Assembly (NCBI RefSeq): GCF_023278565.1
Contig: NC_064679.1
Span: 1,984,001 to 2,048,000, forward strand
Origin: Colletotrichum lupini
Taxonomy: Eukaryota > Ascomycota > Sordariomycetes > Glomerellales > Glomerellaceae
Reading direction: 5' to 3'
Length of the DNA stretch: 64,000 nucleotides
Numbering within the stretch: position 1 is the stretch's first letter; the number at the start of each line of letters is the position of its first letter. Made by a program: the position numbers and the translations under genes. Below the pieces are notes generated by a model. That model ran no database searches, had not been told where the DNA came from, and saw only the letters and a program-made list of their open reading frames with translations. Shown here piece after piece: positions 1 to 64,000 of this stretch.

Positions 1-2078
1 ACAAGAGCGCTTCGTATCTGACAGTCAATGGCGCTCGCCGAATCACTGGCCATCGTATTCACAGCCATGAGGCGCAAGGAACTCCGGCAAAGTCGCCATC
101 CAGTTGTGTCTGCTTTTCCACCGACTACGCAACGGACTTCGCTCTGGCCGACGGCATTCCCAGTCAAACGGATGGATGTGGCATCCGTCACCATGCCCAT
201 TGGCTTTCACACGAGAGTCACGAGAATACAAGTTGCTTCTTCTTCCATGCAACGCGGTATCTCGTTTTGACTCACAAGGCTACGGCTCGGCCGACGCTGC
301 TTGAGTGAGGGTGGTTGTTCCGAACTTGGTGACGAGATGGATGCGTCGTTCTGCGTTCAGCAAACCGTAATAGAGACCTTGCATGTTCTTGTGCACCATC
401 ACACCGGAGGACCCCAAACGACGATTGGTGTGGGAATCCCGAATCCTGGATTACCAAGATCCCCAGGTTCTCCCAGACGTGCAGCCTGCATATGCAGCAT
501 GCACACGGCCAAGGTACTCTGTACAGATAGTTAAGTCCCGAGCACAAAGCCTTGCTCTCGTGAGCATCTCCGGCTATTAGGAATCCTGTCTCGGTGACAT
601 GGCAGCACTCCCCAGGGGCACATTATCCAGATGCATCAGCAAATTTGGTCACGTCTCGCAGGTGCCTCATTTCTGCCTGCCTACGGATGCTTTCCTGCAG
701 GTGGCACCATCACCAAGTCATCCGCTGATTTCTATCCAGGCAATGCAAGCCAAACATTTACCCACCTCTGATGCAGAGGCTATCCGGAGGCCTGAAAGAG
801 CCGTAGCGCCTCAGCTCGGTGTTGACAACAACCTATCACGATTCTAGTCGGTAATCAATATCGAAAGCCACAGCACAGGGGGCAGAGCGGCTCGGATCCC
901 CGGTGCTCGCTGAGCGCACGACCCACTGCCCCCTGTTGATATGCAAGGCACTGCCTGTCACTCCCCATCGACGGAATACCTACCTCAAGCCTCAAGGTCC
1001 TCAACTGATCAGGAATGCACCTCAGATCGCCAACCAGCCAGTGTTACCGTTGGCAACTTTGTTTGACTGGTTCCAGACCGCTAGCACCGCTTGTCAGGCT
1101 AAGGTGAACTATGTAAAATGAGTCTATGAATGGTAAATTACTGCGCACTTCCCACCATCAGCCAATCGTCTCCATGATGCTTACACACGGTACGTACCGC
1201 GCTGTTGGAGCTCACCATTCCGTAGTGCTTCGGAGCTTGAGCCTGGCGTCCGGATAGCTTCCGCCATCCCGCTGACAGCACGTCCCGGCCCCCAAATATC
1301 AACCTTCGCCAGAACAACCGTCCGCGTTGCAAAAACGTTGTGGCTGGCACTGGCAACCAACTTGTCGGGCGGTTTCTCGACGCCATGCTTTTTGCAGTCG
1401 TTGGACGGTAGACCTGGCCTGGCCACCCATCTCTCGACCGTCCATCCCGGGTATTGGATCTGAGCTGTCTCACCGCTTGTGATCTCTTGGTGGTATGAAC
1501 AGCAATATCTCGCATTACCCCTGGCAGGATTGCATGGGCATCCTGCTGCACCTTTGCTTACTAGCGCCCCATCTCCAGCGCCATGTTGGGGTTTGATGAG
1601 CCCAATCTGGATTCTCCTAAACTGGGCATTCAATTTTCTGCGTCAATGTAGCTAGCCACCGAGACCTAGTTGCCGAGGCAGAAATTCAACGTTGTTTGAC
1701 ATTTGCAGGCCAACACCACATTTCCAGATAGACACATTCGCAACCCATACTTGACCGGAAGATGGATATTGCTCTCTTAAGTTCATTTCGCCGACAATCG
1801 CAAACTTCCTTCCTACTCATCAATCCTAATGAGTACCGACCGTCGAACGTTCAGCGACTGCCACAGCTTCCTAGAAGCCTATCCTAGGCTCCGTTATTCA
1901 ACTCCTGGCCGACAATGCTGGTCCCCAGTGGGGCACACAAACATTGACGAAAAAGCAGGCCGAGAGCCGATGGGCAAAAAAGAATTTGATGTCAATCGCT
2001 GACGGGAATTGAGCCCGACGTGGCTGGAATGTGTTAGCTGCGAAGCTCATGCCTCGATGAGAGCTTGCAAGCACTTAC
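1..2078. other. No supported gene
   Basis: Open frames here are short, overlap on both strands and show no recognisable domain, signal peptide or consistent splice signals. The only structure I can point to is a perfect 11-bp inverted repeat (ACAGGGGGCAG at 875-885 and its complement at 926-936, 40-nt spacer). The stretch looks like intergenic DNA or decayed sequence. Confidence 0.5.
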
Positions 2079-2139
2079 GGGTCGAACCCACAACCTTGAG
2101 ATTAAGAGTCTCACGCTCTACCGATTGAGCTAGCCGGGC
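2079..2139 (-). pseudogene. 3'-truncated tRNA-Lys (anticodon CTT)
   Basis: On the minus strand the sequence starts GCCCGGCTAGCTCAATCGG and has a good D arm, a perfect anticodon arm (TGAGA stem, loop CTCTTAA, TCTCA) with anticodon CTT, and an intact B box GGTTCGACCC. After GACCC the sequence becomes GTAAGTGCTTG, so neither the 3' side of the T stem nor the acceptor strand that should pair with GCCCGGC is present. Both internal Pol III promoter boxes survive, but the product could not fold at its 3' end. It is a truncated tRNA gene, either a breakpoint relic or a retrotransposition fragment. Confidence 0.75.
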
Positions 2140-2870
2140 GAACGGCTTCATGGTTGATGGACGAGGCGAAGACCGGGACTCGTCTTGTTGCGACGTGGTG
2201 GATTTGTCGTCCCCGACCCATCTTCGCGACAGCGATGATCGATGGGGGACCACTGATCAGTGATGGCGTCCTTCCGTCGGAAACGATGTGCGGGAACCTG
2301 TGCGCAGGATCCATCCGCAGTTAACTCACTTCCTTTTCCTAGGGCTGAGGGTGTGGGCTAGGTGAGCTAGGTAAGCCAGATGTTTGAGACACCACATGCC
2401 AGCGTCGCACAGAGTGATGTGTGGCTGGATGTTTGATGACTGGCGTGGGAGAAATTCTACGAGGATCGTGTGATTTGAGTTTAGAAACCCGATAGCTCCT
2501 TGGGGATCTTGTGGTCGCTGCGGGAACGTGGCATCAGGGGCTGCCCTTTGCTTGGTCTAGCTTTGCAGCGTTTTGCTTTCGCAAGCCGTTTTCCAAGGGG
2601 GTTGGAAGAATTGTGTCTTGGTGTTCTTGATGGCACGGCAAGAGAAGCCAAGCGGAAGGCCGAGGCTGGGCTGGGCTGTGCCAGGTGGGACTGCAGACCG
2701 ATTCAAAAGCATCACCATCTGGGCGGTACCGCAAAGCGAGGCTCGCCGAGATATAAGGACTACAGTCCCTTAGAGATAGGGGCGTCTAGTGGCATCACCT
2801 TTCTCCGGATCTTACTCCGCTGATTGCAAGAAAGGACGAAGAGCACAGAAACACGACTAGGCAGAACAAC
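2140..2870. other. No supported gene; possible promoter-like stretch near 2750
   Basis: There are no convincing coding exons. A TATA-like ATATAAGG near 2750 lies about 120 bp upstream of the ATG at 2871. Otherwise nothing recognisable. Confidence 0.4.
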
Positions 2871-2893
2871 ATGGCACCACGCGCTGCGGAGAA
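2871..2893 (+). pseudogene. Orphan first-exon-like stretch, histone H2B-like N-terminus
   Basis: ATG followed by codons for MAPRAAE and then an exact GTAAGT donor at 2894 resembles the very short first exon of fungal histone H2B genes, whose N-termini look like M-A/P-P-K-A-A-E/D-K. A TATA-like element lies about 120 bp upstream. No downstream exon or other histone sequence follows, so this is at best a duplicated promoter/first-exon fragment. The match is only seven residues and may be chance. Confidence 0.2.
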
Positions 2894-3104
2894 GTAAGTG
2901 TGCCCAGGTAACGTCTTCTTGATGAAAGCCTTTAAAGCCATCTATCTATTGTGAAGAGTCCTGGTTTTTCTTCCCTTGAAAATGAAAACGAAAACAAACG
3001 TGGGGTATGTTGGGTCCTGGTACCATTTCCTTTGTCCTTCCTGCCCAAACGCGATATGCTGTCCGAGTCGTAAGAGACGTGAATTGTCGAGGGTCATGTG
3101 AAAC

Positions 3105-3790
3105 CGAGAGCCCATAGCATAACTTTTCCTCCTCGGGCTTTCCGTGTCGAAGTGATGAAGTCGAAAGAGTGGGGAAACCAGACACGAGATGTCGACGAGT
3201 GTATGTGAAGTCGTACTAGCGGTGCCGTGTTTAGGGGTATAATGAGGGTATGATCGTTCTTATCAGTCGTTTGCCAGACGTCCGTTATGATGTGACCGAT
3301 TCCCATTCCCAAAGTTCCACTCAAGCCTCCTTCCTGTAACGAAATCCCATGAACCATCTGAAAAAGCTGAGTACGTGGAGAAAGTCCAAAATGCAAACGA
3401 AAAGAAGACGGACGTGAAAGGTCGAATGGTGAGTGACGTCCTGATAGCGGTGCCGTATGTAGAGGTATGGCGATGGTGTGATCTTTCCCGTCAGTCGTTT
3501 GCCAGACGTCTGTTGTGATATGACCAGTTCCCGAACTCCAAAGTTCCAGTTAAGCCTTCCCGAACCGAGTATCCCATGAATCAAAAGAAAAAGCCGAAAA
3601 GTCCTGAATGCAAACGAAGAGAAGATGAACGTGAAAGGTTGACGGGTGTAGGGAAACCGGATACGTGCTGCCGTAGGTAACGGAGCATGGTCTCTCTCCA
3701 TCAGTCGTCATAGTCCCGTCCGTTGTGGTGCGATCAATCCCAATAAATCAACCAGCCTCCGGAAAACCACTGTCGTAACCATGCGAAGAG
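3105..3790. repeat. Decayed tandem repeat, about three units of 218-228 bp
   Basis: The block tag GGTGCCGT recurs near 3221 and 3449, with a degenerate third copy (GCTGCCGT) near 3668. Between the tags the same ordered words return: CAGTCGT, TTTGCCAGACGT (units 1 and 2), AAAGTTCCA (units 1 and 2), TCCCATGAA, AATGCAAACGAA and GACG/AACGTGAAAGGT. Offsets are about 228 bp between units 1 and 2 and 218 bp between units 2 and 3. Units differ mostly by transitions and small indels. No open frame persists through the units. It looks like an ageing tandem duplication. Confidence 0.7.
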
Positions 3791-3974
3791 TCCCATCGCA
3801 GACCACAGGAAGACCGAAATTGGCAAAACCTTGTCCTCGAAAGCAGACCACAGTCAGAATCATCAATGGCTTCGCGTCGCGGTATCAGTCAGATAAGGTA
3901 TGTACCAAACCACCGAGAAACCAGCAATCCCCCCTCTGTGAAAGAAAGCTATGGTTCGCGACTCGTGACTGGAT

Positions 3975-4614
3975 CTACCGGGGTGGCTCATAGACGCCAA
4001 TGTCGGCAGGGAAGCCTGTGAACACGCTGTACGTGTTGTGATGAGCCAAGGCGATCCGAAGATGCTCTTGGTAGGTAATCGGTCCGAAAACGGGACGAGA
4101 ACCGGGTGAGGGCGAGCGGCGCGGGTATGGGATGAGGGGTCCTGCTCCGGAGTTGCGGGCGCGGTCGATCTCCTCTTCGGTGAGGGGGACAGGGGAGGGC
4201 AGACGGGTGCCGTAGGGCAGCTGGCGGAGGCGGCCGGCGGGGTCCTGGACATATATGTGTTAGTATACCCTTTGCCAAGGAGAGGCTGGCGAGAAGGGGG
4301 GTACAAATACTCACGATCCAAGAGGGATCGGTGCCGATTCCTCGGCGCGACCGAGTCGCCTGGGCGCTCATCTCTGCCGCGGAGAATCCTCCGGGGTGGG
4401 AGACAGTCCAGCGGCGAGGGCCTTCCTAGGGCTCTCGGCCAGCCAGACTGTCTCCCCAAGGCTCGTCGTCAGAGCCCTGGCTCCCACCTGAGGCGCGACG
4501 GGCCGCTTCTGCGCGCTTGAAAGCCGCGCTGCGGTCCGTCGCGGCCCCAGGTATATCGATGGGGGCCGTCTTGGTGGTGGTGGTGGTGGTGGGATTCTTG
4601 GAGGAGGAGGCCAT
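3975..4614 (-). CDS. Unrecognised protein with in-frame amber codon or 114-bp intron
   Basis: The final exon is 3975-4244 (90 codons with stop, ending GVYEPPR). The preceding intron 4245-4314 has donor GTGAGT, branch ACTAAC and acceptor CAG, and joins in phase 0 to an exon whose frame runs back to an ATG at 4614. In that 300-nt upstream stretch the frame is open except for one TAG at 4426-4428. Sequence on both sides of the TAG looks coding, and CAG to TAG is a CpA-to-TpA change. Alternatively a 114-bp intron (4374-4487, donor GTGGGA, acceptor CAG) removes the stop without changing frame. The N-terminus is Ser/Thr/Lys-rich with a Thr run; the C-terminal half contains LTEEEIDRAR and proline-rich stretches. 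No family recognised. No signal peptide or membrane segment. Confidence 0.6.
4426..4428 (-). other. Candidate C-to-T premature stop (TAG)
   Basis: This TAG is the only interruption of the frame shared by the two halves of the 3975-4614 gene. It could be neutralised by splicing, so it is a candidate mutation, not a proven one. Confidence 0.45.
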
Positions 4615-5202
4615 CTTTATAGTTATAGTTGTCTAGAGTAGAGTAAAATAAGTGGTCAGTATTTCCCTTCTTCGGTTCGTTCGCTCGTATTCGTGGACGA
4701 ATGTGATATAAGTGTGAAGAACTTACTGGTAGTAGAAGAAGTGATGGTGGAGGTGGAGAAGGAAAGAAAAGAGAGAGAAAAAGAAGAAGGAGAGAAAGAG
4801 AAATGAAGGATCTCACCAAGGGAGGTAGAAAGGATATTCCAGACGTGGGGCCCTTGCGATAGCCTCATTAGGGCCTTGAACAAGAGCAGATCGCCTTTGC
4901 CCTACTGCGGCTTGACATAGGGCAGAGTGAAGATGCGGCTGAGGCGGGTGTGTGGTCTTGGTTGGCATCACATCGCCACAGCGATGTGAAGACTGTTGTG
5001 CTGTCAGAGGCGGGAGCAAGGCACTCGGGCTAACGAACAGTAGAAGAGCTTTGAACTGTGTTGAAAGACAAGACGGGAAAAGACGACTTTGGAAAGGTGA
5101 GAGAGGTGGTGTTGGGAATAGCTTCAATTGCAGAGTTTCTGCCTCTGGCCCTAATAATGCTAGTGGTATCTTCATAATACAGAGTCATATCGATACCAGA
5201 CT
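4615..5202. other. Intergenic, purine-rich leader and 3' flank
   Basis: Between two minus-strand genes. The part next to 4614 is strongly GA-rich on the plus strand (polypyrimidine on the minus strand), as is common in fungal promoters and leaders. No gene supported. Confidence 0.45.
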
Positions 5203-6663
5203 TCAGAGAATGTTCTTGGTCTCCTCCACCTTCAAGCGCTTGTGCTCCTGAAACTTCCGCTCATGCTCAGCCACAGCAGCCTTCCCGACCTCCTCGTGAT
5301 GCTTGAGGATGAAGTTCTCGGGCTGGTCCTTAATCATCTGACCCATGCCGTCCCTGAATTCCTCGTTCTCCTCTGGCTTGACGCCATATGACATGTCACC
5401 GTCAACGATGACCTTCTTAAACGCCTTGTTCAGCAAGCCGCGATACTGGCCGTCCTTAGCATCAGTCCCGGGGACCAATCTTTGGCAGACTTCCTTGATC
5501 TTTGCCCGAACCCTGTCCTCCCCGAGGCTTATGATGAGCCGCATGGATTGACGCGACATCATGGGCTGAAAGTTGCCCCAAATCGCAAAAGCTTGTTGGT
5601 GAACGTCCCAATAGTATAGATCGGGTCGTCCCGCGTACCGTCCCTCTGCTCGGCAGCGTGGGAGGAACTCCTCAAAATACTGGCGGAAGGCGGGCCGTTT
5701 TATCAAGCGCTGTTTGTTCTTACTCTTGAGCTTCTTCGTCGCGGGCTCTCCCGCGGTGCCAGTGTCTGTCTTGTTGTTATCCTTGCCGTCTGACTCCTTG
5801 GCCTCCATGATCATTTCCGGGTTCGTTGGGTCGGGGTTGTTGTGCCGGCCGTAATTGGTCTCGATGCAAAAGAACCGACAGGATGCAATGTACTCGTACA
5901 TCTCGTCTCGAGTCGCGAAGGGCTCCGAGAACCTTTCCACATTGAGGCCCAAAAATACGAGTACCTCGGCAGGGTCCCTCGAGACATGCACCTTGGGCCA
6001 CTTCTTGCTGTATCTCTCATATCTTTCAATATCGTTGTTTCGTAGTGACATGGAGTAGTCGTCCACAGTCAACCCGCGTGGTTGAAGAATCGTCTGCATG
6101 ATGCTCCAAAGATCGCCGTGGGCGTGCTTGAATAGAATCCATTGTAGTTGCTGAAGTGAACTGCAGATGGTTATGTCGACTTGGATAAACCGCTTCGGTT
6201 CATCTGCATCCATCTCCTTATCTGTCACCGGCCATGGGATGGCATAGTTGTCGCCCCCGGAATTGTAGATGGAGCGCTTGGCACCGAGGGCGGCAAAGAT
6301 GGCCTTGCGTGCCTCGTCTTTAGACATGATTGAATGGCCCGGTGTTCTTTCCTGTCCCTCGCCACAGTCGTTGGCCATCTCGAACCACGCTTCGTCATCT
6401 TCCCGTTCTTCTTGTCGTCTAGGAGTTGGCTTTGGTGCTCCCTTCTCACCGCAATTCCCAACGAAAGGTGCTCTCTCCCAGGCGACTAGGATGTCGATGT
6501 CTCCATAGTCTTGCTTCTCGGGTCCTTCGATAGGGCTAGCCACACAGAGGTACAGCTCCCGCAATGCATCGAAACATCCGGTCTTGGCTCGTTTGTACAC
6601 TGTGGCGGGCATTCGTGGGGTGTCTAGAGGATCATCCCCAGATGCGAAGGCAGAGCCTCCCAT
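5203..6663 (-). CDS. Nucleotidyltransferase-fold protein (pol beta superfamily-like), 486 aa
   Basis: A single uninterrupted frame of 486 codons. The pol beta-type nucleotidyltransferase pattern is visible: a Gly-Gly-Ser at residues 2-4, an Asp-x-Asp in YGDIDILVAW (Asp55 and Asp57), and a third carboxylate in QVDIT (Asp163). That is the G-S, D-h-D, h-D-h order of metal-binding residues in this fold. The middle has an acidic/basic linker rich in Lys/Asp/Asn (about 285-320); the C-terminus is charged and probably helical. Such proteins transfer nucleotides to RNA, protein or small molecules, but the substrate cannot be read from sequence. The Gly-Gly-Ser lies right at the chosen start, so an additional upstream exon is possible. 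Codon use is normal, with no RIP signature. Confidence 0.75.
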   Translation of the reverse strand: MGGSAFASGDDPLDTPRMPATVYKRAKTGCFDALRELYLCVASPIEGPEKQDYGDIDILVAWERAPFVGNCGEKGAPKPTPRRQEEREDDEAWFEMANDCGEGQERTPGHSIMSKDEARKAIFAALGAKRSIYNSGGDNYAIPWPVTDKEMDADEPKRFIQVDITICSSLQQLQWILFKHAHGDLWSIMQTILQPRGLTVDDYSMSLRNNDIERYERYSKKWPKVHVSRDPAEVLVFLGLNVERFSEPFATRDEMYEYIASCRFFCIETNYGRHNNPDPTNPEMIMEAKESDGKDNNKTDTGTAGEPATKKLKSKNKQRLIKRPAFRQYFEEFLPRCRAEGRYAGRPDLYYWDVHQQAFAIWGNFQPMMSRQSMRLIISLGEDRVRAKIKEVCQRLVPGTDAKDGQYRGLLNKAFKKVIVDGDMSYGVKPEENEEFRDGMGQMIKDQPENFILKHHEEVGKAAVAEHERKFQEHKRLKVEETKNIL

Positions 6664-8312
6664 TGCGATAATGGCGGGCCAGATGGCCAGAGAAAGTTTG
6701 ATCTAGTCTGCACTACTTAGCCTCCATTCATGGCGAAAGGCGCGATACTCACACCTTGGCTAGCGTCGCTGTTTGTAGGTGAACTTTGGGCAATGAGCGC
6801 GAGAAGTAGTATCAGAAAACAACCACAACAGGATGGCTAAGGTGTTGGAATCCTTGAACGATACTCCATAAGAAGCTCGAACAGAGTTGCGTTGATATAA
6901 CTTGGGGATGCCAATGCTTTAGACAGCGAGCAACTCGGGCGACTGGAAATGACGGTGCTTGGACTTGGATGACTCAATCGGAGGCGGCTGACTCAACAGC
7001 TAGTCCACAGAGCTACCTGGCTTCCAAAGGGTCAACGCGGAAGTAGTCCCAAGAAGGAGAGGTAGTCTGCTACTGGGCGGTCGCGGCTTCATAAGTTGAG
7101 TGACATGCAGAGATAGCCCCGCTTCGTGATTGTTCTTCCATTTCATCGAGGCAAGCACTGGGAAGGATGTGGAGGGGTCGTGCTCCCCTCACTGTGTGAA
7201 GTGGCGATGGTCGAGATGTACACACTGTGAAATCGGATCCCTTCGGGTACGTACCCCGAGCAACGTTGTGATTCCTGCCTGCTCTCGTAGAACAAGTCAA
7301 AGAAAAGAAAGAAGCATAGGGAAAGACCCTTAGGAGCGCAATGAAGAACTAGCGCTGTCTGCCGAGTTCCATAACTGCTTCGGAGGGTGGTTCCTTGTAT
7401 CTCATTCAAAATTCTGGCGGGCGGACAGTGCACTTTCGGACCCTCAACAAGCAAAGCAGTCGTCTTTTAGTCTACTCAACAGACAATGATCTGACCTAAT
7501 GAATTGGCAGAGCTACACATATTGGGCCATTTGATTCCTGGAAGAATCCCGATGCAGTCTGCCATGTTACGTCTGCTAAGTTGAATATTGGGCGATTTTC
7601 TACATCTCCAGCTCGTAAGACCCTGAGTGTTTTACGAGAAGCAGCAACCCAGGCAGCAGGCAGCAAGCGGCTTATTGAAGCTATGCTCCTTCTCTCAGAA
7701 GTGTTGCAGTGTTTTCTTTTGTCTCAAGGATCGCCAGTGATTCAATAGTGACCAGTCCGTCGCATTCTTCTTTTCACCCAGGACTACACAAAGGCGGTTC
7801 CTAAGAGTGTCCGGAGCCTACCGGAGATCACTTCGGCGACAAGTGGGGCCAACCCGGAAGGCTACGGCATGGTGTCCAACCACTTTCCATGGCTAATTAT
7901 GACTTCGCACCTCTCACGCCTTGTGCCTTAGATAGGGAAAAGATCAAAACAATTCACATATCCACGCCCTCAACGCTCTTTTTGGACCTCTTTCCCTTTG
8001 TAGGGCTTCTGACCTTGCCTACGTCGCTTGTAGTCTTTCAACATGGCATTGTAAGGCAGGTACTCACTCTTGTTTCGTCAACATCCACCTTCTTCTCTTT
8101 TCATCTCCCACAAACAACACCCTAGGGTAGAGGGAAATCCCACGAAACAATCCGTTTCAACACAATATTCCCTCTGCTTCCTCTTCTCAGCATCATCTAC
8201 TGTGGAGTCGGATCTCTACTGCCGATCCGCGCCGTGGTTGCCATCTCTCTACATACCCGAATTAGCTAGTTCACACCAAACTACAGTTCAGACGCTCGAA
8301 CTATCGCTCGCA
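6664..8312. promoter_or_regulatory. Divergent intergenic region and 5' leader of the BTB gene
   Basis: Separates the minus-strand nucleotidyltransferase-like gene from the plus-strand BTB gene. Short overlapping frames have no consistent splice signals or domains. The part from about 7890 to 8312 is pyrimidine-rich, with CTTCTCTTTT and CTCTGCTTCC-type tracts, typical of a fungal leader. No specific operator seen. Confidence 0.4.
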
Positions 8313-10013
8313 ATGGAGAAGGTCATCGACTACCGCATTACCTCGCGCGCGATGGTCGAGGATCACAACAAGAAAGCTGTTGCGGCTGGCGACAGCAAAA
8401 AGATCCTTGACATGTAAGTTGACCCAATCCTATGCCTGCGCGCTTTCTGACATACCTGTGATAGCTCCGAAGATGAGTTCGTCCACATCTACTGTGGAGA
8501 CATCATCTTCGTTGTCTTCCGCGAGGTCATCACCGCTGGATCCTTGTACTTCGATGCTTGTCTCCTCGGCTTCTTCAAGGAGTCCTACAACCAGGAGATC
8601 TTCTTCGATGACATTGATTCCGAGGCTCTCAAACTCTACCTTCAACTCACTCACGGCTGGTACTTTGAGATAAAGTCTTTCGGTAGCAAGGTCGTTCCCT
8701 TCTCTCTATTCGATGATCTCGTCAACGCCAATGACCCTGAGGCCTTCAAGCGAGCTCACCTGGAGATCCCCAAAATCAAGCTCAATACCATGGCTCAGGT
8801 CTGCATTCTCTGCGATCGTTTCCTTCACCGCTCGCTTCTCTGCATTGTCAGACACATGTTTATGACCTTGCTGGCCCGTACCAAGCAGAACTGGAACACC
8901 CTCAAGTACGAGGATTCCGACTGGAACATGAAGTACCACGTCGACTTCATGCTCGACTACATGGCTGCCTTCGACCTCTTCTCTACCGGTCACGATGATG
9001 AGCACCTCATCAGAGATGCTATCTCGGAGAGCTTCTACTGGTTCACCAGACACACCCCATCCCTCGTCCAGCATTTCTGGAACATAATGAGCCCCAAGTT
9101 CATTGCAGAGTGGAATGTCTCTCGCCACATTGTCTGGGATCCGGAGTCGGAGATCATCATCGGTCGCGAGTGGGTCAGATTTGACCACGCCAAGAAGCTT
9201 TTCATCACCGATCAGCTCGTCTTCGAGAACTCAACCAAGCAACAGAAGGACATCAGAAACGGCCGCGTCGACAACATGTGCTCGATTGCTGACCGCATCA
9301 AGCTGTTCCCTTTCGTTGAGGAGCATGAAGACAACCGCACCCGCCTCGCCCGTCTCCGCGCTATCGTCGAGCAGGTTCAGCACAAGAACACCACTCAGTA
9401 CCGCACCTTCATCCCAGGCGCCAAGATTCACCCGGTCACTGGTCAGAACGACCTCGGACAGCGTGCTACTTCTAAGAAGCAGGGCAAGAACAAGGCCAAT
9501 CATGCTGGAAGTGGCTTGGGCGGAGGAGGCCGTGATCGCGATAACATGGTTAAGATTCAACGCAATCATAAGGCTGGCAACCGTCAGCCGAAGCGTGTCC
9601 AGGCCCAGCGCGGTGACGATGTCGCTGATGCTACCCGCGAGAATACTCACAGCCATGCCGGTGGTGTTGGTCGAGCTCAGGGCGGCGGACGTGGTCAGAC
9701 TAATGGCCGCGGTCGTGGTGGCGGTCGTGGTGGCGGTCGTGGTGGCGGTCGTGGTAGCGGTCGAGACAACGGCGGTGCTCAGGGTCACGCTCAGAACCAC
9801 ATTCAGGACCGTGATCAGGTTCACCTTGAAGGTCAGGCCCAGGGCCGTGGCGGTGGTCGTGGCAAGAACCGCGGTCATGTTCATGCTCATGATCATGCTC
9901 AAGATACTGCTCAGGACCCTGCTCAGCGTCACGCTCAAGGTCGTGGCGGCGGGCGTACCAAGACTCATGGCCGTAAAGAACGTCGCGCCCACAAGACTCA
10001 GGATAACTCTTGA
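8313..10013 (+). CDS. BTB/POZ-like protein with RGG and His-Ala-Gln-rich tail, 549 aa
   Basis: Exon 1 is 8313-8413. The 51-bp intron 8414-8464 has donor GTAAGT, branch CTGAC and acceptor TAG. Exon 2 is 8465-10013. Splicing joins phase 2 to give ...KKILD-I-SEDEF. Residues about 35-110 follow the fungal BTB pattern: an Asp/Glu-rich turn, VHIYCGD, then VFREVITAGSLYF, then a late EIFFDDIDSEAL helix region. BTB domains mediate dimerisation and cullin-3 adaptor binding. From about residue 365 the protein is low complexity and basic, with Gly-Arg repeats at about 448-475 (the RGG-box type that binds RNA) and alternating His-Ala-Gln-Asp repeats near the C-terminus. Many fungal BTB proteins lack such a tail. 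High GC at third positions on this strand produces long shadow frames opposite and beside it. Confidence 0.85.
9706..9770 (+). repeat. Coding trinucleotide/12-mer repeat encoding GRGG
   Basis: Tandem copies of GGTGGCGGTCGT encode a Gly-Arg run inside the BTB gene. Length polymorphism by slippage is plausible, in steps of 12 bp that keep frame. Confidence 0.8.
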
Positions 10014-11015
10014 AGGGTGATCTAGTCTAAGTACGTCGTGGGCGAAGATCTCGGCATCTTCGGTTCTCATCCCAGCCATTTCATGCTAGAAGCTCCAAAC
10101 ATGAGTACTAACATGAGGTGTGATGAGCAGTTTTGTGGTTTCAGGGTTTTGTTCACCAGGTTCGGGACAATCAAAAGTTTTGTGTTTTCTTTGGAATGAG
10201 CTAGAGGCTCTGACTTTCATTCATTCAGGCTGATCCAGGAGGATCCGGGGGTTGAACGGTTCGAGGTCATGGCCTGGGTATTGTACGATAGGAAAAGAAC
10301 AGCAAATAGCATAACATCATGTTATAACCATTGATGTCCATTCGCAATATGTGACTGATGACGGTGGCATGACTTGTCATGGGCCAAGACATCGAGGAAC
10401 GGGCTTTTAGGCATTCACTGACAAGAAACTTGCTCTGGCTTCTGCACATTAATTCCCCGCCCGCCAATATCGTCTCATCTTCCGAAGAATGCCTCTGATA
10501 TCACCGGTTAGGGCTGGATCAAATGGCAGGCGGATGTCTTGAACGCCCCATCAATAGGGGTTTTAAAGGGGGCTCAATCGACATGCCCAGACTTCCTCGG
10601 CACTACCGGCGCGCGCTTGGCGGCTGTGTTTATCTTATTGACAAAAGTAACGAAAGCGAAGATCCCAGATCCATGGCATTTCGTTGCTGCACACTCTCCA
10701 CAATTCGGGTGAACCGCCAGCCTGGGATTTGACAACGAGAATAGAGTTTACTACGTAAATGAACCCACGATGGACTGCTCCGGAACCCTTAATTGCTTCG
10801 ACGGGCACGCAAGAAAGGAGCGTGAATCTTGGCAATCAAAGTTTAATAAACATGACAAGTGGACACGGACAATGACGACAATCCAGCGTTAAATAAGCGA
10901 CGTGCCCAGCCATTTGGGATTCATACACCATCCCGCGATCCCGCTGCTGATCCAACCTTCGTCACTCGTTTCCTCACACCAGCCATCCATCTCACCCGTT
11001 CACCCGCCAGCAGCC
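10014..11015. other. Intergenic, no supported gene
   Basis: Contains the 3' flank of the BTB gene and the promoter of the CIA30 gene. Short frames have no domain or splice support. Nothing else recognised. Confidence 0.5.
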
Positions 11016-11690
11016 ATGCACATCCCCGTCGCTTTCCGCGCCCTGGCCTCCGCCGCCCTCTTCACGCCCTGGGATAAGAGCCAATGGATCGCTTCTGACG
11101 ACACGGTCCGCAACGGCGCGAGTCATTCCACCCTCGACATCATCGAAGCCGGCGCGGCCGGCAACCCGTTCGCGCAGTCAATTGCAAACTTCCACGGCAA
11201 ACTCGACTACGCGACGCTCGGCGGCGCGGGCTTCGCGTCCCAGCGCACCGTCGACGACTGGCCGAGCCTCGACATCTCGGCGTACGACACCATCACCCTC
11301 GAGATCCCGTTCACGGACGGCAAGAAGTACACGTTCAATCTGAAGGATACGGTGCCGCCGCCCGTGAATGGCGTGGAGCAGTCTGGCGTCAGCTGGGAGT
11401 TTGACTTCCAGATCCCGGCGGTGAATCACACGGACGGCGCGGTCGAGAAGGTGGTGATGCCGTTTAGCGCGTTTGTGCCTACTTTCCGCGGACGGGTTCA
11501 GAATGATGCTGCGCCGCTGAATTTGACGAGCATTAAGAGGGTCAACTTCATGATTCGAAGGTTAGTGAGGTCTGTTTATTGAGAACGTGTGGGTTGGGGC
11601 TAACGTTGTCATAGCTTCTTTGCTGAACAGGATGGGGATTTTGAGCTGCACATCAAGTCTGCGATTGCTTCCAAGGAGGGAAGTAAGTAG
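11016..11690 (+). CDS. CIA30-domain protein (complex I intermediate-associated protein 30 family), 206 aa
   Basis: Exon 1 is 11016-11560; the 54-bp intron 11561-11614 has donor GTTAGT, branch GCTAAC and acceptor TAG; exon 2 is 11615-11690. Splicing joins ATGATTCGAAG to CTTC and keeps frame. The N-terminal part WDKSQWIASDDTVRNGAS matches the W...DD.V.GG.S signature of CIA30 domains, followed by the beta-rich jelly-roll-like fold and C-terminal LHIKSA strand. CIA30/NDUFAF1 proteins act in respiratory complex I assembly, but many short fungal members are cytosolic and uncharacterised. No clear mitochondrial presequence is visible. I chose the ATG at 11016 because conserved sequence begins soon after; an upstream in-frame ATG would add a low-quality extension. 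The stop sits inside AAGTAAGTAG, so a further donor there cannot be excluded. Confidence 0.85.
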
Positions 11691-12994
11691 ATCGTAATTC
11701 ATCACCAGCGATTAATACCATCACAAGCGAAACTTTGCAAACATTCTTAAGGCTCCTCTGAGAAGTGATGAGTCTTAGAGTCTAGACTCAAAGGCCCGGC
11801 CACCGGTTCTCGAAAGGTCCATTTGATCGGTTACACCGCCTGATAACTCTCACAAAATCTTTGGCCCCGCTCTCTCGTCGTCTGATATCTCGTTATAAGC
11901 TGCGTCAAGCACCCTGTGAGCGAACGGAGTCGCACTCCACAACTCGTGGCTTTCCGATACGCGAAGAATTAGGCAGCCTCTTCTCTCACATTCTTCGCAA
12001 CAGCCCCATTCTGCTTAGTATCGCGACCTTGAAAAGCGTCAGCATCACTTTCCAAACTGGACTAAAAATTGAGGCATTGGAGGCGGCCGCCCGACCGCCC
12101 GATGCTCCATTTTCCACAATGTGACCCAGTCTTACGGCCCGCAGGAGAGCACCGACCAAGTCTCTCATGAATCCGCCAAATAACACGCTTAAAATCCAAT
12201 TGTTGGAGGTCACATCGTCTCGCTTTTAGATAGGGACTTTGGTTCATGATAATTAGTATCCTTCATGGGTCGTTCCTCCAAGTTCCATATATCCAGGCCC
12301 GCTTTCCCTGCATGTGACAGTTCGCCGACCGCATGCTGATCTTTCTCGGTTAGTGCTCCCGAAAGCTAAGTGGACTCAAGCTTCTGCCCTGCTAGGTTTC
12401 GTTCCGCGACCTTCCTATTCCTCTCTACGGCACTTGACATGTAGCATTCTTCACTCAGACTAAGCTTTGAAGGAACAGAGTAGCCACTGCCATTCAGACA
12501 TTCATGGGGATAGAAGGCTATACTGAAGATACATCCTGAAGTGGATTGCTGCCTCGACATCCTCGCAGGGTAACAACTCCATCATTGTCTGGGAGAACTT
12601 GTGACGACGTGATCTCGGGTCTTCCATGCATTTGAAGAGGCAAAATGTGCACTTAAGCCTGTGCATACCTGTCCGCTGATGGCGAGGCTCACATAACGCC
12701 GTTGTTGTCTGGAAGGCCTGGTTATCCTCGAACGAATGGTCGAGAACTGTTGCGATAGGCCATCGCGAAGAATAGTCGTGCAGTTTACCTACAAGGCTGA
12801 GCCGACATGGCCGAGACCCCTGTTTTTAGTGAGCTTACATGTAACCTTACTTCAAGCTCTGTGGAGAATACATCTCGGTTGAGGCTTTTGAAAAGGACTT
12901 TGGTCAAGCATGCAGCTCCGCCCAGACCCGTCTCGAGACTTGTCCCAAAAGAAAGGCTTCACCGAAGAGTTATTCGTCTGCTCTCACAATTAGC
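11691..12994. other. Intergenic, no supported gene
   Basis: Only short overlapping frames without domains or paired splice sites. A GC palindrome-like GGCGGCCGCCCG lies near 12083. The region ends in the promoter of the secreted-protein gene. Confidence 0.5.
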
Positions 12995-13002
12995 TATAAA
13001 AG
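12995..13002 (+). promoter_or_regulatory. TATA box of secreted-protein gene
   Basis: TATAAAAG lies 93 bp upstream of the ATG at 13095, followed by a CT/CA-rich leader and the start context CAAGATGG. A strong TATA box is common for highly inducible fungal genes. Confidence 0.6.
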
Positions 13003-13094
13003 AGCAAAGCCATTCCCAATGTCTAGATTTCTACTCTCAGCACCGGCATTCATCTCATCAAGACTCAAGCTCAGAGCCCGCTCAAGTCTTCAAG

Positions 13095-13733
13095 ATGGTC
13101 AACGTTGCCCTCTCTACCCTGGCTGTCTTGGCCGCGGCTCCCTTCATTGGAGCCGTCCCCACCGCGACCCAGTCTGATGCCGCGGAAGTCTTCTCCTTCG
13201 CCAAGTGGGTCGATGGCATTATTGCCAACCCCGAAGGAGACAACTTGACTCCCAGCCAAGCTGTCGAGGCCTGGAGAGAATCTGTCAACGCCACCGAGTC
13301 TGACGGCACCACTTCGACCAACAGCCTTCTCCAGAAGCGCGTCACTTGCAACACTGTTGCCGGCACTGAAGCCTCCGTATGTCCCTTTCTCTCTTGTAGC
13401 ACCCTGGCTTGATAGGATCGAGACCGCTGACATAGATCCGAACCAGGTCCCTGACGCGGTATCTTGCATCAACGACCTTGCCCGTAAGGGCAGCCAGGCA
13501 TGCGTTGTTTCGTCTGTCTCTGTCTTCTGTCTCCTTGGCAATGCTCAAATCACCGGTGTCAAGGGAGGCACTAACGCGGCCTCTACTACTTCAGCTTGGT
13601 GAGAACTGGCCCCTGATCTCTTAATTGTGTGACATCAGATACATAATGCTGATACCTCTGCCCCAGTAACGACGTTGCCCGTGCCGGCGGTCTTATTATG
13701 GACAGCTGCACTCGTGCGGACAACACTGTCTAG
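13095..13733 (+). CDS. Small secreted six-cysteine protein with Kex2-type propeptide, 166 aa as read
   Basis: Exons 13095-13376, 13447-13598 and 13667-13733. Introns have donors GTATGT and GTGAGA, branch-like CTGAC/CTGAT and acceptors CAG. Residues 1 to about 22 form a classical signal peptide ending near AVPTA. A propeptide with one NAT glycosylation sequon follows and ends at Lys81-Arg82, a Kex2-type site. The predicted mature part is about 84 residues with Cys85, 101, 113, 122, 145 and 159, enough for three disulfides. The frame ends at TAG 13731-13733, but 20 more sensible codons ending RRPGL continue to a second TAG at 13794-13796. This suggests CAG became TAG. The gene lies 1.2 kb from the AT-rich block, a typical setting for fungal effector-like genes. 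Function not recognised; no activity is claimed. Confidence 0.8.
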
Positions 13734-13796
13734 GGCCAAGAGTATGCGTGGGGCAACGGCAATCTGCTGGTGCACATCCGAAGGCCCGGTTTGTAG
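13731..13796 (+). other. Probable lost C-terminal extension after premature TAG
   Basis: After TAG 13731-13733 the same frame continues for 20 codons (GQEYAWGNGNLLVHIRRPGL) to a second TAG. The composition is coding-like. C-to-T at CAG is RIP-type. If the allele is fixed, the encoded protein lacks its C-terminal strand. Confidence 0.5.
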
Positions 13797-14062
13797 ATGG
13801 CTTTGGCATGCGCTCTCGAGATAGAGAGAGAAGATCACGCGAGAGAGTTATGGAACCGTGGAGGGTTCTGCGAGAGCAGTGTCTATCCGCCTCCAGTTCA
13901 ATGGTATACACATAATAGTCTAAGTCGCACGTCCGTCTACAGTGTGAGATTCGATGGACGGCCCGTAATGAAGGTGCTTGAAATAAAAAAGCATCTAGAT
14001 AAAATCACTATGAATAACTACCTACACAACCAGGGAAAGATCAAATGAAACGATAATTAGGC
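13797..14062. other. Intergenic between convergent genes
   Basis: Holds the 3' flanks of the plus-strand secreted-protein gene and the minus-strand broken gene. No further feature seen. Confidence 0.5.
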
Positions 14063-14974
14063 CTAGCTGTGACTCCCCGAACTAGTGAATGTCTGGGAGG
14101 TTGATCCAGGCTTTGAGACCATGTATGACGGCCAGAAATCTTCGGTGGTCGCACCTTCCATACACACAAACTCGTCCCCGTAACCCCCATCCCAGTTCTG
14201 AAAGTCCACGCCTGGCCAATCGAAAGCGTCCCCAGCTGGTAGATCCGAGACGATGGGGGGTTGATGACCTCCAGTGGAGATGGGAGGCCCATTCTGCATC
14301 AACACGCCAGGTGCTGGACAAGTCTGGACATGTTAGTACTTACAGAATAACCTTTGGCAAAACTCACCATCTGAGTAACATTTGGCGTGGGGGCTCGCTC
14401 AACTTTAGGTGCAATCAGTCGTTCGCGGCTAATCTTCATTGTTGTGTAAGTATGAGGATCACAGCCTGAACCCGGTGCAAGAACCTACTGAAGAGGACTT
14501 CAAACCAGTTGGTGTACTATTGTATATCACAGGTGCGCCCTGGGGTGAAGATTGTAGTGTGACAATTACACCCGGCGACTCGCCATCATCGAAAACGTCG
14601 TCGACTTGACTGTGAATCACCGAAACAGCAGCCTTGCCCTTCATGGGTGTTGACATCTGCATCATATTGTTGTTTCTCGCCATCTTGTAACGCTCATAGT
14701 CAGCATACTTGGAGCCTTGGAGAAGAACTTTCGTCCCTCTATGTAGGATCTCCTGAATGGTCTGTAATGACAGACCAGAACCTTGTGGTATAAAAGCGAA
14801 GATGTCTTCGGCAGTCTTCAGGACGAAAGTCTCACATCCCTCAGCGGCTATGTCGTGGTGTTCTATCACAGGATCAAAAGCTATAATAACCGTCGTCAGC
14901 AGCTGTCTACATAATAATGCTAGTGCCACACACTTTGCGAAGGTATCTCTTCATCATCGGGAAAAAGCAGATTC
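14063..14974 (-). pseudogene. 3' part of split gene (probable zinc-finger protein), disrupted by hAT-like insertion
   Basis: Reading 5' to 3' on the minus strand, the exons are 14974-14934, 14880-14531, 14484-14368 and 14323-14063. Introns of 53, 46 and 44 bp have donors GTGTGT, GTGATA (weak) and GTGAGT; the clearest branch is ACTAAC before the last exon. All junctions keep frame, and the final exon is 87 codons including stop. The protein begins NLLFPDDEEIPSQ, runs through FDPVIEHHD and ends with an acidic/aromatic tail (DWPGVDFQNWDGGYGDE). The LFPDD-x-x-IPS motif is common in fungal C2H2 proteins just after the zinc-finger block. Upstream the frame runs straight into the end of the AT-rich element. 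The missing 5' part is at 44733-46067. Confidence 0.75.
14967..14974. repeat. Left target-site duplication GCAGATTC
   Basis: Eight bases identical to 44733-44740, immediately outside the inverted ends of the 29.8-kb block. Eight base pairs is the hAT-type duplication length. Confidence 0.9.
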
Positions 14975-14995
14975 CAGCGCACATACCCATTCAAA
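14975..14995. repeat. Left terminal inverted repeat of hAT-like block
   Basis: Pairs with 44712-44732; 18 of 21 positions match, with mismatches at positions 7, 8 and 17. Confidence 0.85.
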
Positions 14996-15165
14996 TCAAT
15001 CAAACAAATAAGTCAAACAAACAGTCAAATATAGGAACTTCAGCAAGTCAAACAATCAAATATTCCAGCCCGTATATTTAATATATTTGATCAAATCTAG
15101 AATCCAAGGGTGGGCCCGAATATACCAATAATATACTAAGAAAATACGGAAAAAAAGGGGCCGCC

Positions 15166-15262
15166 CGGACCCGGATTCGAACACCGGACCTCCGGAATTA
15201 AAGTAGATCCGCCCCAAAAAATCCGGCGCCTACGGCGCCGTATCCACTAGACCATTTATACG
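15166..15262 (-). pseudogene. Degenerate tRNA-like / Pol III element
   Basis: On the minus strand an A-box-like TGGTCTAGTGGATA is followed, after a GGCGCC-GTA-GGCGCC hairpin and a CCGGA/TCCGG stem with a long intron-like loop, by a B-box-like TGTTCGAATCC. The 3' flank GGGCGGCC would fit a 5' acceptor GGCCGCC, but the present 5' side (GTATAAA) does not pair. The T stem is imperfect. This is a relic tRNA gene or a tRNA-derived short element. It lies in the non-RIP border just before RIP-mutated DNA begins. Confidence 0.4.
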
Positions 15263-15669
15263 TCTAATATTCCTTTATTTCGGCTCTATTCTACCTTACC
15301 GGGAGGAGGGGGCAGGTCGCTTCCCCTATAATACTCGAAGTACTATCGACGGTAGTAGCTATATATACAATAGTTACTACTTAAATAATCGTTATAAGAT
15401 AGTTATTAAGAGTTTTAGGAGTTATAAATAAGTTATATTCTTTTTATATAAATCTAAGTAACGGTAATATTAAACGAAAATATATAATTAATAATAAGTA
15501 TTATATTAATTCGAATAGTATAAACGCCTTCCCTATATTATTATAACCTATATTATTTTCTTTAGAATTATTATAGTATTAGTATTATTAGTAAGTAGCT
15601 ATTATAATATTACTATTACCCTTTAGGGCCTTCGGTAGTCTCTTCGCGCTATTAGTATTATTAGTACTA

Positions 15670-15725
15670 TTAGTGCTATTATTATTATTATTATTATTAC
15701 TATTATTACTACTACTATTACTCTA
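15670..15725 (+). repeat. (ATT)n/(ACT)n microsatellite
   Basis: A run of ATT triplets interspersed with ACT at the end. Confidence 0.8.
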
Positions 15726-16267
15726 GCTACGCGCTTATTAAGTTAATATACTCCTCGTTACCGGGCTCGGGCTAAAAAAAAGAGAGATTATTAGTTAGTT
15801 ATTTACTATTAGTAAGAAAGAACTAGAGGAAGACGTATATTTATTATTATTATAATAATAGTATTATCTTTTTTAGACTTTACTTAACTAGCGGGCTATA
15901 GCTCTAGGCTCGGGCTCGGACTAAACTCTAGCGTAGGGCCTCGGCTAGCTTCCTTAGCCTCTAATTATTATATAATAATTATTTAAGCCTTATTAGCCCG
16001 CGGGCTAGATCTTTTAACTTTAATACTTTAAAGGGCGTAGCGCTCGATTATAATATTAGTAATAATAACAAATAGGGGGCTTGGGCTATTATTATTATTA
16101 AAAGCTATTATAAATAAGTAAGTAGTTTAGATAGGAAGAAATTAGTATAATTAATATATTATAATTTAGTTTAATAAAAGGGTATTATACTTAGCGAGGA
16201 AAGAAAATAATATAATATTTAATATAATATATATTTTTAATATAATATATAATATATAATATATAGG

Positions 16268-19200
16268 GAATTAATAGGGATATATAACGAATTAATACGG
16301 ACGCATAGCTCTTAGGGACGCATATTTTTCTTTATTTTTAATTAGTTTAAAAATTTATTATTAATATACTTAAATTCTATTACTTTTTTTTAAAATACTT
16401 ATCCTTTTTTATAATCTCTTTCATACGATTATATTTTAAGGGAGCTTTATTACGAAGCTATTATTAATTTAATATATTTTACGTCCTCTTTTCTTTAAAA
16501 CTATATTAGTTTATATATTATAAAATAGCTCTTTTAATAACTTACGTACTAAGCTTACGTTGCTAAGCTTAGTTTAATAACTTAAATGATTAAAACTATT
16601 TTATAAAACGCTAACGCTTTAATAATAATAATATATTATTATTTCTTATTTTAAATAAAAGTTATATTAGTATTAGTTAGTTTTATAAAGTTAACGATCC
16701 TTATATATATAGTAATTTAATAAATAATATCTTACCCGAGTTATTATAAAAAACGCGATTATTATTTTACTATCCGTACCGATATATTAAAATAAAACTA
16801 ACTTTTTATTTTAATTAAAAATTCTTTAATAAAACTAATACTCTTTAGCTTTTTATTATTTTTTAATTTTTATTAGCGCGCAGTCCTCCCCCTTTTAATA
16901 AAGAGTTTAAATAGCTTATATTTTATTTTATATATTATTTTTTAAAAAGAATATAAACTACTTAATATATTACCCTCCCCTAAATATTACTAAAGCTTAG
17001 TCCCTCTCCTTTTTTTAATAAATCTTAATAACCTACTTAGCTTATTATAAAATAGTTTAATAATATTCTTTAGCTTATTATACGAGTTATTAAGACTAAT
17101 AAAAAGTTAATAACTAGCCTTATTTAATAATATAAGTAAAGCTATTTATAATAAGAAACGTGGGGGTTTTAAACGAACTTATTATTTTATTTATTTTTAT
17201 AATAAAACCCTTTTTTAAGTTTATTATTTTTTTAAACTATAGCTTTTTATTATACTTAAAATAATAAATCCTCCTCCCCTCTCTTAAATAAAACCTTAAA
17301 CTTACTAATTCTTAGCGGCCTAAAGCTAATAATAAATACTTTTTTTAATTAAGTTAATACTTTTACTAAGGTTAATAGCTTTAGTATTATAAAATATTAT
17401 AAGTATAAGTAAAATAAGAAGAATACTTAGTATATATTTTAATATAATTAATATAAATATCCTAAGCCTAGCTATAGTATAAGTCTAAGGTAACGGAGAT
17501 TTTAAAAATATAGCTATAAATAGAAATTAATTACTAAAGCTAAGGTTAAGGGATAGTAGTTATTATAATAATATAAAGATCCTTAATATAATTAATATAA
17601 CTATAAGCTTAGTTTTAAAATATTTATATACCTTTTTAATTATAAACTTACTTAGTTAGTTAAGGATATTATTAAAATTATAAGCTAATAAGTTAGGATT
17701 TAGGTATATAACGTACGCACTATTATTTAAGAATAGTTCTTAGAGTTTTTATTTACTTAGCGAAATATTTATAACGCTAGGGCTTATATAAACTAAGAAA
17801 AACTAGTTAAATACTTACTAATTATAGCATTAATTAAGCTATTTAATAAGCGAAATATCCTATATATAGTAAAATAGGTAAATAACGAGCTAAACTACTT
17901 TATTAGCCTTATTTAGACCTTTTTTTATTATTTTTAAATATAGAAGCGATTCCCTAAGGTAATTAGTTTTAATAATATTTATAATACTAATCGCTTTAAG
18001 CTTCCTCTTTTTTAAACTATTAAATAGACCTACTTTAGATTTATTTATAATACCGCGTTTAGCCTTATTAATAACAAGAAATTAGAGGGTTTTTAGTTTT
18101 TTTTAATAAGTATTTATTAACTTATAAACTAATACTTAGTCCGTTACTTTATTATTATTATTATAAATTATAATAAATAAATAAAGGCTATACTAAACGA
18201 GTAATTCTCGGACGTTTAGTAATAACTTTATATTCTATTATATTAACTTTAATATTATACTTAGGGCTAAATAAAAATAAGTTAAGGACCGTAGCTATAA
18301 TAATAATAATAATAGGTTTAATAACGAGGGATATTAGTTATTAATATAAGTAATAGCTACGCTAAGTAATAAGGATAAGGCTTATATTAATATACTTATT
18401 AATAAGCCCCCCCCTTATATATATTATAGGGTTTTTATAATATAGAAGTTTATTATTTTTATTAAAACTAAGTATATTTTTAAAAAAGCCTAGACTAAGC
18501 TTTATAAAGAGTTTAATAATTAATACTTAATTTTCTAATATCTCTATATAATATACCTATTTTCAAGAATATAATAAGCCCGTTATTTTATTTAAAAATA
18601 CTAGAACTTTAGTACTCGTATTATTTTTAGTACTAAGTTAAGTAATAATAATATTAAAGGTTATTTTTTTAAATAGTTTTAGTTACTTATATTAACTTAT
18701 TAATATTATATAAAATATAATTAGTAATTAGGAGCTATATTTTTATTAAGTTTATATAAAAAACGAAGTATTTATAAACTAGGAGTATATAAGTACTCGC
18801 TTTAAATACTTAAGCAAACTTTAAATAATACTTTTTTTAAAATATCTTACTTTAATTAGGACGTAAGGCCGGTTTATAAAAAAAGTAATACTATTTAATA
18901 AGAGGCTATTCTTAGACCCCCTCAGATCTTATAATCTAAATTATATTATTTTAATTAAACTAAGTATTTTATATTATTATAAAATCTATTTTAAAATATT
19001 AAATTTAGCTATTTTTAATAAGTAAGAAGTATATCCTTAATAGCGTTTTTAAGAGACGTTTTTTTTAAATTTATATTACCGGATTTTTAATTTTAAGATT
19101 ATTATATCCTTTTATAATAAGCTAAAAAATATAGTATAGCTTATTTTATTATAACTAGCCTTATTTAAAAAAGGCCGGTTAGCTAATTAAGCCCGTACTA

Positions 19201-19849
19201 TTTATAATAACTAAAGCGCTAATAATAAAAAGCGAGGCCGCTTATTTAAGAATAAAAATAAGTTAATACTAGCTAGGCTTATAAAAAAGATAAATTAGCT
19301 AAATTAAAGCTAAATATTAAGCTTATTTTAATAATAAATAAGGAGCTAGTTTAGCGTTTTCAATAAGGGGAGAATAATAAGGAATTATATAAATAAACGG
19401 CTAATATAGCTTAGTATTTAGAAAAAACGGAGCTAATAAAAAGTAGTTTATAATAATAATAAATTATTATAACTACGTTAAAAAAGGTAGTTAAATAGAC
19501 GTTATTATAATTGACTTTTTATATATTTTAAGTATATAGTACGAAAAAGCTTTACTTATTTAAAATTTATAAAAGCTTAGATTACTAGCTTATTTAAAAT
19601 TTATAAATCTTAAATAGGTAATATAGCGGTTCTAAATAAGTATAGGGGTTATAATAATATTCTTATTTTTAAAAATCTTAAACTAGAGCTTAAGTTAGAG
19701 AGGATAATAAAAATAGTTATATTAATATAGTTACTTTTACTACTTTTATAAAGAAGTACTATTTTTTTAAACTAATTAGAAATAGAGAATATTATGCGTC
19801 CCTAAGAGCTATGCGTCCGTATTAATTTATTATGCGTCCCTATTAATTC
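16268..19849 (+). mobile_element. TIR transposon A, copy 1 (RIP-mutated, 3,582 bp)
   Basis: Bounded by inverted repeats of about 60 bp. The left end carries GAATTAATAGGG, then ATTAATACGGACGCATAGCTC, then TTAGGGACGCAT; the right end carries the complement (ATGCGTCCCTAAGAGCTATG...). The repeats hold internal GACGCAT direct words. TA precedes the ends at several of the four termini, compatible with a TA duplication, but the AT-rich flanks make this undecidable. Nearly the same length and, in reverse, the same internal order as the copy at 53023-56601. Coding capacity is destroyed by RIP, so the superfamily is not assigned. Confidence 0.8.
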
Positions 19850-20555
19850 TTAATATAATATATAATATATATATACTTATAAATATTATAAAATTAGTAA
19901 GATAGATATAGTAGAGAGACTTATTATAGAACTTAGTACTTACCTACCCGTTTAAGGTACCAAAGTTAAAAAACCGCTCTAGGTAAAAGGGCTATATTAA
20001 ATATTATATAAAGTATTATATAAAGCTTATTTACGGCCGTATAAGCTATAAAAAGAAAATAAATAGCGAGGATTACTAAGCGGCTAGATAAAAAGAGCTA
20101 TTATATAATTAGTATATTAGTAAATTTATATATTACTAAAGTAAATATTATATAGTTAGTTTTTATAATTAATATGTGTGTATATATAATTAAGGTTAAA
20201 TTGGTTACCTATACTTAATACGTTTCTAAGAAACGGGCTATAAGTAGTGCCGACCCGCCTCTAAGTAAGGGACTATATATTAAATAGTATACTACTTATC
20301 CTCTTTTATAATAGTCTACTTTATAACCCTTAAGCCTAAGCCTAAGTTTATATTTTAATATATTATCTCTCCCTCCCTCCCTATAACCTCTATATCTTTT
20401 TATTATATATCTATTATACTAATAATAAGCTATACTAATTTATACTAAAGCGAGAGGGTTAAACTCGAATAATATTATTAATATCGTATTAATATTTCTA
20501 GCACGTATAGCTTTAACGAGGTAATGCGGGATATTCTTATAAAGGTTATAAAAAG

Positions 20556-20742
20556 TGAATATTCATATAGAAGCAAGAATATATGAATATAGGGGATATA
20601 AGCGTATATAAAAGAGGTTTTTGTAGTAAAGAGAGTAATATAGTTGAATTACTATATGAGAAGTTGCTTGCTTAACGAAAGGTCTAGGTAGGCAAATACA
20701 CGCCTACATATAGGCATAAAAACCTCTTACTAGAATATTCCA
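20556..20742 (+). mobile_element. Possible solo LTR (187 bp), not RIP-mutated
   Basis: Starts TGAATATTC and ends GAATATTCCA, an imperfect terminal inverted repeat of TG...CA type, and contains a TATA-like GTATATAAAAGAGG near 20610. No 5-bp flanking duplication is evident. It keeps CA and TG dinucleotides unlike the DNA around it. Confidence 0.35.
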
Positions 20743-20744
20743 TT

Positions 20745-20773
20745 GCTTATTAATTATGATATAATTAATAAGC
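20745..20773. repeat. Perfect 13-bp inverted repeat, 3-nt loop
   Basis: GCTTATTAATTAT, then GAT, then its exact complement. It lies within the RIP-poor island and would form a stable hairpin. Confidence 0.85.
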
Positions 20774-20863
20774 GTATACGTAAGTGAATGCGTAATCGTA
20801 GTACGTAATTCCGCCTCGAGTAAATTCCAGATTATTCAGTTACCTTCCAGTACTTTCCATTGC

Positions 20864-20961
20864 TCACGTAAGCTTATATAAGCAGTATTGCTTACATAAT
20901 CAATACCTATAATAATCTACAGAAATCGTAGATTAATATGGTATATAGTTTGCTTACGTGA
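20864..20961. repeat. Nested hairpin, outer arms TCACGTAAGC
   Basis: The outer 10-bp arms (20864-20873 and 20952-20961) are perfect inverted repeats. Inside them a second stem pairs AATCTAC with GTAGATT across a 7-nt loop, near 20930-20955, with further partial pairing outward (ATACC with GGTAT). It could fold as a long cruciform or a structured RNA. Confidence 0.7.
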
Positions 20962-23900
20962 TATTGATAATAAGGCGAATAATAAGGTAAACAAAGTTAC
21001 CTTCGTAACAATATTAAAAAAGATAGAAATAGCTAAGTACTTAAATAGGTATATATAAGCAGATTAACCGTAATAAGCGCTACGCTATATAAAAAGGGAG
21101 CTAAGTAAAGTACTAGTTATAATAATAATATTAGACTTATTAACCGACTTATAAGGGGTCTTATTATAAATATTATAAGCGCTATTTATTTTAAAGTTAT
21201 AACGGGAACTACTAGTATTAGTAATATTAGTAAAAGGATTATATAGCTTAATTTGCGTAATATTATTAATAAAGTTAGATATAAAGAGACGGCTACTTTT
21301 AATAGCTATATTTAAAATAAAAGAACTAGGGGTAGGTTTAAATAAATAGAAGTTAGTAATAGGGGCCTAAGTAATATAATTGATAAAGGGTAGTAGGGGA
21401 GCCTTATTATCCTATATATAGTAATAAGTATAATACTTAATACTAAAAGTACGACCGTTAGTAATAAGGTCCTTTTCTTTTTAAATAAAGAGCTCCTTAT
21501 TAATATTTATAAAGTAATTTATAATAATAAAGCCCTTATAAATATTATAAATCTTAGTATAGAAGTTCTTATTTATAATACGTTTCTTACCCTTAGAAAG
21601 ATCTTTATTAAGCTCTTTTTTATAGTTAATATACTTAAATATTATAAGAGCTAAGGTAATAAAAACGATATAAATAAAGTAGTAAAATAAGGATTACTAA
21701 TTAGGGAAAGTAACCTCGTAGTTAATAAAGGACTTAATAAAGCGCTAAATAGTAATAAAAGTAGTCTTATTTAGCTAGCTAAGTAATAAGTTATATATAG
21801 TTTAGCGAGCGTTAGTATTATTATTTAGATTATCGAGCTTAGGGTATAACTTAAAGACCTTAGTATAATTACTAAAAAAGTAATTATACTAATTAAGAAA
21901 ATAAATAAAAAGGAACTTATATTAAAAGTCCCGGTACTAGGTAGTATATAGCTTATAAAGCTCGATAACCTCTTTAAATAATAAAATATAATCCTTAAAT
22001 ACTTTATAAATAGTATTTATAATAAACTTATTATTATAAAAAAGGAGCTAGTTTTAATAATAGTCTAAATTTAATTTATTATATAATATAATACGAGTCT
22101 CCTCGGGGATATTAATAAGAGCGTATACTATATTAATAATAACTATAGGGTTATTAACCTTTTTAATAATAGCCTTTTTATTACTTTTCTTAGTTTTTTT
22201 AAGGGGGGTATTATTATTAGAAAGGGTAAGGGTATTATTATTATTAATAATAAGGCGCTAGTCTAGAGCATTCTTAAGAGTAATATTATTAATATAATAG
22301 GCCTCGAGGAAGAAGCCGGGGTTATTAATAACTAAGGTAATAATATACTAATTATAATGAATAACCTTAATAATTAAGGTATTTTAATAAAATATATTAG
22401 TTAGATAATATTAAGATAAATAAAAAGAGTAATTATAATATTTACTTAACAAATAAAAGGGGTCTCTAGAGGAGGTAATAGAGTAGGGTTAATTTATATA
22501 ACCTCGGGCTTAGGCTTAGGCTCTAGCTCCTTATACTTAGGCTCTTTATACTTAAGCTCTTTATTATATAGCTACTACTACTACTATTTAATAAAAAGGG
22601 ACTCGTTATACTTAGCCTAAGACTAAGCTCTAGTAAAGTAATACGCATTCTTCTTACGCTTATTATTTTTATTACCTCTTTTAGCTTAATTATAGGGAGG
22701 TATAGTAATCGATTATAAAAATATAATAAGTAGTATATTATAAGTAAGTAAAATAAAAATGCATAATAAGTAAAGTAGGTTAGGTAATAAAAAAGTAGGC
22801 TATTTATATCGATTTAATAAACTAGTTTATAGTAAGTATAGAAAAAAGAAAAAAGGGAAGGTTTAGAAGCGCGGGTAGAGGGCTAAATAAGTTAATTTTT
22901 TATTCTTATTTAGCGAGTACGTATATACGCGAGATAGGTAGTTAAAAAAAATTAATAAAGGGCCTAGGTAGTAGTAAATAAGTAAATTAATAATAGAGAT
23001 GTAAATATACGCTTATAAGTAGTAGTAATAAAGGTATGCCGGCTTAGTAAGGGCCCGGTTAGCTCGGTAGGAGTTACGTAACCCCACTTTTACGACCTCT
23101 TTTTACTAATTAACTACCTAACCTCTTAACCTCTACCTTTCTAATACTTACTATAAATATCTTATAAATCTAACTACGTTAAGTCTATTATTAAAAAATA
23201 ATAATGTATAAGATGCCTCTACTTACTACGATAATAAGTAAACATAAGAGGCTTCTTACCGATGCGCTTGCGGACGATATTGCCCTAGGTTATTATTAAA
23301 GGGCCCCTTAGTTTAGCACTAGCGAAGTATCTTAATTAAATATTAATTAATCGGTTTCTTAATTATAAATTAACGATAGTAATATTAATATAGAAATAGA
23401 AGCTAATATTAGTTACTAGGTAGACGCTAAGATAAATAATAATATAGAGGATAATATAGAGGATAAGGGTAACGTATTTAATATAAATTTTATATATACT
23501 ATAAGTAAACTACGAGCCTTAATAAAGATAATTAGGATATAACTAATTATATTATACTTATTTAAGTAGCGCGATTAATCTTAATAATATTAACCTTAAT
23601 AAAGTTAATAAAGCTAGGGCTAACGGTAATTTACTAGCTAGATTTAATAAAGAAAAAGCTAATACTACTAAGGTATATAATAATTATATTTTTAAAAAAG
23701 ATAATATCGATAGCTTAGATACTTAGCCCTTTAATAAAACTAATAATGAGGATAATACCTTCCCTTTTATAAAGGACTATATTACTATCCGTACTAACCC
23801 TCTTCTAAGGGAGCGTATTATAGTAAGAGGGTATTAAGAGCCTAACAACGATATTTTAAAATTAATCCCTTATTATTAAAATAAGTTTATTTAGCTATTA

Positions 23901-26900
23901 GACTTCGAGCTTAAGCTTAGCTTTTTTTTTTATACTTTTAGTAATAATTATATAGAATATACCGCTCTTTACTAACTTCTCTCTATTTTTTTTTAATATT
24001 AAGAAAGCTACTAAGTAAGCTATTAAAAAGCTCCTTATATAGCTAGTATTTTTAAAAAACCGTATTTTTTAAAAATTCCCCTTAATTCTTATATAGAAAG
24101 TAGAAGTATTATTAATATTTAAAAAGCTTTTTATAGCGCGAGTATTCCGTAAGTTAAATAAATAGGAAATTATAAAAAGGGGTATTATATTAAACTTATT
24201 TATTATTAATCCTTAAGTAATATTTACTAACTTCTTATTATTTAACGTAGTTAATAATATATATCGAGGATTAGTATATTTTATTAATATACTTATTAAG
24301 CTTTTTAAGTTATATAGCTAGGTATTATTAGTGTGTATTATATTTAACGAGTTTATATATATTATTAATAACGAGAATAAGGAGACTAATATAGTCTTAT
24401 TATTAGACTTCGTTATATACTAGTACCTTAACCCCTTTTATATTTATTAAAAAGTTAACTAAATAGATAAAAAAAAACTATATTACGGTTACGTTTATAC
24501 CGTTAGCTATAATTATCAAGACGACTTTTATATTATTAAAAAGGGTAATATTATAATTTAAATCTAAAAGATCTTTTTTTATATTAATAATTAACACCCG
24601 GAGATAATCCCGAAGTATCCTTTTTATAATAATAAAGGTTATATTTAAAATAACGATAAAATAATTATTATAAACGAGGTTACTTTTATCCCCGAGGAGA
24701 GTATAGTTAATATAATTAATAATAATATAGTATATAACTACTTTTTTAATAAGACTATAGCCGATTTAAGCTTCGATATTAAATAGAAGTAGAAGTTTAA
24801 GAAGTTTATTAAGCGCCTAGTACTAAATAATTATAAACTTATTGTTTAGCGAGTATAGCGCTATATATTTAAAAATCTAATTCCCTTAGTATATACGTAC
24901 TTTATTTATATAAAGTTAGAGCTTAAGACGTATAATTAAGAAATACTTAAAGATTAGGATAAGTTTAATATAAAGATCTATAGTTATCTTATTATATACT
25001 TTATTAATAAGTTCGGTATATACCGCAATTCTTATTATACTCTTATAAGTATATATATAATAATTACTAAGCTCTAAGTAAAAGATCGACTCCGATAGGC
25101 TAATATCTTCCTTTTTATACTTAGTTTATATAGTTCGAATTTTAATAATATTATTAAAGTATTCTAGTCCCTAGCTAAGCTTAACCGTAATATTAAGTTA
25201 TATATTAATAATAAGTACTATATTATAATCGTACTAATTCTTTATTATATTAGGGATATACTATAGTAAAATAAAAATAATAAATTCTAAAGTACTCGAG
25301 CGAATAAGTTTTATCGTTTCTATTTCGTTAGCGATTTATAAAAAAATAGTAATAACCCGGAGTTAGTACTAAATTTCGATATAATTACTTATAGGCGCTA
25401 TTATTATTAATATATAATTATATATAAAGATATAAATAATTTCATAATAGTAGCTTTTTATGAGTAGTATAGGAAAGTATAGGGTATTATAAAGAAAATG
25501 CCTATATTAGCGTTTATTACCCCTATACTAGACTTAATTTCTTTATACCCTCTAGATCCCGCCTATTTTAAATATTAGGGCCTTACTAAGTTAATATATA
25601 GTATACTACTTAATAGTATCCTTACTACGTAAGGGTATAAGGAGTATACTTATATACTACGTATTTAGCCCTTTTTACTAAGTTAGGAGCGCCTATAATT
25701 ACCGCTTTATTATTTTTATAGTTACTCCTTAATAATAGATACTCGTTAGTTAGTTATTACCTCAGGTTTACTTCGAAGCTTCTTAATTCCTTATTATATT
25801 TACCCTAAATTTATAAATACTATATAAAACTAGTTTAGTAATATTATTAATAACGATATCGTCGATTTTATAATAAAAACTTATACGAGGTTAGTTAAGT
25901 CGAATAGTATTCTAGTTAGTACTAATATTAATAAAGCTAATCGTAAGAATATAATAAGTATTATCGTTAAGGCTCGTAAAATATATTAATAATTATATTA
26001 AATTACTAGCTAAGCTATTATTAATAACCCCTAAGCGTAGAGTATTATTAGTAATAGTCGCTAGGGCTCGATAATATTACTATAATAGCCCTTTTATTAA
26101 CTATAAGTTAGGTTAAGATCAGAATATATATAGTTATTTACTAAGCCCGTTTTATATAATATTTCTTAGTATATAAGAAGATAGTTAACCTAATTACTAC
26201 CTATTCTTATAATAAAAAATAAGCCTAAGGCTAAGCGAGGACCTATATTACTTAATAAGAGAGCTAAAGGGTATATATTAAATATAGTATAGCTAAATAT
26301 TTATATAAGTATTTATTATAAGGCTATTACTAAGGAGTTTAGAATACTTATAAATATAAATATATTATTAAGTAAGAATGAGTATAACTAAATAAGGGGT
26401 ATAGTAATATCCTATTATTTTAATATTTATTATTATATAATATATTTATTATTAATAGCCGTATAAGTAGTTTAAAATAATAATAACCTAAACGAACTAT
26501 ACTAATATTAAAAAGATCTTATTATTAAAAGTTAATATATAAATAACGTAGCGCTTCCTCTTTTAAAGTATTCTTTATTATAATAATAATAAGCTTACTT
26601 ACTAAATATACTAGCTTTATAATAAGGCTTTCATATTATTTAATAAGGTATTACCTCGTATTAATAAAAAGGATATATAATAAGAGGATACTAAGGAAAA
26701 AGAGCTAGCGAGTATTATTAGAGAAGACGGAGAGTACTATAATTTTATTATTATTAGTTAAGTCGATAGAGCATAGTACTTAATTAATAAAAGCAAGCTT
26801 TTACTTATTAAAAATACGAATATATTATAGATTTTTAAGCGAGCCCTGCGCTTAGTATATATATAGTACTATGCTTATAATAAGATTTAGAACTTCGGAT

Positions 26901-26948
26901 ATAAGGCTATTTAGTAGTCGAACCGTTTTAGTTTTATAAATAGGTAAG

Positions 26949-27015
26949 TACTATATTTACTTATTTACTATATTTACTTGTTTATTATATTTACTTATTT
27001 ACTATATTTACTTAG
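26949..27015 (+). repeat. 17-bp tandem repeat, four copies
   Basis: TACTATATTTACTTATT repeated head to tail with single-base variants, in RIP-mutated DNA. Confidence 0.85.
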
Positions 27016-27524
27016 TTAAGTCTTATACTTAGTAATTCGAGGTATTTTAAACGGCCCGGCGACGCCCGCGAGATAAGGCTAATAATATTTAGGGCCTAAA
27101 AAGGGGTTACTAATATTTACTAAGGGGTCCGAAATTACTTTTTTATTTCTTAGTTAATAAACTTAAGTAATTCTATTAATTAAATATTAGATATTATTTC
27201 GTAGTATTGCCCTTAATTAAAAAAACAAGCTTCAAGTACTACGTATTTATACGCTATTGAAATATACGAAGTATAAAATCTAGGAAAATCACTACTATAA
27301 TATAGGCCCTGATTTTAGGTTACTTTTGTTATAGTATTAAAGTTTTTAAAGTACTCTCGATATATCCCCGGGTTTTTTATAAATTCGCGGGATATCCGCT
27401 ATTATTATAGTATTGCCGCCCTATCCCTCGTTAACTATATAAGTAGTATTCGTAATAGTTTTATATTACCTATATAATAAAAAGAATTACTAATATTCTT
27501 TTATTTTAGTAACTTTTATTAGTA

Positions 27525-27926
27525 TATTAAAAACGTATAGGGTATAAGGGACTCTCGTAGTATAGTACTTTAAAAGAACTACTAATACTTATAAAAATAA
27601 TATAAAATACCTCTTTTAATTAAGTTAATACGGTTTTAATTAACGGAGCTATAACTAAGGGAAAAAGGATAATATTAACCAGATTAAAAAAGTAAACTTT
27701 TTAATTATTTTATATTATTACGTACGAAAGTAAATTATTAAAAAGGCTCTAGTTTATTTTAAGAAGTATATATATAATTAAAATAAAAATCCGCACTACC
27801 GAGCCCCTATTTTTAATCGGGGCCTTTCTTTTTATTTTATTTTTTAATTAGCTCTTTTATAAATCCCTAGACTTAATTAGTTTTAAAAAGGATTATTAGG
27901 ACTAATTACCCTACCCTATTTTAATT
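27525..27926 (+). repeat. Left LTR of LTR element A (402 bp)
   Basis: Direct repeat of 43126-43528. It begins TATTAAAA and ends TTTTAATA/TTTTAATT, as expected for TG...CA ends after RIP. Differences between copies are mainly C/T and G/A. Confidence 0.75.
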
Positions 27927-30900
27927 ATCCCCTAATTTTTATTTCTTTCAATTTTTTATAAAAAGAAATTATTTTAAATTAGTCCTATTTATTATATATA
28001 ATTAATTATATTAAGCCCTTTATTTACCCTTTTTTTTATAATCGCTTTTTTTACTTCCTCCGCCTTTTTTACTTACTTTACCTTTTTTATTTAGTTCTTA
28101 TCTTATTCTTTTTTAATAATTTCTTAATCCTAACTTTTATCACCCTAATTCTTTTTAGTTCTCTTTATTAATAATAGTATTTAAAAAGTATAAACTAAAG
28201 TTATATATATAGTTTTTATAATTAAGTTATTATATTAATTAACTTATTAGTCTTTTATATTCTTATTAATATCGGTTTTATTTATATATATATTATAATA
28301 CTATAAAAGGTCTTAATAAATTTAACTAGCCCTTAATACTAGCGTTTACTATTTTTTTATATAATCCGATCGTAGTTAAAAAGGGTATATTTAATAACTT
28401 TTTATTTTAACTAAACCCTTAGTATTTTAATTAGAGTCTTTATAGCGGGGCTATCCTTACCCCTAATTAGAGTATTTAAAAAACTATTTCCTTAGTTACT
28501 TAGACTAGCTTTATTAAGAGCCGGGCTAAGGCGTAATAATAATTTAAATAATAATATATTTAATAAAGACTACGTAACTTAATAAGCCTTAGGGATATTA
28601 ATTAGGTATATAAATTAATTATTAATAATAATATCTAAACGCTAGTTAATAACCTTTATAAATTTAATTACTTATAGAGTTTAATTAAAGTTATTATTTA
28701 TTATAGATTTTTAAGTATTTTTAAGTATTTTTAAGGATTAAAACGGTAGGGTTAACTTTTTAAAAGTAATAAGCTTTTAATTAAAGCTCTTAGCTATATC
28801 CTTAGTTCTTTTAAAATATATAAGGTTTATAAAAATATAATAGCCGTAATTACGGAAGTTATAAATTCTTAGATCCTATTTAGTAAATTTAAAGCTAAGT
28901 AAACGAGAACCGGATTTTTAAAGAGTTAGTACTTTATAAGTATCGGTTATAACGTAATTAGAATTATTTAAGTTAATATAGGGCCTATTTTTAAAGTCTT
29001 AATTATATATTATATTTTTAAAAGACCTTTTCAAGAGAAGTCTTATTATATTAAAAAAGTAATAACCGTTATATTAAAACTCGTAACTAATTTATTAAAT
29101 TTAGGCTATGCGGAGCTTATTATTAAACAATTTAAAGTATTTATAAGTTATTTAGTACGTATTATAAATTAAGTTAAGCTAGTTATATCGGACTATATTA
29201 TAAAACTATTTAAATACGTATAAACTATATTTTTATTTATTTAGTTATTATATTATAAGGACTATATAAGTACTTATATTAATTAGTTATTAAATATAAA
29301 AAGGCGTATTAATCTAACTATAAAAGGCCTTTAACGCTTAGATATCATTAATAAATATCTTTTTTAAATACTTAAAATCTTATTTTAAATCGTATTAATA
29401 AACTATATTATCCCGCTAGTTAATAATTATTTTTATAAAATAGCCTAGATTATTAATATAAAAAAGAAAATTATAAAGTATACTAAAGTCTTAATATTTT
29501 ATATAATTCTTTAGGTTTAAGGGATTAGGGTAAGGGTTTTATTTAGTTTAAAAATACTTTCTTATCCCTTTTTAATTATAACTATATTACGTACTAAAGC
29601 GAGGTCTCGTATTATAACCTTTATTATAGATCCGATCTTATATTTTCGAATCTAGTTTTTATATAATAAGTATTTTTAAAAATTATAATAATTAGTTAGG
29701 ATTTTTATTACTTTATAATAGCTCTATTTTATTTAAATCTTCTCGTTTTTTTAATTTTTAAAAGCCTCGGGGTACTAATTAAAAAAAGGAAGTACGTCCC
29801 TTATACTAAGCTAATTAAAAAGGTTAAATTTATAAGGGGTTAGGATTACTTAGGGGAAACTAGTTCGTTTAAGTACTAAGCTTAAATAATAATTAATATA
29901 CGTTTTATGTTAGTAATTCGTATTAAAATTAACGAACTAAGAGTTTTTAATATTCGTTATAATCCTAGGGTTAATCTTATTAAAAGTAATATATCTATTT
30001 AGATTTTGCTTTTTTAATTAGTATTTAGTATTATTTTTAAAGTTTTTTATCGTAATTAGGCCCCAAATTCGTATTATATCCTTTTTATTATTTAGTTTAA
30101 AAAGAGAGAAAGAGAGAAAGGAGGCTATTATAAATAGCTAAGTTAATATTTATATAGTAAATTAGGAAATAAAAATTAAAAAAGGTTTAATTAATAATAG
30201 TTATAAGAAAGTAGTAACTTAGGTTTAAAAATATAAGAGAAAGCTAAAAAATATTTAAATTAAAAATAGCTACTCGATAGTAATAATAATAATTAAAAAG
30301 GAAAAAAAAGAAAGTTAAGTAACTAAGTAAAAAGCTACCTTTTTATACTAATTACGAGGTAGCCTCTATTAATTAAAAAAAAAGTACTAAATTATAAATA
30401 ATAAAAAGGCCCTAATCCTATAATTTACTCCTTCTTTTTTTATATAGTAGCTATAATTTAGTATTAATTAGCTAAGAGGCTTATAGTACTTTTTTTTTAA
30501 TATTTTAAATTTAAGGGGGGGGGGGTATATAAAAGCCTTCCCCCGATCCCTTTAATCCTTTTTTTTCTTTTTTTTAATAATAGCTTCTTAATTATAATTA
30601 TTCTTTTTTACTTAGTTTCTCTTTTTTTTTAATAATATAATCTATTTACTTATTATATTTAATATTTTAGTTATTAATAACGTATATTAAATTACTAAAA
30701 CTACTTATTACGACGTTTAGCCTTAGTAATATTCCTCTTTTATTCTTAAGAAGGTTAATTCCTTAAAAACTTAGGGTTATAAGTTTTAAAAGGTTAGTAA
30801 AAAGTAGATTATAATAAGTACTATTCTATTTAGATTTTTTTAATTCCCGTCCTAATTTAACGTTCCTCTTTTTTAAATCTTTAAAATTACTAATTAATTA

Positions 30901-32922
30901 ACTTTTTTTTTAAATTAGTTAGAGAGCTTTATATTAAATTCTATATCGTAAATCCTTAGGTTAATAAGTATATTAAAAAATAAATAGCTTAAATATTTTA
31001 CTAATCAATTACGAATTAGAACGTTATAAAGAAGTACGTTTATAAACGGGGTATTATAAATAGATTATTTTTATAGAGCCGTTAAGTTTTTATTAATTAT
31101 AATTACGTTAATCCCTTTAGCCCTCTATTTTAATAATTAAGTAAACGAACCCCTATTATTAATTCTTTACTTATCTAGGCTTATTACGTTCGGAATACTA
31201 TATTTTATAACTATTATACGCGGTCTTTTTAAAAATATATTAGTTTTAATATTAATAAGTTAGTTAAAAAGATAGTCCCCTATTTTAAATACGTTTCTTT
31301 ATTAAATTATTTCAATAATTAATATAGTAATTCTATATATTCTAAGGGTAAAAAATACTATTTTAAAAAGAGCTAAGATTAGTAGGATATTAAATAGTCC
31401 GGGGCCGACTTTATATAAAGCTATTATTATCGTTATATAATAAGTAATAATAAGGTAGCGTCTCTAATCCTAATTAGTATTAAAAGAGTTAAGACTTCGG
31501 TCTATATAGTTTTTAATTATATTAATAATACTAAAGCTAAAGAGAATAAGTATAATTCCGTTTTTAAAAATACCCCTTTAATATACCTTATTAAAAACTA
31601 TATATTTATAATTTATAAAGGTTATTAACGTATTAAAATAAAACAAATAAAGTAAGAGGTTATATAAGCTAAGCTAAATACTAAACGGGCTTGATTAAAT
31701 AAAGAACTAGGTTTTACTACTTAAGAGGAGGGATAAGGTTCTTTAATATAATAATATAGTTAATAAATAAGGTCGTTAAGTTTTTAATTATAATAACTAA
31801 AAAATAATTCTTTTCCTTTTATCGTCCCCTTATATCTTTATTCCGGATTTAAGTAAAGAGATAACTAAAGAATTAATAAGATTTAATAATATCCCTATAA
31901 AATAAATATTTAATAAATAAAACTCGTAGTTTATACTAAGGATCGGTAGTAATAAGGGGTAATCTACCTTTCTTAAAAGGCTTTTATTTATAATCGGGTT
32001 TATTTAATAAATAGTTAAGTACTTTTATCCCTAAAGTTTATTATATTATCGTTATAATTAAGAAGTAGGGTTACGGTTTTAAGTATTTTATTTTATAAAA
32101 ATAAAAAGTTAGTTAAGTTAGAAATAAAGTTATTATAAAAATTAAACTCGTTGAGTAATAAGTAAAGGCCTTCTAAAGACTTTAAGAACTTTTTACGTTA
32201 ATTATTAATATAAATAGCCCTTATAATTAAGTTATTAACGAGCGTTTTTAATTAATATAATAATCCATTCGGAGTAGGTAAGTAAATATAAAAAGGTCCT
32301 TATTAATAATAATTAAGCTTTTTAAAAGTTAATATATTGATTTTTTATTAAACATTAAAAACGAGAACTAGATTACTAAGCTATAACTTTATTAATTAAG
32401 AAGAATATAAAGAATTAAATTAATTATAAGTTTAGGCTCGATATTAAGTAACTTTATTAACTATAATTTCTTAATTATTTATTAAAAAAGTAAAAGCTCG
32501 TAACCGGGCCTAAACTTCTTAATCCGTTATATATATATTCTTTTAATTAAGTACTCTTTAAGTCGCTATTCTCTTTTTAATTAAGGTTATTATATAACGA
32601 CTATAAATAAAATAGAATAATATATAACTTAATAATATTTTAATAATTATTTTATTTATATAATGAGTATAGGTTTAATTTTTCTTTTTCTTAATTTAAT
32701 TAAATACGAAGTATATATATAATAAGTTAGTAACCCTTTTTAAAGAGCCCGTTAGTACGAGGGTTATAAGCTAATATAACTTTTTACTAAGTACTATATT
32801 ATTAATTAAATTAAGTAATAGCGCCTATATTCTCTCGTCCCTTATTAATAATTAGAATATTATAAATCTTATAATAATAAATAATATTCTTTTAAATAAA
32901 CTTTATAATATTTTTTAATATA

Positions 32923-32938
32923 GCGTTCGTTATTCCCC
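32923..32938 (+). repeat. 16-bp direct repeat, first copy
   Basis: ATATAGCGTTCGTTAT occurs here and at 33975-33990, about 1,053 bp apart. CG-containing words of this length are unusual repeats in this AT-rich DNA. They may mark the ends or duplication of a small insertion between them, but I found no inverted termini. Confidence 0.5.
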
Positions 32939-33988
32939 CGATAGAGCAATCTGCCGGGGCCGTACCGTATATTACGTATTAGGGAAAACTAAGTATATTA
33001 CGCTCTATACCTAACTACTAATTGAAACTCCCGACCTTCCCTTGCGTAAATATTTAGAGGGTAAGCTATACTTATTCTAATATATATAAAACCTCCTAAT
33101 ACTAACCCGCATAAGTAGCTAGATTTTATATTATATATTCCTTCTTATTAAGGGTTAAGGGGCCCCTTATATATTCCTTTACGTTTATAATATAGCCCGT
33201 ATTAAAGGGATTTCTAGCTCCGTAAAGTATAATTTCTAAGCTAATATTAATATACCAAATCTTAACGTTTATATTAGCCCGGCTATTTATAGCGTTTATA
33301 TTATTACTTAGCTAAATTCCGTATTATTAAAAGGTATTTTACTAATTTTTAAGTATATTTATATTAGTTATAATAGCTATAGCGTCGAGCTAGCCGAGGG
33401 CGCTTAGCCCGAGAGGGGTAGACTTATTAATAAATATCTTTAGGTTCTCGTCGAGGTAGTATTTTAACTAGCTAACCTCTTAACTAATCATTTAACTAAC
33501 TATCTAAGTAGTAGTTTATATATTAATAAGTTTATTTAGTAAATTTATTTAGTTTAAATAGAGCTTTGGGCGATATTAAAAGCGATAAGGATAAAAAGAA
33601 TCTTTATAAGCTTTAAAAAATAGTAAATATTAGCTTATTTAGCCCTTTTTCTAAAAACCTCTACGTCGTTATTAAAGTTTAGAACCTCTATAGTTAAGGG
33701 CCGCCTTTAATTATTATAGCTAATTATTATAGCTAATTATTATAGCCGACCTCTATTATTAACCTTTTTAACTAGCGCCGCCGTAGGGCAGCTTACTTAT
33801 CCTAAATTATATAGCGGTTTTCGTGTTAAAATTATTATATTATATTAAGCGCGTACTTAGGGTATATTACGTATATTATATAGTTAAAAAGTATACTATA
33901 TTATATAATTTCTTTTAAAAGCGTAATCCCGTTAAGGTCGATTTTTTATACTTATAAAGCCGGAAAAAACTACTATATAGCGTTCGTT

Positions 33989-33996
33989 ATAATTTA
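33989..33996. repeat. Left target-site duplication ATAATTTA
   Basis: Identical to 36937-36944 and directly outside the inverted repeats of element B. Confidence 0.85.
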
Positions 33997-34228
33997 GGGC
34001 GAGGATATTTTATTAGTAGCTCCTGCTATTCTATTACTAAGTATAGCTACGGCCGCTACACGACCGCCGGTCTCGGGCATATATATAAACTAGGCTCTAT
34101 ATAATTTGTATTCGAATAGATTAGACTAATCAGAGGCTATTAATTAACTTATAGTTAAATAAGTTATTTTAATAAAAAGTACGGTAATTAATAAATTAGC
34201 TTAATTTAACGTAATTAATAAAGGAGCC

Positions 34229-34325
34229 TAATTAACTACTTAATTAACTACTTAATTAACTACTTAATCAACTACTTAATTAACTACTTAATTAACTACT
34301 TAATTAACTACTTAATTAACTACTT
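34229..34325 (+). repeat. 12-bp minisatellite TTAATTAACTAC, about 8 copies
   Basis: Head-to-tail copies inside TIR element B; one copy keeps TCAACTAC, the CA-containing form. Confidence 0.9.
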
Positions 34326-36786
34326 AATTAATTATTAATTACTCTATATAGCCTATAGCCCGTAATTTAGTAACTTCTTTTACTTTAGCCTCGTACTCTA
34401 CTTTAGCTTCGTACTTACTAATAAGTCTATTTATCTCGCTTTTTATTATAAAATTCATATTATAAGCGTAATCTTCGTTAACTAGATCTTATAATATATC
34501 TAATTATATAAGATTATTAATTAATTAAGATTACGACTTTATAAGTATTAGCGGCCGAGGAGCCCTTATAAAATTAATTATATTATTATTAATTATATTA
34601 ATTACTTTATTAATAGTAGCTTATTAATACCTCCGCTATATCTCTATATTAGGCTCGTATATATTAGAATTATATATAACCTTGAGGCCTCGTTAAGTAA
34701 AAGTAGCCCTACTTAGTATTAAAAGTATCGTTAATAATAGCGGTGCTAGTATAAGTATTATTTCTATACGTTTAATAGCTTTTTTATATTTAAATATAAA
34801 GGGCTCTCGTTTAGAAGAGGTACTTCGATTAATAACTAGCTTTTTTAATTTACCTATTATAATTATTATAATACCTACTATAGAGCCCTATAAGCGACCC
34901 TTATCTCGGATTTATAGGGGATTAAGTAGGGGGATAGAAGTATTATTACTAATAATAGGCTCTAAGCGTTACTAAAACTAATATAAGTAGATCTTTTTAA
35001 TAATATTAAAATACCGTCCTTAATATATTATTAAAAGATATAATAATAAAGTAGCTTATAGGTAGTTCGAATTAAGTAATATACGTACTCTTTTAATAAC
35101 TTCTTTAATAAACCTATATTTAACTATCTACTTAGCATACTAAGTTCTTATAAAAGTCGTTTAAGAGTATCGTAATATATATACAGACGTACTTTGTTTT
35201 AAAATAATCCTATAATAATACTTAATACTTTAGCTTAATAACAGGTTTAATAAGTACTAATTATAACCGTTTAACCTACTTAAAAAATAACTAATTTATT
35301 AAATATAGCTTTAAAGTTACTTATATAATAATAGACTCGTATTTTAATACTCGTATATAAGGATTTAATAATTAATATAGTTAAATAACTAAAGTACTTA
35401 ATTTAGTTAACCTAAGTAAGTATAAGTTTTTTATATTACGGCTTAAGCTAAGTATAATAATATAATTAACTATTATTATAAAGTACTTAGTAATTTAAAA
35501 TTTAAATAATTAGTCGTAGTATATAGTTATTAATTAGCTACAGAGGAGATTATTCTAATTCGTAAGGAATTATTAGAAATAAGGGTTATATATAACTATA
35601 CTAGTCTCGTCCCTCGTAACTAGGCTAAAGTAATACCGGGTCCGGGCTAGTATATTAAGGTTAACATATTAATAATAAAGTACGTATAGTACTACTTTAA
35701 ATTAAGTATTATTATTAAGGGTATTAAATAGAATAATCTCGTAATCCGTATACGTAACTTATAAAAAAGGAATTTCGTAGGCCCGGAGTAATATTAATAG
35801 CTAGTTAATAGCCTAATTATAATTAGCTTCTTTCTTATTAAATAAAAAGTAGCTCACGACTTAAAAAGTATAACTATTATTAGTTATTTTGTAAATATTA
35901 AATAATAGTATATTAAATTAGTTAGTTTTATATATAGAATTTATTAATAAAATATCCGGATATTCTTAAAGTAGGGAAATTACGGTAATAAGTATAATAA
36001 ATAAGCTCGTAATATAGCCCGCGTTATTACGTTAGAAATAGTACTAGTACTTTATCGAATTACGTAATTAATTAAATAACTACTTAATAAGGGTCTTACT
36101 ACCTAATTCGTTACGGTAATAGGTAGCTAATATATTAAGTATATTACGGGTAATAATGCCGCTATAATTATTACTTTTTAACCATAAGCTCAAAAGGATT
36201 TAAATAGGTTAAATACCCTTATTTTATTAGTTAATAATTTAGTTCTTTTTATTACGTAGTAGCGCGCGGTAGTAATATACAAAAACGGTAATATTATTAA
36301 ATAAGTAGTTATAATAGTTATGGAAGTTATTAATAACGGGATAAAAGAGCTAATTACTATTTAAAAAGCTAATAGCGATTTATTAATAATAGTTTATAAA
36401 TAAAGTTAAGGATTTATAATACTTATTTAAATAAGTTAACTTTATAAAGTATTACCGTTTTTAATTATAACGCGGGCTATAAGTATAATAATAAGTAATA
36501 ATAATTAGTACTTTAGTAAAGGGTTTATATTAAATAATTCGGACCGTAAAACTAACTTCATAAGTAGCCTCGTTAAGTACTATTCTAGCCTTAAGTAAGC
36601 TAAAAAAATATTAATTATAAAATAAGTAGTTATACTCTACGTAACCGTAATTATTATAATCGATAGTATATTAATAAATAGAAAGATCGTTAATTTCGTA
36701 ATTATTCTCTTCTTATAGTATATTCACGTTAAGAATAGCTTTAATTAACGGCGGTAGTAATAGTAAGGTTAACGAAGTAGTAGTTA

Positions 36787-36845
36787 TAAGTAGGTAGGTA
36801 GGTAGGTAGGTAAGTAGGTAGGTAAGTAGGTAAGTAGGTAGGTAT
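36787..36845 (+). repeat. (GTAG/GTAA)n tetranucleotide microsatellite
   Basis: GTAGGTAGGTAG units with GTAA interruptions, just inside the right TIR of element B. The unit is not the fungal telomere TTAGGG. Confidence 0.85.
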
Positions 36846-36936
36846 AAGCAGCTAGGCTCCGTAGTTAGAGGTAGGGCCTGCCGTAGCTATACTTAGTAAT
36901 AGAATAGCGGGAGCTACTAATAGAATATCCTCGCCC

Positions 36937-36944
36937 ATAATTTA
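36937..36944. repeat. Right target-site duplication ATAATTTA
   Basis: Matches 33989-33996. Confidence 0.85.
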
Positions 36945-39900
36945 TATTTTTAAATACTTTATAAACTTATAACGCGCTTTAATAACTTTTTATTTACTTA
37001 TATACTAAACGTTTAAATAAACCTTAAAAAAGGGTTTATAAATTAGAATTATAAATATATAGGAGTTATTAAAACGTTATAATTTAGCTTTTTAATAAGC
37101 TTTATAAGTCGTAATTAGCTCCCGGGTTTAAATATATATTTCTAGTTAATAATATCGTTTTATAAGGCGGAAATAAGTAGCCTCTCGTCCTCGGTACCCG
37201 GATTTATTATATATTTCGTTAATTAGGTCTACTTAATAGCGCTTATTATTAATTATTTAAATAGGTTAGGGACGAGTCTTCGTCCCTTATTAAAATAAAA
37301 GTTTATTTTATATAATAAATTATATTACTATTTATTTAAAATATCTAAACTAATTAAAGGGTATACCCGCTAGCTTTTTTAAAATAAAAAGAAAATAAGT
37401 AATTTATTTTAAAAGATCTAACTATTATTCGTCTAGTACTAATATATTAGCTAGAATATTTATTTCTTATATTTAATTAATAGTAGCGTTATTATAGCTA
37501 TGCGCTACGAAAGAAAAGTTTTTTATAACGCGTATTTATAAAACTCGTATATTAATAAAGTCCTTAATATCTTTATTAAGCTTTATTTTAACTAGGTTAG
37601 ATTAGCTAGGGTTTTTCTTAAAAAGGCTATTTATTATAGTATTTTTTTATTAATATATTTAATTTTAAAGTTAAAAAGTTTAATCTAAAAGAGCTAGTGC
37701 GTTATTATTATTAATAATAAGTTATTTACTATATTATTAATTTAAATAATTAGGACCTAGGTATTGGTTTTTAATAAAAAGTTAATTTTAAATAAATAAT
37801 TATAAAGACGCTTTAGGCTTATTAAAACGCCTCGTATTTTAAGCTTATTAAAGTTATAATTAAGTTCTAACTCGCGCTATATCTTATTCTTATATTAAAT
37901 AATAATACGCTTATTATTAATAATTTAACTAAGTATATTACTTTATTTTTTAATATTAGCGTCCGTTATAAAAATAATTTACCTAGCCTCGGTATTATAA
38001 TTTAATAAAATTAAAATAGGGGTTATAATAATTACTTTTTTAAGTATTTTTATAACTTTAATTTATAACGCTCCCTATTTAAAACATTAGTTCTTATTAA
38101 GTAGGGAGTATAACGGGGCTGTTATAAAAAAAATACTTAATTTAATAGTAATAAAAAGTAATAATACTAAGAAACGATTTAATTTTTAAAATGTTTAAGT
38201 ATTTTATTTATTTAAGGATCTTAAGGACTTTAGTTTAATTAGGCCGTCTCCCTTCTATATTATAAAAGTAGCTTATAATAACTATAGATAGCTAGTACTA
38301 TTATAACTTCGCTCCGGAAATAATATAGCTAGTTAGCTCGATATTAACTAAGACCTAATCGATATTTTAGAAGTATTTATAAACGAATTACTACGGGATC
38401 GCGGGCCTTTAATCATAATATTATTAATAAAAGCGCTATAGTATTTCGGAATTAGGTTATAAAAAATATAAGTTATAATTTAATAAAACTAAGCTACCGA
38501 ATTCGTTACCCCTTATGGGAGGGTATAATATCTATATAGCCTAAGTAGAATTAAAAAAGTTATTAAATCGTAGCTCTTTTTATTTAAAGAGATCTAATCG
38601 TAACTAAAAAAGAATTTTAAAAAAGAGATAAGCTAATTTATAATAAACCTTTTTAAGAACTTATTAGTATTAAGTAGTTATTAAGTATTTCGAAAAGTAA
38701 CGGTATTAACTTTAGTTACTAAGTTAATTAATTAAAGATTACTATCTTTTATTATTATTAAGAACTAGGGGTTTTAATACGTAGTATAGTTGTTTTTAAT
38801 AATACCTCGGATAATACGTTTTTAAATTATTTTAAAAGCTTTTAATAATAGAACTTTTAAAATAAGGATATTTCTTACTTACTAAGTTCCATAAAATATA
38901 ATCTTAATTAATTATAATAGCGTAATTATAAAGTCGAAACGGCTATATTTAAAAAAGTCTTATACTAACGCTTTTTTTTAATTAAGGAGTATTTATTTAA
39001 AAGATTCTTATTTATAAAATAAAAAATAATCGTAATTTTTAAAAATAGCTTAGAGTTAATTATTTATTAATTTAAAACTTAGTTTTATATTTAAAAACTT
39101 AGGTATGATAATATTTTTATAAGGGCCCGATCGGTTTTATAGCTTATTCTTAACCTCTTTAAGCTTTTTGAGTTTTTAATAAGAATTATTATTAAGTATC
39201 GATTTATGAAAGGGCGCGTCGTTAACTAACTAGACTTTTTAATTTTTTCTTTTATATATTATATTAATTTTAATAGCATAGGGAATCTTATAAAAAGCTT
39301 TTTTAGCTACTTTATATAACTTTAATACCTCTTATCCTAGCCTTTTAATCTATTATTTAATATATAATTCTTTTTATTAAAAAATAAGTATTTTTATTAA
39401 GAAATATAAGTTATTTTAATTAGCTAATCCGTTTAACCTATTTTTAGCTTTAGTATAAGCGGTTATTATTACTTTTTTAATTTATATAATCTAAGGCTAC
39501 ATTATATAGAGCGTAATTATAATTATAATTTAGTTAGCTTAGTTTTAGTTGAAAATTATTATAATACGCTCGTTTTTTTTTAGTTCGGATTATAAATAAG
39601 GGTTATCGGAATTAGTAATATTCTTAGTTATATTATTAATATTTAGTTTTCCGATTTAAAGACTTTTTTTATATACTATTTAAAATAAAGTAAGATATCT
39701 TTTACGTCTTAAAAATCGTTCGTTTTAATTATCTTTATAAGGATCCTTAGCCTCGTATTTTAATATAAATTAGAGCAGTAACTATTAACTTATTATATTT
39801 AAAAAATAGCTTAGTATTTTATATAAACAGAAGACCTAATAATAATAAATCGGAGGTCTCTTATTCGTTTTTAATAAAAAAATAAGTAATTATTTTAAAC

Positions 39901-42900
39901 TTATTAATTTATTTATTTATAAAATAGAAGCTATGAAAAGTTATTTAGCTAGCCGGATTATATTTAAACGTTTATATTTAAAGTATTATTATTATATAAG
40001 AAATACTAGCTTTTTTAACGTATTATTTTAAAAAGATATTAACTTATACCCTAGTATTTAAAATCGTAACGATTATTAAACCCTTATTATTCTAATTTAT
40101 ATTAAATATTTAGATTTCTAACTGTATATAGGCGTTTAAAATTATGAAAATTAGAAACTTAGAAATCGGATTAGTACTTTTAACTTTACTAATCTTAGCT
40201 ATATAGCTCGACCTTAAGAAGAGGTTCTTATTATATTTTTTAAAAAAATCTTTAATATTTTTTTATTATTATTTATTTTTTATTAAGTTAGCTAAGGATC
40301 TCGGAGCTTTTAATAAAATTCTATTAGTATTAAAATACTTTTAATTACGTATTAAAATTATTATTATTATAATATATTTTAATATAATCTTTTATAAGAA
40401 GTTTATAAAAAGCGAGATCGGGGCCTCGAGCCTCTTTTTTATTAACTTTCTAACCTTAACTTTAAAATTAAAATTACGGGGCTAATTTATAGTTATTATT
40501 TTTTAAATTTTATAAAAAAGAGGCTCTTAGGTTCTTTAAATATTAATATTATAAGTACTAATCGGGACTTTAATAGGCTAGGGCTCAGAGGTAGATCTAG
40601 GAGTTACGTTTTTTATTATTTCGAAAACCTCGTTATTATTTTTAATCTCTATAATTTCTTTTTTTAATTAAAGAAAACACCCGTTTTTTCTTTAAATTAT
40701 AAATACTAACTTAGGCTATTAATACTATATATTTTTTTAAAATATAGTTTAGTTATTAAGATACGATTCTTAGGGGGTCTTTTTTTATAAATAGTATAAA
40801 TATCTACTTAGTTATAATAACCTAAATTAGGTCGTATTACGTAAATATATTTAACTATACTCATAGGATTAATAAAAGGGAGTATAAGTATAGTTTATTA
40901 AAGTAGTCTAATTTAGTAATTTAGAATCTATTTAACTCAAAGCTTAGTATTTTCTTTAGTTAATATATTCGCTACGTAAAAAAAAAGAATAACGCGATTA
41001 GTAATTACGTATTCTTTTTTGTTTTTAATTATAATAAAGGGGATATTATTTATAAGCTTATGCCCGTTACGTTTTCCGTAGTACTAAGCTCCTTAAGCTA
41101 AAATAATAAAATAAGTATCTTTATTAAGAGTATATTAATCGTAATCCTTAATAATTTAGTAGTATTAACTTTAGTAATACTAATAGTAATCCCTAAGTTT
41201 TATAATCGGGGGCTAATTAGGATATATAATACTTATATTAAATATATAAATAAAGCTTTAAAAATAAATACTATTTTAATAAATCTTTAGCTTATTTATC
41301 TTATTAGCTAGGTTAGAATTAGTAATATTATTAATAGCTACTTAGGTAACCTAGACCTCTATTATTAGTTAGTAATATTATTAATAATTTAAATATTAAT
41401 ATTAAGTATTATTACGTATTTAAGGAGTAGGGGGTCGTAATAAGAGTTCGGGTTAATTTTAATTATTTATAAAAAGTAGGCTATATTCCTTTTTATATAC
41501 GATCGCGTTAAGAAGTCTTATTTTAAACCTTATATACTTTATTAATCTAACGAAGCTATTTAAAATAACCCTAACTTTTTTTATTACTTCTTTTATAATA
41601 TTAATATAAAATTACTTATATACGGCCTTAATTAGGCTCTTATTAATTATAATATAGAGGTCTTATTACTTAATAAGGGTAATTATATTATTAATCTTAA
41701 TAAATAGTATTTAAGTAGAGTTTAAGTTAGAAAACGAAATAGGTAGCCCCTTAATAACTTTTTTAATTTACTCTTTTTTATTTAAAAAGTAGTTAATATC
41801 TTATTTTCTATACTTTTATAAAAAGAAATCCTTAGCTTAGGCCTAGGGTAGTTCTTTAATTACGTTTTTAACTAGAGTTTAATAATTTCTTTTTATAATA
41901 TATATAATAAACTTATTTTTAAATCGGTCCGGGACTTTATTAATCTCGTACTAATCCTCGAACTTTTTTAAAAAGTCTATAATATTATTGTTTTTAAAAA
42001 CTATAGTCTCTTCTTAACTAAAGAATAGTATTTTATAAAAACTTATATTTTTTATTAAATTAAGCTAAAGAATTATAAAAACCTTAGTTTAAAGTATAGT
42101 AATTTAGATCTAAGTAATAATAGTACTTAAAAAGGTATTAATTAAAGGATCTATTCTAACCCAAGTTACGATTAGTTTTTTTTAATTAGATTAATAAGTA
42201 AATTTATTAAAAAGGGTAGCCTTTTTATTATTAAATAACTCCGTAGCTTATAAGTCTTAATAAACTATAAAAGCTAGTTTAGTAAATAGTTTATTTAAAA
42301 TAAAAGGGTTAGCTTCGTATAATTAAACGTCCTAAGGGGCGCTAATAATAATAAAAATAACGTATTAATTATTTATATTTACGGTCCGAGGTTATTAAAA
42401 GTATAGTTTATTAATTCTATTTATAATTTTAATAATCTTATATTAGTTTATTTATTTTAAATAAAGTTTAAAAAAAGAAGAAAAGAGCCGTTTTAATAAT
42501 TAAAACGTAGCCGTTATCTTAATTAACGTAATTTAGGCCGTTCTTTTTAATCCCTATTATATATATAACTAAAGTTTTAATTAGATATTATATTAGGCCT
42601 ATAGTAATACTAATGAAAATTATTAATAAGTCTAGTTAAAAACTAGTTTTATAAGCGCCCTTAGCCCGACGTATTTATATTTTTAAATAGGTCTATTATT
42701 AAGTCTCCGGACTATATTAATTAATAAAGAAAAGTCTAGTTAAATAACTAATTATACCCATTAAAGTATTTTATTAGTTCTAATCTTAACTTATTATTTA
42801 TTTTATTATATTATTATAGCGTTTTATACTTAGGCTTAATCCGGTTCTAAATATCCGCGTTTTTTTTTACTTATTTATCTTATTTACTTCTTAAGGTTTA

Positions 42901-43125
42901 TTATATCCCCCGTTTTATTAAATAAAAAGCCCTTTTTTATACGTCTTCGTTTTTACGTTTTAATTATTTAATTACCTTTTTTTAAATTAAAATCCTACTA
43001 CTTATATTCGTTTCAATTATTATGCCGTTTTCCCTAATTAATTATTTAAAATATTTTTAATTAAGTTAGGCTTTCTCTTGTTTATTTTCTTATTTAATAA
43101 GAAAAGGATTTTTAAAAAAGGAGAT

Positions 43126-43528
43126 TATTAAAAATGTATAAAGTATAAGGGACTCTTATAGTATAGTACTTTAAAAAAACTACAAATATTTATAAAAATA
43201 ATATAAAATACCTCTTTCGATCGGGTTAATACGGTCTTAATTAACAAAGCTATAACTAAGAAAAAGAGGATAATATTAACTAGATTAACAAAGTAAACTT
43301 TTTAATTATTTTATATTATTATATATAAAAATAAATCATTAAAAAGGCTCTAGTTCGATCTTAAAAAGTATATATATAATTAAAATAAAAATCCGTATTA
43401 CTAAGCCCCTATTTCTAATTAGGGCCCTTTGTTTTATATCTTTTTTTAATTAGCTCTTTTATAAATCCCTAGACTTAATTAGCTTTAAAAAGGACCGCTA
43501 GGACTAATTACCCTACCCCATTTTAATA
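43126..43528 (+). repeat. Right LTR of LTR element A
   Basis: Direct repeat of 27525-27926. Shared words include AAGGGACTC, GTATAGTACTTTAAAA, AATATAAAATACCTCTTT and CTTTTATAAATCCCTAGACT. Confidence 0.75.
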
Positions 43529-44732
43529 TCTTTACTCGTAGTAACTACGTTAAGTATATAGATAGTAATAAGTAGTTTATAATAGGCCGTATTAATTATA
43601 ATTTTGTTTATAAAATATATAACTTACGCCGCATCTTTATTATTATTATACTAATAGAGATTTTAGATAATAAGGACTATATACTCGACTTATATAAGGT
43701 GCGCTACCTTAAGGATTAACTTACTATTATTAATATTAATATTATCTAGCCTAAGAAGCTATACTTCGTTAAGATCCGTAACTATAGTATTTAAGTTAAG
43801 TAATAGGTTAAGTAGCTATAATATGCTTAATACTATATAAGTATATCCCTATTACTATTACTCTGACGGGTATATACTAATATATTTATATCGTAAGCTA
43901 CTTTATATATCCGAGTATTAGGTAGGTAAAACTATTTATTTTTAATACTTATTTATAATTGCGAGAGGCTAAATAGCTTACCTACTTAATATTAAAGAAC
44001 TTTACGGGTAGTAGTAGTAATAGTAGTAATAATAATAGCGGCGCCTTAATACTACGATTTCTAAGTAATAAGGTAAGTTAATTATTACGAGCGGCTTTAT
44101 TCTTTTTTTCGTATTAATAAATCCGTATATAGGCTATATATTTATATTATCTTACCCGCTAGACTATTTCTCTAAATTTAATAGGGATAGTAGTATTAGA
44201 GTTAGGGGTCTAACTTTATAGTAGTAGTAGCGTTTATTAGACTTAGAGGTTTAATTTTAGGGATTTTACTTAGAGGTATAAGTAGCCGCGACATCCGCAC
44301 ATCTATAGCAATATTATAATATATATAAATAGTAGTATATTAATATATTTATTTAAATATATTAGTATCCGTATACCCCGGGCCCCGGGAGTACCCCTTA
44401 GTACGGTCCCCGATGCCCTACTTATAACTTTTAAAACTCTTAGCTACTCTTAGGCGATTATTATTAAAAATATAACTATTATATATATTACTATTATTAT
44501 AAATTAAGTTATAGTATTTTATTTAATAGTAGTAGTATAGAGTCGCGCGACTATATTAATATCCTTAATTAATATATTCCCTTATACGCCCCCGGTAAGG
44601 TATAATGAGTAATTAGTTAAATTAATTAAATATTTGTTAAATATGTTAAATAATTAAATATAGCGCGAGAAATGAGCCAAACAATTAAATACGAACCTTA
44701 TATTTGATTTGTTTGTATGGGTATAAGCGCTG

Positions 44733-44740
44733 GCAGATTC
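44733..44740. repeat. Right target-site duplication GCAGATTC
   Basis: Matches 14967-14974 exactly. Confidence 0.9.
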
Positions 44741-44742
44741 TA
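44740..44742 (-). other. In-frame TAG next to insertion point
   Basis: The codon sits between WGQL and NLLFPDD in the joined frame. TGG or CAG would give TAG by a single RIP-type transition. It may be a RIP-leakage mutation within the first bases outside the element. Confidence 0.5.
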
Positions 44743-46067
44743 TAATTGCCCCCAAGTTTGAATTTTGTAGCCGGCAGCACGACTTTTGAGAGACTCGTCT
44801 TTGAGACTGTCCACGCCATCTTCGGGATCTCTTGGTTCGGAATTAGGATTTAACCGTCGGTTGCGAAGACAAACTTCAGGCGGGTGGCCTCCAGCCGTTC
44901 GCGGTTGCCCACAGTAAGTACACCCCCCGTGCTCAGCGCTAATATGTCTCCTATGTGATTGTGCCGAGTCAGGCCTTGTCCAAAGATAGCAACGTGGAAG
45001 GAAACATCCAATGTTCGGAATCAGCTGTGGGAGTATTGCAAGAACATTGGAACTTACTTTAATTCTGCCATTTGCTTGTAGGGCTTATTGGCACAAGCAT
45101 CGAAATCCCGGGCGTTGAATCTCCAGGGGTTGCGTTTTCTAAAGGGACTGCTGAAACCCCCTGGACGCCCGATCTTCCGTCTCTTGCTGCGTCCTCTTCT
45201 TGTTGGGCCCTGGTCTTGACCAGCATTCTCGTCCATCTCGTCGTGCTCATCGTCTCCGCCTCGCTCTTCAGCCGGTCGCTTCTTTGTTCCTGACTCTGAT
45301 TGTTGAGCTCGATTTGATGTCTCATCAAATGCCGAGTTGCCGTCGCTAGCATCTCCCTCTTCGACGTCATAGCAGGAAAAGCCGTCATCATCCCAGTCAA
45401 TTGTCGAGAACGTTTCCTCTTGCTGCAGAATTTCGACGCACTGATCTTTAAACTTGGAGAACGCCTCGATGACACGAAGAGGGTGACTGAGTCGGTTAAG
45501 ACACACCCCAAGAGAACGGGATAAAGCAATGTTGGCAGCACTCTCTAAATCAAAATCAGAGCGACAGATATCAGAACCAGAGTCGGACTCTCGAGCACTA
45601 ATCGGTGACTCAGCCGCGCTGTAGATACCAGTCGGAGTACTAGCTCCGCCAGAGGGGAGCTGGGAATCTGGTAGGCGGGAATCTCGAGAAAGAATCGGCA
45701 AATCTGCGAACTTGCCTGAGGGCAACGCGTTCACATGCTCCCCGATACCAACAAGACCAAGCTCCATGGCTTGGCCCGGCGCAGAGGTCAGCCTTGTTGG
45801 GCTTTGAGGTTGAGATGTGGTTGGAGTCGTCGCCGATGGAGAATGCATGTGGAAGTCGAAGTGAGGAGCCGAAAAGGTAGCAGAATGGGCCTTGGAATAT
45901 GAAGTCGAAATAGTCCCAACTGAATGGTTGTCGTCGGCGTGAGTCTTTTGTCGGCGAAGTGCTAGCTTTGAAGGAACTTCGACTGATTTACCGCGATATA
46001 TAGTATGTTCTTGTGGGCTCTTGGTTGAGGTGACACCCTCAATTGCTGCCTCGTTTTCGTCGTTCAT

Positions 46068-46881
46068 TATTGCGAACCAATATGCAAACAGAAGGTAGAA
46101 CAGTGAGCAGGGCCGTGGATTCACTCTTCAGTGAGGGAAGGAAGGAAGCTGCCGTACCCGTATCAAGTTGTCAAGGAAATCAGATGGGGGAAAGAAATGG
46201 GGAGCCCGAACCGATCGAAAGATCAGCTACCGCGACGACACGTGCCATCAAGATAATGGCTATGACAAGGGTGAGGTAGCAAGGGCTGAGATTGGGCCAT
46301 TTTTCATTTTCAAAAGATTGAAATTCAGTTACAATTTGCTGCAACCCAACGGGGAAACCAGGACTTGCAGCCAAATGTGAGACAGGGCGTAGCACAGCGG
46401 TAGCGCCGATGGTCTTATTGGCTAGCATAATCTCAGTACAGTCGACTTGGTATGAACACATCTGATTGGGTTGGAGTCAACCAATGAACCCGGTTGCCTG
46501 AATCTCCCAGCCTGGCAAGGCGTTTTCGGTGAATAGCTGGGCACGGTGGTTGCCTGCAAGGTACTTGTGAGAAACCCGGCTGAAAATTCAGACGAATCTC
46601 AATATTCGTTCAATCCACAGGAATGCTTCTTGGGTCACCACCCTGGAGTACTTGGAGCCGCATGGAGTTTGCTCGCTGATGAGGCTGATACGTACTCAGT
46701 TACACTGTTATCACGGGGGTGCCTGTAGATTTGCTGCAAGGACGCATGAGAGCCCGATTGGTTGGTCAGTTGTGTTCAGTCAGTTTGAATCTCACGAAAT
46801 CGAAATCCAGTCGAAGACTATGTATGAACTTTTTCAATTGACTGTCAGTTGAAATTCATTAAATTGAGAGATAACATCTCA
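46068..46881. promoter_or_regulatory. Divergent region between the two split genes
   Basis: About 0.8 kb between the ATG of the minus-strand split gene and the first exon I can support of the plus-strand one. An upstream exon of the latter may lie here (a frame ending SHEIEIQSKT near 46820 precedes a GTATGA), but I could not join it in frame. Confidence 0.4.
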
Positions 46882-47418
46882 GGCGTTTGATTCTGAAAAC
46901 CATGCTGCTGATCAGGAAAAGCTTGTTGCGATGTTTCCAAGTATTTATATTGCGTCTAAAGTCATGGCTATTTCTCTCCGGATGCAATTTGAGTTTCCCC
47001 ATAGTTATCGGGAGCTACTCAATCACCGACCACAGATCCTCAAGTTACGACCAGAGGGGGTATTGCGACTTGCTTCAACAGCTACAATCATGCCTTGCTC
47101 TTCAGTCTACGAGAGCCAGTATGTTTGCGCCCCGTTGTGTGAATGATTTTGTTCTATGATTCTTCCGACTAATCTGAGATTTACAGTAAAACCCCTAGTA
47201 AGACACACAGTCACCTTGTGGCAAGGCATCTCAACGACAGGAATAATGTTCAAGACCGCCTCATCTTAAGAAGCAATGGAGAGATTACTGGCGTTGTACT
47301 GTCCCGTCAGACGTTCAAAGTTATTACCCAGGTCGATGTGCAGGTACGTAGCGGTGGGGAGCTAGTCGACAATGATTCGTTTAGAAAAGGCCTATGAGTT
47401 TTTCTAATTCAGACAAAT

Positions 47419-47421
47419 TAA
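47419..47421 (+). other. Candidate RIP-type stop TAA
   Basis: Third codon of exon 47413-47502 in the plus-strand split gene; CAA to TAA is a CpA-to-TpA transition. Confidence 0.55.
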
Positions 47422-47648
47422 GAAATCATCCACATTTTGCAAAGCTATGACGAGGAAACCCCGATCATACGTTTTCTTAATTCAAGAGACGACATTAAGA
47501 AAGTAAGGCATAGATTTCATGAAAATTGTTGAGATAAGCCACCACACTCGTTGCTTAAAGTTAATTATATTTATAGTTAGGATATCTTTTAGCAAATGCC
47601 TTCGATTCCATACCTCGCGATAACTTAACTTATTTACGTAATTAATAT

Positions 47649-47653
47649 AATAG
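47649..47653. repeat. Left target duplication AATAG (from GATGG)
   Basis: Compared with GATGG at 57446-57450 it differs by two G-to-A changes, the minus-strand form of RIP, as expected for the RIP-exposed side. Confidence 0.65.
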
Positions 47654-47835
47654 TATCGTAGAGTTATTATAGGGGTATCGACGTATATAAAAAGAACGGT
47701 TATTTATTAAAAATAAGAAATAAGTATAAAGCTTATTTTAATATAAAGGGTATAAATAAAGTAGGCCTTAGTAATTATATAACTAAGGTTACGTAACGTA
47801 TAATAAAGTTATAAATAGTTAAAACTATTACAATA
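47654..47835 (-). repeat. 3' LTR of LTR element B (182 bp)
   Basis: Direct repeat of 57264-57445 with the same length. It begins TATCGTAG (from TGTCGTAG) and ends TTACAATA (from TTACGACA). On the minus strand it is preceded by a tract TTTAGGGGGGTATAT, a polypurine tract, so this is the 3' LTR. Confidence 0.85.
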
Positions 47836-50800
47836 TACCCCCCTAAATAAATATATATTTAAAAAAAGCGTACTTAACTACCCGTATTATTATAAAAAAG
47901 TTTATTAAAAATAAAAAACTAAATATGATTATATAAAAATCTATTTATAAAAGGAATTATAAAGTAAATCGGTCTATATATAGAGTTATAAATAAGAGGT
48001 AAATTAGTTATAAATTAACTTTTATATTTATTATTATAAGTAATTTTAAAGGTATATTATTAATAAAAAGTACGACCGAGGAACGGCTTTTTATTAACTA
48101 AATAATCGATTTACGGGTTAAGGGTAGTAAATATATAAATTTCTTATTACTACTTATAATACTAACTTTCCTTCCTTTTTTAACCTATATTTATATTATT
48201 ATTATACGTATATACCCTTATTTTTTATTTTTATACCCGCGTTCTTATATATACGTATTATTAAAAAAGGATTTTTATTAATAATATTATTTTTATTGAA
48301 ATATTACTAAAATAATTAATTAGAAACCGTACTTATATTATTATAATATAAAAGGCTAAGAAATATAAGTATAAAGTTATAACTTTAAAAAAAATAATAA
48401 CTCCCCTAGCCCCCTTTACGAGCTTAAAATAAGTAAATAATATTCCCTTATTTTATACTTTAATTATAATATAGCCTCGTTTATTTAATATTAATCTAAC
48501 TATTTTATTTAATAAACAGCGGCTTTATAATTAAATAAATTATTTAAAAAAGTAATAAAAACGAGGAGGGTTTATAATCCCCTTTCTTACTCCCTTTTGA
48601 AAATTAAAAAAAAGTCCTTATTTTTTTAAAAAACGGTATAAATAAAAAGGGTTTATAACCCCTTCTCTTACTTCTTTAAAAAAAAAAAAAAAAGACTTTT
48701 TTTAAAAAAATTAAAAAAGTAAAATAAGTTTATAACCCCCTTTCTTATTTTTTTTTAAAAAGCGTAAAGTAATTAACTATATATATAATACTTTTTTAAT
48801 TATTATTATTTATAAAACTAATTCTTAATAATAGACCCTCTTAGTACTATTTTTAGTATTAAAGTTTAATATAAGTTAGTATTTTTACTTCCCCTATTTA
48901 GTTATAAATACTTAAAATATATTAAGAACGCCCTTAGTAACTATTTAAATAGCACGTATTTTTTAAGTTTACGTATTAATAATAAATACTAACGTTATTA
49001 AACTTATAAAAAGTCGGATTATATTCTTATTCCTAAGGGGTATATACGGTTCTTAAGTATAAAGTTCTTATATTTTAAATAAGAAGTAAAGAAAAAGTTA
49101 ATAATAGCTATAGCTATTAATATAAAACTACTTATATTTTATAAAATAAATTCTAAAATATCCTCGTTTTATTTATTATTTATAATTTAATATATAAACC
49201 TTAACTTATATAATAATAGTATTATATAAGGCCCTTAAGTATAATAATTTCTCAAATAAAAATAAAAATAAGGGGGTTTATATAAACGAGGCCTTAATAA
49301 AAAAAGCGTTTATAAATACTCTTTTTATACTAAAAGTATTATTAAAAAAACTTATTAAAAACATATTAATATTAGCTACTTTACTTACGAAAATAAATAG
49401 TATTTAAATCGGAATTAATATTCTTATTAATTTATATATCTCTCTAAGTATATAGCCCGTATTAAAGTCTTTTTTAAATAAGTATATACTTACTTTTTTA
49501 AATAAATAGCCTCTTTCTAAGTAACTTAGTAAGGTTATTAAAGCGACTTTATATTCTTTAGTTATAAGCTACGTTTTTTAATTAAAAACCGGGCCCCTTA
49601 GGCCGTTTTATTACCTTTTAAACGTCCCCTTATTTAGTATAATTATATCTTATATATTTTTTATATTTAAAAGTAATATAAAATACTTGAACTTCGTTTT
49701 AAAAAGGTTTTTTATAAAACCGTTAGTTGGTATTTTATTTATTAATATATAAATTATTTAGAATAAGCCTCTTAAGTACTTTTATTATAGTTATATATTT
49801 TAAATATTAATATAATATAAGTTAGTTAAAATACGTTCCCCTTTTTTTATTATAAGTTTAATTATTTAACCATTATTATAGTATACTTTTTATATATTAC
49901 CGAGCTTAAATAAGATATTTTTAAAAAAAGTATTTAAAAATAAGTATTTCTTTAGCTATATATTCTAAGCTTAGTAGTTCGGCTTTTATAATTAATATAG
50001 TTATTATATTTTAATAAGCTATTTTTTATTAAATAAGGCTATTAAAAAGGGAGATTATAAAACCTTATAAAAATCTTTAAGTCTTTTTATTATTTATAAA
50101 TAAAGCGTTACTTATAATTAGTAATACTTAGCTACTCCCCGAGATTTTAAAGTATATTATTAAGTATTATATATAAAAAAAGTATTATATAATTTGATTT
50201 ATAATAGAATAATACTAATAGGACGGGTTTATTAAGAACTAAAAAAGTAAAGTATATATAAAAGCGACGTCGGGCCGAATTATAATTATTATATATAATA
50301 TCGATCCGACTTTTTTTTTAAGAAGACTTAATTTTACTTAGGGATATAATCCTTAAGTTCTTTTTAATTAGGACCGTTAGTAAAAGGGTTAAAAAAGTAA
50401 TAAAGTTAATAAAATCGAACTTTTTAGCTACTTTTTTAAAATATTAATTATAAATTAAATAAATCTTCTTATTTAATTAATTATAAACGACCCTTATTTT
50501 AAAATACTACGAGACTAGCCCTTAGTTTTTTATTTTATACTTTTTTTTAAATCCCTTAGTTACCTAACCGGCCTCGTAAACGTAGTTTTTATAATAAAAA
50601 ACGAGGATATTATTTATATAAAAAAGGACTAGGACCTTTTTAATAGAATTTTAAAAAAAATACGGGTCCTTATTTATAAATAAGAGACCTAGATTTTTAA
50701 AAGTTAACGCTAGCTTTTTATATTATAATAATAAAGTATTATAAGTACTATATAGGGCCCGCTCGAGTTTAATATATATTCTTAGCTTATAAAAGCCGTT

Positions 50801-53800
50801 TAAAAGCTTATAAATAATAGGGGGGTTACTTAGCTTTTTAATTATATTTAAAAAAGCGTTTATAATATTATATTAATAAATTTCTAAATTAAATTAAGTA
50901 GTAATAGCTATAACTACTTTAAACGTCTTAGTAACTAGCGTCGCTACGTAGGTCTTTTTTAAGGGGTATCGTTTTTAAAAGTCCTCTTTAATATAAATTC
51001 TTATTTTATAATAATTAAAGTAATTATTATTATTGAGTTTATAATTAAATACCTATTTAAAGGGTATCGGCTTAAAAATAACTAACGCTTTATTAACTAC
51101 TTTTTAAGTATTTATTTCTTTTAGTTTTGAGATTTTTAATTATATTACCTCTATAAATTAACTTTTTAAAAGTTCTAGTATTTTAAAAATATCTTTTTAC
51201 TTCCTTAGAGAGGTAATTAATTAATTTATATAAATTCGGTCGGATTAAACTACGGTTAGTAAAACGTACTTTATTTTATTAATTATAATATAAACGTAAT
51301 AATATAGCGTCTAATATTCCTAAGTTACCTTGTTAATTATTTTTTATTAATTAGGTATATATATATTAAAAAAAGAGTCTTAATCTCTTTTTACTTAAAT
51401 ATAAAAAGAATACTACCCGAATTACTCTCGTTAATTCGGGTTTTAAATAAATACTTTTAGTAGTTAGTTTTTTAACCTCTAGTTTTATTTAATATACCCG
51501 TCCTCTTTTTAACTATATATATTAGTTATATCGGAGTTACTAACTAAGTTATTTATTATTTTTATTTTTTAATATAAGCTTATTTATTAAAGGGGTTTAT
51601 TAGGATTTAGTTAAATAAAAAGATCTTTTTTATAAGAGCTCTAAAAAGTTTTTATTTTTATTTATATATATATTACGTTTTCAATCCTCTTAATAAGAGG
51701 ATCGACTTCTTTTATAACCTCGTTTATAACTTTAGTTAGCTAAATAAAGTTCGTATTTAACTCCGGATTTTTAAAGTTTAAAGTTAGTTTAGAAATAAGT
51801 AATTACTTACTTCGTTTATTTAAAAATAAACTAAGCTTTTTTATAACCTTATTTACTTTTTATAAAACGAGTATAAATAATAATAACTATTCTTCGTTAT
51901 TAATTAATATAGCCTCCTCTTCGTTTATAATTTTAAATAATTAAAGCTTAGGTTTAATTATTATAAATAGCTATTAAATCTTATTTACTACGGCCCTTAA
52001 TTTAAATAAACGAATTATAGTTTTAATATTATCTTTTAAATAAAAAGCTATTTTATTAAACGTTATATTTTAAGTAATAATAACTTTTAAAAACGAGGGG
52101 ATTAAGATCTTATATAAGTTATACATATTTAGTATATAACTTATAAAATACTTAATATATCCCCTCTATTTTATTTTAAAACGTTTTTTATTAATTCCTT
52201 TCTTATAGTTCTTTCTAAAAAAGTACGCTTTATAATTATATACGTATATTTATTCTTAATAGGGACGTAAATTGCGGGCGAGCTTCGGTATATTTATTAG
52301 TTATTACTATTTAAAATAATAAGTAAACTAAACTTCTTTAGTTTAAATTAATAATAGCTAGTTAGTACGTTACTTAGGGTCAATATTATATAAATAAGCT
52401 ATAGCTAATATAGCTTTTACTTAGAGTTTATTTAATAAACTAATTACTAATATTATATTAATCGTTTTATTAATAATTTCTTAGCTTACTCGTTCCCTTC
52501 TTTTATTTAGTCTTTTTATATATAAAAGAATAGTTTTTAAGTCTATTCTTAGCTCTTATACTTATATTTAAAAACGAGTTTTATTATTAATTACGATTAT
52601 TATACGTTTTACGTCTTATTAAATTTTATAAATAGCTATGCCTTTTTATATACGTACTTATTATTTAAAAAAGTATAAAACCCTAAATACTATATTATAA
52701 GTCTTCGTAACTTATAAAAAAATAAAGATCTTATTTAAATACTCGTTTTTAATTAGTATTAGTTACTTATTTTATTTATAAATTAGTAAGTAGTTAAAGA
52801 GGTCTTATAAGATTTCATAATAAAATTAAATTACTTTTTATTCTAAAGTACGTCGTAAAATAACTTATTTTATATAAGCAGTTATATAATATTAATATTC
52901 TAAATAGCTTAGTCCTTTAATCCTTACCCCCCGAGTAGCTAAAACGAGTTTTTTAAATATTATTAAAGTAAAATATTTAGATTTAAAGTATTAAAACTAG
53001 GCTATATCCGATTTATTATTAAGAATTAATAAGGACGTATAACAAATTAATACGGACGCATAGCTCTTAGGGATATATAACATTCTCTACCTCTAATTGG
53101 TTTAAAAAAATAGTACCTTTTCATAAAAGTAATAAGGGTAACTATATTAATATAGCTATTTTTATTATCCTCTTTAACTTAAGCTTTAGTTTAAGATTTT
53201 TAAAAATAAGAATACTATCATAACCCCCGTACTCGTTTAGAACTACTATATTACCTATTTAAAATTTATAAATTTTAAATAAGTTAGTAATCTAAGCTTT
53301 TATAAATCTTAAATAAGTAAGGCTTTTTTATACTATATACTTAAAATATATAAAAAGTAAATTATAATAACGTCCGCTTAACTACCTTTTTTAACGTAGT
53401 TATAATAATTTATTATTATTATAAACTATTTTTTATTAGCTTTATTCTTTTTAAATATTAGGTTATATTAGCCGTTTATTTATATAATTCCCTATTATCC
53501 TCTTTTTATTAAGAACGCTAAACTAGTTCTTTATTTATTATTAAGATAAGCTTAATATTTAGCTTTAACTTAGCTAATTTTTTTTTTTTATAAACCTAAC
53601 TAATATTAACTTATTTTTATTTTTAAATAAGTAGCTTTGCTTTTTATTACTAGCGCCTTAGTTATTATAAGTAGTACGGGTTTAACTAACTAACTAGCTT
53701 TTTTTAAATAAAGTTAGTTATAATAAAATAGGCTATATTATATTTTTTAGCTTTTCGTAAAGGGATATAATAATCTTAAGGTTAAGGATCTAGTAATATA

Positions 53801-56800
53801 GATCTAAGGAAAACGTCTTTTAAAAATATTATTAAAAGTATATTTTTTACTTACTAAAAGTAGCTAAATTTAATATTTTAAAATAGATTTTATAGTAATA
53901 TAAAATACCTAGTTTAATTAAAATAGTATAGTTTAGATTATAAGATCTAAGGGGGTCTAGGAATAGCCTCTTATTAAATAGTATTATTTCTTTTATAAGC
54001 CGGCCTTATATCCTAATTAAGGTAGAATATTTTAAAAAAAGTATTATTTAAAGTTTATTTAGGTACTTAAAGCGAGTATTTATATATTTTTAGTTTATAA
54101 GTACCTTGGTTTTTATATAAGCTTAGTAAAAGCATAGTTTTTAATTACTAATTATATCCTATATAACGTTAATAAGCTCATATAAGTAACTAAGACTATT
54201 TAAGAAATAACCCTTAATATTATTATTACTTAACTTAGTACTAAAGGTAATACGAGTACTAAAGTTTTAGTATTTTTAAATAAAGCAATAGGCTTATTAT
54301 ATTTTTAAAAATAAGTATATTACGTAGAGGTATTAAAAAATTAGGTATTAGTTATTAAATATTTTATAAAGCTTAGTCTAGGCTTTTTTAAAAGTATACT
54401 TAGTTTTAATAAAAATAATAAGCTTTTATATTATAAAGACCTTACGATATATATAAAGGGGGGGCTTATTAATAAGCGTATTAATATAGGCCTTATCCTT
54501 ATTACTTAGCGTAGCTATTACTTATATTAGTAACTATATCCCTTATTATTAGACCTATTACTATTATTATTATAATCATAATCCTTAACCTATTTTTACT
54601 TAGCCCTAAGTATAATATTAGAGTTAATATAATAAATATAAAGTTATTACTAAATATCTAGGAACTGCTCGTTTAATATAGCCTTTATTTATTTATTATA
54701 GTTTATAATAATAATAATAGGGTAATGGACTAAGTATTAGTCTATAAGTTAGTAAATACTTATTAAAAAAAACCGGAAACTCTTTAGTTTCTTATTATTA
54801 ATAAGGCCGAACGTAGTATTATAAATATATCTAAAGTAGGTTTACTTGGTAGCTTACAAAAGAGGGAGCTTAAAGTAATTAATATTATAAGTATTATTAA
54901 AGCTAATTACTTTAGGGAATCGCTTTTATATTTAAAAATAATAAAAAAAAGGTCTAAATAAGGCTAATAAGGCGGTTTGGCTCGTTATTTACCTATTTTA
55001 TTATATATAGGATATCTCGCTCGTTAAATAGTTTAATTAATATTATAATTAGCGAGTATTTAGTTAGTTTCTTTTAGTTTATACGAGCCCTAGCGTTATA
55101 AATATCTTATTAAAAAAATAAGGACTTTAAGAACTACTTTTAAACGATAATACGTATATTATATACCCGAATTTTAACTCGTTAGTTTATAATCTTAATA
55201 ATATTTTTAACTAGCTAAGTAAGTTTATAATAAAAAGGGTATATAAATGCTTTAAAGCTAGGCTTATAGTTATATTAGCTATATTAGGGATCTTTATATT
55301 ATTATAATAATTACTATCCCTCGACCTTAGCTTTAGTAATTAACTTTTATTTATAATTATATTTTCGGGATCTTTATTATTTTAGACTTATATTATAACT
55401 AAGCTTAGGATATTTATATTAGTCGTATTAAAATATATACTAAATATTCTTTTTATTTTACTTATACCCGTAATATTTTATAATACTAAAGCTATTAGCT
55501 TTAATAAAAGTATTAACTTAATTAAAAAGAGTATTTGTTATTAGCTCTAGGCCGCTAAGAATTAGTAAGTTTAGGGTTTTATTTAAAAGAGGGGAGGAGG
55601 ATTTATTACTTTAAGTATAATAAAAAGCTATAGTTTAAAAACATAATAGACTTAAAAAAGGGTTTTATTATAGAGGTAAATAGGGTAATAAGTTTATTTA
55701 AGAACCCTACGTTTTTAATTATAAATAGCTTTATTTACATTATTAAATAAGGCTAGTTATTAACTTTTTATTAGTCCTAATAACTTATATAATAAGCTAA
55801 AGAATATTATTAAACTATTTTATAATAAGCTAAGTAGGTTATTAAAATTTATTAAAAAGAAAGAAGGACTAAGCTCTAATAATATTTAGGGGAGGGTAAT
55901 ATACTAAGTAGTCTATATCCCCTTTAAAAAATAGTATATAAAGTAGAGTATAAGCTATTTAAACTCTTTATTAAAAAGAGGAGGATTGCGTATTAATAAA
56001 AATTAAAAAATAATAAAAAGCTAAAGAGTATTAGTTTTATTAAGGAATTTCTAATTAAAATAGAGGGTTAGTTCTATTTTAATATATCGGTACGGATAGT
56101 AAAATAATATTTACGTTTTTCGTAATAACTTAGGTAAAATATTATTTATTAAGTTATTATATATATAAAAATCGCTAACTTTATAAAACTAACTAACGTT
56201 AGTATAGTTTCTATTTAAAATAAAAAATAATAATATATTATTATTATTAGAGCATTAGCGTTTTATAAAATAGTTTTAATTATTTAGGCTATTAAATTAA
56301 GCTTAGTAACGTAAGCTTAATACGTAAGCTATTAAAAAAGCTATTTTATAATATATAAACTAGTATAGTTTTAAAAAAAAAAGGATATAAAACGTATTAA
56401 GTTAATAATAGCTTTATAATAAAGCTCCCTCAAAGTATAATTATATAAAAGAGATTATAAAAAGGGATAAGTATTTTAAGAAAAAGTAATAGAATCTAAG
56501 TATATTAATAATAAAGTTTTAAATTAATTAGAGGTAGAGAATGTTATATATCCCTAAGAGCTATACGTCCGTATTAATTCGTTATGCGTCCCTATTAATT
56601 CCTTATAAAAAAGATTTAGTAATTTATTAATTTATATAATCCTTTTTTTTATAAATAAGAGATCGTTTTAAATACGGTTTACTAAATAAAGGAGGTATAT
56701 TCCTTAATAAAACGTACCCAATTCGCTATTACGGGTTTTAGTTTTATTAAAATAATTAGTTATTTAATTTAAATAATTAATTATTTAATTCGAGCGTTTT

Positions 56801-57263
56801 TAATAAAGGGTTCGATTATAGTCTCGCTTTTTAACTATTTAGTTTATTATTAAGTAAACTCCTCGAGTTTTTATTAATATTTAATCGAGGCCGTCTTATA
56901 TACTTAATTTTAAGTAGTATTTCGTATTTTAACGTACTTTTTAATTAAAAAAATAGACTTAGTAAAGAGTAATAGATTTAATAAGGAAATAAGGTTATTT
57001 AGGTTTAGTAAGTCCTAAACGTTTTTTAACTAGGCCTTAATTTATAAAATAAAGTACTACTTAAGCTAGTTTTATTAATAATTAAGCTTTTATTTAAGAA
57101 TATTAATAATCTTTTTAAAAAATATTAGTTCGTTTAAAAATAAGATTAATAAATATAATAGGGGTTAAATAATATTAGAAAAAAAGATATAATAAACCGT
57201 AATCCTTAAAAAATAATTTTTTAATAAAAATATAAAAGTTTAAATTAAAGCTAAGTTTATAAT
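47836..57263. repeat. RIP-mutated AT-rich isochore 2
   Basis: Same CpA/TpG loss and TpA excess as block 1. No frame of gene length on either strand. Confidence 0.95.
53023..56601 (-). mobile_element. TIR transposon A, copy 2 (3,579 bp)
   Basis: Reverse-oriented copy of 16268-19849: same termini, and internal words such as the GATCTAAGGGGGTCTAGG region near 53945 correspond to the complement near 18910-18925 of copy 1. Inserted in LTR element B. RIP has hit both copies independently. Confidence 0.8.
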
Positions 57264-57445
57264 TATTATAAAGTTATTATAAGGGTATTAACGTATATAA
57301 AGAGAACGGTTATTTATTAAAAATAGGAAATAAGTATAAAGCTTATTTTAATATAAAGGGTATGAGTAAAGTAGGCCTTAGTGATTATATAACCGAGGTT
57401 ACGTAACGTGCAGTAAGGCTATAGATAGTTAAAGCTATTACGACA
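57264..57445 (-). repeat. 5' LTR of LTR element B (182 bp)
   Basis: Direct repeat of 47654-47835. The right end CTATTACGACA keeps the unmutated terminus. Confidence 0.85.
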
Positions 57446-57450
57446 GATGG
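57446..57450. repeat. Right target duplication GATGG
   Basis: Immediately follows the LTR end; see 47649-47653. Confidence 0.65.
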
Positions 57451-57490
57451 CAAATTCACGAAATTCAGCTATGCCTATAAACTCTTGTAG
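57446..57490 (+). pseudogene. 3' end of second split gene
   Basis: The frame entering the LTR element at 47653 needs one base to complete its codon; 57451 supplies it and the frame continues AAA TTC ACG ... to TAG at 57488-57490, encoding KFTKFSYAYKLL. Read with this side's own duplication the codons are GAT GGC, Asp-Gly. The fragment is short, so its assignment rests on frame continuity and the target duplication. Confidence 0.55.
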
Positions 57491-58355
57491 TAGCCTACGT
57501 CAATAGTAACAACGACAACAACAATAACAACAACGCATAAACCTGATGGAATACAAGCTATCTCTAAATGCTATGCTAAGAAGTCCAAAATCATTATGTA
57601 GAACATTGTGCCTCCTCCATTCCTTCCATTCCTTCTTACATAATCCATGCTTTACTATAGTAGCCGTTCGCTCCCATACATTATCGTTTCCGGATTCCAT
57701 ACTTCGTTTGCCTTTTCGTTGTCGTCATGATCCCCAACATATTAATTCCACCAGCGCATTCATTCTTGGAGCGACGCTGCAGCGGTGTCAACTGGAATTA
57801 GCACTGAGTCTGCTGCTCAGGCATACCTTTTGCTATTCACCAGTGCATCCACACTATTGCAGCTATCTTCAGTCGGTGTCTTTCGAAGCTTGTCTCCCTT
57901 TCTTGATCTTTAAGAGCGTCTCTTTAGATCTTTCAGCCTCTTTTAAAGTGATGATGCATTCTGGCGAGGGAGACATTATCAATACTACACGTAGCGTTAG
58001 ATGGAGATGTCGCACGATAAATTCATCGGACCTTGAATATACGGTCTTTGCTTCACGTAGACTTTGATAAGAAGAATGACAATAATTTGAGTTAAATCAA
58101 CTTCTGCGAAACCTGTTGATGCAAAGATGTAATATCTCTCACAATCTCGTACTCTTAGTGGGCTTGAGGATTTGGCTTTGAGTTGCCGGGTGCCTGAAAG
58201 CTCTTCAAGAAATAACAAAAGTCTGTCTCACTCATCTTACTCAACTAAGGCATCACTCAGCAACTCCAAAAGTGGCTTTTTTTGGCTTGGTCCTAGATTG
58301 TGTGAAAAGCACTTGGACAGTTCAGTTGACGTGCCGCCACTTGAGATCTCTACAC
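57491..58355. other. Intergenic, no supported gene; short (AAC)n tract
   Basis: A CAACAACAATAACAACAAC tract lies at 57511-57536. Frames opening here on both strands lack domain or splice support. The region also holds the 3' flank of the NmrA-like gene. Confidence 0.5.
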
Positions 58356-59564
58356 CTATCTTCCTGAATAAGGAATCCAAATGTCGCCCTTGAACACTTC
58401 CAATAAGAAATCTTGGAAAGATGCTGGCTGGAAGTCGGGGTAGAGATCAGCGGCTAGAAGATAGCCTAGGCGACTGACTCCGTCTGGACTGTTGTCTCCA
58501 TCTATAAATGATGAATAATAGTACTCCAAACAGAACTTTCCAATTGCCGCAAGGGCATTTTGAGGGCTCCCTTGTAGCTGTGCATCAAAATCTGCGATCA
58601 TCGACTGCAATTCCTGCGCGGAAATCTTGGCGAGAATGAGGTAGTTAGTGAGAGTTTATCAAAGCGCAAGAGATTGCCTCGTGGAGCCGCCTTACATCTT
58701 TCTTCATGACTTTCTCCTTGGAAAGCTCTTCGGCTATGGCGAACATCTCGTTGAAAGACATCGTTGCTGAGGAGGCCATGACCTTTTGGTTGATGGTTCT
58801 TGGGTCCACAATGATGCGAGGAATGAGTTTTCCAATATCCGCACAATCCACAACGTGTGTCGGCATGTTTCCGTCGCCGGGAACTAGATTTCGTAGAAAC
58901 TCAGGCAACACAACGGTATAGTCAGTTCGCCAAGAAGCCAATTGAGGGATAAACCCGTGGTACCACCAGCCGACGTCGATGATTGTGAACGGTAGGTCGA
59001 TGGCTCTCAGTTCAGCGTAAACCAACTCCTTCTGCAAATGGACGTCAGAAACCGGCATAATAAATATCGTAAAGCCCACCAATCCGTGAGATTCTGACAT
59101 ACCGTCTTCTGGACGGAAGACTTGGCGGTTGGCGAGACAGCCATCGCGAATGCGCTGGGAATAAAGCGTTGGACGCCCGCTAGTTTGGCTGCTCTAGCCA
59201 GTGTTATTTGAGACGCTATGCCGGCAGGATGGACCGAGGCTACTACAATTTCGAATCCTCTCAAGGTGTTGGCGATCTCGATCTCTGGCTTGTCAAGGTC
59301 GACGACAATGGCGTTGACTCCTCTTTTTCTCAGCTCCTCGTACGCTGGCTTTGAGATTGACGAGGGCCGGGCCATGGCGGTGACTTCCTTACAGACTTAT
59401 CAGTCACAAGTTCTATGGGAATATGCGCTTGAGAAAACAATGGAAACCGAGACTTGTGAACTCACAAAAGACGGAGATGTTGACTTGAGCAAGCCATTGA
59501 CAATAATACCCCCAGACTCCCCAACAGCTCCGAACACTGCTACTTTGTGAGTCTTGGAATACAT
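58356..59564 (-). CDS. NmrA-like / isoflavone reductase-like NAD(P)-binding protein, 329 aa
   Basis: Exons (minus strand) 59564-59466, 59387-59103, 59031-58696 and 58625-58356. Introns are 78, 71 and 69 bp with donors GTGAGT, GTATGT and GTAAGG. Two acceptors are AAG, one CAG. All four exons are phase 0 and total 990 nt. Residues 7-25 (KVAVFGAVGESGGIIVNGL) form the first Rossmann strand with the GxxGxxG dinucleotide-binding loop. Then come FEVTAMARPSS, the VVVDLD acidic end, a VQRFIPSAF segment where short-chain reductases place the YxxxK region, and the DVGWWYHGF substrate region. Such proteins either reduce aromatic substrates or act as redox-sensing corepressors such as NmrA. It is divergent from a Zn2Cys6 regulator and shares its promoter. 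Intact, without RIP damage. Confidence 0.88.
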
Positions 59565-59931
59565 CGGAGCGTTGGTGAACGTCTGAGAACAATGTCAAGA
59601 TATCATAGAAGTCGATCTCAGGCTAGGGCTTTTCCTTAAGTACTCTGGCTCTCCTTCAGCATTGTACGTCTTTAGTTGTGGTGTCGGGTATTAGGGGATC
59701 GGAACAACGGCCCCACTCCCATGGCGCGGGCCCCCGGGTACCGGAACAACTCTCTGGTTGCGGAGTTTGACTCCAATATCCGCTTGAACTCCGTCATCGC
59801 CAGAAATCACTCATGATGTGTTTACGAGTTGAACTACGGAACAAAAAGACAACTTCCTATTCCTTAGCACTGCGTCGGCACATTCTGGTCAATCATATCC
59901 GTCGGAACAAGCAAGACGACCCTACCCCATC
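59565..59931. promoter_or_regulatory. Bidirectional promoter with four CGGAACAA boxes
   Basis: Lies between the divergent starts of the NmrA-like and Zn2Cys6 genes. The octamer CGGAACAA occurs on the plus strand at 59700-59707, 59742-59749, 59837-59844 and 59903-59910. Zn2Cys6 factors recognise CGG triplets, so these are candidate sites for the adjacent regulator. GC-rich CGCGGGCCCCCGGGTACCGG around 59725 adds inverted CCGG words. Confidence 0.6.
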
Positions 59932-62041
59932 ATGACTCAGAGGTCTAGATGGGCTTGCACGCCGTGCCGAAAGCGGAAGGTAGGAGAGTAATCCCTTAGC
60001 AAGGGAACTTCTTCTTGATAGCTAATCCAACCTCATCTGTTAGATCAAGTGCGATGCAGCTGTGCCACGATGTTCACAATGCTTGTCTAAGACTTTTGAA
60101 TGCGATTATGCATACACAAGACAACGAGCACCCACAAGCCGGAAGTATGCTAGGGCGAGACTGATGGAGAATCAACTATAGACGCTGACATTTGCCCCCA
60201 CGTAGATCTCGCCATGATCTCATACGGTCATTAGAGCGAGTCGAGAACAAATTGGAAACCTTTCTCTCGGTCGCTCCCTTGGCTACGACACCGTCATACC
60301 GTCATATAAATAGTCCTTCAAGGTTTCTGTGGCCTTGTACAACTTTTGGCCTTGAAGCTTCTTGTCCAGATGTTCTTTATCAACTCGTCCGACGAGGCAC
60401 GGGCGCGATGCTCGATCAATCGCAGTCGATCATTGACTTTACGTATCAAGGTAATTTCTCAACTGTGTATTTCATGGCTCTTTCGTCAGCAAGCTCACAA
60501 TAAGCGAAGGTTCTTGTCAGATCTTCTCATTGCTGAACACGAAATGCGTCGATCTTATGTTGGGTGACCACAGCCTCAGCACTGCATCCATAGAGTCATT
60601 GAAGCAAGTTGGCGAGCCGCGCTTCACGATCTCGCTGTCACAGACAGCTGTTCCGCGTAATCTAAGACAGGCTTGCCTTGAAAGCAAGTGTCTATCAGAG
60701 CCTCGCCCGAAGTCTCTCTTTCGGATTTACATGAAGCTAATATAAGAGATCGCAGGTTTCGTTTCAGAGTCAACTAACGCATGTGGCATGTTCCAGTCAA
60801 GCGAAATTATTGCAATCTTTCGCGAATATGATCACAGACGAACCTCATCTTCGCCAAAGGTTTGTGCCGCTGTCAACATTGTGTGCGCTTACGCTATTCA
60901 ATCTAATAGCATAGAAGAGGTTGACTCTTCAGAACGCTGTCTACACACGGCGCTGAATATGTTGCCATCACTTATGTTAGAGCCGCCAGATTCGGTTACA
61001 ATTGGCGCCTTACTTCTTATGGTACCTATGCCATCACAGATCCAGATTCTTGTTCATCTCCTAGCTGACTACTAACAATCAAAGGCCTTATTTCTTTCGT
61101 CTACGTCAAGGTTGTCAACATCAGCCATGGTACTAGGCGTTGCCTCTCAAATGATGTTTCTCGCCGGGTTCCACAAAATATCCACCACCTTGGCCGAAAG
61201 AGCAATCCACAATCATCGACTGCTCTCGCATGCTTATATACTTGACCAGAACCTCTCCTTATGGCTCGGGAAGCCACCGCTGTTATCTTCAGACATCGTG
61301 CGAGATGTTCCAAAGCAAGAACAATATGATGGCTATGGAAGTATTTATCTCCAAGACGGCACATCGTTTAATTGCCTCAAAGAACAGCTTCTTTTGGCTA
61401 AGATTCAAAGTAAAGCATACGAGAAGTTGCGCTCACCTGCCTCCTCGTCAATGTCACAAGAATTGCACGCTGAAATCAGCCATCAGCTTCTAAATGAGTT
61501 GAATTTGTGGAGACATAATCTGCCGGCACTCACCAGGCCACTTTTGATACCGAAAGACCTCGACAAGAAGCATGTGCCATGGCTGTCTACCATCTTCTGC
61601 ACTTTTCACCAGGTTGAAAATTGCATTCGCTCATCAATCTTCTCACATGTTTCGTTCTTTGACAACGTAGCCTCCCGTAATCAGACACCGCTCGTTGTCT
61701 CAAGTTGCGCTTCCGCGACTAGAAAGTTGGTAGCAGTCTTGAATGCTCTTGACAGGAGTGATCTACAGAGATCGTAAGTGACCATTGATCAATGTTCTGA
61801 CGCCGGTAAATGGTATTTTGACTGTCTGCTCAGGCACTTGCTACCTTTGGTCGCATGGAACCTAGATTCTCTGTTTCTCCATGTCGCTTACAACAGGCAT
61901 ACATCAGCAGCTCAACATGACAGTCAGTCAATCAGGGCTGTGATGAACTCATTTGAGGGAAGCTTTCCAGGATACCGCCACCACAAGGGTTATGTCACAA
62001 CCAAGCTTCTATGCGACGTAGCTTCACGAGCAAGTACATAG
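59932..62041 (+). CDS. Zn2Cys6 (GAL4-type) fungal transcription factor
   Basis: Exon 1 59932-59979, exon 2 60044-60144 and exon 3 60206-60450 are clear and join in frame. The first two encode a zinc cluster, WACTPCRKRK then IKCDAAVPRCSQC then FEC, with C-x2-C-x6-C-x6-C-x2-C-x6-C spacing. A basic linker and a predicted coiled coil (DLIRSLERVENKLETFL) follow. Exons 60797-61021, 61085-61773 and 61834-62041 (donors GTACCT and GTAAGT, branch CTAAC before 61085) encode the fungal regulator middle homology region, with CAAVNIVCAYA and VLGVASQMMFLAG helices. The stretch 60451-60796 is unresolved: it needs at least one more exon, and the obvious acceptors give either a stop or an AAG site at 60510. 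The gene may be intact or locally damaged. It probably regulates the divergent NmrA-like gene or the nearby transporter. Confidence 0.8.
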
Positions 62042-63713
62042 CAAATGTCGAATGAGGAAAGGCAAAACGAATGATGATGCGGGCTAATTCAAGACAATAA
62101 GGCACAAAAGGCTGGAAAGCCACAAATCACGATTCCCATTATTCATGTCATTGACCACTTGTTGGAAGAATCACCGGACTGTGTCGTCGCGGGTGATCGG
62201 GAATAGTTGCCACGAGTCAAATGCCCCATTCTTTGCTGGAGACATCTTGCAGATGTATTGTCAGCCTAATGTGGCGGCAAGCTGAGCGTAGTCCACAATG
62301 GAACTCGGAAGTAAGAACCCAACCTTCAGTGGAGCACAAACTTCGTGAGGGAATTTATCAGGAAATGGCTGCTGCCCCGATATTCCGATCAAATCGTATC
62401 CAACTTCGGCTACAGTGTTGGCTTCTCGGCTTTGCACCCTCTACACATGGTGACATGGACAACTCACCATTGATAAATCATCTGCAGAACCAAACATGGC
62501 AGTACTATGTCACAATAGTTCTGGATACCTCAAGCGTGGCGGAGACGTTGATACGATGCTAGTTTCCAAGAGTATCCTTGATCGATGATCCAATGTCTGT
62601 CATCCAATGGCGGCCTCTGGAATGGGGAGATGGCAGTTTTCTGAAAAGGCAAGAAGAGGCTATTGTTAGCGTCGGAATCCGGAACCGACAATGGATTACT
62701 TGCAGTCGGTAATTAAGTTGGCTGAAGCGAGTGGCTTAGCGGCGGGAGCGAAGCATTTGCCAGCAATCCCGATGCAGGGGCTGGAGGCTCAATTAAGCAG
62801 TAACAAGACCTTTTTGGTGCCTGCGCATCAGTCTTGCGATCTCGGGTACATGGCAAAGGTGATGATGGCCAGGCAGGCTTCTAGGGACCCGCGTTGATCA
62901 AAGTTCAGGCTCCAAATTGTGACTGACAATGTTCCAGATTCCGACCAAGATTCCATGCGGTTGAGAATGACGGATTCTACTATGGAGATCCGATTCCTTA
63001 CTCAGTCGCTCTTCTCGTACAGCGAGGCACAGCAAGCTCGGCATGCGAGGGAATCGATGAGAATTTTCCCTCGTAAACTGGGATGCCCCTGACTCGACAG
63101 CAACTAAAAGAGGAACCCTAGTGGACGCACTCTCCACCACATACCTTGTCAGATCATCTGATAACTGTCCAGCAACCGCAACGACATTGAGAGCCCGCCC
63201 GAGGAATAATGGGGGCCCCGATGACGCCGAGCCAGTGAGCGGACTCGACTTCCGCGGCAACCTGAGAACCGGATACGACAGACGTCACTTTGCGGTCGGT
63301 CAGCAGTGGCGGTGCCGGCTCGCCGGCTTAAGGAGCGATTCCCGCTTCGCCGGACATCGACGCTAGGGGCAAGTATTTCGTCTAGTCCTTCACTCCATCA
63401 CGGACAATAGATCCTTTGGACGAATCATATCTTGTTGATGAGAGGTTGCTCTGGATCCGCATGCATGTGTATTGGTGATGATCTCTTAACAGCGTGGGTC
63501 CGCATATGGGATCAGCGATGGGTCAGACATTGCAGGTACGCGATAATATAAATCTTTTCAAATCCATCTGCTCGCCGTGCATATCTGTCAAGTTCTTGTT
63601 CTTCGCGCCGTTCTTTTCAATCGTTATTGTGTTGGCTCAGACGTCCATTGCGCATCCAAAGTGCGTTCCCTTCTTTACAGCACCCGCCTGTCGCTGATCT
63701 CGTAGAAACCAAT
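62042..63713. other. Intergenic, no confidently supported gene
   Basis: Frames at 62221-62562 and 62691-62897 on the plus strand look weakly protein-like but have no domain, signal or matching splice sites. They could be remnants of a regulator C-terminus. The last part holds the promoter of the transporter gene. Confidence 0.4.
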
Positions 63714-63937
63714 ATGGCCGCCAACGCTTCGACAACGCCTCATGTGTCTGAGGAGAACCATGTTGCCGGCGAAAACGACATCGAAAAAAGCACTGCCCAG
63801 AACTCGGTTGATATCCATGCCGAGCCTATGAAGCTCGACTATGAGGAGGATCCCGAGCACAAGCAAGATGGTGTCAAGAAGGTGGAGGCCATCACCTCAG
63901 TGTGGTCTTGGAAGATGCTCTGGGTTGTCTTTGCCCT
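63714..63937 (+). CDS. First exon of an MFS transporter, probably siderophore-iron type (runs off window)
   Basis: The ATG at 63714 opens a hydrophilic, acidic N-terminus (EENHVAGENDIEKS...) ending in VKKVEAITSVWSWKMLWVVFAL, where the first membrane helix begins. An exact GTAAGT donor follows at 63938. The charged V-x-x-VEA-x-T-x-x-W entry into helix 1 is characteristic of fungal siderophore-iron transporters of the ARN/SIT group, though only about 75 residues are visible. The remainder lies beyond 64000. An earlier in-frame ATG at 63627 would add a less likely leader. Confidence 0.7.
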
Positions 63938-64000
63938 GTAAGTCTTTGCGTTATTATCATTCCCCCTGCGAAGGCTCTCCACCACCGCCATGGAATTCTT

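What the first reader, a model, noticed from the sequence alone, without database searches (positions are those of the whole stretch)
14063..46067. One minus-strand gene split by a 29.8-kb insertion; frame continues exactly across an 8-bp target duplication
GCAGATTC is present at both 14967-14974 and 44733-44740. Inverted ends (CAGCGCNNATACCCATNCAA) lie just inside. Deleting one duplication plus the block joins codons for WGQL to NLLFPDDEEIPS without changing frame, and LFPDDxxIPS is what fungal C2H2 proteins carry after their finger block. Two gene fragments 30 kb apart are therefore one disrupted gene. The insertion is also far longer than a normal hAT element.
Basis: partly seen in the sequence, partly recalled or inferred. 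Interest (0 to 1): 0.88.

Follow-up and report, generated by a model that had tools for sequence, protein, structure and literature searches.

The report
Fungal gene split by nested transposons
A fungal zinc-finger-type gene was cut in two by a small 450-base jumping element that later filled up with other jumping elements, so the apparent 30-kb giant insertion is an ordinary nest of decayed transposons, with one curious detail: the small element carries a tRNA-like stretch.

Summary
The gene break is real. The 8-bp repeat GCAGATTC (14967-14974, 44733-44740) and the inverted ends sit where stated. The two halves are collinear with one Colletotrichum protein: all 9 of the 13 homologues found that reach the site run straight across it. 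Two parts of the reading fail. First, an in-frame TAG stop falls exactly at the junction, so the frame is kept but does not read through. Second, this is not one long hAT element. The inserted element is a roughly 449-bp hAT MITE: 14975-15293 plus 44601-44732, 95% and 92% identical to an uninterrupted copy in the same genome. The other 29.3 kb (15294-44600) lies inside the MITE, flanked by TA. It is a TIR element with a core of about 9.2 kb and two further copies, interrupted by a Mutator-like element, a 514-bp solo-LTR-like piece and a 16-kb LTR element with more insertions. Copies differ mainly by transitions, as expected from repeat-induced point mutation. Loose ends: the 9.2-kb core matched no known transposase, and the hAT family carries tRNA-like modules near one end.

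The parts
45057..46067 (-). 5' part of the disrupted gene, exon 1 (inner end approximate)
   Evidence: ORF; right-flank piece 94% identical to P0001
44741..45056 (-). 5' part of the disrupted gene: intron and the exon reaching the target site
   Evidence: frame shown; intron inferred from P0001
44733..44740 (.). target site duplication, right copy
14967..14974 (.). target site duplication, left copy
14063..14966 (-). 3' part of the disrupted gene
   Evidence: 97% identity of a 132-residue piece to P0001 residues 432-563; last residues match P0001
14975..15293 (+). left part of the hAT MITE, with tRNA-like module at about 15158-15275
   Evidence: 95% to G000:C6:4261416-4261734; alignment; module search
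44601..44732 (+). right part of the hAT MITE
   Evidence: 92% to G000:C6:4261733-4261864
15292..15293 (.). TA flanking the nested block, left (second copy 44601-44602)
   Evidence: the two MITE parts overlap by these two bases on the uninterrupted copy
15294..16265 (+). TA-flanked TIR element, core piece 1 (left end CCTTACCGGG)
   Evidence: 85% to the C2 copy and, for its two matched stretches, 85-87% to the C5 copy
16262..19855 (+). Mutator-like element nested in the TA element; MULE domain about 17959-18229
   Evidence: PF10551 E 6.5e-9; inverted ends; 88% to 53017-56607
19853..20496 (+). TA-flanked element, core piece 2
20497..21010 (.). 514-bp insert with ATATT on both sides, solo-LTR-like by inference
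   Evidence: 97% copy inside the C2 element; borders
21010..27527 (+). TA-flanked element, core piece 3
   Evidence: no Pfam transposase
27527..43526 (-). LTR retrotransposon with 400-bp LTRs (27527-27925, 43126-43526); RNase H then integrase order, Ty3/Gypsy-like
33988..36946 (-). second Mutator-like element nested in the LTR element
   Evidence: 67-bp inverted ends 94%; MULE E 6.1e-5, below the curated cut-off
32908..33979 (.). repeat matching the 1.1-kb direct repeats in L084, probably a solo LTR
43526..44600 (+). TA-flanked element, core piece 4 (right end)

Best explanation
A Colletotrichum gene was interrupted by an ordinary 449-bp hAT MITE, presumably moved by the transposase of the 3.2-kb members of its family, which left an 8-bp duplication. 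A larger TIR element that duplicates TA then landed inside the MITE, and that element received a Mutator-like element, a solo-LTR-like piece and a Ty3/Gypsy-like LTR retrotransposon, the last with a further Mutator-like element and a probable solo LTR. Repeat-induced point mutation (RIP) decayed the block to 19-29% GC in 1-kb bins. Shown here: the gene continuity, the MITE and its uninterrupted copies, the nesting borders, the other copies of the inner element, and the transition bias. Inferred: the order of the younger insertions, movement of the MITE in trans, and RIP as the agent. The gene is broken twice in this strain: by the insertion, and by an in-frame stop at the junction.
For: Both flanks of the nested block match one uninterrupted 449-bp MITE with a 2-base TA overlap. 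The inner ends recur at C2 and C5 as 17.0- and 10.1-kb elements, both with TA outside. Blocks absent from those copies mark the nested inserts. Transposon domains: MULE in the left insert, RNase H and integrase in the LTR element (sub-threshold), hAT dimerisation domain in one 3.2-kb family member (just over the cut-off). Transitions outnumber transversions 715:35 between the window and C5 copies, and 524:40 and 381:36 for two stretches of the C2 copy. Gene continuity.
Against: The in-frame stop at the junction means the gene may already have been broken, or the flank may have mutated later. The 2-bp TA repeat alone is weak and rests on three copies plus one relative. No reads were available to check the assembly. 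RNase H and integrase scores are below Pfam cut-offs and no reverse transcriptase was found. The genome-wide hAT dimerisation search found only 3 places, so most 3.2-kb copies are too decayed to confirm.
Confidence: 0.94

Rival explanations
1. A single giant hAT or cargo-carrying element (including a Starship) of 29.8 kb moved as one unit into the gene.
For: Matching 8-bp duplication and inverted ends at the outer borders.
Against: Uninterrupted 449-bp copies of the same element exist and the large block has its own TA-flanked ends inside it. None of the 8 DUF3435 (captain) matches in the genome lies on contig C6. The interior holds unrelated nested transposons.
Confidence: 0.03
2. An assembly mis-join placed an AT-rich repeat block inside an intact gene.
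For: Repeat-rich region; no reads were available here.
Against: The borders are base-exact transposon structures at two levels (8-bp and TA) with independent copies elsewhere. The genome is in 12 contigs.
Confidence: 0.03
3. The gene was already a pseudogene when the MITE landed, so the insertion disrupted nothing functional. (Compatible with the nesting account; an alternative only about timing.)
For: An in-frame stop lies at the junction and both copies of the duplication agree.
Against: Outside the junction the pieces stay 94-97% identical to the uninterrupted C. melonis protein with open exons. Two of the three bases of that stop lie outside the duplication, so later mutation next to a repeat is equally possible.
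Confidence: 0.3

Closest known systems
hAT superfamily MITEs
   Same: 8-bp target duplication in 17 of 20 fetched copies, short inverted ends starting CAG, ends shared with a 3.2-kb member that has a hAT dimerisation domain
   Different: The window copy is split by nested insertions; the MITE core carries a tRNA-like module
Nested transposon clusters in RIP-affected ascomycete genomes (recalled as a common kind; PMC8445621 came up for both terms, search listing only)
   Same: AT-rich block, transition-dominated differences, element-in-element borders
   Different: Nothing essential
TIR DNA transposons with TA duplication (Tc1/mariner and ISL2EU are candidates, recalled)
   Same: TA flanks and short inverted ends
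   Different: About 9.2 kb core and no recognised transposase domain in the parts of three copies scanned

Membership tests
hAT | 8-bp target site duplication | tested here: met
   Window copy; 17 of 20 fetched copies identical, 2 with one mismatch, 1 joining ends of two copies
hAT | hAT transposase in an autonomous relative | tested here: met
   PF05699 21.7 bits, cut-off 21.4, in L023, which shares the ends; marginal, one copy scanned, decayed
hAT MITE | short, non-coding, many copies | tested here: met
   398-450 bp in 13 of 20 fetched copies; 40 scored genome matches to the left end, of 93 candidates; absence of coding sequence not tested separately
Starship | DUF3435 tyrosine recombinase captain | tested here: not met
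   None of the 8 genome hits lies on contig C6; decay could hide one
Tc1/mariner | TA target duplication | tested here: met
   Window, C5 and C2 copies, C7 relative
Tc1/mariner | DDE transposase of that superfamily | tested here: inconclusive
   Apart from the nested MULE, no Pfam hit better than E 0.065 in the stretches scanned of three heavily decayed copies
Ty3/Gypsy | LTRs and RT-RNase H-integrase order | tested here: inconclusive
   400-bp LTRs 88% identical; RNase H E 3e-4 upstream of integrase H2C2 E 0.032, both below cut-off; no RT found
Mutator (MULE) | MULE transposase domain and long inverted ends | tested here: met
   PF10551 36.6 bits, cut-off 27.6, at about 17959-18229; 130-nt inverted arms

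The most novel reading that the evidence does not exclude
The hAT family that broke the gene carries a tRNA-like unit near one end in both its 3.2-kb and its MITE forms. The two units differ in sequence, although the forms share only about the last 100-130 bp at each end. If the unit was kept or regained because it works, for example as a Pol III promoter or a TFIIIC-bound barrier that keeps the element open in silenced DNA, this would be a DNA transposon that uses a tRNA module. Separately, the 9.2-kb TA element may belong to an undescribed superfamily.
Probability: 0.25. Interest if true: 0.6.

Novelty: new member of a known kind. Interest (0 to 1): 0.3.

Why it matters
It shows how two gene fragments 30 kb apart can be one broken gene, and that an apparently giant hAT can be a MITE that served as a landing pad. 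The split gene is a clean marker for presence/absence tests between strains. The tRNA-like module in a hAT family is the one part that may interest specialists.

Tried and rejected
Giant hAT or Starship: rejected. Identity of the 9.2-kb core: Pfam scans of translated frames gave nothing better than E 0.065 apart from the nested MULE. Coverage was partial: for the window copy 21010-27527 and 43526-44600 in six frames but 15294-21010 in the three plus frames only; for C5 the first 9 kb; for C2 the 8.5 kb of L083 only. A protein search of 21010-23409 scored 7995 candidates, none at E up to 0.1. Two PDB sequence searches of 24010-26997, one frame per strand, were empty. Stop density and G/C periodicity suggest coding in 21010-22400 and 24010-25200 but do not settle the strand. 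ARAGORN found no tRNA in the window, and Rfam gave no tRNA match at E up to 1 in the 5 MITE copies tried, so the MITE module is tRNA-like by box motifs only. The inner-end pattern had 10 genome matches (control 1); 5 are at ends of the window, C2 and C5 copies, and the 5 others, GC-rich loci L085-L089, showed no similarity to the inner element and were dropped. Papers: PMC11645255 was read in passages and in sections 7 and 8; all other papers were seen as search listings only. Searches for a hAT with a tRNA-like module listed none whose title or abstract start shows it; this is a narrow search.

Full report
What was checked. The ends belong to a family with 103 exact end matches in the 63.4-Mb genome and none for the reversed control pattern. 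I fetched 20 of the 28 close opposite-strand pairs that I count in that cut listing: 13 are 398-450 bp and 7 are 3.2-4.1 kb. Seventeen have identical 8-bp flanks (13 of 13 short, 4 of 7 long), 2 long ones differ by one base, and L020 does not match; it joins the end of a 3.2-kb copy to that of a MITE next to it. One 3.2-kb member, L023, carries a hAT dimerisation domain just over the Pfam cut-off; a genome-wide search with that domain found only 3 places. A window-only control was unhelpful: 273 pairs of places have an 8-bp repeat with at least 14 of 20 matching inverted bases. Twelve score 17 or more, the finding and 11 others, and 8 of those 11 pair the two oppositely oriented Mutator-like copies.

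The gene. The right-flank half, searched alone, finds 13 proteins; the 10 that carry names are all Colletotrichum. Nine of the 13 reach the target site (P0001, P0002, P0003, P0005, P0006, P0007, P0009, P0011, P0013) and all nine continue across it. The other four end before it: P0004 (the window's own exon 1), P0008 and P0012 stop at the end of exon 1, and P0010 stops further upstream. The left-flank piece, compared alone, is 97% identical over 132 residues to the same C. melonis protein, just after the site. So the two fragments are one gene. Whether the stop came before or after the insertion is open.

The insertion. The left 319 bp and right 132 bp of the block match one uninterrupted 449-bp MITE at G000:C6:4261416-4261864 with 95% and 92% identity and an overlap of two bases, TA. 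Four other fetched MITEs of 440-450 bp also span that point. Everything between (15294-44600) is therefore nested in the MITE. Its ends, CCTTACCGGG with TA outside, recur at C2:6538463-6555495 (17.0 kb) and, with the left end changed by two transitions, at C5:104552-114610 (10.1 kb); a relative at C7 also has TA at both ends. Comparing these copies gives a core of about 9.2 kb in four window pieces and three interruptions: 16262-19855, a Mutator-like element; 20497-21010, a 514-bp solo-LTR-like piece; and 27527-43526, an LTR element with 400-bp repeats and, on the minus strand, RNase H before integrase. The last holds a second Mutator-like element and a probable solo LTR.

Decay. The core stretches compared (21010-27527 and its counterparts) have 22-24% GC with TpA/ApT of 1.4-1.6 and a (CpA+TpG)/(ApC+GpT) ratio of 0.06-0.09. 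Window and C5 copies differ by 715 transitions and 35 transversions over 21010-26997, and the two window Mutator-like copies by 419 and 17. This is the pattern expected from RIP (established knowledge). The short MITEs mostly escape it: the same ratio is 1.09-1.52 in 12 of 13 and 0.68 in one, against 0.10-0.28 in the 7 long copies. That fits a length threshold for RIP (recalled).

Organism. Gene homology places the window in Colletotrichum, closest to C. melonis of the acutatum complex among the hits. C. lupini assemblies reach 63.4 Mb with ten core chromosomes and one accessory chromosome (PMC11645255, passages and sections 7 and 8), so C. lupini is likely; the genome here has 12 contigs. This is an inference.

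The tRNA-like module. In 7 of 7 fetched long copies a GGTTCGA-type T-arm motif lies roughly 230-240 bp from one end. Of the 6 copies scanned, two reach Rfam's tRNA cut-off (38.3 and 31.4 bits against 29), two score 27.3 and 24.0, and two gave no tRNA hit (L009 only a 17-base tmRNA match, L019 nothing); the opposite strand also gives sub-threshold hits to another family there. The seventh, L020, gave no tRNA hit. The MITEs carry a different tRNA-like stretch near the same end, with GGTGTTCGAATCCGGG-type and TGGTGCAGTGG-type boxes and a run of T after it (the box reading is recalled), but no Rfam tRNA hit in the five MITE copies tried. Forty genome places were scored for each module, of 42 and 57 candidates. 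Whether it does anything is unknown.

Verdict. A real gene disruption, an over-read element. The mechanism is ordinary nested transposition with RIP; the tRNA-like module and the unclassified 9.2-kb core are the parts worth a second look.

Noticed in passing
window 15158-15275; L028:3218-3295; L012:521-598; L017:3219-3296: tRNA-like module near one end of the hAT family, different in MITE and 3.2-kb forms; the long-copy module reaches Rfam's tRNA cut-off in 2 of 6 copies scanned, the MITE module in 0 of 5.
   Followed up: partly
window 47646-57441: Second AT-rich block with 186-bp direct repeats at its ends (88%) and a Mutator-like copy at 53012-56612, 88% identical to the one at 16262-19855 and in the opposite orientation.
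   Followed up: partly
window 21010-27527: Core of a TA-flanked element with three-base periodicity in two stretches but no known domain.
   Followed up: partly
L084:2721-9060: Relative of the TA-flanked element with about 98-bp inverted ends of the same (left) type at both ends, interrupted by a direct repeat pair of 1.1 kb.
   Followed up: partly
window 2077-2132 (-): Rfam tRNA match, 43.2 bits, outside the finding; ARAGORN did not report it.
   Followed up: no
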